NCBI GenBank assembly: GCA_022414725.1
Contig: CM039462.1
Span: 53,704,534-53,768,533 of the forward strand
Reading direction: 5' to 3'
Length of the DNA: 64,000 nt
DNA from: Microglena sp. YARC
Lineage: Eukaryota; Chlorophyta; Chlorophyceae; Chlamydomonadales; Chlamydomonadaceae
Both the position numbers and the translations under genes were made by a program. Of this stretch, positions 1 to 64,000 are shown one piece after another. Position 1 is the stretch's first letter. Each line of letters begins with the position of its first letter. Under the pieces are notes generated by a model. It saw only the letters and a program-made list of their open reading frames with translations, had not been told where the DNA came from and did no database searches.

Positions 1-2319
1 GCCTTATAATCAAACACCCACACTATTCCTGCAACCCCTTCAACCCTTCATCTACACCCCACTACCCTCCACCCACACCCACCCTACCCCCCCTCATCCC
101 ACTCCACCCACACCCACCCTGCCACCCCTCACCCTGCCCTCCACCTACAGGCACCAGTAGATTGAGCAGTGAGCAATGGTAGTGCCTGGAGAACAAACAC
201 ACTCACTACCTCTACCCCCTCAACCCTTCCTCCACACCCCACTTGACCCATACCCCATCCTACCACCCCTTACCCTGCCCCACCCACACCCCACTCCACC
301 CACACCCTGCCCTCCACCTACTGTCGCCAGTACATTGAGCAGCGAGCAATGGTGGTGCCTGGAGAACAAACACACTCACTACCTCTAACCCCTCAACCCT
401 TCTTCCACACCCCACTCCACTCACATCCCACTCCACCTACACCCAACCAACACCCCACTCCACCCACACCCCTCACCCTGCCTCCCACCTACTGTCGCCA
501 GTGCCATGAGCAGTGAGCCATGGTAGTGCCTGGAAATCAAACACACACACTACCTCTACCCCCTTAACACCTTCCTCCACACCCCACTCCACCCACACCA
601 AACCCGCCCACTAACCCTCACCCTGCACCACACCCACCCTACCACCCCTCACCCTCCACTCCATCCACACCCTCACCCTGCCTCCCACCTCCACCCACAC
701 CTTACCTCCACCCACACCCAACCCACACCCGACGCCAGTACATTGCACAGCGAGCGATGGTAGTGCCTGGATAACAAACACACTCACTACCTCTACCCTC
801 TCAACCCTTCCTCCACACCCCACTCCACTCCATCCACCCCTCACCCTGCCCTCCACCCACACCCCACTCCACCCACACCTTACTCCACCCACACCCAACC
901 CACACCCTGCCCCCCACCTACCGGCGCCAGTACATTGCACAGCGAGCGATGGTAGTGCCTGGATAACAAACACACACCCCACCTCTACCCTCTCAACCCT
1001 TCCTCCACACCCCACTCCACTCCATCCACCCCTCACCCTGCCCTCCACCCACACCCCACTCCACCCACACCTTACTCCACCCACACCCAACCCACACCCT
1101 GCCCCCCACCTACCGGCGCCAGTACATTGCACAGCGAGCGATGGTAGTGCCTGGATAACAAACACACACCCCACCTCTACCCACCCAACCCTTCCTCCAC
1201 ACCCCACTCCACTCCATCCACCCTCCACCCTGCCCTCACCCACACCCCACCCCTCCACCCACACCTTACTCCACCCACACCCAACCTCTGCCCCCCACCT
1301 ACCGGCGCCAGTACATTGCACAGCGAGCGATGGGTAGTGCCTGGATAAACAAACACCACCACCCCACCTCTACCCACCCAACCCTTCCTCCACACCCCAC
1401 TCCACCCTACCACCCCTCACCCTGCCCTCCACCCACACCCCACTCCACCCACACCTTACTCCACCCACACCCTGCCCCCCACCTACCGGCGCCAGTACAT
1501 TGCACAGCGAGCGATGGTAGTGCCTGGATAACAAACACACACCCCACCTCTACCCACCCAACCCTTCCTCCACACCCCCACTTGCCACCCTACCACCCCT
1601 CACCCTGCCCTCCACCCACACCCCACTCCACCCACACCTTACTCCACCACACACCTGTCTGCCCCCACCTACCGGCGCGCCAGTACATTGCACAGCGAGC
1701 GATGGTAGTGCCTGGGGATAACAAACACACACCCCACCTCTACCCTCTCAACCCTTCCTCCACACCCCACTCCACTCCATCCACCTCACCCCTGCCCTCC
1801 ACCACACCCCACTCCACCCACACCTTACTCCACCCACACCCAACCCACACCCTGCCCCCCACCTACCCGGGCGCCAGTTACATTGCACAGCGAGCGATGG
1901 TAGTGCCTGGATAACAAACACCACACACCCACCTTCTAACCCACCCAACCCTTCCTCCACACCCCACTCCACTCCATCCACCCCAACCCAACCCACACCC
2001 TGCCCTCCACCCACACCCCACTCCACCCACACCTTACTCCACCCACACCCAACCCACACCCTGCCCCCCAACCTACCGGCGCCAGTACATTGCACAGCGA
2101 GCAATGGTTAGTGCCTGGATAACAAACACACACACCACTGCTCTTACCCACCCTAATCTCCCACCCTCACCCACTGCCATCCACTTCCTCCCTGCCCTTC
2201 CACACCCCACTCCACCCACACCTTACCTAACCCAACACCCCACCCCCTCCACCGGATGCCACCACCCCCCTTCACACCTCTTACTTCACTCTCAACCCTT
2301 CCTCGCCCCCGGCACCTAC
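1..2319 (-). repeat. Tandem array of exon-5 donor edge (about 190-bp unit)
   Basis: About a dozen copies of a C-rich unit of roughly 190 bp. On the minus strand each carries an acceptor-like AG, a 37-nt exon fragment and a GTAGGT donor, followed by G-rich intron. The fragment is a degraded copy of the 3' end of the exon at 2320-2625 (residues YYHRSLLNVLA); most copies have lost two bases and are out of frame with it. The array runs off the left edge, so the downstream exons of this gene are not in the window. Long Pro/His-rich reading frames across it are repeat artefacts. Confidence 0.75.
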
Positions 2320-2625
2320 CGCGGGCCAGTACATTGAGCAGTGAGCGATGGTAGTATGCCTGGACTGGGTTGTAACCGTACAGCAATCTGGCTAAATCTC
2401 ATTGCTTTTGAAATCGTTCAGCTGGACCACCAGGTGTGGGGGGGCTGCGTCCATGAAGGCGGCCGGCTTGTACCGCAGCTTGACAAAGCTGTACATCGTG
2501 TTGGAGATGTCTTGGGGGGAGAGGTAGGGCAGCAGGCGCACGAGGTTGGTTTCCAGGCGCTGGAGGAACTGCACCTTGGGTGTGTGCTTCAGCTTGGACA
2601 TACTCCAAAGGATAACCACCAGCTC
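2320..2625 (-). CDS. Exon 5 (last visible) of OPR/FAST-like organelle RNA-binding protein
   Basis: Minus-strand exon bounded by CCCAG acceptor and GTAGGT donor. It begins in phase 0 with ELVVILWSMSKLKHTP, continues through SPQDISNTMYSFVKLRYKP and ends with LLNVLAR. The repeating pattern of LW.M.KL..P and NTMYSFVKL.Y.P is that of alpha-helical octotricopeptide (OPR) or FAST-leucine-rich/RAP proteins, which in green algae bind chloroplast or mitochondrial RNAs. Exon 4 ends in phase 0, so the two join directly. After residues FKSNEI the frame meets TAG and resumes one frame over at LLYGYNP. The 306-nt length is one base short of, or two over, what the phases need. This is a frameshift, real or a sequencing error, near 2395-2402. 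Family assignment is by pattern; no RAP domain is visible here. Confidence 0.65.
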
Positions 2626-3530
2626 CTGGGTGGGTGCAGGGGTGGTGGGAGGTGAGGGGTGGGGGATCTGTGGTGTGTGTGGGGGGAGGGGTGGTGTGTG
2701 TGTGGGGGGGGGGGGGGGGGGGGGGGGGCAGCTTGGGTGTGTGCTTCAGTTTGGTCATACTCCAAAAGAGAACCACCAGCTCCTGGGTGGGTGGAGGTTG
2801 GTGGGAGGGGTGGGGGGTGAGGGGTGGGGGATCTGTGGTGTGTGTGTGTGTTGTGTGTGTGTGGTGGTGGTGGTGGTGTGTGGGTGGGGGGGGAGGGTGG
2901 TGTGGTGTGGGGGGGGGGGGTCGTGAGGGTGGGGTTGGTGGTGTGGTGTGGGAGGGGGTATTGTGGTGAGGATGTGAGGGTGAGTGCTTGGTGGGGTATG
3001 AAGGTGGGGTTGTTGGTGTGGGTGGGGAGAGGGTTGGTGGGTGGTGGTTGTGGTAATGGTAGTGTGGTGTGGGTGGGTGTGGTGGCTGGGGTGGTGGGTG
3101 GGGGGGGAAGGGGTATGGAGTTCAGCTTGGGTGTGTTGCTTCAGCTTGGAACATATCTCCAAAAGGTATGACTACCAGCTCCTGTGTGTGGTGGAGGTGC
3201 GTGAGTGGGTGGGAGTGGTAGGGGGGTTGGTAGGGGGGGGGGGGGGGGGGGCGGCGGGGGGCGGTAATGATTGTAATGATCGTGGTGGTAGTGATGGGCA
3301 TACTCCAAAGGATAACCACCAGCTCCTGGGTGAGGGCGCAGGGTGTGAGCATGAGTGTAAGGGGGGGGGGGGATGGGTGGTGGTGGTCGGTGGCGGACAT
3401 TACTCCATAGGATAATAACAAGCTCCTGTATGAGGGTGGGGGATTGGAGGTGGTGGTGGTGGTGGTGGTTGGGGAGGTATGGTGCAGCATGGTTGTGTGC
3501 TTCAGCTTGGGTGTGTGCTTCACCCTAAAC
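2626..3530 (-). repeat. Array of exon-5 acceptor edge
   Basis: G/T-rich intron, read on the minus strand as C/A-rich. It contains about five degenerate copies of the exon-5 start (residues ELVVILWSM and KLKHTP), near 2726-2790, 3118-3185, 3296-3330, 3398-3427 and 3486-3530. Several keep the CCCAG acceptor. Poly-G runs separate the copies. Confidence 0.7.
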
Positions 3531-4266
3531 TCCATCCCACGTGGCATCCACCCATACACCGCGATAATACCCTAACTCTGACCTACACCGCCACAGAAAC
3601 CTGCCTACACCCACCTGGCATCCAAACTGGTCCCATGCCTCCACATCAGCCGGTCCACCACAGCCTTCACAGAGCACTTTCACACTGGGGTGTAACATTG
3701 CCTTAGCCTAGCAAAAGCACTGGTACACCCACCACAGCCTCACAGAGCACTTTCACATTGGGTGTAATATTGCCTAGCCTAGCAAAGCACTGGTACACCC
3801 ACCACAGCCTCACAGAGCACTTTCACATTGGGTGTGACATTGCCTAGCCTAGCAAAGCACTGGTACACCCACCACAGCCTCACAGAGCACTTTCACATTG
3901 GGTGTGACATTGCCTAGCCTAGCAAAGCACTGGTACACCCACCACAGCCTCACAGAGCACTTTCACATTGGGTGTAACATTGCCTAGCCTAGCAAAGCCC
4001 GCTGGTTTACACCCACCACAGCCTCACAGAGCCCTTTCACGTTGGGTGTAAAATTGCCTAGCCTAGCAAAGCACTGGTACACCCACCACAGCCTCAGAGT
4101 ACTTTCACATAGGGTGTGTCAGCACCTGGTATAGCAAAGACCTGCTACGCCCACACGGCATCCAACCATGTGCCCAGGTACACACCTAGCAAGCTGTTAG
4201 CACTGTTGCCAACACACCAACACCCACACCCTTCACCCACACCCTTCACCCTAAACTCTAACCCAC
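3531..4266 (-). repeat. Array of exon-4 3' part (70-bp unit)
   Basis: Six to seven nearly identical 70-bp units between about 3690 and 4110. They repeat the exon-4 coding stretch for FARLGNVTPNVKVLCEAVV. Partial copies of the exon's donor end (near 3606 and 4150) border them before the real exon at 4267. Copies differ by a few substitutions, unlike the indel-rich arrays near the gap. Confidence 0.75.
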
Positions 4267-4422
4267 CTGGCATCCAAACTGGTCCATGCTCCACATCAGC
4301 CGGTCCACCACAGCCTCACATAGCACTTTCACGTTGGGTGTGACAACGCCTAGCCTGGCAAAGCCCCACACAACCTGGGAGATCTCATGCGCCTTGCAGC
4401 CATTCAGCTGGGACAGCATTGC
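4267..4422 (-). CDS. Exon 4 of OPR/FAST-like organelle RNA-binding protein
   Basis: A 156-nt exon (52 codons, phase 0 at both ends) between TATCCAG acceptor and GTGGGT donor. It reads AMLSQLNGCKAHEISQVVWG, then FARLGVVTPN, then VKVLCEAVVDRLMWSMDQFG and CQ. The segment ISQVVWGFARLGVVTP is a clear helical repeat of the OPR/FAST class (pattern ..VVW.FA.LG...P). Phase 0 at both ends lets it join exon 3 upstream and exon 5 downstream without a shift. Both edges have been amplified into the neighbouring introns: the 3' part downstream (3531-4266) and the 5' part upstream (4423-5870). Confidence 0.72.
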
Positions 4423-5870
4423 CTGGATAGGACACACACAGCTTGGTTAAATTGCCTGGAGAGGTAACCAAGGTACTTGTGTTCAAGGTGGTATAGAGAT
4501 CACATGGGCCTTGCAGCCATTCAGCTGGGGCAGCATTGCCTGAATAGGAAACAGGTGGCATTTTTTTTTCCGTTGCCTGCGTGTGTTACATATGGTACAG
4601 AGAGCTCTCATGTGCCTTTGAGCCATCCAGCTGGGACAGCATTGCCTGAATAGGAAACAGGTGGAATGTTTGTTTACGTTGCCTGCGTGTGTTAGATATG
4701 GTACAGAGAGCTCTCATGTGCCTTGCAGCCATACAGCTAGGACAGCATTGCCTGAATAGGAAACAGGTGGCATTTTTGTTTACGTTGCCTGCGTGTGTTA
4801 GATATGGTACAGAGAGCTCTCATGTGCCTTGCAGCCATCCAGCTGGGACAGCATTGCCTGAATAGGAAACAGGTGGCATTTTTGTTTACGTTGCCTGCCT
4901 GTGTTAGATATGGTACAGAGAGCTCTCATGTGCCTTTGAGCCATACAGCTAGGACAGCACTGCCTGGATAGGAAACAGGTGGCATTTTTGTTTACGTTGC
5001 CTGCCTGTGTTAGATATGGTACAGAGAGCTCTCATGTGCCTTGCAGCCAACCAGCTGGGGCAGCATTGCCTGAATAGGAAAAATTACAGGTGGCATTTTT
5101 GTTTACGTTGCCTGCGTGTGTTAGATATGGTACAGAGAGCTCTCATGTGCCTTTGAGCCATACAGCTAGGACAGCATTGCCTAAATAGGAAACAGGTGGC
5201 ATTTTTGTTTACGTTGCCTGCGTGTGTTAGATATGGTACAGAGAGCTCTCATGTGCCTTGCAGCCAACCAGCTGGGGCAGCATTGCCTGAATAGGAAACA
5301 GGTGGCATTTTTGTTTACGTTGCCTGCCTGTGTTAGATATGGTACAGAGAGCTCTCATGTGCCTTGCAGCCAACCAGCTGGGGCAGCATTGCCTGAAGAG
5401 GAAACAGGTGGCATTTTTGTTTACGTTGCCTGCCTGTGTTAGATATGGTACAGAGAGCTCTCATGTGCCTTTGAGCCATACAGCTAGGACAGCATTGCCT
5501 GAATAGGAAACAGGTGGCATTTTTGTTTACGTTGCCTGCGTATGTTAGATATGGTACAGAGAGCTCTCATGTGCCTTGCAGCCATCCAGCTGGGGCAGCA
5601 CTGCCTGAATAGGAAACAGGTGGCATATTTGTTTACGTTGCCTGCGTGTGTTAGATATGGTACAGAGAGCTCTCATGTGCCTTTGAGCCACACAGCTAGG
5701 ACAGCTTTGCCTGAATAGGAAACAGGTGGAATGTTTGTTTACGCTGTCTGCCTGTATTAGATATGGTACAGAGAGGTGTCATGCGCCTTGCAGCCAACCA
5801 GCTAGGACAGCATTGCCTGAATAGGAAACAGGTAGCAGGGTTATGTATGTTGCCTGCCTGTATTAGATAC
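4423..5870 (-). repeat. Array of exon-4 acceptor edge (106-bp unit, about 13 copies)
   Basis: About thirteen direct repeats with a 106-bp period. On the minus strand each has intron, the CCTATTCAG acceptor and the first 45 or so bases of exon 4 (AMLSQLDGCKAHE and close variants). The exon part then runs into the next unit's intron with no donor. Copies are 90% or more alike. Confidence 0.85.
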
Positions 5871-5871
5871 A

Positions 5872-6345
5872 AAAAAAAGATAACGCCTGGAGGGGCGTGA
5901 TGTTAAGGGGACCCCCCCCTTTCGCCACAGCTGGGGGAAAGGAACCATGGCAAGACCATAGTAAGTGTCACCTCTCCAGGTGGTAGGGACTCCTTCATGG
6001 CGAACGTGTGGCAAGAATGCTGGTGCAGGAGGCAATATATTCTCTGTGCAGCTTAGAGATGAGTTTGTCTGCGCGTTCGCGACTGATCCCGAAGGTGGAG
6101 AGATTGGTAATAGTTGTGATGGGTGTGGTACCAGTGGTACCTACGGTGAAGACTAGGTAGTGTACAAGGAATCCTTGTTGTTGAAGGATACGTTGGAGCT
6201 TCTTATGCCGAACGCTCTTTTCCTGGAATTTGATGTGGGGGTTAGTGTCTGAGCAGTACCCCAGTTCAACTAAGTGGGCTATTCTTGGTTTGGATTCGTC
6301 GTCAATGAGGAAGAGGTCAGGCCTGTATTTATCCCATGTGGTTTA
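5872..6345 (-). mobile_element. 5'-truncated non-LTR retrotransposon (LINE) 3' end
   Basis: A LINE remnant lying in the intron between exons 3 and 4, on the same strand as the gene. It has the last 115 codons of an open reading frame, then about 120 nt of 3' sequence. That ends in a hairpin (ACGCC, short loop, GGCGT) followed by TATC and a T run at about 5872. The same tail recurs at 7829, 32201 and 59455. No reverse transcriptase core is present, so it is dead on arrival by truncation. Confidence 0.65.
5995..6342 (-). pseudogene. C-terminal fragment of LINE ORF2-type protein
   Basis: Open for 115 codons and ending in TGA. It begins near TTWDKYRPDLFLIDDE, passes KFQEKSVRHKKLQRILQQQG and ends ISKLHREYIASC..ATRSP. 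The pattern RPD..L.D......I.H..E.GY, a basic K..KL..L stretch, then a late V...G..G.T....T..L resembles the conserved tail found after reverse transcriptase in many LINE proteins (RPD... and ...VVIGALG...). Upstream of 6342 the frame is stopped, so this is a 5'-truncated copy. Assignment is by pattern only; a protein search against LINE ORF2 C-termini would settle it. Confidence 0.6.
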
Positions 6346-6962
6346 GGATATTACAATCTGACTTTGCAAAGCCCATACGAAGGAGTATGTTTTATAAATA
6401 ATGTGGTGGTGACAAAACAGTCCACACACGCCACACAAGCACACACCCACAATGAGCACGCACCGTGGGGATGGTTCTCAGCAGGGTCGGGTGGTGATGG
6501 CCAAACCTGCCGAATGAGGTCATGAATCAGGCCTGGTCCATCCTCCCCGGCCCCCCCCCCACCCCACCCTCGCCTCCACCCAAACACACACTTACAAGCC
6601 CACACACTCACAAGCCCACACACATGAGCACACACCCGTGGAGATGGTTCTCAGCAGGGTTGGGTGGTGGTGGCCAAACCTGCGAATGAGGTCTATGATC
6701 ATGGCCTGGTCCATCCTCCCCCCCCCACACACCCACCACCCACCCAAACACACACTTACAAACCCACACACTTACAAGCCCACACACACGAGCACACACC
6801 GTTGGGATGGTTCTCAGCAGGGTCGGGTGGTGGTGGCCAAACCTGCCGAATGAGGTCATGATCATGGCCTGGTCCATCCTCCCCCCCCACCCACCCACCC
6901 ACCCACCCAAACACACACTTACAAGCCCACACACTCACAAGCCCACACACATGAGCACACAC
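6346..6962 (-). repeat. Array of exon-3 3' end as mini-cassettes
   Basis: Three copies of the last 69 nt of exon 3 (AMIMTSFGRFGHHHPTLLRT plus IPT). They lie at 6464-6532, about 6636-6705 and 6800-6868, separated by C/A-rich intron of about 95 bp. Each has a GACCAG-type acceptor in front and a GTGTGT donor behind on the minus strand. The 6800-6868 copy is open and phase 0-0. The 6636-6705 copy is open but one base longer. The 6464-6532 copy carries TGA. Confidence 0.8.
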
Positions 6963-7389
6963 CGTTGGGATGGTTCTCAGCAGGGTTGGGTGGTGGTGGC
7001 CAAACCTGCCGAATGAGGTCATGATCATGGCACAGTCCACTGGTTTCATTTTCAGCTGAGCTGTCCCGCCACGCTGGCAGATGCATTCAAAAACCGCCTT
7101 GTTGTAGTGCCCCATGCTGCTGTACGACCAAAGAGTGAGAGCTATGTCCCACATTTCGAAAGCGTCAGCTTCTGCCATCACCAGGGCATCTAGCGCATGC
7201 AGGGCAGGGAGGACTAGGGTTTTCTGGATGCTGCCAGGCTGTCTCGACAGGGTGGCGTGCACAGAGACACCGTTATGAGCCGTGCAGTACAGCTTTGCCA
7301 GGCGGGACAGTGCGTAGGCGGAATTGGCCCCCACAAAGGACCAGCCGTCCGCCAGGATGATCTCGCAGAGCTCGGCCAAGGTGTGGGCC
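6963..7389 (-). CDS. Exon 3 of OPR/FAST-like organelle RNA-binding protein
   Basis: The largest exon of the gene: 427 nt, one leading base plus 142 codons, between TTGCTGCAG acceptor and GTGTGT donor. It opens AHTLAELCEIILADGWSFVG, followed by NSAYALSRLAKLYC, an arrangement typical of the start of the helical-repeat region in OPR/FAST proteins (A.T..EL..I.......N...A...LAKL). It continues through ALDALVMAEADAFEMWDIAL, TLWSYSSMGHYN and CAMIMTSFGRFGHHHP. The leading G completes an Arg codon with the AG that ends exon 2. The final phase 0 matches exon 4. No stops, and indel-free, so this part of the gene looks intact. The protein is likely organellar; the target RNA cannot be inferred. Confidence 0.72.
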
Positions 7390-7735
7390 CTGCAGCAAGT
7401 AGGGTTAAGGGTTTAGGGTGCATGTGTTGGTTTCGGCCAAGGTGTGGGCCCTGCGGCAATCAGGGTTTAGTTTCTAGGGTGCATTTTTCCCCGCAAAGAT
7501 GGCCTCGCAGAGCTCGTCCAAGGTGTGGGCCATGCGGTAATCAGGGTTTGGGTTTTAGGGTGCATTTTTGGTTTCGGCCAAGATGGTCTCGCAGAGCTCG
7601 GTCAAGGTGTGGGCCATGCGGCAAGTAGGGTTAAGGTTTTAGGGTGCATTTTTTGGTTTCGGCCAAGATGGTCTTGCATAGCTCAGCCAAGGTGTGGGTG
7701 GTGCGGCAAGTACGTCGGCGCAGCCCAGACATTAT
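7390..7735 (-). repeat. Array of exon-3 acceptor edge
   Basis: Four to five copies of about 60-95 bp. Each has the exon-3 start (minus strand GCCCACACCTTGGCCGAGC and variants) preceded by a GC-AG-like acceptor and a stretch resembling AACCCTAAA. The copies sit directly upstream of the real exon. Confidence 0.75.
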
Positions 7736-7828
7736 TATTATTTCATTGTTTCATTTATTACTATACTGTTTTTAGTCTTTCCGTGACCTTTGCACACATC
7801 CAAGCGTATCCTCAAAATCTAAAAAGGT

Positions 7829-7969
7829 AATGTTAACGCCTTGTTGGGCGTGGTGTTAAGGGAGCCCGTCGTACGCGGGTGGGGAGCGGTCTCCTACCTC
7901 AACTGGACAAGCTACCATAGCGGTTGACAACGACCTGCAACGCCAAGAGCGACCGAAGGGAAAGTATCC
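7829..7969 (-). mobile_element. LINE 3' tail (truncated copy)
   Basis: About 140 bp nearly matching 32201-32335, including a shared block around GTCGTACGCGGG and GCAACGCCAAGAGCGACCG. On the minus strand it ends in the same ACGCCC-loop-GGCGT hairpin as the LINE at 5872. Only 3' untranslated sequence is present. Confidence 0.6.
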
Positions 7970-7982
7970 TCAAAATGTATTA

Positions 7983-8154
7983 AATTATAGCAATTCAGGG
8001 GATGAACTGGACAAATGTTTCGTACTTCATTGAGAATTGTCGAGAAATTGTCGAGAATTCTCGGATTTCCAGGCCAAAATTCTCGATTTCAAGTACGAAG
8101 TACGAGCTCTCGCGGAAATGTTTCGTCCAGTTCATCCCCTGAATTGCTATAATT
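7983..8154. mobile_element. Palindromic MITE with 30-bp perfect terminal inverted repeats
   Basis: A 172-bp element. Its first 30 bases (from AATTATAGCAATTCAGGGGA) are the exact reverse complement of its last 30. Internal arms (TTTCGTAC, GAATTCTCG) are also partly palindromic. No coding capacity. The target duplication is not clear; AT-rich flanks would hide a TA. Confidence 0.8.
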
Positions 8155-8209
8155 CTACATGAATTACTTGTTTATAAGGATTCTCAAAGTTTCCATAACC
8201 TTAACACGT

Positions 8210-8403
8210 CAGGGTACTACTTTTTGTCAAATTGGTCAGCGCTTAAAGCACACAAACGTCAAATTGGTCAGCACTTTCTAGTGCAAAACGCGCAAAAACT
8301 GCGCGCTGCGTCCACAGGGGTTTAAAAAACTGCGCAAAACGCGCAGTGGGGCTCAGAAAGCGTGCGCGCAAACGCGCTGCCGCGCGCGCTTTGTAGTACC
8401 CTG
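8210..8403. mobile_element. hAT-like MITE, 8-bp TSD TAACACGT
   Basis: A 194-bp element with terminal inverted repeats CAGGGTACTAC / GTAGTACCCTG. It is flanked on both sides by an exact 8-bp duplication TAACACGT (8202-8209 and 8404-8411). CAGGG termini and 8-bp duplications are the hAT superfamily signature. The interior is rich in short GCGC-containing palindromes (AGCGCTTAAAGC, GCGCAAAACGCGC). Related copies lie at 8491, 17692 and 57326. Confidence 0.9.
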
Positions 8404-9949
8404 TAACACGTATCCCACCTTATCCTCCAAGAGAATCACTTCTTTCACGCACCTCTTAATATCGCTCATATTGTGCCGCAGAGCCGCGACCAGGGTACTT
8501 CAAATGGCCAAATTGGCCAGCGCTTTAGCGCACTTGAAAACAAAAACACTGCGCTTTGTAGTGCAAAAAGCGCAAAAATTGCTTGCAGCGCCCACAAGGG
8601 GTTGCAAAATCATAGAGTACAAAAAGTCAGCGCTCAAAAGCGCAAAAGCGCGCGCTTTGAATTACACTGGCCGCGACATCTCTGTATTGTATTATTTTTT
8701 CATTTATTGTCGTATTGTTTTAGTCTTTCCGTGACCTTTCACATCAACATCAATACACATTTCCCACCGCATCCTCAAAATGCAATATACTTATTTATTA
8801 TCTATTTAAAGGGATCCTACAATTTTCCATGACCTCATGACATGTATCCCAGCGTACCCTCCAAAATGTTTATACTTATTTATTTTATTTCAATGGATCC
8901 TAAATGTTTTTCATGACTAAGCACGTATCCCAAGCGTATCCTCCAAAATGTTATACTAATTTATTTATTTAAATGGATCCTAAATGTTTTCATGACCTTA
9001 ACACGTATCTCAGCGTATCCTCCAAAATGAATATACTTGTTTACATATTTTGTAATGTATTATATGGATCCTAAAAGTTTCCATGACCTCATGACACGTA
9101 TCCCAGCGTATCCTCAATTTATATATTTAAAGTATTGATATATTTATAGTGTTGATATATTTATAGTGTTTATATATGTATTACTCATTCACATATGCCT
9201 TTATTTATAGGGTCCTAAAAGTTTCCATGACCTCATGACACGTATACCAGCATATCCTCAATTTATGTATTTAAAGTATTTATATATTTATAGTGTTTAT
9301 ATATGTTTTACTCATTCACATATGTATTATTTATAGGGTCCTAAAAGTTTCTATGACCGATGACACGTATCCCGCTTCTTCTTCCAAAAATAATCAGTTA
9401 TTCAGCGCAGCTCTTAATCTTGCTCATATTGCGGCAGCCCCCCCCCCCGCCCCCCCCTGCCAACTCAAAAACACAGGATTACTCATTACTGTATATTAAT
9501 TAGTATAATAGTATTATTCAGCGCACCTCTTAATCTTGCTCATATTGTGCAGCAGAGCAACAGCCCCCCTGCCACTCAAACACACAGGGTTACTCATCAC
9601 TTTATATTATTACTAGTATCATAGTATTCTTCGGCCTACCTCTTAATCTTGCTCATATTGCGCAGCACAGCCGCAGCCCCCACCCCCCACCCACACTCTC
9701 ACGCACACACACAGACACACAGCCTACCTCCTAATCTTGCTCATATTGCGCAGCACAGCCGCAGTCCCCACCCCCCACCCACACTCTCACGCACACACAC
9801 CAGACACAGACACACACGCATACCTCCTAATCTTGCTCATATTGCGCAATAGAGCTGCAGCCCCCCCCCCCCCCCCCCCTGCCACTTAAACACACAGGGT
9901 TACTCATTACTGTATATAATTATAAATATCATAGTATTACGCAGCGTAC
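8404..9949 (-). repeat. Arrays of exon-2 edges (donor copies and 90-110-bp AT-rich units)
   Basis: Two interleaved arrays. From about 8700 to 9370 an AT-rich unit of 90-150 bp repeats 6-7 times around a core reading, on the minus strand, GAGGATACGCTGGGATACG and GTCATGGAAA. From about 8415 to 9840 there are six copies of the exon-2 end (minus strand, ATGAGCAAGATTAAGAG plus donor GTA), the first interrupted by the hAT MITE at 8491. Short C-runs and CA-rich stretches separate them. Confidence 0.7.
8491..8669. mobile_element. hAT-like MITE, 8-bp TSD GCCGCGAC
   Basis: A 179-bp relative of the element at 8210: starts CAGGGTACTTC, ends GAATTACACTG (decayed GAAGTACCCTG). It is flanked by an exact 8-bp duplication GCCGCGAC (8483-8490, 8670-8677). 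It sits inside one tandem copy of the exon-2 donor edge, so it inserted after that array formed. Confidence 0.88.
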
Positions 9950-10022
9950 CTCTTGATCTTGCTCATATTGCGCAGCAGAGCTGACATCTTTGCATTGTTC
10001 GTAGCCTTTCCATGACTCTTAT
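9950..10022 (-). CDS. Exon 2 of OPR/FAST-like organelle RNA-binding protein
   Basis: A 73-nt exon between CACTGCAG acceptor and GTACGC donor. Two leading bases join the last base of exon 1 as GAT (Asp). Then 23 codons read KSHGKATNNAKMSALLRNMS and KIK, and the trailing AG joins exon 3's first base as AGG (Arg). The spliced junction MSKIKR-AHTLAEL matches how these helical-repeat proteins begin (I..A.T..EL). Both edges recur in the neighbouring introns: about six copies of the donor side downstream and one acceptor-side copy at 10150-10200. Confidence 0.68.
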
Positions 10023-11290
10023 CTGCAGTGAGTGGGAGTGATGGTGTGAGTTTCAGCTCAAGATCAGAAACCCAGGAACACAGACTCTGTGACACAGGGA
10101 CACACAGACACAGGGATACACAGACACAGGGATACACAGACTCACACACACAGACACATCTTTGCATTGTTTGTAGTCTTTCCATGACCCTTCTCTGCAG
10201 TGAGTGGGAGTGATGGTGTGTGTTTCAGCTCAAGATCAGCACCACCCATCCACCCACCCGTTCACCCACCCATCCATACCCACCCATTCACCCACCCATC
10301 CATACCCACCCATCCATACCCACCCATTCACCCACCCATCCATACCCACCCATTCACCCACCCATCCATACCCACCCATTCACCCACCCATCCATACCCA
10401 CCCATTCACACCGCCCAACCATACCCACCCATTCACCCACCCCATCCATACCCACCCATCCATACCCACACATTCACCCCACCCACCATCCATACCCACC
10501 CATCCACTCACCCATCCGTCCATACCCACCCAGTCACCCACCCATCCATACCCACCCATTCACCCCACCCCATCCATACCCACCCATTCACCCACCCATC
10601 CATACCCACCCATTCACCCACCCACCCATACCCACCCATCCATACCCACCCATTCACCCACCCATTCATAACACCCATACCCATCCATAACATCCATACC
10701 CATCCATAACCACCCATTCACCCACCCATCCATACCCACCCATCCATACCACCACCCATCACCCACCCATCCATACCCACCCATTCACCCACCCATCCAC
10801 CCACCCATCCATACCCACTCCATTCACCCACCCATCCATACCCACCCATCCCATACCCACCCATTCACCAACCCATCCATACCCACCCATTCACCCACCC
10901 ATCCATACCCACCCATTCACCACCCATCCATACCCACCCATTCACCCACCCATCCATACCCACCCATTCACCCACCCATAATCACCCATCCATACCCACA
11001 TATTCACCCACCCATCCATACCCACCCATTCACCGACCCATCCATACCCACCCTCTTACCCACCCTAAACCCACCCACCCATACCCACCCTTTCACCCAC
11101 CCATTCACCCAACCACACCCACCATAAAACCCACCCATACCACCCTTACACCCACCCATTCACCCACACATACCCACAGTTTCACCCATCCATACCCACC
11201 CATCCATACCCATCCATCCATTCACCCACCCATACCCACCATAAACCCACCCATTCACCCACCCTTTCACCCACCCACACCCACCATTAA
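10023..11290. repeat. CA-rich and CCCATCCATACCCACCCATT minisatellite
   Basis: Intron between exons 1 and 2. After one extra copy of the exon-2 start and acceptor (10150-10200), about 1 kb of imperfect repeats of CCCATCCATA, CCCACCCATT and CACCCA follows. Nothing else is seen. It continues after the transposon at 11291-12262. Confidence 0.85.
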
Positions 11291-12262
11291 TAGGGTTGGG
11301 AAGCAAACGTATATTTTGATTTTTATATGCCGTATAAACGTATAAACGTATGAATGTGTGCGTATAAACGTATGAAAACGTATTAGAGAAATTAGACACT
11401 TCTCGAGAAAAAACTTTTACATGGGTTTAAAGATATTGCCGCGTAGCTAATTTCATTGGCATCACATATCAACTCTCAAAAAAATAATCGGACAAGTTTA
11501 GATTGTCCAAATCTCAAAACATAAATCACGACCAGAACTGCGTTGATCAAGAAGCGCGGTGCCAATCTAAGGGAGCCATTCACTGCCAATAATAATTGAC
11601 ATACTGTCTATGTAACCATGTTCACGTTGCACTAGGCTCAAGTAAGCTTTCTAGGCAGCTCCCTCAGTCAGCTACAGGTTCAGTCCTCAAGGCCCATGGC
11701 ATCCACGGCTACCTCCTCATCAACATAGACTTTGTCGGCAAGGTCAGCATTGGCAGCTATGTAGATCATATTTTCCCCCCTTTCAAAGGAGAGGTTGGCC
11801 CTCAGATTTGTGTATATAACTGTATACATGCATAATAATATAACTGTATAACTATATTGCAATAGTGTCCGTGTTCACATTGCACTAGGCCTGCACCATC
11901 AATCCACCGCGCCCTCATGGGAGCTCAATGGAATGAAAGGCTAGGTGACACTCTGATATATGTGCCTGATATCTGGCTATCTAAATGAAACTTTGGTCCA
12001 AATTTAAACAAAATTGTACAATTGAAAGGTTAATTTTATTGCATAATGTGATAGAGGAGGTTAGTAGCTTTCCAATGAGCTATCAAAATAAAATATTGAA
12101 TGAAAACTGAGAAAGTCAAATGCCGGGAAGCTAGCTGTACTTTTCGACGTACACTACTCATACGTTTGTATGATTATACGTTTCGAGAAAAAATCATACG
12201 TATGAATATACGTATGATTATAGGAACGTATGACTATACGTTCATACGCCGGCCCAACCCTA
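11291..12262. mobile_element. 972-bp hAT-like element inserted in the minisatellite
   Basis: Terminal inverted repeats TAGGGTTGGG / CCCAACCCTA. Subterminal clusters of CGTATA/CATACG motifs occur at both ends (11305-11375 and 12150-12250). Flanking 8-mers ACCATTAA and ACCATAAA match at 7 of 8, though the host array itself contains such words. The interior is not repetitive. It has one minus-strand open stretch (11680-11862) reading NLRANLSFERGENMIY, then AANADLADKVYVDEEV and AMGLED before a stop, which I do not recognise. No transposase is visible, so it is non-autonomous. Confidence 0.65.
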
Positions 12263-13416
12263 ACCATAAACCCACCCTTTCACCCACCCACACACACCAT
12301 ACACCCACCCACACCCATTCACCCACCTATTCACCCACCCACACCCACCATAAACCCACCTATTCACTCACCCACACCCACCATAAACCCATCCTTTCAC
12401 CCACCCACACCCACCATAAACCCACCCATTCACCCACATACACACACCCATTCACTCACCTATACCCTTCCTTTCACCAACCCACACCCACCCATCCATA
12501 CCTTGGCGCGAGCCTCTCTTGCTCTCAGCTTGAGCACTCCCACCCACCCACACATACACACACATTCACCTACCTACACCCACCATTCACCCACCCATCC
12601 ACTCACCTATACCCATCCTTTCACCAACCCACACCCACCCACCCATATCTTGGCACAAGCCTCTCTTGCTCTCAAACTTGAGCACTCCCCACCCCCCACT
12701 CATACACACACATGTCACCCACCTAAACCCACCATTCACCCACCCACACCCTCCATAAACCCACCCACACCCACCATTAACCCACCCATACACACACCCA
12801 TCCATTCACCTATACCCATTCTTTCACCAACCCACACCCACCCACCCATATCTTGGCACAAGCCTCTCTTGCTCTCAGCTTGAGCACTCCCACCCACCCA
12901 CACATACACACACATTCACCTACCTACACCCACCATTCACCCACCCACACCCTCCATAAACCCACCCACACCCACCATTAACCCACCCATACACACCCTT
13001 TGACCCTCCACACCCTCCATAAAACCAACACCACACCCACCACCCACCCACCCATATCTGCACAAGCCTCTCTTGCTCTCAGCTTGAGCACTCCCACCCA
13101 CCCACACATACACACACATTCACCCACCATTCACCCCCCCACACCCTCCATAAACCCACCCACACCCACCATTAACCCACCCATACACTCACCTATACCC
13201 ATCCTTTCACCAACCCACACCCACCCACCCATACCTTGGCACAAGCCTCTCTTGCTCTCAGCTTGAGCTCTCCCACCCACCCACACATACACACACATTC
13301 ACCCACCTACACCCACCATTCACCCCCCACACCCTCCATAAACCCCCAACCCACCATTCACCCCCCCACACCCTCCATAAACCACCCACACCCCACCACT
13401 CACCACCCATCCATAC
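12263..13416 (-). repeat. Array of exon-1 donor edge in CCCACC-type minisatellite
   Basis: Five copies, about 150-200 bp apart (near 12511, 12655, 12855, 13060, 13245), of the last 33 or so bases of exon 1. On the minus strand they read GAGCAAGAGAGGCT and end CCAAG followed by GTAT or a variant donor. CCCACC/CACCCATTCA minisatellite separates them. This is the same arrangement as the other exons of this gene. Confidence 0.75.
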
Positions 13417-13524
13417 CTTGGCGCAAGCCTCTCTTGCTCTTAGCTGGAGACTTGCTGGTGGCAGAGCACACTAGAGAAGATCCTAATTTGGAAGCAGTAT
13501 GCAGCACATGCACCGCGCTTGGTC
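13417..13524 (-). CDS. Exon 1 (first visible) of OPR/FAST-like protein; transit-peptide-like
   Basis: A 108-nt exon between CATTGCAG acceptor and GTATGG donor: two leading bases, 35 codons and one trailing base. The frame chosen by phase with exon 2 is open: PSAVHVLHTASKLGSSLVCS, then ATSKSPAKSKRGLRQ. It is rich in Ser, Ala, Lys and Arg, lacks Asp and Glu, and contains VCSA, which resembles a chloroplast transit cleavage area. That fits an organelle-targeted RNA-binding protein. The exon starts inside the protein, so the true start codon lies further upstream and was not found. Confidence 0.6.
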
Positions 13525-13563
13525 CTGCAATGCACATGAGGAGGAGGGAGGGATGGTGGTGGG

Positions 13564-13601
<38 letters not shown>

Positions 13602-14157
13602 CATGTGCATTGCATGTGCTTGTTGCCTTCCTGTGTGTGTGTGGTGTGTGTGTGTGGTGTGCTTGTTGCCTTCCTATGTGTGAGTGGGGGGGGGGGGGGG
13701 GGGGGGGGGAAGGGCATGCGCATGTGCTTGTTGCCTTCCTATGTGTGGGTGGGTGGGAGTGGGTGCGTGGGTGGTGGGGGGAAGGGCATGTGCATGTGCA
13801 TGTGCTTGTTGCCTTCCTATGTGTGGGTGGGTGTGGGTGTGGGTGTGGGAGTGGGTGTGGGTATGGGTGTGTATGGGTGTATGGGTGGGTGGGGTGGGGT
13901 GGGGAGGGGCATGTGCATGTGCTTGTTGCCTTCCTATCTGTGTGTGTGTGTGTGTGTGTTGCATCGGGGGGTGGGGGGTGGGGGGGGCATGCGCATGACC
14001 TTTTGCCTTCCTATGTGTGTGTGTGTGTATGTGTGTGGTGGTGTGGTGGTGTGGTGGTGGTGGTGTGGTGGTGGGGGGGGGGAGTGTGTGGGGTGATAGG
14101 GGGTGTGTTTGGGTGTGGTCAGAAAGGGTGTGTGTAGGGTGTGTGTTGCCCTCCATG
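13525..14157. repeat. G-rich array with GTTGCCTTCC core
   Basis: Poly-G and GT-rich DNA with six to seven copies of a unit containing CATGTGCTTGTTGCCTTCCT. On the minus strand this is AG followed by GAAGGCAACAAGCACATG, so it may copy the start of an unseen exon of the gene to the left. Long poly-G runs occur at 13570-13600 and 13685-13710. Confidence 0.5.
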
Positions 14158-14230
14158 GCTCAAAAGTTGGAGGGCTGGCTTCATATTGCCTGGACTCCAT
14201 GGAGAGAAGCCAGCCCTCCAACTTTTGAGC
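14158..14230. repeat. Perfect 25-bp inverted repeat (hairpin)
   Basis: GCTCAAAAGTTGGAGGGCTG... (14158-14182) is exactly the reverse complement of 14206-14230, with a 23-nt loop. It could be a small foldback element or an RNA hairpin. Confidence 0.8.
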
Positions 14231-16361
14231 CAGATATTTGAATCTTTGAATCATGGCGTTGCCCTGGGACCCCCTTTGGACAGCTGAGTTAAGTCACGCC
14301 CACTTGGCATACTGCTTTTCTTTTCCTCGAATCCTCATTGAAGATTCTACTGTCACGTAGATCTGTTTGTGGTTTGACGTGGAGACCAGTCAACCTTATC
14401 TCAAACCCCAGACAGACGACCCTAACTGGTCGCAAGGGCCTTCCCCAATCGAATATATCGAAATCGAGCCTATGAGCATACGTTTAAGGGCTGTCGCGAT
14501 AGGCATGATAATGAGAGGCCTCTCGTGATGCTACAGCGATGGAGGCTCGTTGTTGTTCGCGTCATGAAGGGCAACTGTTGATGTGACCATGGCCGCATGC
14601 TTTCAGTTTCACGCATGGGGACGGGGCTAGGTCGACATCGTCGGTGCATCATCATCATCAGCAGCAGCAGCAGCATCGCTGGGGTGGATCATAGCCTTTG
14701 AATTGGTCAGAGACAATCCGAGGGGGGTCTATGTTCGGCGTCAGATCTTCCGACCCCTTTACGTTGTTCTACTCCATGGTTTCCGAGGGTAACGCATGGG
14801 GGGACGAATTATATTCTGCAGCCGGTTGTTCAGCCATGCAACGATTATTCTTCAGACAATTCTTCGATTCAGGCCGGGTCAGGTCTTCAGACGCCTTATA
14901 ATAACGCCAGCCTGACGACCAGCGAACTGCTCAACGGATTCCAGTGTGACCCATCGCGCAGTGCGATATTAACGAGCATCGCGCCACTTCGCAAGGGTTC
15001 GGCTCGCAAAGTCAAAGGGACGCAAGCTCGGAGCAGATAGGGAATGAGAGAATCCGCTACCCTAGGAAATCCAAACCAGCAGTCCTTTAGACCTAGCATG
15101 CCCCCCCACATACATAATGACAAGCATGCTTTGTTTCCGATTGGTATTATGACTGCCGTAGACGGCGAGCAGACAAATTGCTGACTGGAACCATGCAACC
15201 ATGCCCAATTAACTACCCGCCCGCAGCATGGGTTCGAATGCTAGTTGGTATACTCCCTGGTTCCCGAGGGTATAGCACGGGGGGGCGAACTGTATGCTGC
15301 AGACAGTAAGACGCATGAAGCGCAAGGAAGCATGCACCAATTATTATTATTCCCAGCCTACCTGACCATCAAGGAGGATAGGATGGCAAACCTATTCTTC
15401 AGACAAACCAATTGAGCTATTAGCCATATAATATCGACGTAAGCGGATGCATGCGGGGATGAATCGCATCGGCAGGCATCGAAGCACACGACCGGGATGC
15501 AATGGTGGGGGACTGTTCCGGAGGGAGCAGGGGAATGCTTGTCATTATCCTGCTCAAGCTCTCTAAGGCCTTCTCCCCAATTAATCGCACCTGAAATCTG
15601 GGTGAGCAGCAACGCGCGATGCGTGACGCTCGCCCCGCGCACTTCTGCAGAATGCATGCCCATCGGCAGAATGCAGCAGCGTTCGAATCATGCCGCTATC
15701 GCATGCATGTACTGTAAAGCTCTGTAATTGGTGATGTGGAAGCTAATGACTGCCCAGGGGGGGCAGGGAGGGGCTTGCGGCAAGGGGGGGAGGGGACTTG
15801 TTCTAGGCCAGTTGCCGAAGGATAAACCAAGGCCGGAGGTGGCAGTTGAGTTAACTGTGGTTGGTGTCAGAATTATTTGCACGCCGCTGCTTCGCGGATG
15901 GGACATATCAGCATACGGCGGTGTCCAGGGCGTGCATGAGGGCCATCGTCGGTATCCAAAGGGGGGGCCTCGTGCATGAGGGCCACAAGCCATAGTGTGA
16001 CTCGATGTGAGCAAGGGTGATAGGTGAGTATGACCTAGCTGAATCGCTGGTTCATCATCTGTAGCACTGGAGTGATAATATTCAAAAACCGTCAGCAAAG
16101 CATTAAATGGCAAAAGACTTGGCAAACGGCCTTTTGCCAAAACCAAACCTGAGTCGTTCCCAGCTGGCTCGCTGCTGCCAAGTAACTTCTAGCGAATAAT
16201 GTATTTCACAGTACATTCAGGCCACGAGTTGTACCAAATTTACTTTTGAGTACCGCAAACCATTAAAAATAAAATTTTAATAGGTGTCACAAAATCGGTA
16301 TGCACATTGTATCGGATGCACACTGGTAATGAGTTACCCACGGGTAGCGCTTGGTCATACA
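14231..16361. other. No recognisable gene
   Basis: Unique-looking sequence of balanced composition with no reading frame I recognise. Two related stretches (14770-14820 and 15248-15300, sharing GGTTYCCGAGGGTA and a GGGGGG tract) suggest an old internal duplication or transposon remnant. A short CAG/ATC microsatellite lies at 14645-14680. Confidence 0.4.
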
Positions 16362-16610
16362 CAAATTACACCTAGGGTAAACCTAGTAGTAAGCCACCAT
16401 TATGTATACCTTATTTGCGTATACCAAATTACACCTAGGGTAAACCTGGTAGTAAGCCACCATTATGTATACCTTATTTGCGTATACCAAATTATACCTA
16501 GGGTAAACCTGGTAGTAAGCCACCATTATGTATACCTTATTTGCGTATACCAAATTACACCTAGGGCAAACCTGGTAGTAAGCCACCATTATGTATACCT
16601 TATTTGCAGA
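16362..16610. repeat. 63-bp minisatellite, 4 copies
   Basis: Four direct repeats of 63 bp starting CAAATTACACCTAGGGTAAA, with one to three differences per copy. The period is a multiple of three, so the array is open in some frames, but there is no sign that it is translated. Confidence 0.9.
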
Positions 16611-17691
16611 CTGAAGGGCCCAATGAACTAAGTAACACATTATGTAAACACGAAACAAGAAAATGTCGCACAAGCAAATTCAGTTTTTGCCAAATAGTTG
16701 TCAGGTCTTAACTTAATTAGGTCCAGCCTTGGACCACTTTGCAAAAAAACAAAGAAGCTAATCTAAAGTAGTATGCCTTATTGCGAGGCGTTAGGTTGAG
16801 GGGGCCAGCCCGTTTGCTTTAACTGGGGCCAAACACCAATAGAGGGGGGGGTGGGGTGGGGGGCAGTTGTTTTTAGCGATGTATCGCTATTAGCTATGAA
16901 ACACATCGCTTTCGAGATTGGCCTAGCGATGAAAGCGATTAGGTTGATGCAGCTAGATCTGGCCTTCGATTCCCAATTGGGATGGCCTGGCCCCGGCCTC
17001 ATAGTAGCTGACGTGGCCTGGAACTCGCAGAATTTCGAGCCAGCCCGGGCCAGCCGGGGGGGCAGCCCCCCACACACACCCACACACCCACAACACCCAC
17101 ACACACACCCCCACACACCACACACACCCCCTCCCCGTGGAGTAACACCCTACATCGAGGTATACCCCCCCCCCCCCCCCCCCCTAGAGGAGGGATTTGG
17201 GTCTGTAATATACGGTAGTTTGCTGTTCCCAAGTATTTTTGCCATGCATTTTCGTGAGGCCTTTTATTACAAATAAAGGGGTCCCAAAACTTGTAATCTG
17301 GCCATGTAACGCTGCGTGTACAGTACCTTACCTGTTCATACTTACCTGCCGTACTCAATAACAAGGGGGGGATAATCCAACAAGTAGAGGATTATACAAA
17401 CCCAGGTATCGTACATGGTTCCACAGGTCATCTGGGCCGGTCAAAGGAGGGCAAGTAATGATTATGTCAGCAAAAGCAACAATGCTTGGCTTGATAAAGC
17501 AGCAATAATATAGATTTGATACCATGTTGATATAAGTTGTAATGAGATGAGATGACAGTTCCATGAATCCAATAGCTACAAAAACTTAAAAACGTACAGA
17601 CGGAGGTGTCTATAAAGCAGCAATAATTCAGGATAAGGACAAGATAAACCACGAAAAGGGCATCAATGTCCCGACGATACAGTGTTCTGTA
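16611..17691. other. No recognisable gene; CA and poly-C tracts
   Basis: AT-rich sequence to 16800, then GC-richer sequence. A plus-strand open stretch (16851-17060) is not recognised. A CACACC microsatellite (17070-17130) and a C-run (17165-17184) follow. Confidence 0.35.
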
Positions 17692-17882
17692 CAGGGTACT
17701 TCCAAGTGCCCGCTTTTGAGCCTGCGCTGCCTTTTTGAGCCCCATTGCGCACCTCGCGCGGTTTTCTGCAACCCCCTGAGGGCGCAGCAAGCAAATTTTG
17801 CGTTTTTTGCACTACAAAGCGCAGTTTGTTTTCTTTCAAGTGCGCTAAAGCGCTGGCCAATTTGGCCAATGGAAGTACCCTG
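17692..17882. mobile_element. hAT-like MITE
   Basis: A 191-bp element with inverted repeats CAGGGTACTTCCA / TGGAAGTACCCTG. It has the same GCGC-rich interior (GCGCTAAAGCGCTGGCCAA) as 8491, in opposite orientation. Flanking 8-mers GTTCTGTA and GTACGGTA match at 6 of 8, so the insertion is older. Confidence 0.85.
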
Positions 17883-17970
17883 GTACGGTATAGTATTCGA
17901 AAGCCTCATAGATCCCATAATAATATGGGGGGCACAGCTCGAAACTAAGATGTAAAGTTGATATGCTCTT

Positions 17971-18101
17971 GTTGTAGTACCCCGTGGTGCAGCACAGTCC
18001 TGCACCACTGTGTACTGCCGTAGTGCAAAACGGGCAGGCAATACCTGCACTACGGCAGTACACAGTGGTGCATGACTATGCTGCACCACGGGGACCACAA
18101 C
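17971..18101. mobile_element. Foldback element, about 57-bp arms
   Basis: The left arm (GTTGTAGTACCCCGTGGTGC...) and right arm (...GCACCACGGGGACCACAAC) are inverted copies along about 57 bp with three or four mismatches. They share CACTGTGTACTGCCGTAGTG; the loop is short. No coding capacity. Confidence 0.8.
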
Positions 18102-18835
18102 AGCTCTGTCCTAGATTTCTTAAGCACATTCTCAAGACTCTGAACAGCTCAGACTCGTGGGTTACCAAGCTTACAAAACAAGTAATAAAACATGCAAAAT
18201 AAGTAACAAACCATACAAAACATTCAAAATAGGTAAGAAAACTATTGATATCAAATCACAAGGCTGAAGAATGCAAGCCACATGTTGTTTTGTTAGCTGT
18301 GACTGGCTGTGAAAGGAATTTCACCCTAGGGCGTGGGGTTTACCGACGGGGGCCCTGAGTTCGTGTTAGCGTAATAATTTCCCTTGCTGTCAAGGAAAAC
18401 CTTAACTGGGTCCGAGCGGGCAAACGAAAGGAAAGGAGTGATTGGTTTCTCTCCCCCAAAATTGAGCTGCAGATCCATGAAACATCGATGAGAGCAAACT
18501 CACACGCTGTATCGACCTCTTCGGAAATCAGTTCTTCGTGAAACCCAGAACCATATGAAACCCTCCGTGAGGGCCAAGTGCTTTTCGACACGAGAGTTTT
18601 TTACAGCTGTAACCTCTTTGAGTGACGTTTAGGATTGCGCACAAGGGCGTAGGCCTCTTGGTTCTGGAAGCGCGGTGACCAATCTAGCCGAAAAGAAAAA
18701 CTCTACCGGTATGCAGCCGGTATGTACCATAAATCGCAAACAAAACATACATTACATTGCGTTGCCAGAGGCCCTTTTGACCCTCGACAATAGTTATCGT
18801 GACCACCGTCATTATTCAGGATGGTGACTCTTAAG
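18102..18835. other. No recognisable gene
   Basis: AT-rich stretch with short ACAAGTAATAAAACAT-like repeats, then mixed sequence. The segment around TTTACCGACGGGGGCCCTGA (18338) recurs at about 46450, next to another dispersed repeat. Confidence 0.35.
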
Positions 18836-18840
18836 AGTAG

Positions 18841-19145
18841 CTCCCGGATCTGGATTCTCGCCCTTGGATCTGGACTCTCGCCCCTGGATCTGGATTCTCG
18901 CCTCTGGATCTGGACTCTCGCCCCTGGATCTGGACTCGCGCAATTGCATCTGGATTCTCGCCCCTGGATCTCGACTCTGGCTCCTAGATCTGGATTCTCG
19001 CCCCTGGATTTCGACTCTGGCTCCTAGATCTGGATTCTCGACCCTGGATCTGGATTCTTGCCCATGGATCTGGACTCTCGCCCCTAGATCTGAATTCTCG
19101 CCCCTGGATCTGGATTCTCGCCCCTGGATCTGGATTCTTGCCTCG
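18841..19145. repeat. 20-bp minisatellite, about 15 copies
   Basis: Direct repeats of GGATCTGGATTCTCGCCCCT with variants (GGACTCTCG, GCTCCTA). The reading frame shifts with each copy, so the open frames across it are not coding. Confidence 0.9.
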
Positions 19146-19304
19146 TGCAAGTTTCACTTATTTGGATGTTGCAAAGTTGGCTGCGGTCGTCTGGCCGACA
19201 GTCGTCTTGCACTGCTTTATTCAGAAGGCATCTTCTCGACGTCCTAATAGATGATCAGATGGTCGTCTGAATATGATGATACAGCTCTGGTGCCCTGCCC
19301 ATGC

Positions 19305-19417
19305 CAGGCACACCGATTGTTTGGGGTTCAGTTCATGAGGGCTTTTTCGTTGTAGCCCCTCCTGACATGGTTGAGCAAGTCGCTTAAGCATATTTGGTCT
19401 ACCCCTGGACTGTAACG
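19305..19417 (-). mobile_element. Dispersed repeat, copy 1
   Basis: On the minus strand: GTTACAGTCCAGGGGTAGAC, then TTAAGCGACTTGCTCAACC and CATGAACTGAACC. About 110 bp matches 46345-46455 on the plus strand, and a 35-bp end matches 52080-52115 on the minus strand. Likely a short retroelement; family unknown. Confidence 0.6.
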
Positions 19418-19479
19418 ACATTCATACAGCATACATGCATATAATGATATAATTATATAAAGGGATCTGACGGGGAATA

Positions 19480-19671
19480 CAGCTTGCTGGGATATCTGGT
19501 TTCGGAGCAAGATGACCACAACTTGCTGGGATATCTGGTTTTGGAGCAAGATGGCTACAGCTTGCTGGGGTATCTGGTTTCGGAGCAAGATGACTACAGC
19601 TTGCTGGTGTATCTGGTTTCGGAGCAAGATGACTACAGCTTGCTGGTGTATCTGGTTTCGGAGCAAGATGA
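19480..19671 (-). repeat. 39-bp minisatellite copying the SDR stop-codon region
   Basis: Five copies of 39 bp (TTGCTGGGATATCTGGTTTC GGAGCAAGATGACTACAGC). On the minus strand each contains AGCAAGCTGTAG, the Ser-Lys-Leu-stop of the adjacent dehydrogenase exon. The array lies just 3' of that exon, in its presumed untranslated region. Confidence 0.85.
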
Positions 19672-19793
19672 CTACAGCTTGCTGGGATGACGCATGTTCT
19701 TGAAGAAGCCGAACACAGAGTAACCACCATCAACCTGGATGGTCTGGCCGGTGATGTAGGCCGCAGCAGGGGTGCATAAGAATGCCATGGTAC
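19672..19793 (-). CDS. Last exon of a short-chain dehydrogenase/reductase with PTS1
   Basis: Minus-strand terminal exon after a CTATTGCAG acceptor: two bases, then 39 codons and TAG. It reads [39 protein letters not shown]. The motif (V)AFL.(S/T)PAA.YITGQ...VDGG is the conserved C-terminal end of classical short-chain dehydrogenases of the tropinone-reductase / 3-oxoacyl-reductase type: the helix and loop after the YxxxK active site. The last three residues are Ser-Lys-Leu, the canonical type-1 peroxisomal targeting signal, so the enzyme probably works in peroxisomes, for example as a dienoyl- or oxoacyl-CoA reductase. The upstream exons with the NAD(P) and catalytic motifs are not visible to about 23.7 kb; transposons may separate them, or this may be an orphan exon. 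Confidence 0.8.
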
Positions 19794-19840
19794 CTGCAAT
19801 AGAGAGAGTAAGAGTGTGTGTGTGCATGTGTGCGTGAGAT

Positions 19841-19905
<65 letters not shown>
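19794..19905. repeat. (TA)n and GT microsatellite
   Basis: A GAGTGTGTGTG stretch, then about 28 TA units (19846-19904), immediately upstream (minus sense) of the dehydrogenase exon. Confidence 0.95.
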
Positions 19906-19908
<3 letters not shown>

Positions 19909-20640
19909 AAATCATGGTCGCGGTCGTGGTGGGTCGTGGTGGTGTCATCGCGTAACCGACTTAACCGACTTCCCGCCCAGCCAATTCCCGCCCAGCCAAT
20001 TCACGCTCAGCCAATTCACGCTTTTAATCCCTACTGCTTCAACTTCTGCCTGATTGGCCTCCTGCGAATTCTGCCTTATGCAACCTTCGCCTCCTGCGTA
20101 TTCTACCTGTTGCGCATCCCGCCCGATTTCTCCTTTTCCCGCCTGAGTTCATCCACCTGATTTCGGTAGCGCTACAGTTCGTCTTCCTACAAGCTTTTCC
20201 CCCTGCATCTCTGCAAGACCTTTCCTTGCGTCAAGAGACCTGTCGCTGCGCACAACGGGAGGTCACGTGGTGAGTCAGCCGACCTGTTAGAAATGTCCGA
20301 ATCGCATGCATCCCATGGCACAAAACTGACTGCAAATTCTTCCCACTGATTGAGAAACATGTCGCTTCGCATTGTTGCCATAGCAAGCACACATCAAAGT
20401 TGACCGAATGAAAAAATCTCGCTGAGCATTCTCGCCCTAAAGTAAGTTGACCGAACATCTCAAATCAGCAACTTGACTGCAAACTTCTTCCCACTGCATC
20501 GAGAAACATGTCGTCGCTGTGCATTGTGCTATAGCGAGCACGCGGCGGGCAAATAGCGTTCGAATGGATGAACTAGCGATGTTTCCAAATCTCAGATCGA
20601 GTTGACTTCGGGAGCAGTTGCGGTGAAAGGATTGTTCTTC
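19906..20640. mobile_element. Dispersed element related to 61553-61690
   Basis: The start (AAATCATGGTCGCGGTCGTG, GTGGTGTCATCGCGTAACCG) nearly matches 61553-61625. CGCCCAGCCAATTC repeats follow, as do two related copies (20335-20400 and 20480-20545) sharing GAGAAACATGTCG. This looks like decayed transposon sequence; no protein is recognised. Confidence 0.4.
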
Positions 20641-21590
20641 CAGGCCGAACTGAAATACATGATCGCTAAGAATAAGCGTATCTAGTTAATATACAGGTTG
20701 CGATTTCGCAGGTTCACTTTTTCAGTGGGGTCGACTATCGATCACAGCTGAGGTGGGCAGGGAAGCAGGTCCGATGCTTTTAGCGGGTCGGATGATGCGC
20801 AAACGTTGTCGATGCTCATCGTCCCGGTTGCCTTTCAAGCTATAGCAAAGCCCACAGCTGAAGTGAGGAGGCAGATGTGGAGTATGTGTGGTGCTGGTGG
20901 TGCTGTAGGAGGGAGGGGAGGGATGAGCAGTGGGAGGAGGGTGGGGGCTTGGTGGGATGGCTGGGGTGGGGGGAAAGGGATGGAGTCAGGAAATATGCCA
21001 GGAGAGTAAGAGGAAAAAAAAAAAGTTAAAAATGGTTTTTTTTTTTTGTGGGGTGGGGGGGGGGGGGGTTTAAAAAAACAAAAAAAAAAAATGGGGGGGT
21101 TTGGGGGGTTGTGGGGGGGGTAAAAAGGGGGTGAAGATAAACTGGGGGGGGGGGAGTACGGTGGTGTGTGTGTTTGTGGGTGCACAAGGGAGACATCGCA
21201 AAGGATATGCGTCCGTCAATGTTGAAGTTGCATGCAACTGCAAGAGAGAAAACCGTTTTGCAACCCAGCCCAAAAACAGGTGTGGCCAACGGAAGGGAAG
21301 GGGGAGGTGGGCGATAATGGTTTGGATAGTGGCTAGGTGTGTGAATGGGGGGGGGGGGGGGGCTTCAAAAATGTAAAACGCATTATGTTTAACCAAGTCC
21401 CAAATAGGTAGTGGCAAAGGCCCAAACGGGCACCGGTACTATGATTTGAGGGAGGTGGGGGGGGGTGTCTTTTGTGAGAGTAGGTGTGGGCCACCGCCAC
21501 ACGGGCTTAACCGTAATAGTTATATATTATATATATATATAATAATATATATATATATATATATATAGGAGAGAAGAGAGAGGGGGGGGG
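20641..21590. other. No recognisable gene; G-rich and poly-T/A low complexity
   Basis: Mixed sequence to 20870, then G-rich purine tracts (20880-21180, 21300-21365) and a TA microsatellite (21520-21570). No supported coding sequence. Confidence 0.4.
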
Positions 21591-23696
21591 GACAAGCACA
21601 ACACCATCCGTCACAACCCCCCCCCCCCCCCCCCGCCCCCCACAGACAAACACACACACACAAGAACCCCTACATACCCTCCCACACAACTGACAAGCAT
21701 ACACCACCCTCACATCCCCCATATTACCCCACAACAAACCCACACTCACCCTGACAAGCAAACGTCACCACACATCCCCCTCAACCTCCCCCCCCCCCCT
21801 CCCATCCCCAACACGCCCCTCACACCAATGGGCGGCACCCTGACACGTCCATTTGACACACTCAAATTTGCCACATCTCCTGATTCGCCCCCCCCCCCCC
21901 CCCCCACCCCACCCCCACACACACAAAGTCCACCCCCACCCACCGACACCCCACCGCCCACCCTTACCCCCACACCTCTCCCCCGACCCACACCCAGCAC
22001 ACACCTTACACGGCCGCTACCCGCCTGCCACACCCCAACCAATAAACGCCACATCTCCTGTTAAGCCCCCCCCCCACCATCCCACGGCCACCCCCCACCC
22101 GACACAGGCCCACCCCGCCACAGGGAGTGCCACACATAACCCCTCACAGATTAGGATGGCCCCAAAGGAGCACTCGAACTGCCACAGTCCTCACTGTTAG
22201 CCCCCCAACCCACCCACCCCACCCCCACCCTCCCATACTCCCATCCCGCACCAGCCACACATAAGATCCTCAAGCACCCCAAACCCACTCCACTGCACAA
22301 GTCTCCTACCCGGGTCGCCCCCCACCCACCCCGCCCAAGACCCCATCCTTATTTACCCCACCCCCACCCCCTACCCATCCCCACAAGCTCACACATAACG
22401 CCTGAGCTCGACAACCGTCCCAAACAATCTCAAAGTGCCAACATTCCTCGCGGTTCGCCCCCCCACACCAAACCCTCACTACCCCTCCTCCCTGCGCCCA
22501 CCACGCAAAGCCCCCTCTCCCACCCCACATGAGCCCCCTCCACGCCCTGCCACAATCCACACAACCACGGTCACTGCCACACACCTCTGTTCTGCGTCCG
22601 CTCACCCGGCCCCCCCCCCCCAACCCACCCCCCTCACCCCTCCCCTTACCACGCCGCGCCGCCCCACCCCCCACCAACACCAACCCTTACCACCGTTCCA
22701 CACTCCTCGCCACCCCCCACAAGCCACACAATGCGGCCACCCTCTCAACATCCACAAACGCACGTGTCTCAACGCCACATTCCTCGTCTGTTGTCTAGCC
22801 TGCACCCACACCAAATCACCCCCACCATCCCAATCTTACCCCCACTCCACCCCGACGACGTTCCCCCACCCATAACCCCACCCCACCCCAACCGCCCCGC
22901 AGAGCCAAACATAACCCTCACATCGCCACAAATTCCACATCAAAGATGGCCACATCCTGTCATCTGTTTTCGCAGCCCCCCCCCCCCCCGCCCCCGCCAA
23001 GAATCTTACGCCCCACCCCACCCCCACCCTTACCCTGAGTGTATGCCCACGTCCCTTACGCCACCCCATAACCTCACCCCAACCCAGCACCGCCCGCACA
23101 GCCACACACTAAGCGCACAGGCCACACATAACCCTCACATGCCCCAAATCACTTCAACTTGCCACATCCTCTCGGTAGGACGCTGTTCGCTCTCCCCGAG
23201 CCCCACCCACCCAATCCCCACCCCACCTTACCGCTCACCCCCTCCCCAACACCCACGCCAACCCCCACAGGTCCACTCATGCACCCTCAACATCCCCAAA
23301 AACTCATCTGCCAATCTTGCGGTTGGCCCCCCCCAAACTCCACCGCTCCCACTCCCCCCCACACCACCCATCCCACACCCCACACCCCTCGCACGCCCCA
23401 TCACACCCTGCCACATCTACACAATACACCCACACTGCCACAATCCCGCGGTCGGCTCGTCCCTCCCCCCCCGCCAACCGTCACTCTATCCTCCCCCCCT
23501 CCCCGCACACACACACACACACTGTCCCCCCCCACCCCCCACACCTTGACACATCCACCCACCCCACACCACCTGAACACATCCTCAACGGTTTGCCGCC
23601 GCCACCGACCAACCGTCACTAACTAACCCGCCCTCCACCACTTCCACCCCCCTCCCACCCAACCCCACACATCCTTGGACACATCCCACACAACAT
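21591..23696. repeat. C-rich tandem array, 150-250-bp unit
   Basis: About ten degenerate units, each with long CCCACCCC tracts and a core like CACATAACCCTCACAT ... GCCACATCCTC...CGGT. The layout matches the exon-edge arrays elsewhere (pyrimidine tract, then a short conserved core), so it may copy an upstream exon of the uridine kinase gene. I could not read a family motif from the core. It runs into the assembly gap. Confidence 0.5.
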
Positions 23697-24696
23697 NNNN
23701 NNNNNNNNNNNNNNNNNNNNNNNNNNNNNNNNNNNNNNNNNNNNNNNNNNNNNNNNNNNNNNNNNNNNNNNNNNNNNNNNNNNNNNNNNNNNNNNNNNNN
23801 NNNNNNNNNNNNNNNNNNNNNNNNNNNNNNNNNNNNNNNNNNNNNNNNNNNNNNNNNNNNNNNNNNNNNNNNNNNNNNNNNNNNNNNNNNNNNNNNNNNN
23901 NNNNNNNNNNNNNNNNNNNNNNNNNNNNNNNNNNNNNNNNNNNNNNNNNNNNNNNNNNNNNNNNNNNNNNNNNNNNNNNNNNNNNNNNNNNNNNNNNNNN
24001 NNNNNNNNNNNNNNNNNNNNNNNNNNNNNNNNNNNNNNNNNNNNNNNNNNNNNNNNNNNNNNNNNNNNNNNNNNNNNNNNNNNNNNNNNNNNNNNNNNNN
24101 NNNNNNNNNNNNNNNNNNNNNNNNNNNNNNNNNNNNNNNNNNNNNNNNNNNNNNNNNNNNNNNNNNNNNNNNNNNNNNNNNNNNNNNNNNNNNNNNNNNN
24201 NNNNNNNNNNNNNNNNNNNNNNNNNNNNNNNNNNNNNNNNNNNNNNNNNNNNNNNNNNNNNNNNNNNNNNNNNNNNNNNNNNNNNNNNNNNNNNNNNNNN
24301 NNNNNNNNNNNNNNNNNNNNNNNNNNNNNNNNNNNNNNNNNNNNNNNNNNNNNNNNNNNNNNNNNNNNNNNNNNNNNNNNNNNNNNNNNNNNNNNNNNNN
24401 NNNNNNNNNNNNNNNNNNNNNNNNNNNNNNNNNNNNNNNNNNNNNNNNNNNNNNNNNNNNNNNNNNNNNNNNNNNNNNNNNNNNNNNNNNNNNNNNNNNN
24501 NNNNNNNNNNNNNNNNNNNNNNNNNNNNNNNNNNNNNNNNNNNNNNNNNNNNNNNNNNNNNNNNNNNNNNNNNNNNNNNNNNNNNNNNNNNNNNNNNNNN
24601 NNNNNNNNNNNNNNNNNNNNNNNNNNNNNNNNNNNNNNNNNNNNNNNNNNNNNNNNNNNNNNNNNNNNNNNNNNNNNNNNNNNNNNNNNNNNNNNN
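23697..24696. other. Assembly gap (1000 N)
   Basis: Exactly 1000 N, a conventional placeholder for a gap of unknown size. Reading frames across it are meaningless. Confidence 1.
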
Positions 24697-24739
24697 GTCA
24701 GTACTCACACTCAATGTTACCCCTTTTCTTCCCCTTCCA

Positions 24740-25735
24740 ATTACATGTATAATCGGGTGTTGCCTGATCAGGCAAGCCAACTAGCCAGGTGGCAAAATGC
24801 AAAGTATGCACCATACACCACCATTGAGAACACATACGCCCAATACACACTCAATTGCACCACCATCAACTCTCCAACTTATACCATTCGCGCCTTCTCT
24901 TCCACCCTTTGCAATCCCATTACAGTGTTTCATCGAGTGTTGCTGCGGAGAGCGCCTACTGGCCAGTGGCAAAATCACAGTGTGCTCCCATTCCCAACTC
25001 ACATACAACCATACCGCCATTACACAGTCCATTATTACACTACCCGTACTCACCCATTTACCCCTTCTTCTTCTACCCTTATTCCAATCCTATGGCAGTT
25101 TTTCATCCGGTTGTAGCAGTGGAGGCACTGCCAGCTTGGCAAAACCTATCAGTATGCCTACCATAGCGACACATTAACAAGTTCACCATAACACCATACA
25201 CATCATTACACGCACCATTTACACTAGATCCATACTCACCCATTCTCGCCCCTTCTTACCTCACTCCTTTTTCCAATCTACAGTGTTTCATCGGTGTTGC
25301 TGGAGGGCACTGCCAGTTGTGCAAAATCACAGTATCACCATAAATACAAAGTACCAGTTACCCACACCATAACACCATACACATCATTACAGCACCATCT
25401 CTACACATTATCCCATACTCACCCATTCGCCCTTCTTCTCACCCTTTCCAATCTACAGTGTTTCCATGGTGTTTGTTTGACTGGTCCACTCGCTCAGTTG
25501 GCAAATGAGCGAAGGTGCGCCATTTTTAGCCATCTATAATGATAACAAGCCATAACAACCCTACCATTTCACACAAGCACACCATTATACAAGACTACAC
25601 CCAGTCTCAACTATCGTCCACACCACACACTCTCACTCCTTACTTCTTCACCTTTCCAACCTTACCAGTTTTCAATTCGCTGTTAGCTGAGGCAACGCCA
25701 AGTCTGGCAAAACCTACAGTGTGGCAATCAAAAAA
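24740..25735 (+). pseudogene. UKL: Uridine kinase P-loop exon array
   Basis: Six degenerate copies about 150-210 bp apart (near 24745, 24924, 25092, 25281, 25457, 25667). Their consensus, after CAG, reads TTCATCGGTGTTGCTGGAGG then CACTGCCAGTGGCAAAACCA, that is FIGVAGGTASGKTTVC. GGTASGKTT is the Walker A ATP-binding loop of eukaryotic uridine kinases, including the plant kinase-UPRT fusions. Each copy has single-base indels (for example an extra CTT before GGCAAAACC), so no one copy is cleanly open. This is the N-terminal part of the gene whose UPRT half ends at 49758. Whether one copy is the true exon with sequencing errors, or the true exon lies in the gap, cannot be told. Confidence 0.65.
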
Positions 25736-26385
25736 TCCCCATGTGCGAATGCTCATGATTCAGTGTGTGGTGCGTGCTCTCACGCTTCAGGTATTGATAT
25801 GAATTTGATTGGTATCATTTGAATTTAAATCAATGGCGAGGATGACGACTTGATCAGTGCGTGGTGCTAGCTTACTCAGCCTGGCATTAGAATTTGATTC
25901 TCTAGAATTTGAATTTAGAATCATGGCGAGGATGCATGATCAGTGTGTGTGTGTGTCGTCAGTTTATTTAATATGATTTTTATTTTATTTAAATTGATAA
26001 TGGCAAGGATGCATGATCAGTGCGTTCTCTTACTCAGGTATTTAATTTGAATTTGATTTTGAATTTAAATCATGGCAGGATGTACGACCAGTGTGTCCGT
26101 GTTCTCTCATTCGGGCAATTTAATTGAATTTGATTATTGAATTACAAATCATTGCAGGATGTAAAGGCTAGTGTGTTCGGCTGCCCTCACCTCCGCGCAC
26201 TTGTTTGAATTTAATTTGATTTGAATTTTAAATCTATGGCCAGTGGGATCCAGGACGCGAGTTTGGCTTCGTGCCATTGTCTTAATGGCATAGTCAGGCA
26301 TTTGACATTTTGAAATTTGAGTTTTGAATTTAATCACTTGGCAAGGATGTACGACAGTGTGTCGTGTTGCTCCACTCAGGCTGGA
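25736..26385 (+). pseudogene. UKL: Uridine kinase exon array, MHDQCVVLSL segment
   Basis: About seven copies with an 80-90-bp period. The consensus ATGGCAAGGATGCATGATCA then GTGTGTGGTGCTCTCACTCAG translates as MARMHDQCVVLSL. It is followed by AG|G and an AT-rich intron with GAATTTGAATTTAAAT. In the family, the strand after the P-loop helix reads ..LHDQRVVL(V/S)..DSFYR, so position and wording fit. Copies carry indels. Confidence 0.55.
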
Positions 26386-27000
26386 AGAAGGGTGGGGTGC
26401 GTTTGGTTGTGAGTGTCCTGTTAATTATATATATAAATATCAAAATACCAACAAATATAAGTAGGCCTGTACAAATGACAACAAATACAACACGTATAAC
26501 AAATACACAAATTACAAACGTATACAAATACAACAAATGTACAACGTAACAAATAGCAAACAAATACAACACATAAAAGAAATACAACAAATATAAGAAA
26601 TAGACTTTTATGGACAAGCAAATATATCTTAGAACACATTATAGCTATCAAATAATTAAGACAAATGTGAAACAGATACAAACATATAAAGAAATCACAA
26701 ATACACAAATATAACAAATATAGACAAGATATTTAAGAAAGCCATAACCACAAATACATCAAATATAACAAATGCAACACATATAGAAGAATGTATAACA
26801 AATACAAAATATTATATCAAATGTACAATATAACACATATATACAAATGTACCTAGAAAGCAACACAAAAATACCCATGGCAAATATAACAAATGTAACA
26901 AAAGTACAACAACACTATCAACAAATGTAACAAATTGTAATACAGATCATGATGCATAGATAGAATCTAAGTATTTTTTCAGTCCTTGGGCGTGAGAATA
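26386..27000. repeat. AT-rich ACAAATA-type intron repeat
   Basis: Imperfect short repeats of AACAAATAYAAC and similar through most of the interval. No coding signal. Confidence 0.8.
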
Positions 27001-28900
27001 CATGTTTCTGCTGCAGGACCGAGAGCTTCACTCAGGAAGCTTCAAGCCCCCCCCAGCCCCCACCTCACCCACCCCTCCACAACACACTACACGAGCCTTA
27101 CCCCGCCCCACACACAATACACACACAACCAACAACCAACATGAGTCCCATCCTCCACCTCCACCCCCCACCACACACACACCACCACATCTTGTCCTGG
27201 CAGTGACTCCCTTTCTCCCTGTTGGCCTCTATTGTAAAAACATAGTTGGGAACTTTAAATTTCCCCCCCCCCCCGCAACACTTAAGGTGCAGGAAGCACT
27301 TCACACACAACACACACACACACCACACACACACACACAACAACAGCACCGTCCCACCAACCACCCATCCACACATCTTGCTGCGAATCCTTGCTCATGC
27401 TCTAAACCAGGTGGCTCTCACTGCCCGAATGAGAAATGCTTTGGCTGCAGCCCAGAACTAACTTTGATTCCCCTGATGCCTTGGACGCGCAGGTGAGTTG
27501 CAATACAACACCACACACACATACAAAACAGACATGCTCACAACACACACAAGCCATTGTGGGTAACTCGTTCTTAGTTTGGGCTGTTTAATGTGGAAGC
27601 TTCAAGCCAGGTTCCATATGCCCAACACACCACACACAACAAACATAGAAATGCAGCCAAACCAGCAAAATACATGCAAACACCCACAACCACACACGAC
27701 ACACAAACATACATGCAATAACACACAAACAAACATACATGCACAACCCACACACATGTTTTTCTATTTCAAACATAGGATCGCAGGGAGACAACCTTCA
27801 CAATAAATCAACATCAGGCATTCAAAACACAACAGCAGTTCACACGGCGACACATACAGAACACCGAGTAGGTCGCATAAGACACACACACAAACATACA
27901 CCATGCAAACACAGTTCACCACACACACATGCAAACACAACACACTACCAAACATTACATGCAAACACAGCACGCTATCATCGACAAACAGTGACAGTGC
28001 CAAACACACAGCAACACCATTAACAGAACACACACACAACACCACACTACCACACACTAACATCACATCACACAGCACATAGAATACATGCAAACACACA
28101 CACAAGCACTGCAAGCAACCCAACAAGCACACACCACGCGACTACATCCACAAAAACACACATATGTCATGCACATATCAGTCGCACCACAGTCAAAATA
28201 ATTTGGCTGCAGCCCAGAACTTCAACTTGGATTCACCTGATGCCTTGGGAGCTCTTGCAAGTGAAGTTGCATCGCAACCTACAACACCCCTATTCACATG
28301 AGCGACACACACACACACGACACACACCTAGCATTATGGAGATTCAAGCCAGGTCCATATGCCAGCCACTGTTCTTTTTGGGGGAGTGCTTTGGAGCTTC
28401 AAGAGGTCCATATGCCAGCCACTACATACCCATGCAACACACAACACACATCGAACACACACACACAAACATACCTCAATACCACGAATACACTCACAGG
28501 GATTGTCTATTGATTCTTGGGGCTGCTTATCGGAGAGCTTCAAGCCAGGTCATTTGTGCCGAGCACTAGTGTCTTTTGGGGCTGTCTATGGAGAGGCCTT
28601 AAAGCCATCATGGTCCAGCAAACTGCACACCCACAATAGCACAACAACAAACAACACAAACAAGCACTCCACTTACAAATGGACTTTGATTCGCTGATGC
28701 TTTGGAACCGCAAGGGTGATGTTTTGCATGCAACCAACACACACACACCCACACATACAAAAAACACACGTATGCACGGACCGCCGATGAGAAGCTTTGG
28801 CTGCAGCCTATGAATTTCAAACTTTGATTCCGCTCTGATGGCCTTGGATTTTCGGGCGAGGTGAGTTGGCACGCAACGAGACACACACCACACAATCACA
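27001..28900 (+). pseudogene. UKL: Uridine kinase substrate-loop exon arrays (CFYRSFKP and NFNFDSPDALD)
   Basis: Two motifs alternate in CA-rich intron. (a) GCTGCTTATCGGAGAGCTTC-like copies near 27015, 27590, 28335, 28390, 28520 and 28590; they fit a damaged D-C-F-Y-R-S-F-K-P, equivalent to the DSFYR substrate loop of uridine kinases. (b) CTGCAG followed by CCCAGAACTTCAACTTTGAT and TCACCTGATGCCTTGGA at 27445, 28205, 28660 and 28805; they read AQNFNFDSPDALDAQ, equivalent to the family's NFDHPDAFD, and are followed by GTGAGTTG donors. All copies have indels or substitutions. Extra fragments of (a) recur at 31575, 32098 and 34148. Confidence 0.55.
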
Positions 28901-29734
28901 CACACACACAAACATAGCACTTGATTAAACTGGAAGCACCCAAACATCATCACGCGAAACGCACACACAGCTGCAGCACACACACAACAACACTCGGGCA
29001 ACGTCACACACACGAATACCTCACTAACTCAATAATCACACACGCACCATACACAAAACACACACGTGCAGACACAACACCACATACAACACACAACAGA
29101 CACACAAATCCCAATGCCCCCGTCCTTCACCGTACAGGCCTTTTGTGAGCTACGTGCAGAAGTTTGTCGTTTGGTTTGCTGTGGACGGCCATTTAACGTT
29201 GACTTCTATCCTCACACATTTTCACTTAGCGAACCGACCCCTGCCCCCTTCGTGCTACGTATGCCCACAACATTCCCCAGATACACACAACTCCCCCCCC
29301 AGTCCCCTGGCACTCCCCACCTCATTGCGCCTGACGCCAAAGCACATCCCTCCATCCTACAGCCTATATGAGGTCTCTAGTGAAGAAAGTTGTCGTCTGG
29401 TTTGGCTGTGGCACGTCGGCTCTCATTTTACGAGCTGTCAAACCCAACACACACTTTATGACACGCCCCACTACACTGCCCTGGCCCTTAGCTTCACTCC
29501 GGACCCAGCCCTCCCCTCCCTCCGACGCAACCCCCTCCTCTCCGACGACCGCCCCCACTGACGTACCCCCATCCCTGACACCCCTGCTACGGCGCCCGGC
29601 TGAGCCTGCATGAAGATGTTTGTCCGTTGGGTTTAGGCTGTGGACGTCCTATTTACGACGTCACAACACAACTTATACCTCCCATATGCCAGCCTGTTTT
29701 CTGCCCCCCTCCCCCCCCCCCCCCGAACCTGCAG
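28901..29734 (+). repeat. CA-rich intron and damaged copies of the IYDF exon
   Basis: CACACA-rich to 29120. Then three degraded copies (near 29130-29220, 29360-29440, 29605-29670) of the exon that follows at 29735, each recognisable by TTTGTCGTYTGGTTTGGCTG and TGGACG, separated by C-rich intron. Confidence 0.65.
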
Positions 29735-29866
29735 GCCCTGGTGAGCTGCATGAAGAATTTGTCGTCTGGTTTGGCTGTGGACGTGCCCATCTACGACTTC
29801 ACCACATTTTTACATCTGAGGCGCTCACAGAAACGCGGCGTGTGGAACCTTCTGATGTTGTCATTG
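29735..29866 (+). CDS. UKL: Uridine kinase exon: VDVPIYDFTT ... TRRVEPSDVVI
   Basis: After a CCTGCAG acceptor the plus strand reads ALVSCMKNLSSGLAVDVPIY then DFTT. One frame over, it continues FTSEALTETRRVEPSDVVI before a GTGCGA donor. In the uridine kinase family this region is L..LK.G..V..PIYDF.TH.R........PADVVIVEGIL. The frame change falls inside a T run (29807-29811). One extra T would restore both the reading and the expected phase, which points to a homopolymer miscall rather than gene decay. PIYDF contributes to nucleoside binding, and VVIVEGIL is the strand that follows. Confidence 0.7.
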
Positions 29867-30260
29867 GTGCGAAGCATGGTCATGTGATGGGTAAGGTAGC
29901 TTACCACAAGACTCAGGATCCCCATCCCCCACTCCCCCGCCCCCACCACACACTCCACACAACACACACACAAACCACACACACACCGTTTCATGCCACT
30001 TCCACGCATGAGTGCCATCAGTATGACAGGCGGCGTGTGGAACCTTCTGAATGTCATTATGGGAGAGCATCTTCTTGGTAGGCGTACCTCCCTACCCCCC
30101 CCTCCCCACAACACACACGACACACACACACAAACGACAGCTCAACACACACACACATGTCCAACGCCTCCACCATGAGTGCTCCTCAGGAGACACGGCG
30201 TGTTGGAACCAATTCTGAATGTTGTATTGTGGAAGGCATCTTGGTAGGGTCGCACCACAC
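29867..30260 (+). repeat. Copies of the TRRVEPSDVVIVEGIL exon end
   Basis: Two more copies in CA-rich intron. The one at 30000-30085 reads MSAISMTGGVWNLLNVIMGE or its shifted frames. The one at 30172-30250 reads QETRRV, then a frame change, then CIVEGIL before GTAGGG. Together they show the full exon end VVIVEGIL. Confidence 0.65.
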
Positions 30261-31615
30261 AACGAAACATCCAACTACCAAATGCCACACCCCAACACCA
30301 CCACAACCACGACACACACTGTTTCTCCACACCACCACCAACAGTTCTGCACATCACCACACACACTCACCACCTACACACACACACACATCATCACACA
30401 TCCTCACAAGAACGAGCACAGCCACACACACCAGACTGCTTATGAGAACGACACACATTCAAGCCCCACAGGTCTAAATGACCCGCAACACCCACACCTA
30501 CACACCACGCACCACACCACACAACACACACTACACCGTTCACTCACACACACACACACCACACACACACACACACACACCACCACACCACACAACACAA
30601 CACCCTATTTTGGGGCTGACTCACACACACCACATCCACACACAGGACACAAGCGTCCACACCATCAAAAACACACACCACACCACAGCCACACACACAC
30701 ACCACACCACACCACACACGCACACAGCCACCACCAACCACACACACCATCCACATCACCAACACAAACACCCACAACCTCCACCAAGACCACATCACAA
30801 ACACAATGCACCCACAAGCTGGCAACCAACACACCTACAACACTCGATCACATCTATCCAACACGTACCATTCATGCCAAACACACCACAGGCCACACAC
30901 ACACACAAGGCACCACACCACACATCACAGCACGCACCACCACACACACACACACCCACCCCAAATGCCCTATCCCACTGGACACGCACCCACACAGTCA
31001 CACACCACAAGCCAGGCACATCCATATGCCACACACACACACACAACACCACACACACACACACACACAACAGCACAGCACACACCAAACACACACAACA
31101 CCACACACACACACAGCACACCACACAACACAACACACACACCTCACACAACACAACACACCACACCAACACCAACACACACACCACCAACACACACTAC
31201 ACCACACAACAGCACTACTCTACCTCTTCACTACACACACACCCACACATCACACCACATTCCACAAGCCCCACACCACACAGCAGGTCACACATGGCTT
31301 TAATACACACACCAAGCACTCACACAGCAAAGGCTCACACACACCACTACACACAACATCCCACCAACACACACACCACACACACACACCACACACCACC
31401 AACACGCGCACACACACCACACCTACACACACACAACAACACCACAGCCACACAACATGGAGCACAGACACCACACACACAGGGTCCATATGCTAGCCCC
31501 ACCCTTCCACACAGTGCACTACACATATACAACACACACACAACACACATCACACACACCCAGTGCTTTTTTGGGGCTTGCTTATAGGAAGCTTCAAATG
31601 CCACACCTCGTGTAG
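30261..31615. repeat. CA/CACCA microsatellite intron
   Basis: About 1.3 kb of ACACAC/ACCACA low complexity. It contains one fragment of the GCTTAT...GAAGCTTCAA motif (31575-31600). Open Thr/His-rich frames here are composition artefacts. Confidence 0.85.
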
Positions 31616-31838
31616 GTGCTCACCATGGAAGAGTTGTGGAAAATGGTTGAATATATATGTGTACTGTGGACACCCCATAGACAGATGATCGTGCGGCTTG
31701 CCCAGGGCCCATCCAAAAGGGGATGTGCACAGCAAGCAGGGGGCAGAGCGTGGGCTTGGTGTTATCCAGCAGTAATCAAGAGTTTCACGCTTTCCGGTCA
31801 ATGTCTGCTTTCGACACGTTCATGGCCGCCAGCAAAAG
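31616..31838 (+). CDS. UKL: Uridine kinase C-lobe exon
   Basis: Bounded by TGTAG acceptor and GTGAGC donor. It opens VLTMEELWKM. It then shows fragments of the family's order across several frame changes: IYVDT-like (ATATATGTG..GTGGACACC), MIVRLA, an ERGR-like stretch, and AFDTFMAASKR at the end. The family sequence here is (D..I..L.....)(K)I(F/Y)VDTDADVRLARR ... RGRD...V...Y...V.PAFD.F..PSKK. At least three indels would be needed for one open frame, in line with other exons between the gap and 44 kb. The role is the C-lobe/lid of the kinase, where arginines contact ATP and substrate phosphate. Confidence 0.55.
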
Positions 31839-32900
31839 GTGAGCTACACACCACACTCACAGTAGTGTAACCACATATGTATGGGAGCCAGTACACACGC
31901 AGCTACTGCATCAATTTTTTCAAGCCTGCCTTGGGCAATATCATCCCAGGCGCGCTCCTCACGCAGAAGGTGAGAACCACACACACACTCACATGTAGTT
32001 TTAACAACTGGCATTTACACACAGCACGTCGTTCAGACACGCTTCGATGACCAATGCAACTGTTGTCTCCTGCCCTTTGACAACTTTCATTCCGTCTGGG
32101 GCTGCTTATGGAAGCTTCCACAGAAGGTAAGAGACTCACACACAAATCCAACACACATGTGGGGGTAAATTCCATATGCTTGCATGCACACACAGGGTTA
32201 ATGATAACGCCTGGGGGGCGTGGTGTTAAGAGGAGCCCGTCGTACGCGGGGGGAGCGGCCACTACTACCATCAACTGACAGAGCTACCAGTCGCGGCTTG
32301 ACTGACGAACCTGCAACGCCAAGAGCGACCGACAGGGGGTGTCGCACTACCCACCGACTCTCATAATCTTTAGGCAATGCTGGTCCACCCCACTAAGACC
32401 AATTGTAATCATGCAACACAGATGTTAGGTAATTCAATTCACACGCAACGCCACCGCAAGCACACCAGCGTGCATCACGCTTCGTAAGCCTGCCTTCGCA
32501 ATTCATCCGCCCTAGCAGAAAGGTGAGACACACACACACTCACAGTAGTTAACACAGGCAGCACACTACAGAGTACACACGCTTCGTCAAGCCTGCCTTC
32601 GACAACTTCATCCGCCCTAGCAGAAGGTGGAAAGACACACACACACTTCAAGTAGTAAACACAGCAGTACACACAGCAGTGCACGCAGCAGTACACACGC
32701 TTCGTCAAGCCTGCCTTTGACAAAGAACTTCATTGCCGCCCCAGAGAAGGTGGGACACACACATCAGTACACCACTTCATCAGTAGTTTGAGAGACACAG
32801 CAGTAGACAGGCTAATCAGCAGTACTCACGCTTCGTCAACCCGCCATGCCTTTGGACAATTTCCATCCGCCCTTATTAGATGGTGGGACACACACAGCAA
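31839..32900 (+). repeat. Array of C-lobe exon donor edge
   Basis: Six to seven copies of the exon end in CA-rich intron, near 31915-31970, 32030-32130, 32465-32525, 32570-32630, 32695-32752 and 32825-32885. The best copy reads TRFVKPAFDNFIRPSRR followed by a GT donor, very close to the family's ..FVKPAFDDFVLPSKK. A LINE tail interrupts the array at 32201-32335. Confidence 0.7.
32201..32335 (-). mobile_element. LINE 3' tail (truncated copy)
   Basis: Matches 7829-7969 over about 135 bp (shared GAGCCCGTCGTACGCGGG and GCAACGCCAAGAGCGACCG), with the terminal ACGCC...GGCGT hairpin, on the minus strand. Confidence 0.6.
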
Positions 32901-33300
32901 GCAACACCACAGCAGTACACACACACAGCAGTACAAGCAGTATACACAACCAGCCACCCTCAACACCCCACAACGACCCCCAACAAGCCCTTAACCACCC
33001 TCCCAACCTCCTCTCAACACAACCTCGACCTCCTTCCCCTTGCAGGCACCTACCCCACCCATCCCCACAACCACTCAGGTTCCCAACTCCCAAACAACCC
33101 TATTGACCCCCTTATGCCCCCACTGTGCTAGGTACACTCTCATTTTGGGGGGCACCCACCAACCCACCATCACCTCGCTTCATGGAAGCTCCTCCCAACG
33201 CCCCAGGCTCTCATATCGCCCACGCCACCTCCGTTCCCCCCTTCCTTTCCTGGGACCTTTGCCTTCCACCCTTGGAAGGCACAGGCATGTCAATAGACAA
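32901..33300. other. C-rich intron sequence
   Basis: CA- and C-rich sequence with two acceptor-like sites (CTTGCAG at 33040). No confident coding segment. Confidence 0.35.
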
Positions 33301-33372
33301 TCAATACATTCCGGGCCAAGGCGAAGACATCTGTTGCCTTGTTGAATCGGGCATCCACGAGTTGTCGTAGAT
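33301..33372 (+). CDS. UKL: Possible kinase-end exon (IPGQGED...LVESGIHEL)
   Basis: An open stretch NQYIPGQGEDICCLVESGIH then ELS and TAG. It can be laid against the family's ..[26 protein letters not shown] by the I-P-x-G-x-(x)-D/E spacing and the final IH.L. The match is short and no splice sites are obvious, so this is tentative. Its position, after the PAFD..PSR exon and before the UPRT linker, is right. Confidence 0.35.
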
Positions 33373-34100
33373 TTGTCTATGCACACAGCTTGTTGTGTGT
33401 GCTAGTGCTGTGTGTGTTTGTTCTGTGAATTGTGGGGGGGTGGAGTGGGGAGGGGGGAGGAGGTGGGAGAGGGGGGGGGGGGGGGGGGGTATTTGTTTGT
33501 TATATTTTATGTGTTCAATCTCGGTAGCTCTGTTGATCTTAGTCTTATTTTTTGCTGGTAGTTTTTTATGTTCCCATATTATTAAGTAGTATTAGTAGGT
33601 AATTAGTAATTAGTATTATTAGTATTCAGTATTAGTATAGTATTATTATGTTGTTGTTTTATATTGTTGTTAGTTCAATCAACTCGGTAGCGTGTGATGT
33701 TAATCACTGCATAGTAGTTGTCTCATTTCTTTTCTTTTCTTTTTTTTGTTTTTTTTTTTTTTTACTAAACCTGGTAGGATGTTGATGCATATTCACGGCT
33801 AGTAGTTCTGCATCTTCTTTTTCTTTTGTTTTTGTTTGGGTTACGTCTAATTTTATGTTTGTTGCAGGTTTGTTGGTTAGACTAAAACCTGGTAAATGTT
33901 GATCTTCATCCTGGAGTAGTTGCTTATTGTTTCTTACGTGTGCACGTGCTGTGCGTCTTTTGTCTGCTTTTGTGTCTGTCCTGTCTGTCCTGTCTGTCTG
34001 TCTGTCTGTCTGTCTGCCTCTCTTCCTGCCTGTTTCGGGGGTTGCTTTCGTGAGCCTGTCTGTATTGTTATTGGTCTTCTGCATAGATGTGGCTCGATGG
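33373..34100. repeat. G-run then T-rich tandem repeats
   Basis: A G-run at 33470-33490. Then T-rich DNA with four loose copies of a unit containing AACTCGGTAG or AAACCTGGTA followed by GTTGAT (33520-33910). Then TGTC microsatellite (33975-34020). Confidence 0.55.
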
Positions 34101-35505
34101 TGCTTGCAAAATCAATCACAACATGCCAAGCACTCACTGTTTCTATTGATGGGGGCTGCTTATGTCGCATAGCTTCAAGCCACGCATCCACACCTCACAC
34201 ACACAATACAAAATACAGACACACGACGCGACCATCCACTCAATCACAGATAATCGCCGTCATTGTGGGGCCAGCCTTCCAACATCATAATGGCACGACG
34301 CGCACAAGCTTTCAACCAGGTCCCCTAACACAACACAACTCGGACCGCACAGCGCCTAAACCACAAACGTGTGCTCATGGTCCATACTTATTTAGCGAGC
34401 AGCTAGCGATGTACCAGCACGCACATCCACACATACTACAAACAGACAAAACAAGGCACGATGCTTAACCCATATACAACCAAAACGCGGCCACAGCTCC
34501 ACAACACAACCTGCGCGCTTACACTCTAACACACACATCTGAACGAGGCGGAGCTGTCGCTAACCTCAATAAGAGTGCAGGCATACTGTCGACAGCACAA
34601 CAGCACGATACGACGAACCTCACCACCCCACCACACAAACAAACACACCAAGGAGCACAGCTAACACAAAACGGCACGCACGCAACACACACAACGCGCG
34701 CACACAAACACACAACAACAGGCACATGCTACCTGCCAGCCACAGGCTTAAATCGCGCTCACTGCACACACACACGCAGGGTGAGGCCAGGCCACCCACA
34801 CAATACAAACACACAACAAAGACATGCTAAACACAGACCCTGTCCTGCTTTCCCTTCCGCAGAGCACATCCGCTGAAAGCTGAGAGCTATATCGGACTAC
34901 CCACTAGCAAATCTATCACAACACGCGCACACACGCACAACACACTATAATGCGCACGGTTCGATCACACCACACATTCCACGCAAACACACACAAGTGA
35001 CCAGCAAGTTCACAACACTATTCACACACACAGGAGTGATGCCTAACACATCACCAACTGTCCTGCTTCCTTGCTGCAGGATGCAATGATCCACGTCAAA
35101 AGCTCTACACCGCATTTTTCACTGGGCGACATTCAAAACACACATCACGCACGCACCGCACACGCCACTACTATTAAATGTGCACATCACGGCACACACA
35201 CACGCAAACACACACACACATTCACAACACAAGGAAGTGCAATGCTAACACAACCACACCTGTCTGCTTCCTTCTGCAGAGCATATCCACCCAAAGCAAG
35301 CAGCACTAGCCGTCCACATTCAACAACATACACAATGCACACACATACACTCACAACACTGTGCGCAACACTCACACAACAACCACAAACCACCCCGCCC
35401 CTAACACGCAATTATTGGGTATTTCTTCCCCAGAGTACACTCCGCCACTGCAAGCTCCAAGCAATGTCACTCCTGATTCGAATCTACCAAACTTAGAGGT
35501 GAGAA
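34101..35505 (+). pseudogene. UKL: Array of exon beginning EHI(R/H)..KL, linker after kinase domain
   Basis: Four copies (near 34860, 35082, 35278, 35433), each after a pyrimidine-rich TTCCNNCTGCAG or CCCCAG acceptor. They begin GAGCACATCCGC, GATGCAATGATCCAC, GAGCATATCCAC and GAGTACACTCCG, consistent with EHI(H/R)..KL, which in the family is (V)QHIHTKL at the end of the kinase domain. CA-rich intron separates them. No copy is long enough to prove this alone; order in the gene supports it. A stray TGCTTATGTCGCATAGCTTC (34148) copies the DCFYRSF motif. Confidence 0.4.
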
Positions 35506-36834
35506 GCAACGCAGGTGTTTATTTCATTGGCACACAAGGCCCGTTGTGTGTGTGTGTGTAGTGTGTGTGTGTGGGAGGGCGCGTGGCGTGTAGTGTGTGT
35601 GGAGGGTGTTGGCGGTGTGTGTGTTTGGAGGTGTGGGGTGTGCTGTGTGTGTGGATGGACGGGTGTGGGTGTGTGTGTGTGTGGGTGGGGGTGTTGGGGT
35701 TGCTTGTTGTGTGTGTTGTGTGAGGGGTGTGGGTGGGTTGTGTGTGGAGGGGCGTTGGGTGTGTTGTATGTGGAGGGTGTGGGTAGTGTGTGTGGTGGAG
35801 GAGGATGTGGTTGTGCAAGCCTGCTGTGGGGTTGGACGGCGATGTGGTGTGTGATGTGTGTGTGGAGGGTGTGGGGTGATGTGTGTGTGGAGGGTGTGTG
35901 GTGTGGAGGGTGTGGGGTGTGTGTGTGTGGTGTGGAGGCGTGTGGCTGTTGTGTGTGTGTGGAGGTGTGCGGGTGTGGTGTGTGTGTGTGTGGAGGGAGT
36001 GTGGGTATGTGTGATGTGGAGGTGTGGCGGTGTGTGTCGTGTGGAGGTGTGGGGTGTGTGTGTGTGTGTGTGGAGGCTGTGGGTGGTGTGTGTGTTGTGG
36101 AGGGTGGTGGTTGTGTGTGTGAGTGTGCTTGGAGGGTGTGTGGTGTGTGTGTGTGTGGGTGGAGGGTGTTTGGTGTGTGTGTGTGTGTGGAGGGTGTGGG
36201 TATGTGTTGTTGAGGGTGTGGGTGTGTGTGGAGGGTGTTGTTGGTGGGGTGTGGTGGTGTGTGGGAGGGTGTGGGGTGGTGTGTGTGTGGCTCGTGAGGG
36301 TTGGCTGGGGTCTTGTGTGTGGCGAGGAGGGAGGTATTGTGGGTGTGTCGATAGTGTGGTGTGTGGAGGCTCAGTGGGTTTGTGCTAGTGTGATGTCAAT
36401 GGTGTGGACGGGTGTGTGTGTGTGTGTGTGGGTGATGTGTGTGGAGGGTGTGGGGTGTGTGTGTGGTGTGTGTGGGGAGTTGGGGGTGTGTGTGTGTGTG
36501 TGGTGGAGGTGTGGGTTTGTGGTGTGGGGGTGGGGTGGGGGGGAGCACGAGTTGTTTGATCTTTATTGGTCATCATTTTGGAGGCACCTGTCGTGTGTTT
36601 GGTGTGTTGTGGGAGGGACGGGGAAGGGGGGGGGGGGGGGGGGAGATGGCGATCAATGGAAGCTGACATCAGTTCTATCGCTTAACAAACGGTGGTCAAG
36701 GGCAGAGGTTTTTGTGGATTTTATGTGGCTGAGTTCGAATACTACCCCGAACTAAAAAGGGTGGGAAAGCAACGATGGGGTAACTTATTTTATGTCCATT
36801 AGACAGCCGACCCAAGCTGGCTCATAGACCCTAT
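35506..36834. repeat. GT/GGTGTGGAGG microsatellite intron
   Basis: About 1 kb of TGTGTGGAGGGTGTGG-type repeats, then mixed sequence with a G-run at 36628-36645. Cys/Val/Gly-rich open frames are artefacts. Confidence 0.85.
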
Positions 36835-39290
36835 GTATTGCAGTTTCATATACTCTATCATTGCTTATTTCAATTCAAATTATCTCATCGTATTTATATT
36901 ATCATTATGTTCATTAGATTCCATATGTTTTATCAAATTATCTCTTTCTATTATATCAAATTATCTTGGGTGCATCAGCCATCTTTTATATTTATTTATG
37001 TCATTGTAGAGACCGCTATGTTATTCAAATATTCGTCTTCTATTTTATATTAATTATTCTCATCACATTCTAAATATGCTACTAAGTCGGTTAGAACTAG
37101 TCCCAGTGACTCTATGTTTTATTCAATTGAGTCTCTTTCTATTTATACTTCACATTATCTTCATCACATTTATATTAATTCATTAGACCCTAGTTATCAA
37201 AAATTATCTCTTTCTATTCATATTCAAAATTATCTCATCAATTATATTTATTCGTTACCTATGTTTTATTCAAATTATCTCTTTTCTATTTTATATTCAA
37301 ATTATCTCATACATTTATATTATGTCATTAACCCTATGTTTTATTCAAATTATCTCTTCTATCAATTTCAATAATTATCTCATCACATTATATTATTTAT
37401 GTCCGTATACCCTATTTTATTTCAAATTATCTCTTCTATTATATTCAAATTATCTCTCACATTTTATATTATTCATTAAACCCCATGTATTCATTCAAAT
37501 TATCTCTTTCTATTTCATATTCAAATTATTCATCACCATTATATATTTAGTCATTAGACCCTATTTTTAGTCAAAATATATCTCTTCATTTATATCAAAT
37601 TATCTCATCACATTTTATATTATTCGATACCCTAGTTTATTCCAACTTATCTCTTTCATAATTCAAATAATTCTCATCACATTTATATTGTCGTATACCC
37701 TATGTTTTATTCAAATTTTCTCTTTCTAATTATATTCAAAATTATGCTCTCATCACATTCTTATATTATTCGTTATACCCCTATGTTTATCAAAATTATC
37801 TCTTCTATTTATATTTCAAATTATCTCATCACATTTCATATTGTATGCGGTATACCCTATGTTTTATCTTCAAAATCTCCTCTCTAATATATATTCAAAT
37901 ATCTCATCACATTTTAATCATTAGTAACCCTATGTTTTATTCAAATTATCTCTTTCTATTTATATTCAAATATAATCATCACATTTTATATTTATGTCAT
38001 TAGACCCTATGTTTTATTAAATTGTCTCTCTATTTATATTCAAATTATCACATCCACATTTTATATTTATGTAGATTTAACCCTATGTTTTATTCAAATA
38101 TCTCTTTCTATTTATATTCAAATTACTCATCACATTTTATATTATTCGGTATACCCTATGTTTTATTCAAATTATCTCTTTCTATTTATATTCAAATTAT
38201 CTCATCACATATTATATTTATGTCATTGACCCTATGCTTTTATTCAAATATCCTCTTTCTACTTATATTCAAATATCTCATCACATTTTATGATTATGTC
38301 GTATTAACCTATGTTTTATTCAAATTATCTCTTTCTATTTATATTCAAATTATCTATCAACATTTATATTTTATGCGGTAACCCTATTTTATTCAATATC
38401 TCTTTCTATTTATATTCAAATCTATCTCCGTACATTTATATTTATGTAGGTATACCCTATGTTTATTTCATATCCTTTCTATTTGATATTCAAATTATCT
38501 CATTCACATTATTTATTATGTCGTACCTATTTATTCAAATATCTCTTTCTATTATATTCCAAAAATATCTCGCACATTTTTATACATATTTAGTCATTCA
38601 ACCCCATGTTTATTCAAATTATCTCTTCATTTATATTCAAATTATTCTCATTCACATTATATTTTATGTCATTAAACCCCATGTTTCATCAAAATTCTCT
38701 TTCTATTGAATATTCAAATTACTCTCACATATTATATTATTCATTAGACCCATGTTTTATCTCAAATTATCTTTTCTAATTTATATTCAAATTATCTCAT
38801 CACATATTATATTTATGTCATTAAACCCCATGTTTTATTCAAATTATCTCTTTCTATTTATATTCAAAATACCTCGTCACATTTAATTATATTCAAAACC
38901 ATGTTTTATTCAAATTATCTCTTATCTATTTATATTCAAATTATCTCAATCACATTTTATATTTATTCGGTATACCCTTTGTTTATTACAAATTATCTCT
39001 TTCTATTTATATTCAAATTATGCTCATCCTATTTATTTTCAAATCAATAAATGATACCTGCATCAAAATTATGTTCAAATCATCTCATCCTATTTCTTTC
39101 AAATCCATGGACACCCATTTATATCAAATCACATCATCATTTTATTATTCAAATCACATCATCATGTTTTATATCAAATCCATCATCATTTTTAATGCAA
39201 AATCACTCATCATTTATATTTTTCTTTCAAATCATATCATCATGTTATATTAAATACAATCATCATGTTTACATCAAATATATCATCATA
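36835..39290. repeat. AT-rich satellite, about 78-bp unit, about 30 copies
   Basis: Unit resembles CATCACATTTTATATTTATG, TCATTAGACCCTATGTTTTA, TTCAAATTATCTCTTTCTAT, TTATATTCAAATTATCT. Copies differ almost entirely by one-base insertions and deletions. This suggests uncorrected long-read sequence, not divergence. It lies inside the uridine kinase-UPRT gene. Confidence 0.85.
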
Positions 39291-40369
39291 TTAACTCAAA
39301 ACCCAAGAAAAAAAATTCCAAAATCTACCCCCACCCCCCCCCCCCCCCGCCCCCCCCCCCCCTCCCCCCCCCCCCCCCCCCCCCCCAAATTTGTATCACC
39401 CCAAAAACTCTGCAGTATACCTATCCAATTGTCCCCTACCCACCCACCCCCCAGCCCAGACCACACATACACACACACACACAACACACACAACACACAA
39501 CACACACACACAAACCTTGTACCCAAATTCCTATGCAGAAGCATCCCTCAACGTTCCAATACCCCCCCCCCCCCCACCCCCCCCCCCCCCCTCACACACA
39601 CCACACCACCACACACACACAACACGTTATACCCCCCAACCCCTCTGCAGGAAGATTCCCCCATCACCCCCCCCCCCCCCCCCCCCAGGGATTCTATCAA
39701 CTCTGAACCCAAACTTCAACCCACCCCTACCTCCACCCCACCCAATCCAATCCACCCCCACCCCAACCCAAACCCAAACCCAACCCACCCAAACCCCAAC
39801 CCACTCCCAAACCCCAAAACCAACCCAAAACCAACCTCAAACCAAACCCAAACCCAACCCTAACACAAAAACACAAACACTAACACAACACAAACACTAA
39901 CACAACACTAACCCAAACCCAAACCAAACCCAAACCCTTAACCCAAAACCAAACCACCAAAACCAAAACCCAACCCCTAACCCAAACCCCAACCCTAACC
40001 CAACCCAAACCACCAACCCTAACCCCAAACCCAAACCCCAACCCAAACCCAACCATAACCCCACAACCCAAACCCAAACCAACCCAACCCTAACCCCAAC
40101 CAAACCAAACCAAACCCAAACCCAAACCCAACCCTAACCCAAACCCTACACCCAACCCCAACCCCTAACCCAACCCCAACCCCAACCCTACCTCCCAAAC
40201 CCAAACCCCAAACCCAAACCCAACTCCATAACCACCAAACCCAAACCCAAACCCAAACCCAACCCTAACCCCAAAACCAAACCCCAAACCCAAACCCTAA
40301 CCCAACCCAACCCCCCACCCAAACCCCCCACCCCAACCCCACAATACATTTACCCCCAACCTCTCGGCC
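39291..40369. repeat. Poly-C tracts, CA repeats and CCCAAA/CCCTAA-like repeats
   Basis: 39320-39720: poly-C tracts with three short acceptor-bounded fragments (after CTGCAG or TATGCAG at 39413, 39538 and 39650), perhaps copies of a small linker exon. 39720-40330: irregular AACCCAAACCC with scattered CCCTAA, telomere-like in composition but without a regular unit. Confidence 0.6.
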
Positions 40370-40935
40370 AGTTGAATTCCATTCAACGTCCATATCCGAG
40401 CGCATGCACACCACTCATGAGGGATCCGCACCACAACAAGGATGACTTTGTGTGAGCTGGTGTGTTAGGCGTGAGCACAATCTACTAGTGGTGCGGTGTG
40501 TGTGTTTTGGGGGGCACAGGCTAGGTCTATGAATTTCATAGGCATTTCAAGATCTCCGAGCATGCACACTATCTGAGGACCGCTCAAGCAATCAAGAATG
40601 ACTTTAGTGTAAGCTGATGTGCTGTGTGGGAGGGAGGGAAGACATGTGTGGTTAGCAAGCAGAGTAGTTGGAGGAGGAACAGGGTTACGTGTGCTTGGCC
40701 CTAGCATTCAGATCCTGAGGCATGCACCACCATGATGACGGACCGCACCACCAAACAAGAATGACCTTTGTAAACTATGCTTGCTCTAGTCCTACGGCGA
40801 GGGAGGACTTGTGTGGGTTAGCAAGGCGGGTAGAGTGTGGTGATTCCTTAGGGCTGGTTAGTTGAAGTTCCTTCAGGCGTTCTCAGTCTCTCCGAGCATT
40901 GCACACCATCATGGGACCGCACCACCACAGAGACT
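40370..40935 (+). CDS. UKL: UPRT N-terminal exon, array of four (MHTIMRDRTTNKDDFV)
   Basis: Four copies about 165 bp apart (ending 40452, 40618, 40772, 40932). Their consensus reads ..SERMHTIMRDRTTNKDDFV, equivalent to the family's (R)GMHTLIREKD.SKHDFV just before the UPRT core. The last copy ends GACTTTGT followed by GTGAGT. The two trailing bases GT join the G that begins the next exon to give Val, so DDFV-FYANRL is continuous. Each copy has one or more indels; the fourth lacks about three bases in TTNKD. One is presumably the real exon, most likely the last. Confidence 0.65.
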
Positions 40936-41829
40936 TTGTGTGAGTATGCCCTCTCTGCTCCCTTGTTTCAGGTACGTTGGGTGAGGGGGGGGAGGTAGGG
41001 GCGGGGGTGAGGGGACGGGGTTAACTGAAGCTGCTTGGCTATCGCCAAACCAAATCTACCCACACCCACCGACAACTCCACTCACAAGATCCATCTCAAC
41101 CCCACCCATCCCCACCCCACCCAAAAAACCCCCACCACACCCGCCAAAACCAAAATCACCTCTATGTTTCCTCCACTCTCCCCCCAGCGCTTCTATGCCA
41201 AGCCGCCTCATTCACCGACTGGTGTGGAAGCTGGCCTGGGCACCACCCTTGGCCCGAGAGAAGACCCGTCGTGACACCACGGGGCACCAATATGTTGGTG
41301 TTAAACCACTTTATCCCCCCCCCCCCTCCCCCCTCCCCCCCCCCCCCCCCCCCCCCCCCTCCCCCCCCCCCCCCCCCCACAGGTTCTATGCCAACCGCCT
41401 CACCGACTGGTGGGTGGAAGCTGGCCTAGGGCACCTACCCGTACCGAGAGAAGACCGTCGTGACACCCACGGGCACCAATATGTTGGTGTTAACCCACCT
41501 TATCCCCTCCACCCCCCCCCCCCCCCCCCCAGGTTCTATGCCAAAGCGTCTCTCAAGCCTGACTGTCGTGAAGCGCTGGCTTGGGCGCCTACCTTTCCGA
41601 GAAAAGACGCGTCGTGACACCCACGGGGCACAATAGTGTGGTGTTAACCCACTTTATCCCCCCTCCCCACCCCCCTCAGGCTTCTATGCGCAAACCCGTC
41701 TCAACCTGACTGTCGTGAAGCCTGCTTGGGCGCGATACCCTTCCGAGAAAAGACCGTCAGTACACCCACGGGGCACCAATATGTTGGTGGTTAACACCAC
41801 CTCTTATCCCTCTCCCCCCCCCCCCCCCG

Positions 41830-41898
<69 letters not shown>

Positions 41899-42189
41899 AC
41901 CCCCCCCAGGTTCTTCTATTGCCAACCGTACTCTCAACCGACTGCGTGGGAAGCTGGCTTGGGTGTCTACCCTTCCGAGAAAAAAGACTTCGTTGACACC
42001 ACGGGGCACCAATATGTGGGTGTTGACCCACCTTTATCCCCCCCCCTCCCCCCCAGGTTCTCATGCCAACCGTCTCAACCGACTGGTCGTGGAAGCTGGC
42101 TTGGGGCGTCCTACCTTCCGAGAAAAGACCGTCGTGACACCCACGGGCATCCAATATGTTGGTGTTAATCCCACTTTTATCCCCTCCCC

Positions 42190-42233
<44 letters not shown>

Positions 42234-42434
42234 AGGTTCTATGCCAACCGTCTCAACCGACTGGTCGTGGAAGCTGGCTTGGGCGCCATTACCCTTCCGA
42301 GAAAAGACGTTTTGTGACACCCACCTGCAAATCTATCTCAACCTATTGACCAAAATCCAACTCCACCCATCTCGAACCCCACCCGCCCGCCCACCAAAAC
42401 CAAAATCACCTCTATCCCTCCTCACTCCCCCCAG
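40936..42434 (+). repeat. Array of UPRT exon acceptor edge, 7 copies
   Basis: From about 41190, seven copies (41190, 41380, 41532, 41678, 41908, 42053, 42234) of the first 90-110 nt of the next exon: RFYANRL, VVEAGLG, LPFREKTVVTPTGHQYVGV. Each is preceded by a C-only tract of 8-100 nt and AG. The copies break off after GTTGGTGTTAA and pass into the next poly-C tract. C-runs directly precede the acceptors. Confidence 0.85.
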
Positions 42435-42656
42435 GTTCTATGCCAACCGCCTCAACCGACTGGTGGTGGAAGCTGGCCTGGGGCACCTACCCTTCCGAGA
42501 GAAGACCGTCGTGACACCCACGGGGCACCAATACGTTGGTGTCAACTTCGCACGCGGAATTTGTGGAGTCTCCATCATTCGGTCGGGTGAAGCCATGGAG
42601 GCCGCACTCAGGGAATGCTGTCAGGGGATCAAGCTGGGCAAGATCCTGATACACAG
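42435..42656 (+). CDS. UKL: Uracil phosphoribosyltransferase core exon 1
   Basis: A clean 222-nt exon (CCCCAG acceptor, GTGGGC donor; one leading base, 73 codons, two trailing). It reads FYANRLNRLVVEAGLGHLPF, REKTVVTPTGHQYVGVNFAR, GICGVSIIRSGEAMEAALRE, CCQGIKLGKILIH. This is the UPRT fold start of plant/algal uridine kinase-UPRT proteins: R(L)..LVVE.GL.HLPF.EK.V.TPTG..Y.GV....CGVSI.RSGE.ME.ALR.CC..I..GKILIHR. UPRT makes UMP from uracil and PRPP in pyrimidine salvage; in many eukaryotic fusions this half has diverged, so catalytic activity is not assured. Both edges are amplified in the adjoining introns. Confidence 0.92.
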
Positions 42657-43660
42657 GTGGGCCCTAGCCCCCCCCACACACACACAAACACACAGTTCCG
42701 ACACACAAGCCCCCCCCCCCCCCCAGAACACCCCCCCCACACAGCACACACAAATGCATCTCCATCATTCGGGGCGGTCGGGTGAAAGCCATGGAGGCCG
42801 CCTGAGGAGTCTGAGGGAGGTGTGAGTGCTGATCACCAGGGTGGGTCATCGACCCCTAGGCCTCCCATCGATAGCTGGGCAAGAATCCTGATACACAGGT
42901 GGGGCCACCGTATCCCCCCCTAGCCCCCACCACCCGACACACCCACACCCACAAATGCATCTGAATCGTCCTGTCGGGTGAAGCCATGGAGGCCGCCCTG
43001 AGGGAGTGCTGTCAGGGCATCAAGCTGGGCAAGATCCTGATACACAGGTGGGCCACCGACCCCCTAGCCCCCCACCACCCACACACCCACACACCCACAC
43101 CCACAAATGCATCTGAATCGTCCTGTCGGGTGAAGCCATGGAGGCCGCCCTGAGGGAAGTGCTGTCAGGAGATCAAGCTGGCAAGATCCTGATACACAGG
43201 TGGCCACCGACCACCCCCCCCCCCCCCACCCCCCCCCAATACACACACACACACACACACACACAACCATGCATCCTCTCATCACCAAAGCAGGGATCGG
43301 GTCGGGTGGAACTTGCATTGGAGGGGCACTCAGAAGTGCTGTCGTGAAAGCATTCAAAACTGGGCAAGACTCCTGATACGTAGTGGGAACTATCTGCTTC
43401 TTTACCAACTCTCCTACCCCCCCCCCCCACACACACACACACACACACACACCTACACACATGCTACCCCCCTTCACTTACCCCTAACCCCCTTGCCCCC
43501 CCACCCCCCAACCCCCCACACACACCCCACACAACACGCACACCACATACACAACACATACGCACCACACACCACACACAGCCACACACACCACACACAC
43601 CACACACACCACACCACATCACACACACACACACCACACACCATGCTACCCCCCTTCTGT
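42657..43660 (+). repeat. Array of UPRT exon donor edge, then CA/C-rich intron
   Basis: Four copies (near 42758-42900, 42962-43048, 43118-43200, 43290-43385) of the exon end RSGEAMEAALRECCQGIKLG plus KILIHR and its GTGGGCC donor. They are degraded by indels and separated by C/CA-rich DNA. CA-rich sequence fills 43430-43640. Confidence 0.85.
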
Positions 43661-44086
43661 GACTGCAGTAGCAAGGGAAGTCTCCCCAAGACTATGGTGT
43701 ACGAGAAGCTGCCTGCTGACACCAGCCTGAACACCCCCCAACCCAACCCAAACTCAACCTAACCCAACCCAACCCCATCCCCAACCCAAACCCAACCCAT
43801 CCCCAACCCAACCCAACCCAACCCAACCCAACCAACCCAACCCCCTAGCCCCAGACCCCAACGCCCCCCCACACACATGCTACCCCCCTTTCTGTGTGAC
43901 TGCAGTTAGAAAGCCTCCCAAAGACTTGGTGTACGAGAAAGCTGCCTGCTGATATCAGCCTGAAAGCCCCTCCCCCACCCCCCACCCCCCACACACACGC
44001 ACCACACACCACACCACCCCCTCACTCCACACTTATGCACCACACAAACACACACACACACATCTACCCCCCTTCTGTGACTGCAG
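43661..44086 (+). repeat. Array of next UPRT exon's acceptor edge
   Basis: Two copies (43667-43735, 43903-43970) of the exon start after CTGACTGCAG or GACTGCAG: SKGSLPKTMVYEKLPADTSL in the better one. AACCC repeats (43738-43850) and CA-rich intron lie between. Confidence 0.8.
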
Positions 44087-44208
44087 TAGCAAGGAAGGGC
44101 TCCCAAGACTTGGTGTACGGAAGCTGCCCTGCTGACATCAGCTCACGCTTTGTACTGCTGCTCGACCCTGTGCTGGGTACAGGCAATACAGCTTGCAAGG
44201 CCATCAAG
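44087..44208 (+). CDS. UKL: UPRT exon with PRPP-binding loop
   Basis: Exon after GTGACTGCAG, ending GCCATCAAG before GTGGGC. It reads SK.GLPK..VYEKLPADISS then RFVLLLDPVLGTGNTACKAI and K. DPVLGTGNTA is the PRPP-binding motif of uracil phosphoribosyltransferases. The leading T completes a Ser codon with the AG that ends the previous exon. The first third needs two or three one-base corrections to match the copy at 43667; the second half is clean. Next to the indel-rich zone, this reads as sequence error, not inactivation. Confidence 0.85.
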
Positions 44209-44779
44209 GTGGGCTGTGGGTGTGTGATGGTAGTGTGTGTGCGTGGAGGGGGGGGGGGGGGGGGGCTTGGTTACAATTCTTAAAAAAAGTTAATTGGTAA
44301 AACAATAAAAATAAAAAAATAAAAAGTAAAATTGTTATTCTTTGCAGGTGCTGATTTACCATTTATTTTATATTTTATGCATTAAAGGAAATTAAATTAA
44401 ACACATGAAATGCTTTAAAATCTGTTAATCTAATTCAAAATCTGTTAAAGTTTGTGTTGTCTTTTCTGGTGCTAATTGGAAAATGTTTTTTTCTTTGCAA
44501 GTGCTGATTGACAAGGTGTCTGCGAGGGTGAGAGAACATCTTATTTCTCAGTTTCTCATTATCCCCCCCCCCCCCCCCCGAATTAAAAAAAAGGTTTGCA
44601 TATTTGCAGGTGCTGATTGACACAGGGTGTCAGCGAGGAGAACATCTTATTCCTCAGTTTTTCTCATTATCCCCCCCCCCCCCCCCCCCCTGAATTAGAA
44701 AAAAAAGGTTTGTATATTTGCAATGCTGATTGACAAGGGTGTCAGCGAGGAGAACATCTTATTTCTCAGTTTCTCATTA

Positions 44780-44818
<39 letters not shown>

Positions 44819-44847
44819 AATTAAAAAAAAAGTTTGTATATTTGCAG
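44209..44847 (+). repeat. Array of the VLIDKGVSEEN exon's acceptor edge, 3 copies
   Basis: After a G-run and AT-rich stretch, three copies (44500, 44608, 44720) of TTTGCA(G)GTGCTGATTG and AAGGGTGTCAGCGAGGAGAAC... TTTCTCAG, each followed by a poly-C run (18-40 nt) and AATTAAAAAAAA. The real exon follows. Confidence 0.85.
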
Positions 44848-44925
44848 GTGCTGATTGACAAGGGTGTCAGCGAGGAGAACATCTTATTCCTCAGTTTGAT
44901 CGCTGCACCCAACGGAATCCACCAG
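44848..44925 (+). CDS. UKL: UPRT exon VLIDKGVSEENILFLSLIAA
   Basis: A 78-nt phase-0 exon of 26 codons, VLIDKGVSEENILFLSLIAA then PNGIHQ, between TTTGCAG and GTAGGC. It matches the family segment (A)I.LLI.KGV.E..I.FL.LI.APEGIH between the PRPP loop and the final strand. It is clean, with phase 0 on both sides, and joins 44208 (K) and 47477 (V). Its 5' half is repeated upstream and its 3' half downstream. Confidence 0.92.
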
Positions 44926-45910
44926 GTAGGCTCGTGTGTGTTTGCTTTTACGTGTGTGTGTATTTGTATGTGTGTGTGTGTGTGTGTGTGTGTGAGTGTT
45001 TTTGTGTATAAGGGCATGTGTTTGTGTGTATATGTGTGTGTGAGTGTGTTTGAGAGTGTGTGTGTACATTTCTCAGTTTGATCGCTGCACCCAATGGGAT
45101 CCACCAGGTAAGTTCTGGTTGTGTGCTTGTGTGTGTTGAGTTGGTGTGTGTGTATGTGTGTGTGTGTGTGTGCGAGTGTGTGAGTGTGTGTGTGTGTGTG
45201 TGTATTTGTATTAATGCTTGTGTGTGTGTGTGCGAATGTGTGTGTATTTGTATGTTTGTGTGTGTGTGTGTGTGTGTGTGCGTATTTATATTCTTTCTTG
45301 TGTGTGTGTGTGTGTGGTGTGTGTGTGCAAGTGTGTGTGCATATTTATATTCTTGTGTGTGCGAGTGTGTGTGTGCGTATTTGTATGTGTGTGTTTAAGT
45401 TAGTGTGTTTGAGAGTGTGTGTGCTTGTGTGCACTTTTCTCAGTTTGATCGCTGCTCCCAACGGGATCAACCAGGCAGGTTTGATGGGGGCCTATGTGCG
45501 TATTTATATGTGTGAATTTGTATTTGTGTGTGTGTGTGTATTTTGTGTGTGTGTGTGTGTGTGTGTGTGACTGTGTGTGTACTTGTTTGTGTGTGTGCAT
45601 GTACGTGTGTGCTTGTATGTGTGTTTATTTGCATGTATGTGTATTTGTATATGTGTTTGTGCTTGTATGTGTGTGTTGAGGTTAGTGTGTTTGAGAGTGT
45701 GTGGGAGTGTGTGTACGTTTCTAAGTTGAATCGCTGCTCCCAACAGAATCCACCGGGTAGGTGCTGATGGGGGCCTATGTGCATATTGGCATGTGTGCGT
45801 ATTTGTATATGTGTGTGCTTGTATGTGTATGTTTGAGTGCGTGTGTATGTGAGTGTGTGTACATTACTCAGTGTGGTCGCTGCTCCCAACGGGATCCCCC
45901 ACGTAGGTTC
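44926..45910 (+). repeat. Array of exon donor edge (LSLIAAPNGIHQ) in GT microsatellite
   Basis: Four copies near 45068-45108, 45436-45476, 45718-45757 and 45864-45903 of CTCAGTTTGATCGCTGC then CCCAACGGGATCCACCAG with GT or GC donors. They are spaced by 150-370 bp of TGTGTG-rich DNA. The second copy has a GCAGGT donor; the third and fourth carry substitutions (CACCGG, CCCCAC). Confidence 0.85.
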
Positions 45911-46344
45911 GGATGGGGGCTTGTATGTGCGTACTTGTGTGTGTGTGCGCTTGTGTATTTGTGTGTGTGTTTACTTGTGTGTGTATTCGTGTGTGTGTGT
46001 GCTTGCATGTGTGTATTTGGGGGCTTGTATGTGCGTACTTGTGTGTGTGTGTCCTTGTGTATTTGTGTATGTGTTTACTTGTGTGTGTGTGTGCTTGCAT
46101 GTGTGTATTTGGTGGCTTGTATTTGCGTACTTGTGTGTGTGTGTGTGCTTGCATGTGTGTATTTGGTGGCTTGTATGTGCGTACTTGTGTGTGTGTGTGT
46201 GCTTGCATGTGTGTATTTGGTGGCTTGTATGTGCGTACTTGTGTGTGTGTGTGCTTGCATGTGTGTGTGTTTACTTGTGTGTGTATTTGTGTGTGTGTGT
46301 GCTTGCATGTGTGTATTTGTATGAGCGTGTGCAAGTGCGTGTGC

Positions 46345-46455
46345 ATGCTACAGTCCAGGGGTAGGCCAAATAGGCTAAAGAGACTTGCCCAACCGTGATA
46401 GGAAGGGCTTAAAAAGAAAAAACACTGATGAACTGAACCTCAAATAATCGTTTTA
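46345..46455 (+). mobile_element. Dispersed repeat, copy 2
   Basis: CTACAGTCCAGGGGTAGGCC, AAATAGGCTAAAGAGACTTG, CCCAACC and CTGATGAACTGAACC match 19305-19417 in inverse orientation. The following TTTTACCGACGGGTGCGCTG resembles 18338. Confidence 0.6.
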
Positions 46456-46559
46456 CCGACGGGTGCGCTGAGTTTGTGCTACAGTGATCATTTAATTATA
46501 CAATATAATTAAATAATCATCTCATCTGGGATGATAATTTAATTGTGCAATTCCTATCG

Positions 46560-46850
46560 CATTTTAAAAGTTTTATTAAGTATTTCCATCCATCAAAGGA
46601 ATCAGGATTCATGGCCAGCTTCATGCTTCATCCACAAATTCAGGTTCAATTCCCATTTTCTCCCTTCTGATTCAACATTTGCATTTTGAACTCGAAGACG
46701 TAGTCTTGCTGTGCATTTCATATCATCCCTTTTACATAAAATAGTCCCCAGTACCGGTATTTGCATGCATCAAAGGAATCAGGATTCATGGCCAGCTTCA
46801 TGCTGGAGTTCTTATCCACCAATTCAGGCTCAATTTCCAGTGTCAGCAAG
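46560..46850 (-). pseudogene. Duplicated coding-like segment, unrecognised
   Basis: On the minus strand 46730-46850 is open: LLTLEIEPELVDKNSSMKLA then MNPDSFDACKYRY. A second, damaged copy (46575-46665) repeats the MKLAMNPDSFDG part with an internal deletion and a TGA. A GC-balanced open segment inside a GT microsatellite intron, on the opposite strand to the host gene, suggests a captured exon or transposon piece. I do not recognise the protein. Confidence 0.35.
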
Positions 46851-47476
46851 TGTGTGTGTACGTGTGTGTGCAAGCGTGTTTTTTGTGTGTATGTGCATGT
46901 GTTTGTGTGTAAGTGTGTTAGTACGTGTATGTGTGTTTGTGTGTACTTAGTATGTGTGTACTTGTATGTGTGGGTGTGTAGACGTGCATGTGTGCCTGTA
47001 TGTGTGTTTGTGTGTACTTTTATGTGTGTATGTATGTGTTTCTGTGTGTATACTCGTATGTGTGTGTTTATGTATGTGTTTGTGTGTGTGTGTGTGCTTG
47101 TATGTGTGAGTGAGTTAGATGATAGTGGTGGGGATGGTGGTAGTGGTGTTATATCCCTTAACACATGTCGATAAGTCCCTCAACTCCCCCCCACCCCCTT
47201 TGCCTCCACCACCACCACACACACACACACAGGCACACACCTACCACACACAACACCACACCCTGACCACCACTATCACCTAACTTCACAGTGACAGCAC
47301 ACTAAACCCCCACTACACACAACTAAACTCATCCACACTACACACACACGCACACACGCACAGCCCCCCCAACACCCCAACACCCCCCCCAACACACACA
47401 CACACATACCTGCTACACAGAACACTACACCCTTAACACCCACAACACCAACACTCCACCCCGCTACTCATGCCAG

Positions 47477-47573
47477 GTGTGCAAGCTATACCCCAAGACA
47501 AAGATCATCACCAGCGAGATTGACAACGGTATTGACGACAAGTCCATAGTCGTTCCTGGAGTGGGAGAGTTCG
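47477..47573 (+). CDS. UKL: UPRT exon VCKLYPKTKIITSEID...VVPGVGEF
   Basis: A 97-nt exon (32 codons plus one base) between TGCCAG and GTGAGT: VCKLYPKTKIITSEIDNGID then DKSIVVPGVGEF. It corresponds to the family's VCKRFPKLKIVTSEID......RVIPGLGEFG, the last beta strands and the uracil-binding turn. It is clean. The trailing G joins CT of the last exon to make Ala where the family has Gly. Its donor edge is repeated about 13 times downstream. Confidence 0.92.
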
Positions 47574-49190
47574 GTGAGTTAGGCTGGTGTCTTGTGCATG
47601 GAAGATCTGATCTGATCTGATCTGATCTAGTTCATTATAAGCTGTGCTTGGTGACACGTTTGTAGTGGTGCCTGGAGTGGGAGAGTTATCGGTGAGTTAG
47701 GCTGGTGTCTTGCATGGGAGATATGATCTGATCTGATCTGATCTGATCTGGTACATTATAAGCTGTTCTTGGTGACATGTTTGTAGTGGTGCCTGGAGTG
47801 GGAGAGTAATCGGTGAGTTAGGCTGGTGTCTTGTGCATGGGAGATATAATCTGATCTGATCTGATCTGGTTCATTATAAGCTGTGCTTGGTGACAAGTTC
47901 ATAGTGGTGCCTGGAGTGGGAGAGTTATCGGTCAGTTAGGCTGGTGTCTTGTGCATGGGAGATATGATCTGATCTGGCCTGGTTCATTATAACCTGTGCT
48001 TGGTGACAAGTCCGTAGTCGTTCCTGGAGTGGGAGAGTTCGGTGAGTTAGCCTGGTGTCTTGTGCATGGGAGATATGATCTGATCTGATCTGATCTGATC
48101 TGGTTCATTATAAGCTGTTCTTGGTGACATGTTTGTAGTGGTGCCTGGAGTGGGAGAGTTATCGGTGAGTTAGGCTGGTTTCTTGTGCATGGGAGATCTG
48201 ATCTGATCTGATCTGATCTGGTACATTATAAGCTGTGCTTGGTGACACGTTTGTAGTGGTGCCTGGAGTGGGAGAGTTATCGGTCAGTTAGGCTGGTGTC
48301 TTGTGCATGGGAGATATGATCTGATCTGATCTGGCCTGGTTCATTATAAGCTGTGCTTGGTGACACGTTTGTAGTGGTGCCTGGAGTGGGAGAGTTCGGT
48401 GAGTTAGGCTGGTGTCTTGTGCATGGGAGATCTGATCTGATCTGATCTGATCTGATCTAGTTCATTATAAGCTGTGCTTGGTGACACGTTTGTAGTGGTG
48501 CCTGGAGTGGGAGAGTTATCGGTCAGTTAGGCTGGTGTCTTGTGCATGGGAGATATGATCTGATCTGATCTGATCTGGTTCATTATAAGCTGTGCTTGGT
48601 GACAAGTCCGTAGTCGTTCCTGGAGTGGGAGAGTTCGGTGAGTTAGGCTGGTGTCTTGTGCATGGGAGATATGATCTGATCTGATCTGATCTGGTTCATT
48701 ATAAGCTGTGCTTGGTGACAAGTTTGTAGTGGTGCCTGGAGTGGGAGAGTTATCGGTGAGTTAGGCTGGTGTCTTGTGCATGGGAGATATGATATGATCT
48801 GATCTGATCTGGTACATTATAAGCTGCGCTTGGTGACATGTTTGTAGTGGTGCCTGGAGTGGGAGAGTTATCGGTGAGTCAGGCTGGTGTCTTGTGCTAA
48901 AGAGCTCTGCTCTGATTTGATTTGTGCTCAGCTCTGCTCTGTTTGGCAATCGTGTTGACGACAAGTTCGTAGTGGTGCACGGAGTGGGGGAGTCCAGTGA
49001 GTCAGGCTGGTATCTTGTGCCAAAGAGCTCTGCTCCGATTTGTGCTCAGCTCTGATGTGTGCTCAGCTCTGCTCTGTTTGGCATTCATGTTGCCGACAAG
49101 TTTGCAGTGGTGTGTGGAGTGGGGGAGTTCGGTGATGGCCCCCTGCTGGTGTCTTGTACATGTGAGATCTGATCTGATCTGATCTGCCAT
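47574..49190 (+). repeat. Array of exon donor edge, about 117-bp unit, about 13 copies
   Basis: Each unit has the exon end (GTGGTGCCTGGAGTGGGAGA, GTTCG or GTTATCG), the donor GTGAGTTAGGCTGG, a (GATCT)n run of 2-6 repeats and TTCATTATAAGCTG. The first copies stay close to the exon (KSIVVPGVGEF; copies at 47995 and 48605). Most read FVVVPGVGEL. The last three (48880-49190) diverge and carry GCTCTGCTCTGATTTG. Confidence 0.9.
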
Positions 49191-49735
49191 TTTTGCTTGG
49201 CTTGGCTTGGCTTGGCTTGGCTTGACACGAGCTCGCACCATGTTTCAAATAAAATAAATGAAATCTGAATTAATTTGATCTGAGTCAGCATGTGCTCATT
49301 GTTTGTAAACATGAAATGTAATGTTCAAATTTGAATTGAACCATGCCAATGTGTGATCATTGTTTTTAAACATGAAGTTTTATATTCTAATTTGACTTGA
49401 ACCATGCCAATGTGTGCCCAGTGTTTTAAAACATGAAATATAAAAGTTGTCTGAATTAAACCGAGTCAACATGTGATCATTGTTTTCAATCATGAAATAT
49501 GTGATAATCAAAGTTGAATTGATCCATGCCATCGTGTGCTCGTTGTTTTAAAACATGAAATGTAATAATCAAATTTGAATTGAACCATGCCAACGTGTGC
49601 GCATTGTTTTAAAACATGAAAGATAATAATCAAATTTGAATTGAACGATGATAACGTGTGCGCATTGTTTCATAACATGAAATATAATAATCAAATTTGA
49701 ATTTATCCATGCCAACGTGTGATTATTGCTCGCAG
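49191..49735 (+). repeat. CTTGG microsatellite and 62-bp intron repeat, 7 copies
   Basis: (CTTGG)5 at 49195-49223. Then about seven copies of a 62-bp AT-rich unit (CATTGTTTTAAAACATGAAA, TTTGAATTGAACCATGCCAA). The last copy runs into the acceptor GCTCGCAG of the final exon. Confidence 0.85.
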
Positions 49736-49758
49736 CTGATCGATACTTCTGCGAGTAA
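49736..49758 (+). CDS. UKL: Terminal UPRT exon (DRYFCE, stop)
   Basis: After GCTCGCAG: CT, then GATCGATACTTCTGCGAGTAA, giving (A)DRYFCE and stop. The family ends GEFGDRYFGT(D/E), so DRYF and the exon position identify the true C-terminus. Two differences stand out: Ala replaces Gly at the splice-junction codon, and CE replaces GT at the end. This fixes the 3' end of the coding sequence of the roughly 25-kb gene. Confidence 0.88.
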
Positions 49759-50270
49759 GCCCAGATGCCCAGCTAGGGCTTGCGTGAGGGCACAATGCAT
49801 GCGGGCCAGGTTGGGTTGGGTTGGGTAAACCCAACCCAACTCAACCCAGTGTACTGCCTGAGCATGTCCTTGAGGACACCCCAGTCCTGACGCAGTACAG
49901 GGATCAAATTCAGAGTACCTCGAAAGACTGTGATACACCTGTACTTGCAACTGGCGCTTGGGAAGCACTACAGGAGCACTACAGGACCATGCTTACAAGG
50001 ACAGCAACTTCTCAATTAACCCTAGACCCTGCAGCCTGGATGAATAGATCTGTGGGACAAAATTGGCGCTGCAATTTTTCCCTAACCAGTTTTCTGGCCG
50101 GATTCTGGCCCAATTTGGGCAAAATCTTCCCAGTTGTCTGGCTAGATTTGGGCTGAATCTTCCCAGTTTGCTGGCCCGATTTGGGCTAAATCTTCCCAGT
50201 TATCTGGCATGACTTGGGCTGAATCCGAAGCACCGACAGGGGCAACTTATCCTGATTGGCCTGCACCAGG
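49759..50270. other. Downstream sequence, no recognised gene
   Basis: Contains a short palindromic GGTTGGGTTGGG/CCCAACCCAAC stretch (49808-49845) and a plus-strand open stretch 49821-50156 that I do not recognise. TGGCCCGATTTGGGC-like words repeat at 50090-50225. It may include the 3' untranslated region of the kinase-UPRT gene. Confidence 0.35.
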
Positions 50271-51035
50271 ACATGGTGCTTGCCTTCTAGTCGCTGCTGA
50301 TCCTGGGGTAGCCGAATAGCTACCTGATCTCAGGTAGCCAAATAGCTACCTGATACTGGGTAGCTGAATAGTTACCTGATCTTGTGTGTAGCTGAATAGC
50401 TGACTGGTCCTGGGTAGCCGAATAGCTGACTGATTCTGGGTGGGCAAATAGATACCTGATCCTAGGTAGCTGAATAGCTACCCGATCCTGGGGTAGTCAT
50501 ATAGCTACCTGATACTTGGTAGCCGAATAGCTACCTGATCCTGGGTAGCCCAATAGCTATCTGATCCTGGGTAGCCAAATAGGTACCTGATCTTAGGTAG
50601 CTGAATAGCTACCTGATCCTGGGGTAGCCATATAGCTACCTGATCCTTGGTAGACGAATAGCTACCTGATCCTGGGTGGCCGAATAGCTACCTGATCCTG
50701 GGTAGATGAATAGCTTCCTGATCCTAGGTAGCTGAATAGCTATCTGATACTGGGATAGCTGAATAGCTACCTGTTACTGGGGTAGCCGAATAGCTACCTG
50801 ATCCTGGGTAGCCGAATTGCTACCTGATCCTGGGTTGCCAAATAGCTATCTGATTCTAGGTAGCCAAATAGGTACCTGATCCTAGGTAGCTGAATAGCTA
50901 CCTGATCCTGGGTAGCCAGATAGCTACCTGATCCTGGGTAGATGAATAGCTTCCTGATCCTGGGGTAGCAGAATAGCTACCTGATCCTGGGGTAGCTGAA
51001 TGGCTACCTGATCCTGGGGTAGCTGAATAGGGTAA
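50271..51035. repeat. 26-27-bp minisatellite, about 28 copies
   Basis: Unit TGATCCTGGGTAGCCGAATAGCTACC with variants (GGGGTAG, AGGTAGC, CAAATAGG). Confidence 0.95.
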
Positions 51036-51881
51036 AAGAAACCCACCTACCCCGCGTAATCGATGTTTGCAACTTAGTTAGCTAGCTAGCTAGATGGTTA
51101 GGTACTTGGTTGATTTGTTACATCTCTCACCCCTCATTCCTTACTGTGTTGACTGTGGTGCCGTAGAACAATATTTATAACCAAGAAGATGACAAACCCA
51201 AACATATTGGGACATTTCTTTAGACTTTTCTTAGAAGCTTCTAGATACATCCATGCATGCTACATAGAATTTGGGTAGGGGGTGCATTGTGTACTAGAGG
51301 GGACTTGTGGCATGCCCCAAACACCCGTGTTACTTGACTAGCACAATGGGGGGAAAATTGTGGCATGCCCCAAACACCCGTGTTACTTGACTAGCACAAT
51401 GGGGGAAATCGCCAACTGGTTTACATTCCTTACTGAGTCAAGTGTGGTTCCCTAGAACAATATTTATAACCAAGAAGGTGATTGGCCCAAACAGATTGGG
51501 ATATTTCTTTTGACTTTTCTTACCAGCTTCTAGGCAGCTACCTGTTCCAGCCACTGGGCCAAACCGACTTCTTCCCAGAAGTTCTGCACAGCTAATTGTC
51601 TCAGCTCCAAGGTGCACAGGAAGTGCATCAGGTCTGGCTGAAGAGTGCATCAGGTTTGGCCAAAAAGTGTTTGGCCAAAAGTGCATCAGGTTTGGCCAAA
51701 CCGACTTCTTCCCAGAAGTTCTGCACAGCTAATTGTCCCAGCTCCAAGGTGCACAGAAGTGCGTCAGGTTTGGCTGAATAGCCAGTAAGCCAGACAGAGG
51801 AGCTGCCTGGATTGTTTGGGGCTTCTTAGGGTGAAAACGGAAGGTAAAAAAAGCTGGCAAAACCATGGCAAAATCGGACTT

Positions 51882-51928
<47 letters not shown>

Positions 51929-52190
51929 GAGGTTTCAAATATTTTTGAAACCTCACTTTCACCCCCAAAAGTGCACCGGAAGGGAAAGATCAGAAGTCCG
52001 GTATTGCCAGGACCCTGACTGGATAGCCACAGAAAGCAGGGACTCGGGTAGCATCCTGAGCGGATTAGACAGTTTAAGGCTTCAGCATATTGGGCCAACC
52101 CCTGGACTGTAACAGACAGACAGTTTAAAGACTTGTCCGGCTCCGAGTGAGTTGTGACTTCGTAGTTTCCATCAAATTACATTACATTAC
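51036..52190. repeat. Local duplications and poly-G
   Basis: A 90-bp block at 51165-51255 recurs at 51445-51540 (AGAACAATATTTATAACCAA). A 58-bp tandem pair lies at 51305-51415 (TGGCATGCCCCAAACACCCG). A 75-bp pair is at 51570-51640 and 51705-51775 (CCAGAAGTTCTGCACAGCTA). A poly-G run is at 51888-51927. GTTACAGTCCAGGGGTTGGC on the minus strand at 52080-52115 is the end of the dispersed repeat seen at 19305. No gene. Confidence 0.7.
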
Positions 52191-52401
52191 ATGTTAAAGT
52201 CTACTTGACACCGCGAGGGTGTATGAGACTCTGTGCTTTAAACAAAAAGAAAAAGCACCCACAAAGCAAAAAAACCCATTACATCAGGGGTGTGTGGAGG
52301 ACAAACAAACCAAACTCCCAACCACCGTTTTGGTGGCGTAGGTATTAACCCTCCTAGAGCAGGACCCAGATCTCAACCACTTACAGTGGCGGAGGTAAGA
52401 A
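52191..52401. mobile_element. 211-bp dispersed element, copy 1
   Basis: Starts ATGTTAAAGTCTACTTGACA after an (ATTAC)3 run and ends GTGGCGGAGGTAAGAA. It matches 60038-60248 over its full length at roughly 95%. The flanks here, AGTGAGTTGTGACTTCGTAG (52145) and AGTGAGTTGTGACTCCGTAG (52460), repeat each other. Likely a short non-autonomous element. Confidence 0.75.
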
Positions 52402-52831
52402 GCTAACAAATGAGAAGTCACAAGAAGAAGAAAAAAAGGGATAATAAATTACGTGAGTAGTGAGTTGTGACTCCGTAGTTTCCATCAAATGACGAAATCA
52501 ACCGTTGTGTTTATTTCTTCTCTCTTTATGCCCCCTTTGTCGTGTAACATACACCCCTTTCCCCCGAGAGGATTGGGTTGATTGATCGGATTGAATTGTT
52601 ATTTGTGTTTTTCAGCCAAGTTTGATTACCGGTAGTGCAAGGCCCCATTAGTGCAAGGCCCACCCCACCCCACCCACCCCACCCACCACTGCCATTAAAG
52701 AAACTTAAGCAGCGGTTGAGTTCTGTTCATGAAATATACCTGGTGACGTCATGAAGTTGACACGTACCTTCTCTGTAAAAATCTCATGGCACGTAATTTT
52801 CGATTGACCATCCTGAGGAGCAGGGGCTAAT
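52402..52831. other. Intergenic; possible 3' exon of the fragment at 53183
   Basis: On the minus strand 52775-52831 continues the sequence interrupted by the hAT element and ends GAGAAG before GTACGTG, a good donor. C/A-rich CCCACCCCACCC lies at 52660-52690. Confidence 0.3.
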
Positions 52832-53182
52832 CAGGGTACTTCAAACGGACCCCAGGGGTTGCGTCCTGGGACGCAACCTAGTTCGGTCTGTTGCGTCCAG
52901 GGACGCATCCAATTTGGTAGGTTGCGTCCTGGGACGCATTCAGGTCGTGAAGGTGCGTCTTACTATCAAAAGAAGCCTTAGCCCACGGCAATGGAGTGGT
53001 GGTGGGCCAATCAATTGATGGGTGAGACGCAACCAACATCTTGAACCTGCGTCTGCGACGCAGCCAACATCATGGATCTGCGTCCGGGACGCAACGGACC
53101 CTCCCATGTTGCGTCTGCGACGCAACGGACCCTCCCCATGTTGCGTCCTGGGACGCAAGGACGCGCGTCCTGCACAACCCTG
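52832..53182. mobile_element. 351-bp hAT-like MITE, TSD GGGCTAAT/GGGCTGAT
   Basis: Starts CAGGGTACTTCAAACGGACC and ends GCACAACCCTG. The flanking 8-mers (52824-52831 and 53183-53190) match at 7 of 8. The interior has several GTTGCGTCC(T)GGGACGCAAC palindromes and GACGCAACGGACCCTCCC repeats. A related fragment lies at 54340-54455. Confidence 0.8.
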
Positions 53183-53430
53183 GGGCTGATGTGTGTGCAA
53201 GAGCAGCGACTTTTTCTGAAGTTGTCAATTTGCCGAATCAAGGAATTTACCTTCTCGATCTCGTCAACTCTGGCCAGGACATCCTCCCGCTCGGCTGCCT
53301 CCTTCTCGTATTCTTGTAGCGGGAAGCAGCGGCAAAAAACGGAGTAAACGCTGAAATCAGCCTCTGAATCGCGAGGAAGTGCTGCACAGCGACTTTGCCA
53401 CGTTGATCCATTTTGAGCTGACCTGGCCAT
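53183..53430 (-). pseudogene. Coding-like fragment broken by the hAT MITE
   Basis: Minus strand from ATG at 53430 (MARSAQNGSTWQ...) or ATG at 53413 (MDQRGKVAVQHFLAIQRLIS, AFTPFFAAASRY). It is followed one frame over by LQEYEKEAAEREDVLARVDE and IEK, a charged coiled-coil-like stretch, then GTAAAT. Past the MITE another open piece reads KVAALAHTSAP then APQDGQSKITCHEIFTEK. The helical character suggests a real exon, but I do not recognise the family and the frames do not join without a splice or shift. The MITE cuts the open frame. Confidence 0.35.
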
Positions 53431-54345
53431 GCAAAAGACTGCTTAATGGTGGAATGTTTCCAACCCTCTTCCCAAATGCTAAGGCCCGGTTAGAGCTCGA
53501 GCCTTGGTACCCCCAAAACCCCAGACCTTAACCGGACCCTGGACTGGTTGAAAATAAGCTGCAAGTCTCTACAACGACAGTTTAACGACTTGTCCTTTGA
53601 ATCAAAACCTGAACCACTAAACCCTAAAATTATTACCGATAACAGCCGATAATATGTTTATAAAATTATATGACTTAAATGAATAGTACACTTACTTTTA
53701 AAACCATCTGAGCGTCGCATCTGGCGTCGTGCCCAGTTGCTAAATTAGCGACGCGTTGTACACAAATAAAAAACTGCCAGGCACAGTGCGGCACTGACTG
53801 GGAGATTCAGTTCTCCAGAGCAGGGTTTTTCTTTCAAATCTGCAAGTGGTTTGTTCTAGCCTTGTGGTTTCAGGCCTCCTCGCAGGGACAGCGTTTTTGT
53901 GTTTTTACAGCTTTTATAGCCTTTACAGCTTTTCTGGGTAGCTTTAAGGATTATGTTGCACTTTACACAGCGATTATTTCGCCAAAACGGGGTCAAACTA
54001 GCTATATATAGCGGGAAAAAGCCCTGCTCCGGAGGTGACAAGGCAAGTACGTCCAAGGATATGCTTCCAACCATTATTTTGCTAAGCTGCGAATAGCATA
54101 AGCAGGCATAAGCAGGAAACTAGGAAGGGTTGGCAAAATTCAACTCAGGGGGTCCTCCTGCTTCAGGAGGACCCCCTGCTCTGCTGCCTGAGACGCAACC
54201 AATTGTATAGCCTACCTGTATAACGGAAACCCTAACGCCCCCCCACGGAACCCTAACGCCTCCCGAACACGGGTGTACCGCAGTAGCGTCGCAGTATGTT
54301 TTCGGGTTTTACGCCGAGGGGGGGGCCGTGTTGCGTGGGGCTAAA
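53431..54345. other. No recognised gene; small repeats
   Basis: 53700-53765 (TTGCTAAATTAGCGACGCG, TTGTACACAAA) resembles 56755-56812, a dispersed repeat. A perfect 15-bp hairpin CAGGGGGTCCTCCTG / CAGGAGGACCCCCTG with a CTT loop lies at 54146-54178. The rest is unassigned. Confidence 0.45.
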
Positions 54346-54455
54346 TAAGCTCTGCGACGCAACGGACCCTCCCCTCGTTGCGTCTCGGGACGCAACGGAC
54401 CCTTCGGCGTTGCGTCTGCGGCGCAGGACACAGCGTCCTGAACAATCCTGGGCAA
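54346..54455. mobile_element. Fragment related to the 52832 MITE
   Basis: GCGACGCAACGGACCCTCCC, CGTTGCGTCTCGGGACGCAA and GCGTCCTGAACAATCCTGG match the right part of 52832-53182. Confidence 0.6.
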
Positions 54456-54659
54456 GACCTCAGGCAAGACCTTAGCTGAGCTGTACAGCTCGATGGGATC
54501 ACACCATGACATGCGTGTTTGAAATTTGAAAATGGCTTCAAATCGTCTTATAGCGAAATGCATGATTCGGACCTGACGGTACCTCTGATCCGGATAGACT
54601 GACACGATCACCACCTGCTTGCTTTTGCTCTACTAAATTCGCTCAGATCCTCTGTCAAT

Positions 54660-54884
54660 ATGAACCTGTTCGGCAAGCCTCTTTCCCCATACCGTATGAA
54701 TGAGGGAATGGACGGGCTATTAAAGCGCGGAATCATCATTTGTGCGCACCTGCGTGAGACGCATGCCAAACTCAGCAGCGACGAGGAGCGTGTGTTTGAG
54801 TATGCTCGCTTCTTACTGCTCAAGACTTAAATGGAAGACGTTGGCGTGCGCCCCATCTTGGCTCCCTCGGAAGTCGTGGATCAG
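54660..54884 (+). CDS. First visible exon of WHxH/ubiquitin-like protein (in-frame TAA)
   Basis: The plus strand reads MNLFGKPLSPYRMNEGMDGL, LKRGIIICAHLRETHAKLSS, DEERVFEYARFLLLKT, then TAA at 54828. It continues in the same frame MEDVGVRPILAPSEVVDQ to a GTGGGA donor. In proteins with this architecture the region before VDQ(V/I)WH is (E)..R..EF..FL.LK........L.PS..VD, so the segment upstream of TAA looks like part of the same protein. Either the gene starts at 54831 and the upstream part is fossil, or TAA is a mutation, error or recoded codon. The exon ends in phase 0 and joins VWHAHI at 55815. Confidence 0.6.
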
Positions 54885-55249
54885 GTGGGAGGGAGAGGAG
54901 GAGGGGAATGTGGAGGAGCAGATGGGATGGGGAAGAGGTGGGAGGGAGAGTATGAAGGGCTGGAAGGGGAGGGCGAGGAGGAGGAGGAGGGAAGGGGGGG
55001 AAAAGGAGGGCGAGGGAGGAGGAGGGGTGTGAGGGAGAGAGAGGAGGAGTAGGAGGTGGGAGGGGGAGGAGGAGGGGGGAGAAAAAGGAGGAGGGGTGTG
55101 TGGGAGGGAGAATAGACAAGAGAGACGCCGGTCGGCGTGGCTTTAGGAACGGAACTTGGTACAGCAGTACCAGGACCGCACCAGCAGACAGAGGAGGTGA
55201 AGGTGGGAATGGGAGGAGGGATGTACCTCATGAACAAAAGCTGTGTGCA
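54885..55249. repeat. GGA-rich purine tract in the intron
   Basis: GGAGGAGG/GGGAGAGG purine tracts (54885-55100), then a short unique stretch. Confidence 0.85.
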
Positions 55250-55800
55250 AAATGATCACATCCATTGTACATCATCATCACATCCATTCTACATCATCAT
55301 CACATCCATTGTACATCATAATCACATCCATTCTACATCATCATCACATCCATTGTACATCATCATCACAACCTTTGTTCATCATCATCACATCCATTGT
55401 ACATCATCATCACATCCTTTGTACATCATCATCACATCCATTGTACATCATCATCACATCCATTGTACATCATCATCACAACCTGTGTACATAATAATCA
55501 CATCCATTGGAAATCATGATCACATCCTTTGTACATCATCATCACATCCATTGTACATCATCATCACATCCATTGTACATCATCATCACAACCTGTGTAC
55601 ATAATAATCACATCCATTGGAAACCATGATCACATCCTTTGTACATCATCATCACATCCAATGAACATCATCATCACAACCTTTTTTCATCATCATCGCA
55701 TCCATTGTACATCATCGCCAAAACCTCTGTACATCATCGTCTCAACCTTTGTACATCATCATCACAGCCACTGTACATTATCACCACAACCTTTGCCACT
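55250..55800. repeat. 22-bp minisatellite, about 25 copies
   Basis: Unit ACATCCATTGTACATCATCATC. The period is not a multiple of three, so open frames reading His/Ile/Ser are spurious. It lies inside the intron of the WHxH gene. Confidence 0.95.
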
Positions 55801-55814
55801 CACTACTGATGCAG

Positions 55815-55976
55815 GTCTGGCACGCCCACATCATGCGCCCCCACCTGTACATGCGCTTATGTGAGGAGCTAGGCATGGGGGTCATTGCCTACGACCCAGA
55901 CACCGCCCTGGACATCGACAACCACATCACGTGCCTATACAGGACTACCAAAATATACGCAGCGGTGTTTGGGGAG
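55815..55976 (+). CDS. WHxH exon (VWHAHIMRPHLYMRLCEELG)
   Basis: A 162-nt phase-0 exon after CTGATGCAG: VWHAHIMRPHLYMRLCEELG, MGVIAYDPDTALDIDNHITC, LYRTTKIYAAVFGE, then GTGCCT as donor. VDQ-(V)WHAHI..P..Y...C..LG resembles the WHxH segment of glycine-rich-domain (GRDP, DUF1399-like) proteins and related small eukaryotic proteins. The two histidines look like a conserved ligand pair of unknown role. Reading past the donor gives VPGHFGTSLLCIRLC and a stop, so splicing is needed to reach the C-terminal domain. Confidence 0.65.
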
Positions 55977-56121
55977 GTGCCTGGTCACTTTGGCACAAGC
56001 CTGCTCTGCATACGGCTATGTTAGCGCTCCCAGCACCCCATGGGCGTGCGGAAGTGGGCCCGCGCATTTTGCTGCCTGATCTGCGGGTCGCGTCTGTGCC
56101 CCCACGCATGCTGAATACCAG

Positions 56122-56518
56122 CAACCCTATCAGTATAGGGACAGAAGCCAGTAAGGTACACGGAGCTGGGACAGGGCACCCGCACAAGTTTGAAGCAGGC
56201 ATTGCTTCCAAGGGGAAGAAGGTAGCCTCTCAGATATTGCATGGCCGTGTAGACGCCAAAAAGAACATCGCCAGACCAAGGAGTACACCTGAGGAGCCAT
56301 TCCTTGTGGATGTCTTTATGTTAGGGACTGATCTTCCTTTTCCTGTGCGAGTGAAGGGCACAACAAAAGCGCGTCGTATGTACAGATTTTTTGACAGCAG
56401 GGGATTCCAACCCGGGGGGTATCGATTGATGTGTGGTGATGTGTGGCTTCAAGAGGATGACAGCATGGACGATTTGGGTCTTGGAGAGGGTGACGAAATC
56501 ATTATCACACCCGTATAG
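56122..56518 (+). CDS. C-terminal exon with ubiquitin-like domain
   Basis: The last frame of the gene, open from upstream of 56122 to TAG at 56516-56518. It contains HKFEAGIASKGKKVASQILH and DAKKNIARPRSTPEEP. It then has a domain of about 70 residues: FLVDVFMLGTDLPFPVRVKG, TTKARRMYRFFDSRGF, GYRLMCGDVWLQEDDSMDDL, GLGEGDEIIITPV. The tail pattern (R)LM..G..L.....(T/S)(L/M).(D)LGL.(D/E)GD.I is that of ubiquitin-like folds of the Rad60-SLD/SUMO kind. There is no terminal Gly-Gly, so it would act as a built-in interaction domain and not be conjugated. The exact acceptor joining it to 55976 was not resolved; the start given is approximate. AATAAA overlaps the stop region (56519-56524). Confidence 0.65.
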
Positions 56519-56524
56519 AATAAA

Positions 56525-57325
56525 GTGGGTGAACAGAGTAAAAATCAAGTAAAAATCAAGTTTATTATGTATCTACAAGCATATATAGTCATGCTTAAAC
56601 AATTCAGTTTTTTTTGCGACGCGTCGCGATTCCGTCGCTGCATGGCGACGCCTGGGCCTGGCTTAACCAGTCAGAAATGCCCCCCAACCCAACCCAACCC
56701 AACCCAACCCCCCCAGGCAACGTGCTTAGCGCTCCTTGGGGTTTGGTGGGCAGCGTGTCGCACTGGGGTCGCACCCAGTCGCTCAATTTGCGACGCATCG
56801 CACACAAAACAACAGTGTGTAAAAGTGGAATATGGTTTGTAAGTTGTAAGCCGGTTTCTTTTGGGTATGAACGCACCTGGTTTAGGGTTTAGGGTTTAGG
56901 GTTCTAGTGTATCCAAGTGGAATCAAAGCTTTTTAAATTTTTCAAACGTAACAGAAGCCAAGGGTGGATATGGTGCCGCCAATGCTGACGGTGGTGGCCT
57001 AGTATACAGGTGGGTGGTGGTGGTGTGGTGGTGGTAGGTGGTGGTGGCCTAGTATACAGGTGGGGCCAATACTGACGGTGGGGCTCATTTGGGAGGTGGA
57101 GGTTAGCTCTCCTTGCATGCTTTGCATCTGCATCTTCATGGACTGCCTCTGCTGCTGCTGCTGCTGCCCATTTCCGTCCCTGCATGGCAACGCCTGGGTC
57201 TGGCTAAACTAGTCAGAAATGCCCCCCCCCCAACACCCGACACCCAACACCCCCAGGCAATGCGCTTAGGTCGGTTCATCTTCATGTACTGCTGCTGCTG
57301 GATGTATTGCTGCTGGGCTTGGGAA
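56525..57325. repeat. Dispersed GCGACGC repeats and duplicated TGCATGGC block
   Basis: The block at 56635-56725 (GCATGGCGACGCCTGGGCCT, AGTCAGAAATGCCCCCC) recurs at 57180-57262. TCGCTCAATTTGCGACGCAT (56775) resembles 53740. GTGG and GCTGCT microsatellites lie at 57000-57060 and 57140-57170. No gene. Confidence 0.6.
56881..56901 (+). repeat. Interstitial telomere-type repeat (TTTAGGG)3
   Basis: Three exact tandem TTTAGGG units, the plant/Arabidopsis-type telomere heptamer, in otherwise unique sequence. Confidence 0.95.
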
Positions 57326-57488
57326 TAGGGTACTACTTCTTGCTAAATTGGTCAGCGCTTAAAGCGCACAAATGTCAAATTGGTCAACGCTTTATAGTGC
57401 AAAAAGCGCAAAAACTGCGCGAAACGCGCTGAGGGGCTCAAAAAGGCAGCGCGGCACCGCGCTGCCGCGCGCGCTTAGTAGTACCCTG
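57326..57488. mobile_element. hAT-like MITE, TSD CTTGGGAA/ATTGGGAA
   Basis: A 163-bp element with termini TAGGGTACTAC / GTAGTACCCTG. It is close to the element at 8210 (shared AAATTGGTCAGCGCTTAAAG and GCAAAAACTGCGCG). The flanking 8-mers match at 7 of 8. Confidence 0.88.
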
Positions 57489-57840
57489 ATTGGGAAGATA
57501 GACCCCACGGCATTGGCATTTAGGGAACGGCGACTAATAATAGTGTTTGAAAGCTAATATTAACTAATATTATCACATTGTCTCAATAATTTTAGTTTTT
57601 CAAATAAATTCAAAGTTCTGGTGAGACGGCTCGTCCAACTAATATTATATAATATTATATAATATATTTATTCACTTATAGTATCTATTTATATAACATA
57701 GCCGACCCCTACTGGCATTGAACTGAGCAGGTTGTTATTGCCGTGTTTCCATCGAGGAACTTACCGATTTATGTGTGTGGGATGGTGTGCGGGAGCAACA
57801 TGGACGCCCGTGAATGAGTCCCAGCTCATGGCTTTTCTTT
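57489..57840. other. No recognised gene
   Basis: AT-rich sequence with AATATTATATAATATTATAT (57635-57660), then unassigned unique sequence. Confidence 0.35.
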
Positions 57841-58125
57841 TGGCTACAAGAACCAGCTTTCCGGGCAGCCCCTGAGCCCACAATCATTGCTATTATTTTT
57901 GGCTATGAGCACCAGCTTCCGGGCAGCTCCCTGAGCCACTATCATAGCCATTCTTTTCGGCTATGAGCACCAGCTTCCGGGCAGCTCCCTGAGCCACTAT
58001 CATAGCTATTGCTTTCGGCTATGAGCACCAGCTTCCGGGCAGCTCCCTGAGCCACAATCATAGCCATTCTTTTCGGCTATGAGCACCAGCTTCCGGGCAG
58101 CTCTCTGAGCCAGCCACTGGGTTGT
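57841..58125. repeat. 57-bp minisatellite, 5-6 copies
   Basis: Unit GGCTATGAGCACCAGCTTCC, GGGCAGCTCCCTGAGCCACT, ATCATAGCCATTCTTTT. Confidence 0.9.
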
Positions 58126-58159
58126 GCCCCAAGTTTTGACTACTATTGGAAAGCCGATT

Positions 58160-59035
58160 CTGCCAGATTCCAGATGCACTGCTTGGCTTGGCTTGGCTGG
58201 GCTTGGCTTGGCTTCTAGATGCACTGCATGGCTTGGCTTGGCTTGCCAGGGCTTGGCTTCTAGATGCAATGCTTGGCTTGGCATGGCTTGGCTTCCAGAT
58301 GTACTGCTTGGCTTGGCATGGCTTGGCTTCTAGATGTACTGCTTGGCTTGGCATGGCTTGGCTTCTAGATGTACAGCTTGGCTTGGCATGGCTTGGCTTC
58401 TAGATGTACTGCTTGGCTTGGCATGGCTTGGCTTCTAGATGTACTGCTTGGCTTGGCATGGTTTGGCTTCTAGATGTACTGCTTGGCTTGGCATGGCTTG
58501 GCTTCTAGATGTACTGCTTGGCTTGGCATGGCTTGGCTTCTAGATGTACTGTTTGGCTTGGCATGGCTTGGCTTCTAGATGTACTGCTTGGCTTGGCATG
58601 GCTTGGCTTCTAGATGTACTGCTTGGCTTGGCATGGTTTGGCTTCTAGATGTACAGCTTGGCTTGGCATGGCTTGGCTTCTAGATGTACTGCTTGGCTTG
58701 GCATGGCTTGGCTTCTAGATGTACAGCTTGGCTTGGCATGGCTTGGCTTCTAGATGTACTGCTTGGCTTGGCATGGCTTGGCTTCTAGATGTACAGCTTG
58801 GCTTGGCATGGTTTGGCTTCTAGATGTACAGCTTGGCTTGGCATGGCTTGGCTTCTAGATGTACTGCTTGGCTTGGCTTGGCTTCTAGATGGCTTGGCTT
58901 GGCATGGCTTGGCTTCTAGATGTACAGCTTGGCTTGGCATGGCTTGGCTTCTAGATGTACAGCTTGGCTTGGCATGGCTTGGCTTCTAGATGCACTGCTT
59001 AGCTTGGCTTGGCATGGCTTGGCTTCTAGATGCAC
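58160..59035. repeat. 35-bp minisatellite, about 24 copies
   Basis: Unit GCTTCTAGATGTACTGCTTG GCTTGGCATGGCTTG, highly regular. It is followed by unassigned sequence to 59190. Confidence 0.95.
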
Positions 59036-59189
59036 TGATCGGCTTTAGGTTTGGTTAGTAAGCAAGCGAAAGGAGCTGCCTAGAAACTGCTGTTTGTAGC
59101 TGAAAAGACAAGCCATGTCGCAGCTTGAGGATGGTGACATCATCCTTGTCCTAAAAGAGACTCTTAGGCATTAGTGTGTGTTAGGATGT

Positions 59190-59251
59190 ACTTAGAGGTA
59201 GATAGATAGATATAGATAGATGGATAAATAAATAGAAAGATAGATAGATAG

Positions 59252-59297
<46 letters not shown>

Positions 59298-59346
59298 CGT
59301 ATAGATGGATAGATAGATAGATATTGATAGATAGATAGATAGATAG

Positions 59347-59392
<46 letters not shown>

Positions 59393-59454
59393 GTGTATAT
59401 ATACCGGTATATATGTGTGTGTTAGGATGCACATATATATAGATATATGGATGT
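59190..59454. repeat. (GATA)n microsatellite
   Basis: GATA repeats with a few interruptions (59196-59392), then ATATATAT stretches. Confidence 0.95.
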
Positions 59455-59533
59455 CTGCCATGGTTACTTTCCCCAGCTACGGCTTACGGGAGGGTCCTAT
59501 TAACACCACGCCCCTCCATGTGTTATCTTTTTT
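59455..59533 (+). mobile_element. LINE 3' tail, heavily truncated
   Basis: TGCCATGGTTACTTTCCCCA, GGAGGGTCCTATTAACACCA and CGCCCCTCCATGTGTTATC plus seven T match the 3' end of the LINE at 5872 (there on the minus strand). The hairpin's 3' arm has changed from GGCGT to TGTGT. It inserted in a GATA microsatellite. Confidence 0.65.
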
Positions 59534-60037
59534 TAGATAGATAGATAGAGATAGATGTATATACACCGGTATATATGTGTGTGGGTGATGCTTCGGCATT
59601 AACCAGACGACGTGTAGGGTATTCTCCTTAAGGCCGTTATCTGCTGATGAACTAGTACCCTGCGCCCGCAGACAACACTACCTGGCCTGATTGATAAAAG
59701 CACTTTGAGTGCATACCTGCTTTGTTCATTCTTCTTGTTGCACTGCCTTATCTTGCAACCTGCTATCTAAATACATATACTGGTATACGAGCTGCTGGTA
59801 CTTATATACATATATGGTATATTTGTGTGAGTGTGTGTGTGTGTGTAAGGACGTTCATGTATATGCACACATATATGCTTACATATACACATAAGTCCCC
59901 CTTGACACCATCAAGACGCAAGCGCATTTGGAGTCCAATAGGGCACCAGGATAATATAACCATCATCGTCACAAATATATATGCACACATCCTTGACACA
60001 CATATACATTACATTACATTACATTACATTACATTAC
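59534..60037. other. Microsatellite and unassigned sequence
   Basis: Short GATAGATA, (GT)n at 59825-59845, TATATGCACACAT repeats, and (ATTAC)6 directly before the element at 60038. A second GTATATATACCGG/ATATACACCGG pair recalls 59395. Confidence 0.5.
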
Positions 60038-60248
60038 ATGTTAAAGTCTACTTGACACCGCGAGGGTGTATGAGACTCTGTGCTTTAAACAAAAAGGAAA
60101 AGCACCCACAAAGCAAAAAACCCCATTACATCAGGGGTGTGTCGAGGACAAACAAACCAAGCTCCCAACCACCGTTTTGGTGGCGTAGGTATTAAACCCC
60201 TAGAGCCGGACCCAGATCTCAACCACTTACAGTGGCGGAGGTAAGAAC
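60038..60248. mobile_element. 211-bp dispersed element, copy 2
   Basis: Full-length partner of 52191-52401, again directly after an (ATTAC)n run and ending GGCGGAGGTAAGAA. Confidence 0.75.
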
Positions 60249-60304
60249 ATATGCACACATCCTTGACACACATATATATGTAATACCGTATATCCCCGAT
60301 CCGG

Positions 60305-60520
60305 ACTCGGAGTGGCTCAATGGTAGAGTATCCGACCTTGATCAAAGGAAATGCCGGGTTCAGACCCCGTCGGGAGCGTTTCGGTTCTCACGGTGGCCGT
60401 CAACCGTATGAAACGTGACTGGTTCTAGCCTCGTTGCCAACCTCGAGCAAGGTGAGCTTACGAACCGGTGTCGATAAAACCACGTCCTTAGTAGGGTCAA
60501 CAGTCCCCGGCAGTGTGACT
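60305..60520 (+). mobile_element. tRNA-derived SINE-like sequence
   Basis: TGGCTCAATGGTAGAG fits the tRNA A box, and GGGTTCAGACCCC 38 nt on resembles a B box with one key mismatch (GTTCAG for GTTCRA). The ends do not form an acceptor stem, so it is not a working tRNA. About 120 nt of unrelated sequence follows, as in tRNA-derived SINEs. Confidence 0.35.
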
Positions 60521-60968
60521 TACTTGGATGTTCTAATTTTCATTTTTTTTTAATACCGTATAACAAGAGCTCTAGAACAAAAAGAAAGACCCTGGGTTAA
60601 GTGGCGATGTTTTTCGACCAGACCTGATAAACCAGAGCCGAGAAAACGACGTACCAATTCTCAAAGAAAATTAAAATCGCGAAAAAAACGATTAATCGTG
60701 CCTAAAAACATGGTTGAGTGCTTCGAATACATAGGCTTCCTAAACAAGAGGAGGTGAGCCCTTTTTAAGTAGTGAAAGGGCTTTCACCCCAGGAGGTGGG
60801 TCTCCCGACACAAACCACTAACCCGGAGGATTCAGTTTGAATGGCGTTGTCCCTCCTACAATGTGCAAAGTAGGCGCACTTTAGCCCCAGTTTAGCTTTT
60901 TGTCGATTGAGCTTTTCCTTATGGTCCAATTTTGGTTCGATCTAAATCGATTTTGTAATAATAATCTC
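60521..60968. other. No recognised gene
   Basis: AT-rich, with three small TACCGTATA-like words (60552, 60971) related to the next element's ends. Nothing coding. Confidence 0.35.
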
Positions 60969-61552
60969 TATACCGTATGCGCCTAAAGTATTGGCAAGAT
61001 TAAGTATTGGCATTTGGCAAACGTCCCCCCCCCCTAAAAGTGGGTCTCAGAAAAGCATGGCAAAACTAACTTGGCAAAGGGGTCTATGGCTTTGACTGTC
61101 TCAAGCTCAGACTTGAAATACTGTTGGCAAAGGGTCTTATGTTATTGTTACATTTCCTTTTTACATGTTCAGTTGTTCACCAAGTAGTCTGCCCAAGCTT
61201 GCTGTAAAACCATGTAACAATTCAAAGCAGGAGCATTAGACTTGCTAGGGCTTAGTAGCCAGACCGGTATATGGCTCCAGCCGGCCAAATTGCTGGCTGG
61301 AGCCATGTAACCAAGTTCAAGGTCAAGTACATGTTTACAAAGTAGTCTGCCCAAGCTTGCTGAAAATAAAACAATGTAGCAATGCAAATCAGGAACATTT
61401 AACTTGCTAGATCTTAGTAGACTGAGTACCATGGTAACCGCAACTTGGCAAAGGCCAACTACCTGGAGTGGTCTCAAGCTAGATCCCTAATCCGGTTTGG
61501 CAAAGGGTCGTTTGCCAAACCGTTTGCCAATACTTAAGGCGCATACGGTATA
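60969..61552. mobile_element. 584-bp element with 29-bp terminal inverted repeats
   Basis: Starts TATACCGTATGCGCCTAAAG TATTGGCAA; the right end is its inverted copy with one difference. TTTGGCAAA words recur inside. It contains an 85-bp internal direct repeat (61175-61260 and 61338-61425, TAGTCTGCCCAAGCTTGCTG) and a hairpin GGCTCCAGCC...GGCTGGAGCC (61276-61307). Non-coding; likely a DNA transposon derivative. Confidence 0.75.
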
Positions 61553-62640
61553 TAAAGAAGTCATGGTCGTGGTCGTGGTGGTCGTGGTGGTGTCATCATC
61601 GCGTACCCACGTGCCATGGGCGTGCGAAGTGTAACCGACTTGCAACCGACTTTCCGTCAAACCCAACTCGCAACACCCCGCCCAGCGAGATTTTCAAATA
61701 CCGAAACTGCAGATGCGCGAAGCTAAGCGCGCGCGCTCATTTCGTCCCCACATTTGCTTTGCCTCCCATACTATGACTGCATGCAATTTAAATCCAGAAG
61801 ATCCTCTCCTCGGAGGTCATCTGCTGACCCTCGCTTTGCATGGCGCTCAGAATAATCGTTTCAGTTCATTGCTTCTTCACGGAGCATGCGACCATGATGC
61901 ATGCCAACGGTCCTAATGGACAGGAGGGCCCGCGACACCGCCAGCCAGCGCTCAAAGCGAGCTTGCATGAGCAAGGAAGAACTGGACAGAGCCGGGAAGA
62001 GCCAACAAGAGTCGACGTGATGCCCACGCTGCCCGACCCCAGGAGTTACGCCAGGCTCATCATCAAAAGCCCGGAACATGAACAACGCGATCCCATGCCT
62101 CAGGATGAACGCGAAGCTGCTAAGCTGCTCTTAACCTAGCCAGGCGTGAAGACTTTGCTTTCCAACCTCAGGAGTTACGCCAGACTCATCAAGCCAGACC
62201 TTCAGATCGTCATGCTTCTTTTCTCCGCCTGCGAGTGTTGCCACCGTTCATCTCACGCATGGCGCAATTTTCGCATGCCATCGGATCGCCTTCGTCATGG
62301 TTGGACTGTTGTTGCGATTAATTCGACTTTGTTTCACATCGCCACGGCCATTCCGTCCCTCTGCACACTCTCGCGCTTGCACCTCTCATCCCTTATCTGA
62401 AAGCTCTTTTCTTTGTATCGAATATCGTGAAAATTACCGATTTGTGCTGTTCCAAGAGTTGACGCGAGTATCAACTGGGGCACTGCACGAGAAGATGAAA
62501 CTGCAAGTTTGTAGCTTTGGAATTGCACTGGTCCGGTGTTCTCGGGGTGATCGGGATCTGAGCGTTCCCAAGTTGTTGGTCTGCACTTTCCCCTCTTTCT
62601 GCAAGATTAAATCCCGCAGCCGGAGTGAAGGGTATGAGGT
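61553..62640. other. Dispersed element and unassigned sequence
   Basis: 61553-61690 matches 19899-20030. Downstream are two copies of CAGGAGTTACGCCAGRCTCA (62040 and 62168) and open stretches (for example 61840-62139) that I do not recognise. Probably transposon-derived. Confidence 0.35.
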
Positions 62641-62930
62641 AGGGAGGAGGAGAGTGTGTGTTGGTGGTTGGGGGGAGGGGGGCGAAGGTGAGAGAAAGAG
62701 AGTGTGTGTGGATTGGGTAGGAAGAGGCCGGGGGAAGTGGAGGATGCTGTGGGTCTGTATGTGTGGGTGGGTGGGGGGGGATGGAATACGTCTATGACAG
62801 GGGGGGAGGCCACAGCTTAAGTAGAAGGGGAAAAGGTAGAGAGAAGAGGTGTGCGTCTGAGAGTGCGGGGGGAGAGGGAGTGTTGGTCTGGCCACCGGCC
62901 ACACGGGCTACCGTGCGTAGTTGCGTACTA
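62641..62930. repeat. GGGAG/GTGTG low complexity
   Basis: Purine/GT-rich stretch with no coding support. Confidence 0.7.
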
Positions 62931-63140
62931 GTAACTACAATAATAATACTATTTTTGACAAGGTTATATACGCAGGCTTGACACTAACCGTGCAGAACGT
63001 TGCAGCCAACAATTACCCCCGTGTGAGAATTATAGTAGGGGGCCCTGGCGTGTCCCCTGGAGGTCGGCCCCGGGGCTGGTGTAATGTTCGTCAAGCAGCA
63101 GTGGCAGCCTCCTTGGTGATGGATGCACAAGCAGTTGCTT
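62931..63140 (+). other. Open stretch, unrecognised
   Basis: Open on the plus strand: TIFDKVIYAGLTLTVQNVAA, NNYPRVRIIVGGPGVSPGGR, then RQAAVAASLVMDAQAVAYLS before the poly-G run. Composition is protein-like, but I recognise no family and see no clear splice sites. Confidence 0.25.
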
Positions 63141-63159
63141 ACTTATCGTTCAATTTAAT

Positions 63160-63184
63160 ATTGGGGGGGGGGGGGGGGGGGGGT

Positions 63185-63224
<40 letters not shown>

Positions 63225-63250
63225 GGGGGGGGGGGGGGGGGGGGGGGGGG
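63160..63250. repeat. Poly-G tract, about 85 nt
   Basis: Nearly pure G with two or three interruptions; the length is probably unreliable. Confidence 0.95.
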
Positions 63251-64000
63251 CAAGAATCAATGTAGCATGGCATGGCATTATTATTCGACTGGGTGCCTGT
63301 AAGGCTAATGAATTATTAGCTCACTGACTTCCCGAAGTTCATGGAGGCAGGTGCTGCAACTCCCGAGGCTACAGTTGCTAGGCTTCGCAACCTGCCAGAA
63401 TAGTGCGAAAGAGCAGATTTCCTTGTCAAGCACAATGCGCTAATGTAATGAGCTACGAGAGTCCGAAGAGCGAATTATTCAAGGGGAAATCGTAGACATG
63501 CTCCAGGTCGAAGACTGAAGTCCAGGAACAGGAGGGAACGACAAATGGAAAACGCCGCGTCAAGTCCGCAAGCCCCTGAGGATACGTACGCGAAAAGTGC
63601 CTTCCGAGGTAATCCGCCCCGACGGGAATCGAACACGAGTCGCTTTGATTTCAGGCCAATCAGATTAACGGCTGATTTGACGGCGATCTTGAAAATGTGG
63701 AGATTTGGAGATTTGAGAAACAACACGATATCGGTAAGTATCGCATAGGTCTGTCCCCCTAGGGGTGACCGCCACGGAAACCTGTTGGAATTTCTAGCTC
63801 ACATGTCGGAGTGCAGGTGCTGACGGGGACTCTCCGATTTTGTAGTGTGGACCAGTCCCATGTTGGCGAAAGGCTAAAAGCAGTGCCCACTTCTTCTTCT
63901 TCTCTTCTCTTTCTTCTTCTTCTTCCTCAAACAGCCAAAATCATAGGGCACAGGAACATGTGCATGTGGTATGCGGTAGGTAAGCTTCCCCACAGCCCCT
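63251..64000. other. Unassigned; tRNA-like B box on minus strand
   Basis: On the minus strand 63625-63650 reads TGTTCGATTCCCGTCGGGGC, an exact tRNA B box (GTTCGATTCC). The region that would be the D arm and acceptor stem does not fold, so it is a tRNA-derived fragment at best. CTT microsatellite lies at 63888-63930. No gene is supported. Confidence 0.35.

What the first reader, a model, noticed from the sequence alone, without database searches (positions are those of the whole stretch)
1..49735. Exons flanked on both sides by tandem arrays of their own edges
Seen directly. In two unrelated genes on opposite strands, the intron before an exon holds tandem copies of that exon's start with its AG acceptor. 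The intron after it holds copies of the exon's end with its GT donor. Clear cases with both sides: 4267-4422 (about 13 acceptor copies, about 7 three-prime copies), 6963-7389 (4-5 and 3), 2320-2625 (about 5 and about 12), 42435-42656 (7 and 4), 44848-44925 (3 and 4). 47477-47573 has about 13 donor copies. The dehydrogenase exon (19672-19793) has five copies of its stop region. Units rarely contain a whole exon; they straddle one junction. Ordinary minisatellites have no reason to centre on splice junctions. Inference: splice-junction DNA (pyrimidine or purine tract beside the exon) is a hot spot for tandem expansion in this genome, or array growth elsewhere in exons is removed by selection and only junction-spanning growth survives. 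I know of no named system of this kind.
Basis: partly seen in the sequence, partly recalled or inferred. Interest (0 to 1): 0.93.

Follow-up and report, generated by a model that had tools for sequence, protein, structure and literature searches.

The report
Exon ends fossilised in neighbouring introns
In this genome, likely a green alga's, 37 of 79 sampled internal exon ends have copies of that same end in the adjoining intron and none on the far side; the copies likely survive because such duplications spare the protein, and they appear to preserve older versions of the exon.

Summary
In the window, 16 of 21 tested splice edges have partial copies of their own exon edge in the adjoining intron (81 copies, 72 with intact AG or GT). 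In exons of two protein families elsewhere in the same 568-Mb assembly, 37 of 79 internal ends have such copies on their own side, none on the wrong side.

By anatomy these are 'mirages', a kind named in amphioxus (PMC3087553), so the kind is not new; I saw no report of it in algae or at this density.

A junction hot spot is not supported: repeat density is level along introns. Selection on coding sequence fits better.

Apparently new: differences shared by most copies against the true exon are synonymous about twice as often as expected (65 S: 52 N, 56% against 27%), private ones much less (154: 362, 30%); wrong frames lose the effect. So the arrays are old, not assembly artefacts, and keep ancestral exon states.

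In 53 of 81 copies the decoy site scores at least as well as the true one, so splicing probably picks the innermost pair (exon definition; inferred).

The parts
2320..2625 (-). exon P3 of a FAST-kinase-like / OPR-like gene (OPR likeness recalled)
   Evidence: Pfam FAST_1 E=1.6e-6 on 2398-2625; splice sites
34..2218 (-). donor-edge array of P3, 11 copies, ~173-192-bp unit
2626..3460 (-). acceptor-edge copies of P3 (junctions 2782, 3181, 3325, 3425)
4267..4422 (-). exon P2 of the same gene
   Evidence: no Pfam match
4495..5869 (-). acceptor-edge array of P2, 13 copies of 106 bp, all 13 with AG
3600..4117 (-). one full donor-edge copy of P2 (junction 3615) with a nested 70-bp x 6.5 array of exon-internal sequence
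6963..7389 (-). exon P1 of the same gene
   Evidence: no Pfam match
6434..6962 (-). donor-edge array of P1, 3 copies, 163-bp unit
7433..7709 (-). acceptor-edge array of P1, 4 copies, 84-bp unit
13417..13525 (-). probable exon Q1 (frame inferred)
12431..13416 (-). donor-edge array of Q1, 5 copies
19478..19688 (-). 39-bp x 5.4 array straddling the stop codon of a short-chain dehydrogenase last exon (19672-19793)
   Evidence: adh_short_C2 E=9.4e-8
27449..28854 (+). uridine-kinase exon K2 and 3 donor-edge copies (28251, 28712, 28854)
29138..29815 (+). kinase exon K3 (from 29735) and 2 acceptor-edge copies
32571..32883 (+). kinase exon K5 and 2 downstream donor-edge copies (2 more matches upstream: the only wrong-side case)
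41190..42434 (+). acceptor-edge array of U7, 7 copies, ~150-bp unit
42435..42656 (+). exon U7, uracil phosphoribosyltransferase domain
   Evidence: UPRTase E=1.8e-18
42657..43383 (+). donor-edge array of U7, 4 copies
43669..44086 (+). 2 acceptor-edge copies of exon U8
44087..44208 (+). exon U8
44501..44847 (+). acceptor-edge array of U9, 3 copies, 112-bp unit
44848..44925 (+). exon U9
44926..45967 (+). donor-edge copies of U9, 4
47477..47573 (+). exon U10
47574..49140 (+). donor-edge array of U10, 13 copies of ~119 bp, carrying likely older coding states
49736..49760 (+). last exon U11, no copies found

Best explanation
Many exon ends in this genome are flanked by partial tandem copies of themselves ('mirages'), likely because local tandem duplication is rampant in its introns and selection keeps only the duplications that leave one whole exon with its own splice sites. 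Steps. (1) A tandem duplication straddles one splice junction (shown as anatomy: unit = intron part + 36-111 bp of exon edge in the 12 arrays measured). (2) The outer copy carries a duplicate splice site, but the exon-proximal site still gives normal mRNA, so the event is tolerated (inferred; in amphioxus RT-PCR data suggest that mirages do not disturb regular splicing, PMC3087553). Duplications inside an exon, or of a whole exon, would change the protein and are purged (inferred from their rarity). (3) The outer copies are then free of coding constraint and multiply and decay neutrally (shown in two of three samples: private differences match neutral expectation). The true exon goes on evolving under constraint, so what most copies share against it is enriched in synonymous changes (shown). 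The arrays therefore hold ancestral states of the exon edge (inferred from this). (4) Since most decoy sites are intact and as strong as the true ones, the splicing machinery must choose the innermost pair, most simply by exon definition (inferred). The DNA-level cause of the duplications (slippage, break repair, transcription) is not identified.
For: Geometry: in two families elsewhere in the genome, 5'-edge words have upstream copies 100/390 and downstream 0/390; 3'-edge words downstream 131/387 and upstream 0/387. 37 of 79 internal exon ends have own-side copies, 0 of 79 wrong-side; ends at the edge of the protein domain 2 of 19 (p=.004). Filter: mid-exon words SDR 25/590 up and 12/590 down, TCP1 30/1451 and 53/1451. 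In the window, exon words have local copies .86 at 0-15 bp from the junction, then .75.46.21, then 0 of 32 beyond 90 bp. No junction peak. Fossil signal: window, 13 junctions, shared 22S/12N (expected S .27, p=4e-6), private 39S/111N, Fisher p=3e-5, wrong frames 6/28 and 7/27, bootstrap over junctions of the difference in S share .20-.54. SDR, 17 junctions, shared 30S/28N (p=4e-5), private 67S/183N, wrong frames 12/42 and 5/49. TCP1, 11 junctions, shared 13S/12N (p=.007), wrong frames 2/18 and 2/20. Pooled 65S/52N against 154S/362N, p=3e-7. U10: 11 of 13 copies have F where the exon has S; 8 of 9 algal homologues printed have an aromatic residue there. Decoys: 72 of 81 intact, 53 of 81 score at least the true site. 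Unit lengths (rounded) are a multiple of 3 in 3 of 12 arrays, so frame is not kept.
Against: In the TCP1 sample the private differences are also enriched in synonymous changes (48S/68N, p=6e-4). Edges with a single copy, which are neither shared nor private, stand at 20S/29N (SDR) and 8S/10N (TCP1). With few copies the two classes are poorly separated, or copies were seeded at several times. Some copies reach 150-200 bp into exons (L028, L034, L040, L045), beyond the 90 bp seen in the window. Array counting gives more straddling than a random-position null if ancestral introns were 300 bp or longer; two introns without copies in L045 and L046 are 740 and 628 bp. Near flanks of arrayed edges are often denser in copies than flanks 1-4 kb off, though over all 37 flanks near (.46) and far (.38) do not differ (p=.39). 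The assembly has indel noise, also in single-copy exons. No transcript data were available. K5 has 2 matches on the wrong side.
Confidence: 0.8

Rival explanations
1. Splice-junction DNA (polypyrimidine tract or G/T-rich donor flank) is itself a hot spot for tandem expansion, so arrays are seeded at junctions.
For: 14 of 19 (or of 21 unmerged) complex arrays in the studied introns were sorted as straddling; against a random-position null P=.22 (.43) for 200-bp introns.012 (.040) for 300 bp.0008 (.0036) for 400 bp. Introns are G/T-richer in the first than in the last 300 nt in 6 of 6 complete introns.
Against: Repeat density shows no peak at the junction; the junction is not at the unit's centre; an array straddles a stop codon instead of a junction. 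The array count is biased: low-complexity intronic arrays were excluded, and the 14 include the nested P2 donor array, whose unit lacks the donor, and an exon (near 9950) recognised by eye only.
Confidence: 0.15
2. The arrays are assembly artefacts of noisy long reads.
For: Many indels in copies, frame breaks also in single-copy exons (P3 near 2392, U8), an exact 1000-N gap. A mirage of amphioxus was itself misassembled in a draft (PMC3087553, passage).
Against: Shared differences are enriched in synonymous changes in the true frame and not in wrong frames, which assembly error would not produce; outward-only geometry in two other families.
Confidence: 0.03
3. The copies are functional: decoy or alternative splice sites, or reservoirs kept for gene conversion of exon edges.
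For: Splice dinucleotide bases are kept 94% against 84% of intron neighbours and 88% of exon bases; two U10 copies (48041, 48637) are within 1 edit of the exon.
Against: Private changes in copies are neutral in the window and SDR samples; unit lengths do not keep frame; 9 of 81 copies have lost the site; the dinucleotide comparison may be favoured by alignment anchoring at the exon end.
Confidence: 0.07
4. The introns themselves arose by tandem duplication of exonic AGGT segments (Rogers model), and the copies are relics of intron birth.
For: Tandem duplication with splice sites is a known route to new introns (PMC4974935, PMC2891723, passages); mirages have been proposed as a source of new globin introns (PMC3087553, passages).
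Against: The two sides of one intron carry different units, each made from one existing junction; no unit joining upstream exon end to downstream exon start was seen.
Confidence: 0.03

Closest known systems
Mirages (mirage minisatellites) of amphioxus Adh3 and globin genes (PMC3087553, abstract part and passages; the original Adh3 paper not seen)
   Same: Minisatellite-like tandem repeats spanning an intron-exon boundary, at 5' or 3' boundaries; many but not all repeats keep AG/GT; units 10-72 and 150-160 bp there, 84-244 bp in the 12 arrays measured here; copies outside the authentic exon.
   Different: Animal, a few genes known; here likely a green alga, 37 of 79 sampled internal exon ends, introns largely made of such arrays in the window, and a synonymous (fossil) signal, which the passages seen do not report. 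There length variation, somatic instability and RT-PCR were shown; here not testable.
Single tandem duplications across an intron-exon border, e.g. potato RdRp (PMC4974935, passages)
   Same: A tandem duplication that includes intron end, 3' splice site and exon start.
   Different: One event that created a new intron; here multi-copy arrays, with the original intron kept.
[quoted passage not shown] only its citation was seen; content recalled)
   Same: Duplications within genes that include splice sites.
   Different: Not described there as arrays, as far as recalled.
Tandem exon duplication and mutually exclusive exons (recalled)
   Same: Exon sequence copied into the neighbouring intron.
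   Different: Whole exons there, partial edges here; copies not kept in frame.
Repeats of the Haematococcus lacustris genome (PMC7617258, passages, 12 of 20 places shown)
   Same: A related alga with repeats 'organized in tandem' in complex patterns.
   Different: The passages seen do not relate repeats to exon ends; UKL identity to the window gene 73%.

Membership tests
[quoted passage not shown]
   16 of 21 window splice edges, 37 of 79 sampled internal exon ends
mirage minisatellites (amphioxus) | both 5' and 3' boundaries can be duplicated | tested here: met
   7 acceptor and 9 donor edges in the window; 17 of 39 and 20 of 40 internal ends
mirage minisatellites (amphioxus) | many but not all repeats keep the AG/GT signal | tested here: met
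   72 of 81 copies
mirage minisatellites (amphioxus) | regular splicing of the mRNA is undisturbed | not testable with these tools
   no transcripts of this organism at hand
mirage minisatellites (amphioxus) | length instability between haplotypes, somatic instability | not testable with these tools
   one assembly only
tandem-duplication intron gain (AGGT model) | duplicated exonic unit supplies both GT and AG of the new intron | tested here: not met
   acceptor and donor arrays are separate units, each from one existing junction
tandem-duplication intron gain (AGGT model) | intron absent from orthologues | not tested
   only homologous proteins, no orthologous DNA, were at hand
tandem exon duplication | unit contains a whole exon, in frame | tested here: not met
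   window exon words beyond 90 bp uncopied (0 of 32); mid words 2-4% per side; unit length not a multiple of 3 in 9 of 12
introner elements | near-identical introns dispersed at unrelated genomic sites | not tested
   no genome-wide DNA search was run; the copies described are local
exon-definition splicing | splice sites paired across the exon, innermost sites chosen | not testable with these tools
   inferred from intact decoys; needs RNA data

The most novel reading that the evidence does not exclude
In this alga much of the intron DNA beside exons is a fossil record of the exons' own edges: successive tandem duplications freeze older coding states next to the exon, with splice sites intact, at about half of all internal exon ends. 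The genes can live with dozens of decoys because splicing pairs sites across the exon, so a green alga works by exon definition where its relatives are thought to use intron definition. Intron DNA is far more prone to tandem growth than intergenic DNA, which may point to a transcription-coupled duplication process.
Probability: 0.4. Interest if true: 0.8.

Novelty: new member of a known kind. Interest (0 to 1): 0.6.

Why it matters
Mirages were known from a few amphioxus genes; here they mark about half of the sampled internal exon ends in what is likely a green alga, so they are not an animal oddity. Each exon end becomes a natural experiment: the arrays keep likely ancestral coding states without an outgroup and show which duplications selection tolerates. 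They also put many near-identical splice sites beside one true site, so one long-read cDNA run would show how a spliceosome chooses among equals. If the innermost-site rule holds, it bears on where exon definition is used outside animals. For annotators it warns that gene models in such genomes may absorb array copies as false exons.

Tried and rejected
Recursive splicing (AG|GT at the acceptor so that each copy is a zero-length exon): by eye, AG is followed by GT at U7 and U9 of the seven acceptor arrays; not general, dropped. Intron ends pairing to bring sites together: first and last 250 nt of the same intron pair hardly better than those of different introns (-126 against -113 kcal/mol). 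Age gradient (outer copies more diverged): of nine arrays tested only U9 donor reached p=.05. Haematococcus lacustris as source organism: UKL only 73% identical; organism not identified.

Literature: searches for arrays of exon edges listed 21 rows in all (1, 1, 7, 1, 11; some papers repeat). At first I judged from titles and abstract starts that none describes this. A search for mirages (last of 10) listed 8 papers; besides PMC3087553, PMC3902484 also holds the word with amphioxus (listing only). No algal report of mirages was seen in these searches; most subscription journals are not held. Searches had other aims.

Rows left out before counts: K2, K3, K5 and S1 from the window fossil test (frame or boundary unsure); 8 of 30 TCP1 hits with a stop inside from the TCP1 fossil test (the SDR test did not drop such hits); 34 of 64 TCP1 matches were not used. 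Loci L033, L042 and L043 repeat hits in L045 and L046 and were counted once.
Full report
What the window is. Repeat-rich nuclear DNA, coordinates G000:C1:53704534-53768533 of a 568,105,699-bp assembly in 2390 contigs. The plus-strand gene at about 25-49.8 kb encodes a uridine kinase / uracil phosphoribosyltransferase; its best matches are green algae (Chlamydomonas reinhardtii 76%, Haematococcus lacustris 73%). tblastn places its exons independently of any array. The minus-strand gene at 2.3-7.4 kb has a FAST-kinase-like domain in one exon (PF06743; the other two exons tested have no Pfam match); that it belongs to the algal OPR/FAST-type RNA-binding proteins is recalled. Minus-strand 19672-19793 ends a short-chain dehydrogenase.

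The observation. Of 22 exon edges tested, 21 are splice edges. Sixteen of these 21 have 1-13 copies of the exon edge in the intron on their own side, 81 copies in all; five have none. Matches on the wrong side occur at one edge (K5, 2), opposite-strand matches at one (P1 donor, low complexity). 72 of 81 copies keep the splice dinucleotide.

Genome-wide test. Exons of two unrelated families, short-chain dehydrogenases (all 19 hits) and TCP1/Cpn60 (30 of 64 hits), were taken as they came. Exon ends that fall inside the domain are treated as internal boundaries. 37 of 79 such ends have own-side copies and 0 of 79 wrong-side; of 19 ends at the domain's own border 2 have them (Fisher p=.004). By family: SDR 18 of 27, TCP1 19 of 52. 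By word: 5'-edge 100/390 upstream and 0/390 downstream; 3'-edge 131/387 downstream and 0/387 upstream; middle 25 up and 12 down of 590 (SDR), 30 up and 53 down of 1451 (TCP1). The middle counts include long single copies that reach 150-200 bp into some exons (L028, L034, L040, and 80988458 in L045).

Hot spot or filter. In seven window introns (one incomplete) the share of complex words with a local copy is .79.85.91.64.81 with growing distance from the junction (0-150, 150-300, 300-600, 600-1000, 1000-1500 bp). In the introns of two TCP1 genes it is .47.43.33.54.71.53. Inside window exons it falls .86.75.46.21, 0, 0. There is no peak at the junction; density runs on through the intron, crosses the junction and stops inside the exon. 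A simulation of random tandem duplication with a coding filter gives a junction-straddling share of .75.62.45 and .35 for introns of 150, 200, 300 and 400 bp; 14 of 19 arrays (14 of 21 unmerged) were sorted as straddling by eye, including the nested P2 donor array and one exon recognised by eye. Median introns of relatives are 198-343 bp (PMC8226300, passages); Volvox median 358 bp in another paper (PMC4378016, passages). So no hot spot is needed for short ancestral introns, and a modest excess cannot be ruled out for longer ones.

Fossil test. For each edge the copies were compared with the exon codon by codon. Differences carried by a majority of copies (at least two) are shared, the rest private; edges with one copy stand apart. 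Window, 13 of 16 arrayed splice edges: shared 22 synonymous to 12 non-synonymous against 27% expected, private 39 to 111 (6 bp trimmed at the unit end; untrimmed 26/16 and 42/125). Read in the two wrong frames, shared is 6/28 and 7/27. SDR: 30/28 and 67/183, single-copy edges 20/29. TCP1: 13/12 and 48/68, single-copy edges 8/10; here private changes also lean to synonymous, against the simple picture. Pooled 65/52 against 154/362, Fisher p=3e-7. The simplest reading is that a majority of copies keeps the founder's letters, so shared differences are what the exon itself has changed since, under constraint, while each copy decays freely. This argues strongly against an assembly artefact as the source of the arrays.

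An example of strata. In the U10 donor array the exon reads S-I-V-V. Nine of 13 copies read F-V-V-V, one F-I-V-V, one F-A-V-V, and two (junctions 48041 and 48637, 596 bp apart) S-V-V-V. Among nine printed algal homologues eight have F, Y or W at the first place and one S; at the second, five have V and none I. So F-V, then S-V, then S-I is the likely order, and the S-V copies were probably seeded between two changes of the exon. The single F-I copy does not fit this order without a further event.

Splicing. By simple scoring, 53 of 81 decoy sites are as good as or better than the true one, so site strength alone does not explain the choice. Pairing across the exon would pick the innermost acceptor and donor; pairing across the intron would pick the outermost. 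The arrays therefore suggest exon definition. This is inference; no RNA was available. The published view is that short-intron Volvox and Chlamydomonas use intron definition (PMC4378016, passages).

What is known. [quoted passage not shown] their origin is called unclear (PMC3087553, passages). The window's arrays meet the anatomical features. So I file them as mirages, a new member in a likely green alga. What I add is their density (about half of sampled internal exon ends), the intron-wide repeat density with no junction peak, which points to a coding filter, and the synonymous bias of shared differences.

Introns against intergenic DNA. Window introns .47-1.0 (seven introns) against non-gene stretches .06-.20 (four); TCP1-gene introns 0 to .81 (ten) against 0 and .27 outside. 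Tandem growth seems concentrated in introns; which stretches are truly intergenic was not proved.

Limits.

Noticed in passing
window introns P1>P2, P2>P3, U7>U8, U8>U9, U9>U10, U10>U11: Sense-strand composition is G+T-richer in the first 300 nt than in the last 300 nt in 6 of 6 complete introns; the K2>K3 stretch is opposite. Recalls GT/AC intron ends reported in fish (recalled; the search found nothing).
   Followed up: partly
protein P0002 (printed): A related alga's gene model for the same enzyme holds three tandem copies of the segment around VLLLDPVLGTGN...GIHQ, perhaps array copies absorbed as exons.
   Followed up: no
23697-24696: Exactly 1000 N, probably a scaffold gap near the start of the kinase gene; its first exons were not found by tblastn.
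   Followed up: no
2392-2398; 44087-44208: Frame breaks in true exons P3 and U8, probably residual sequencing errors.
   Followed up: no
48041 and 48637: Two near-exon copies 596 bp apart, about five units: possible higher-order repeat in the U10 array.
   Followed up: partly
5880-6420; 7822-7950; 32195-32340: Three similar segments, by eye beginning near 'aacgcctgg...cgtg.tgttaag', perhaps a mobile element; the first holds an ORF (5998-6342 minus) with no Pfam family above cut-off.
   Followed up: no
9398-10240: By eye another minus-strand exon near 9950-10020 with donor-edge copies downstream (arrays 9398-9876) and one acceptor-edge copy near 10190.
   Followed up: no
40390-40960 and 25750-26380: By eye four degenerate copies of a kinase exon end (MHTI..NDFV) and about seven of another (RMHDQCV); no intact copy seen in the first group.
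   Followed up: no
45069-45110, 45436-45474: Donor-edge copies of U9 begin at a TTCTCAG that looks like an acceptor, so each could be a mini-exon (by eye).
   Followed up: no
57835-59045: 58-bp and 35-bp arrays, one near an ORF reading AARKLVLIAEKN on the minus strand, perhaps another exon edge.
   Followed up: no
L009, L012, L015, L019: Dehydrogenase hits in long open frames (299-476 aa) without edge copies; some may be single-exon genes or contaminants (L012 on a 45-kb contig).
   Followed up: no
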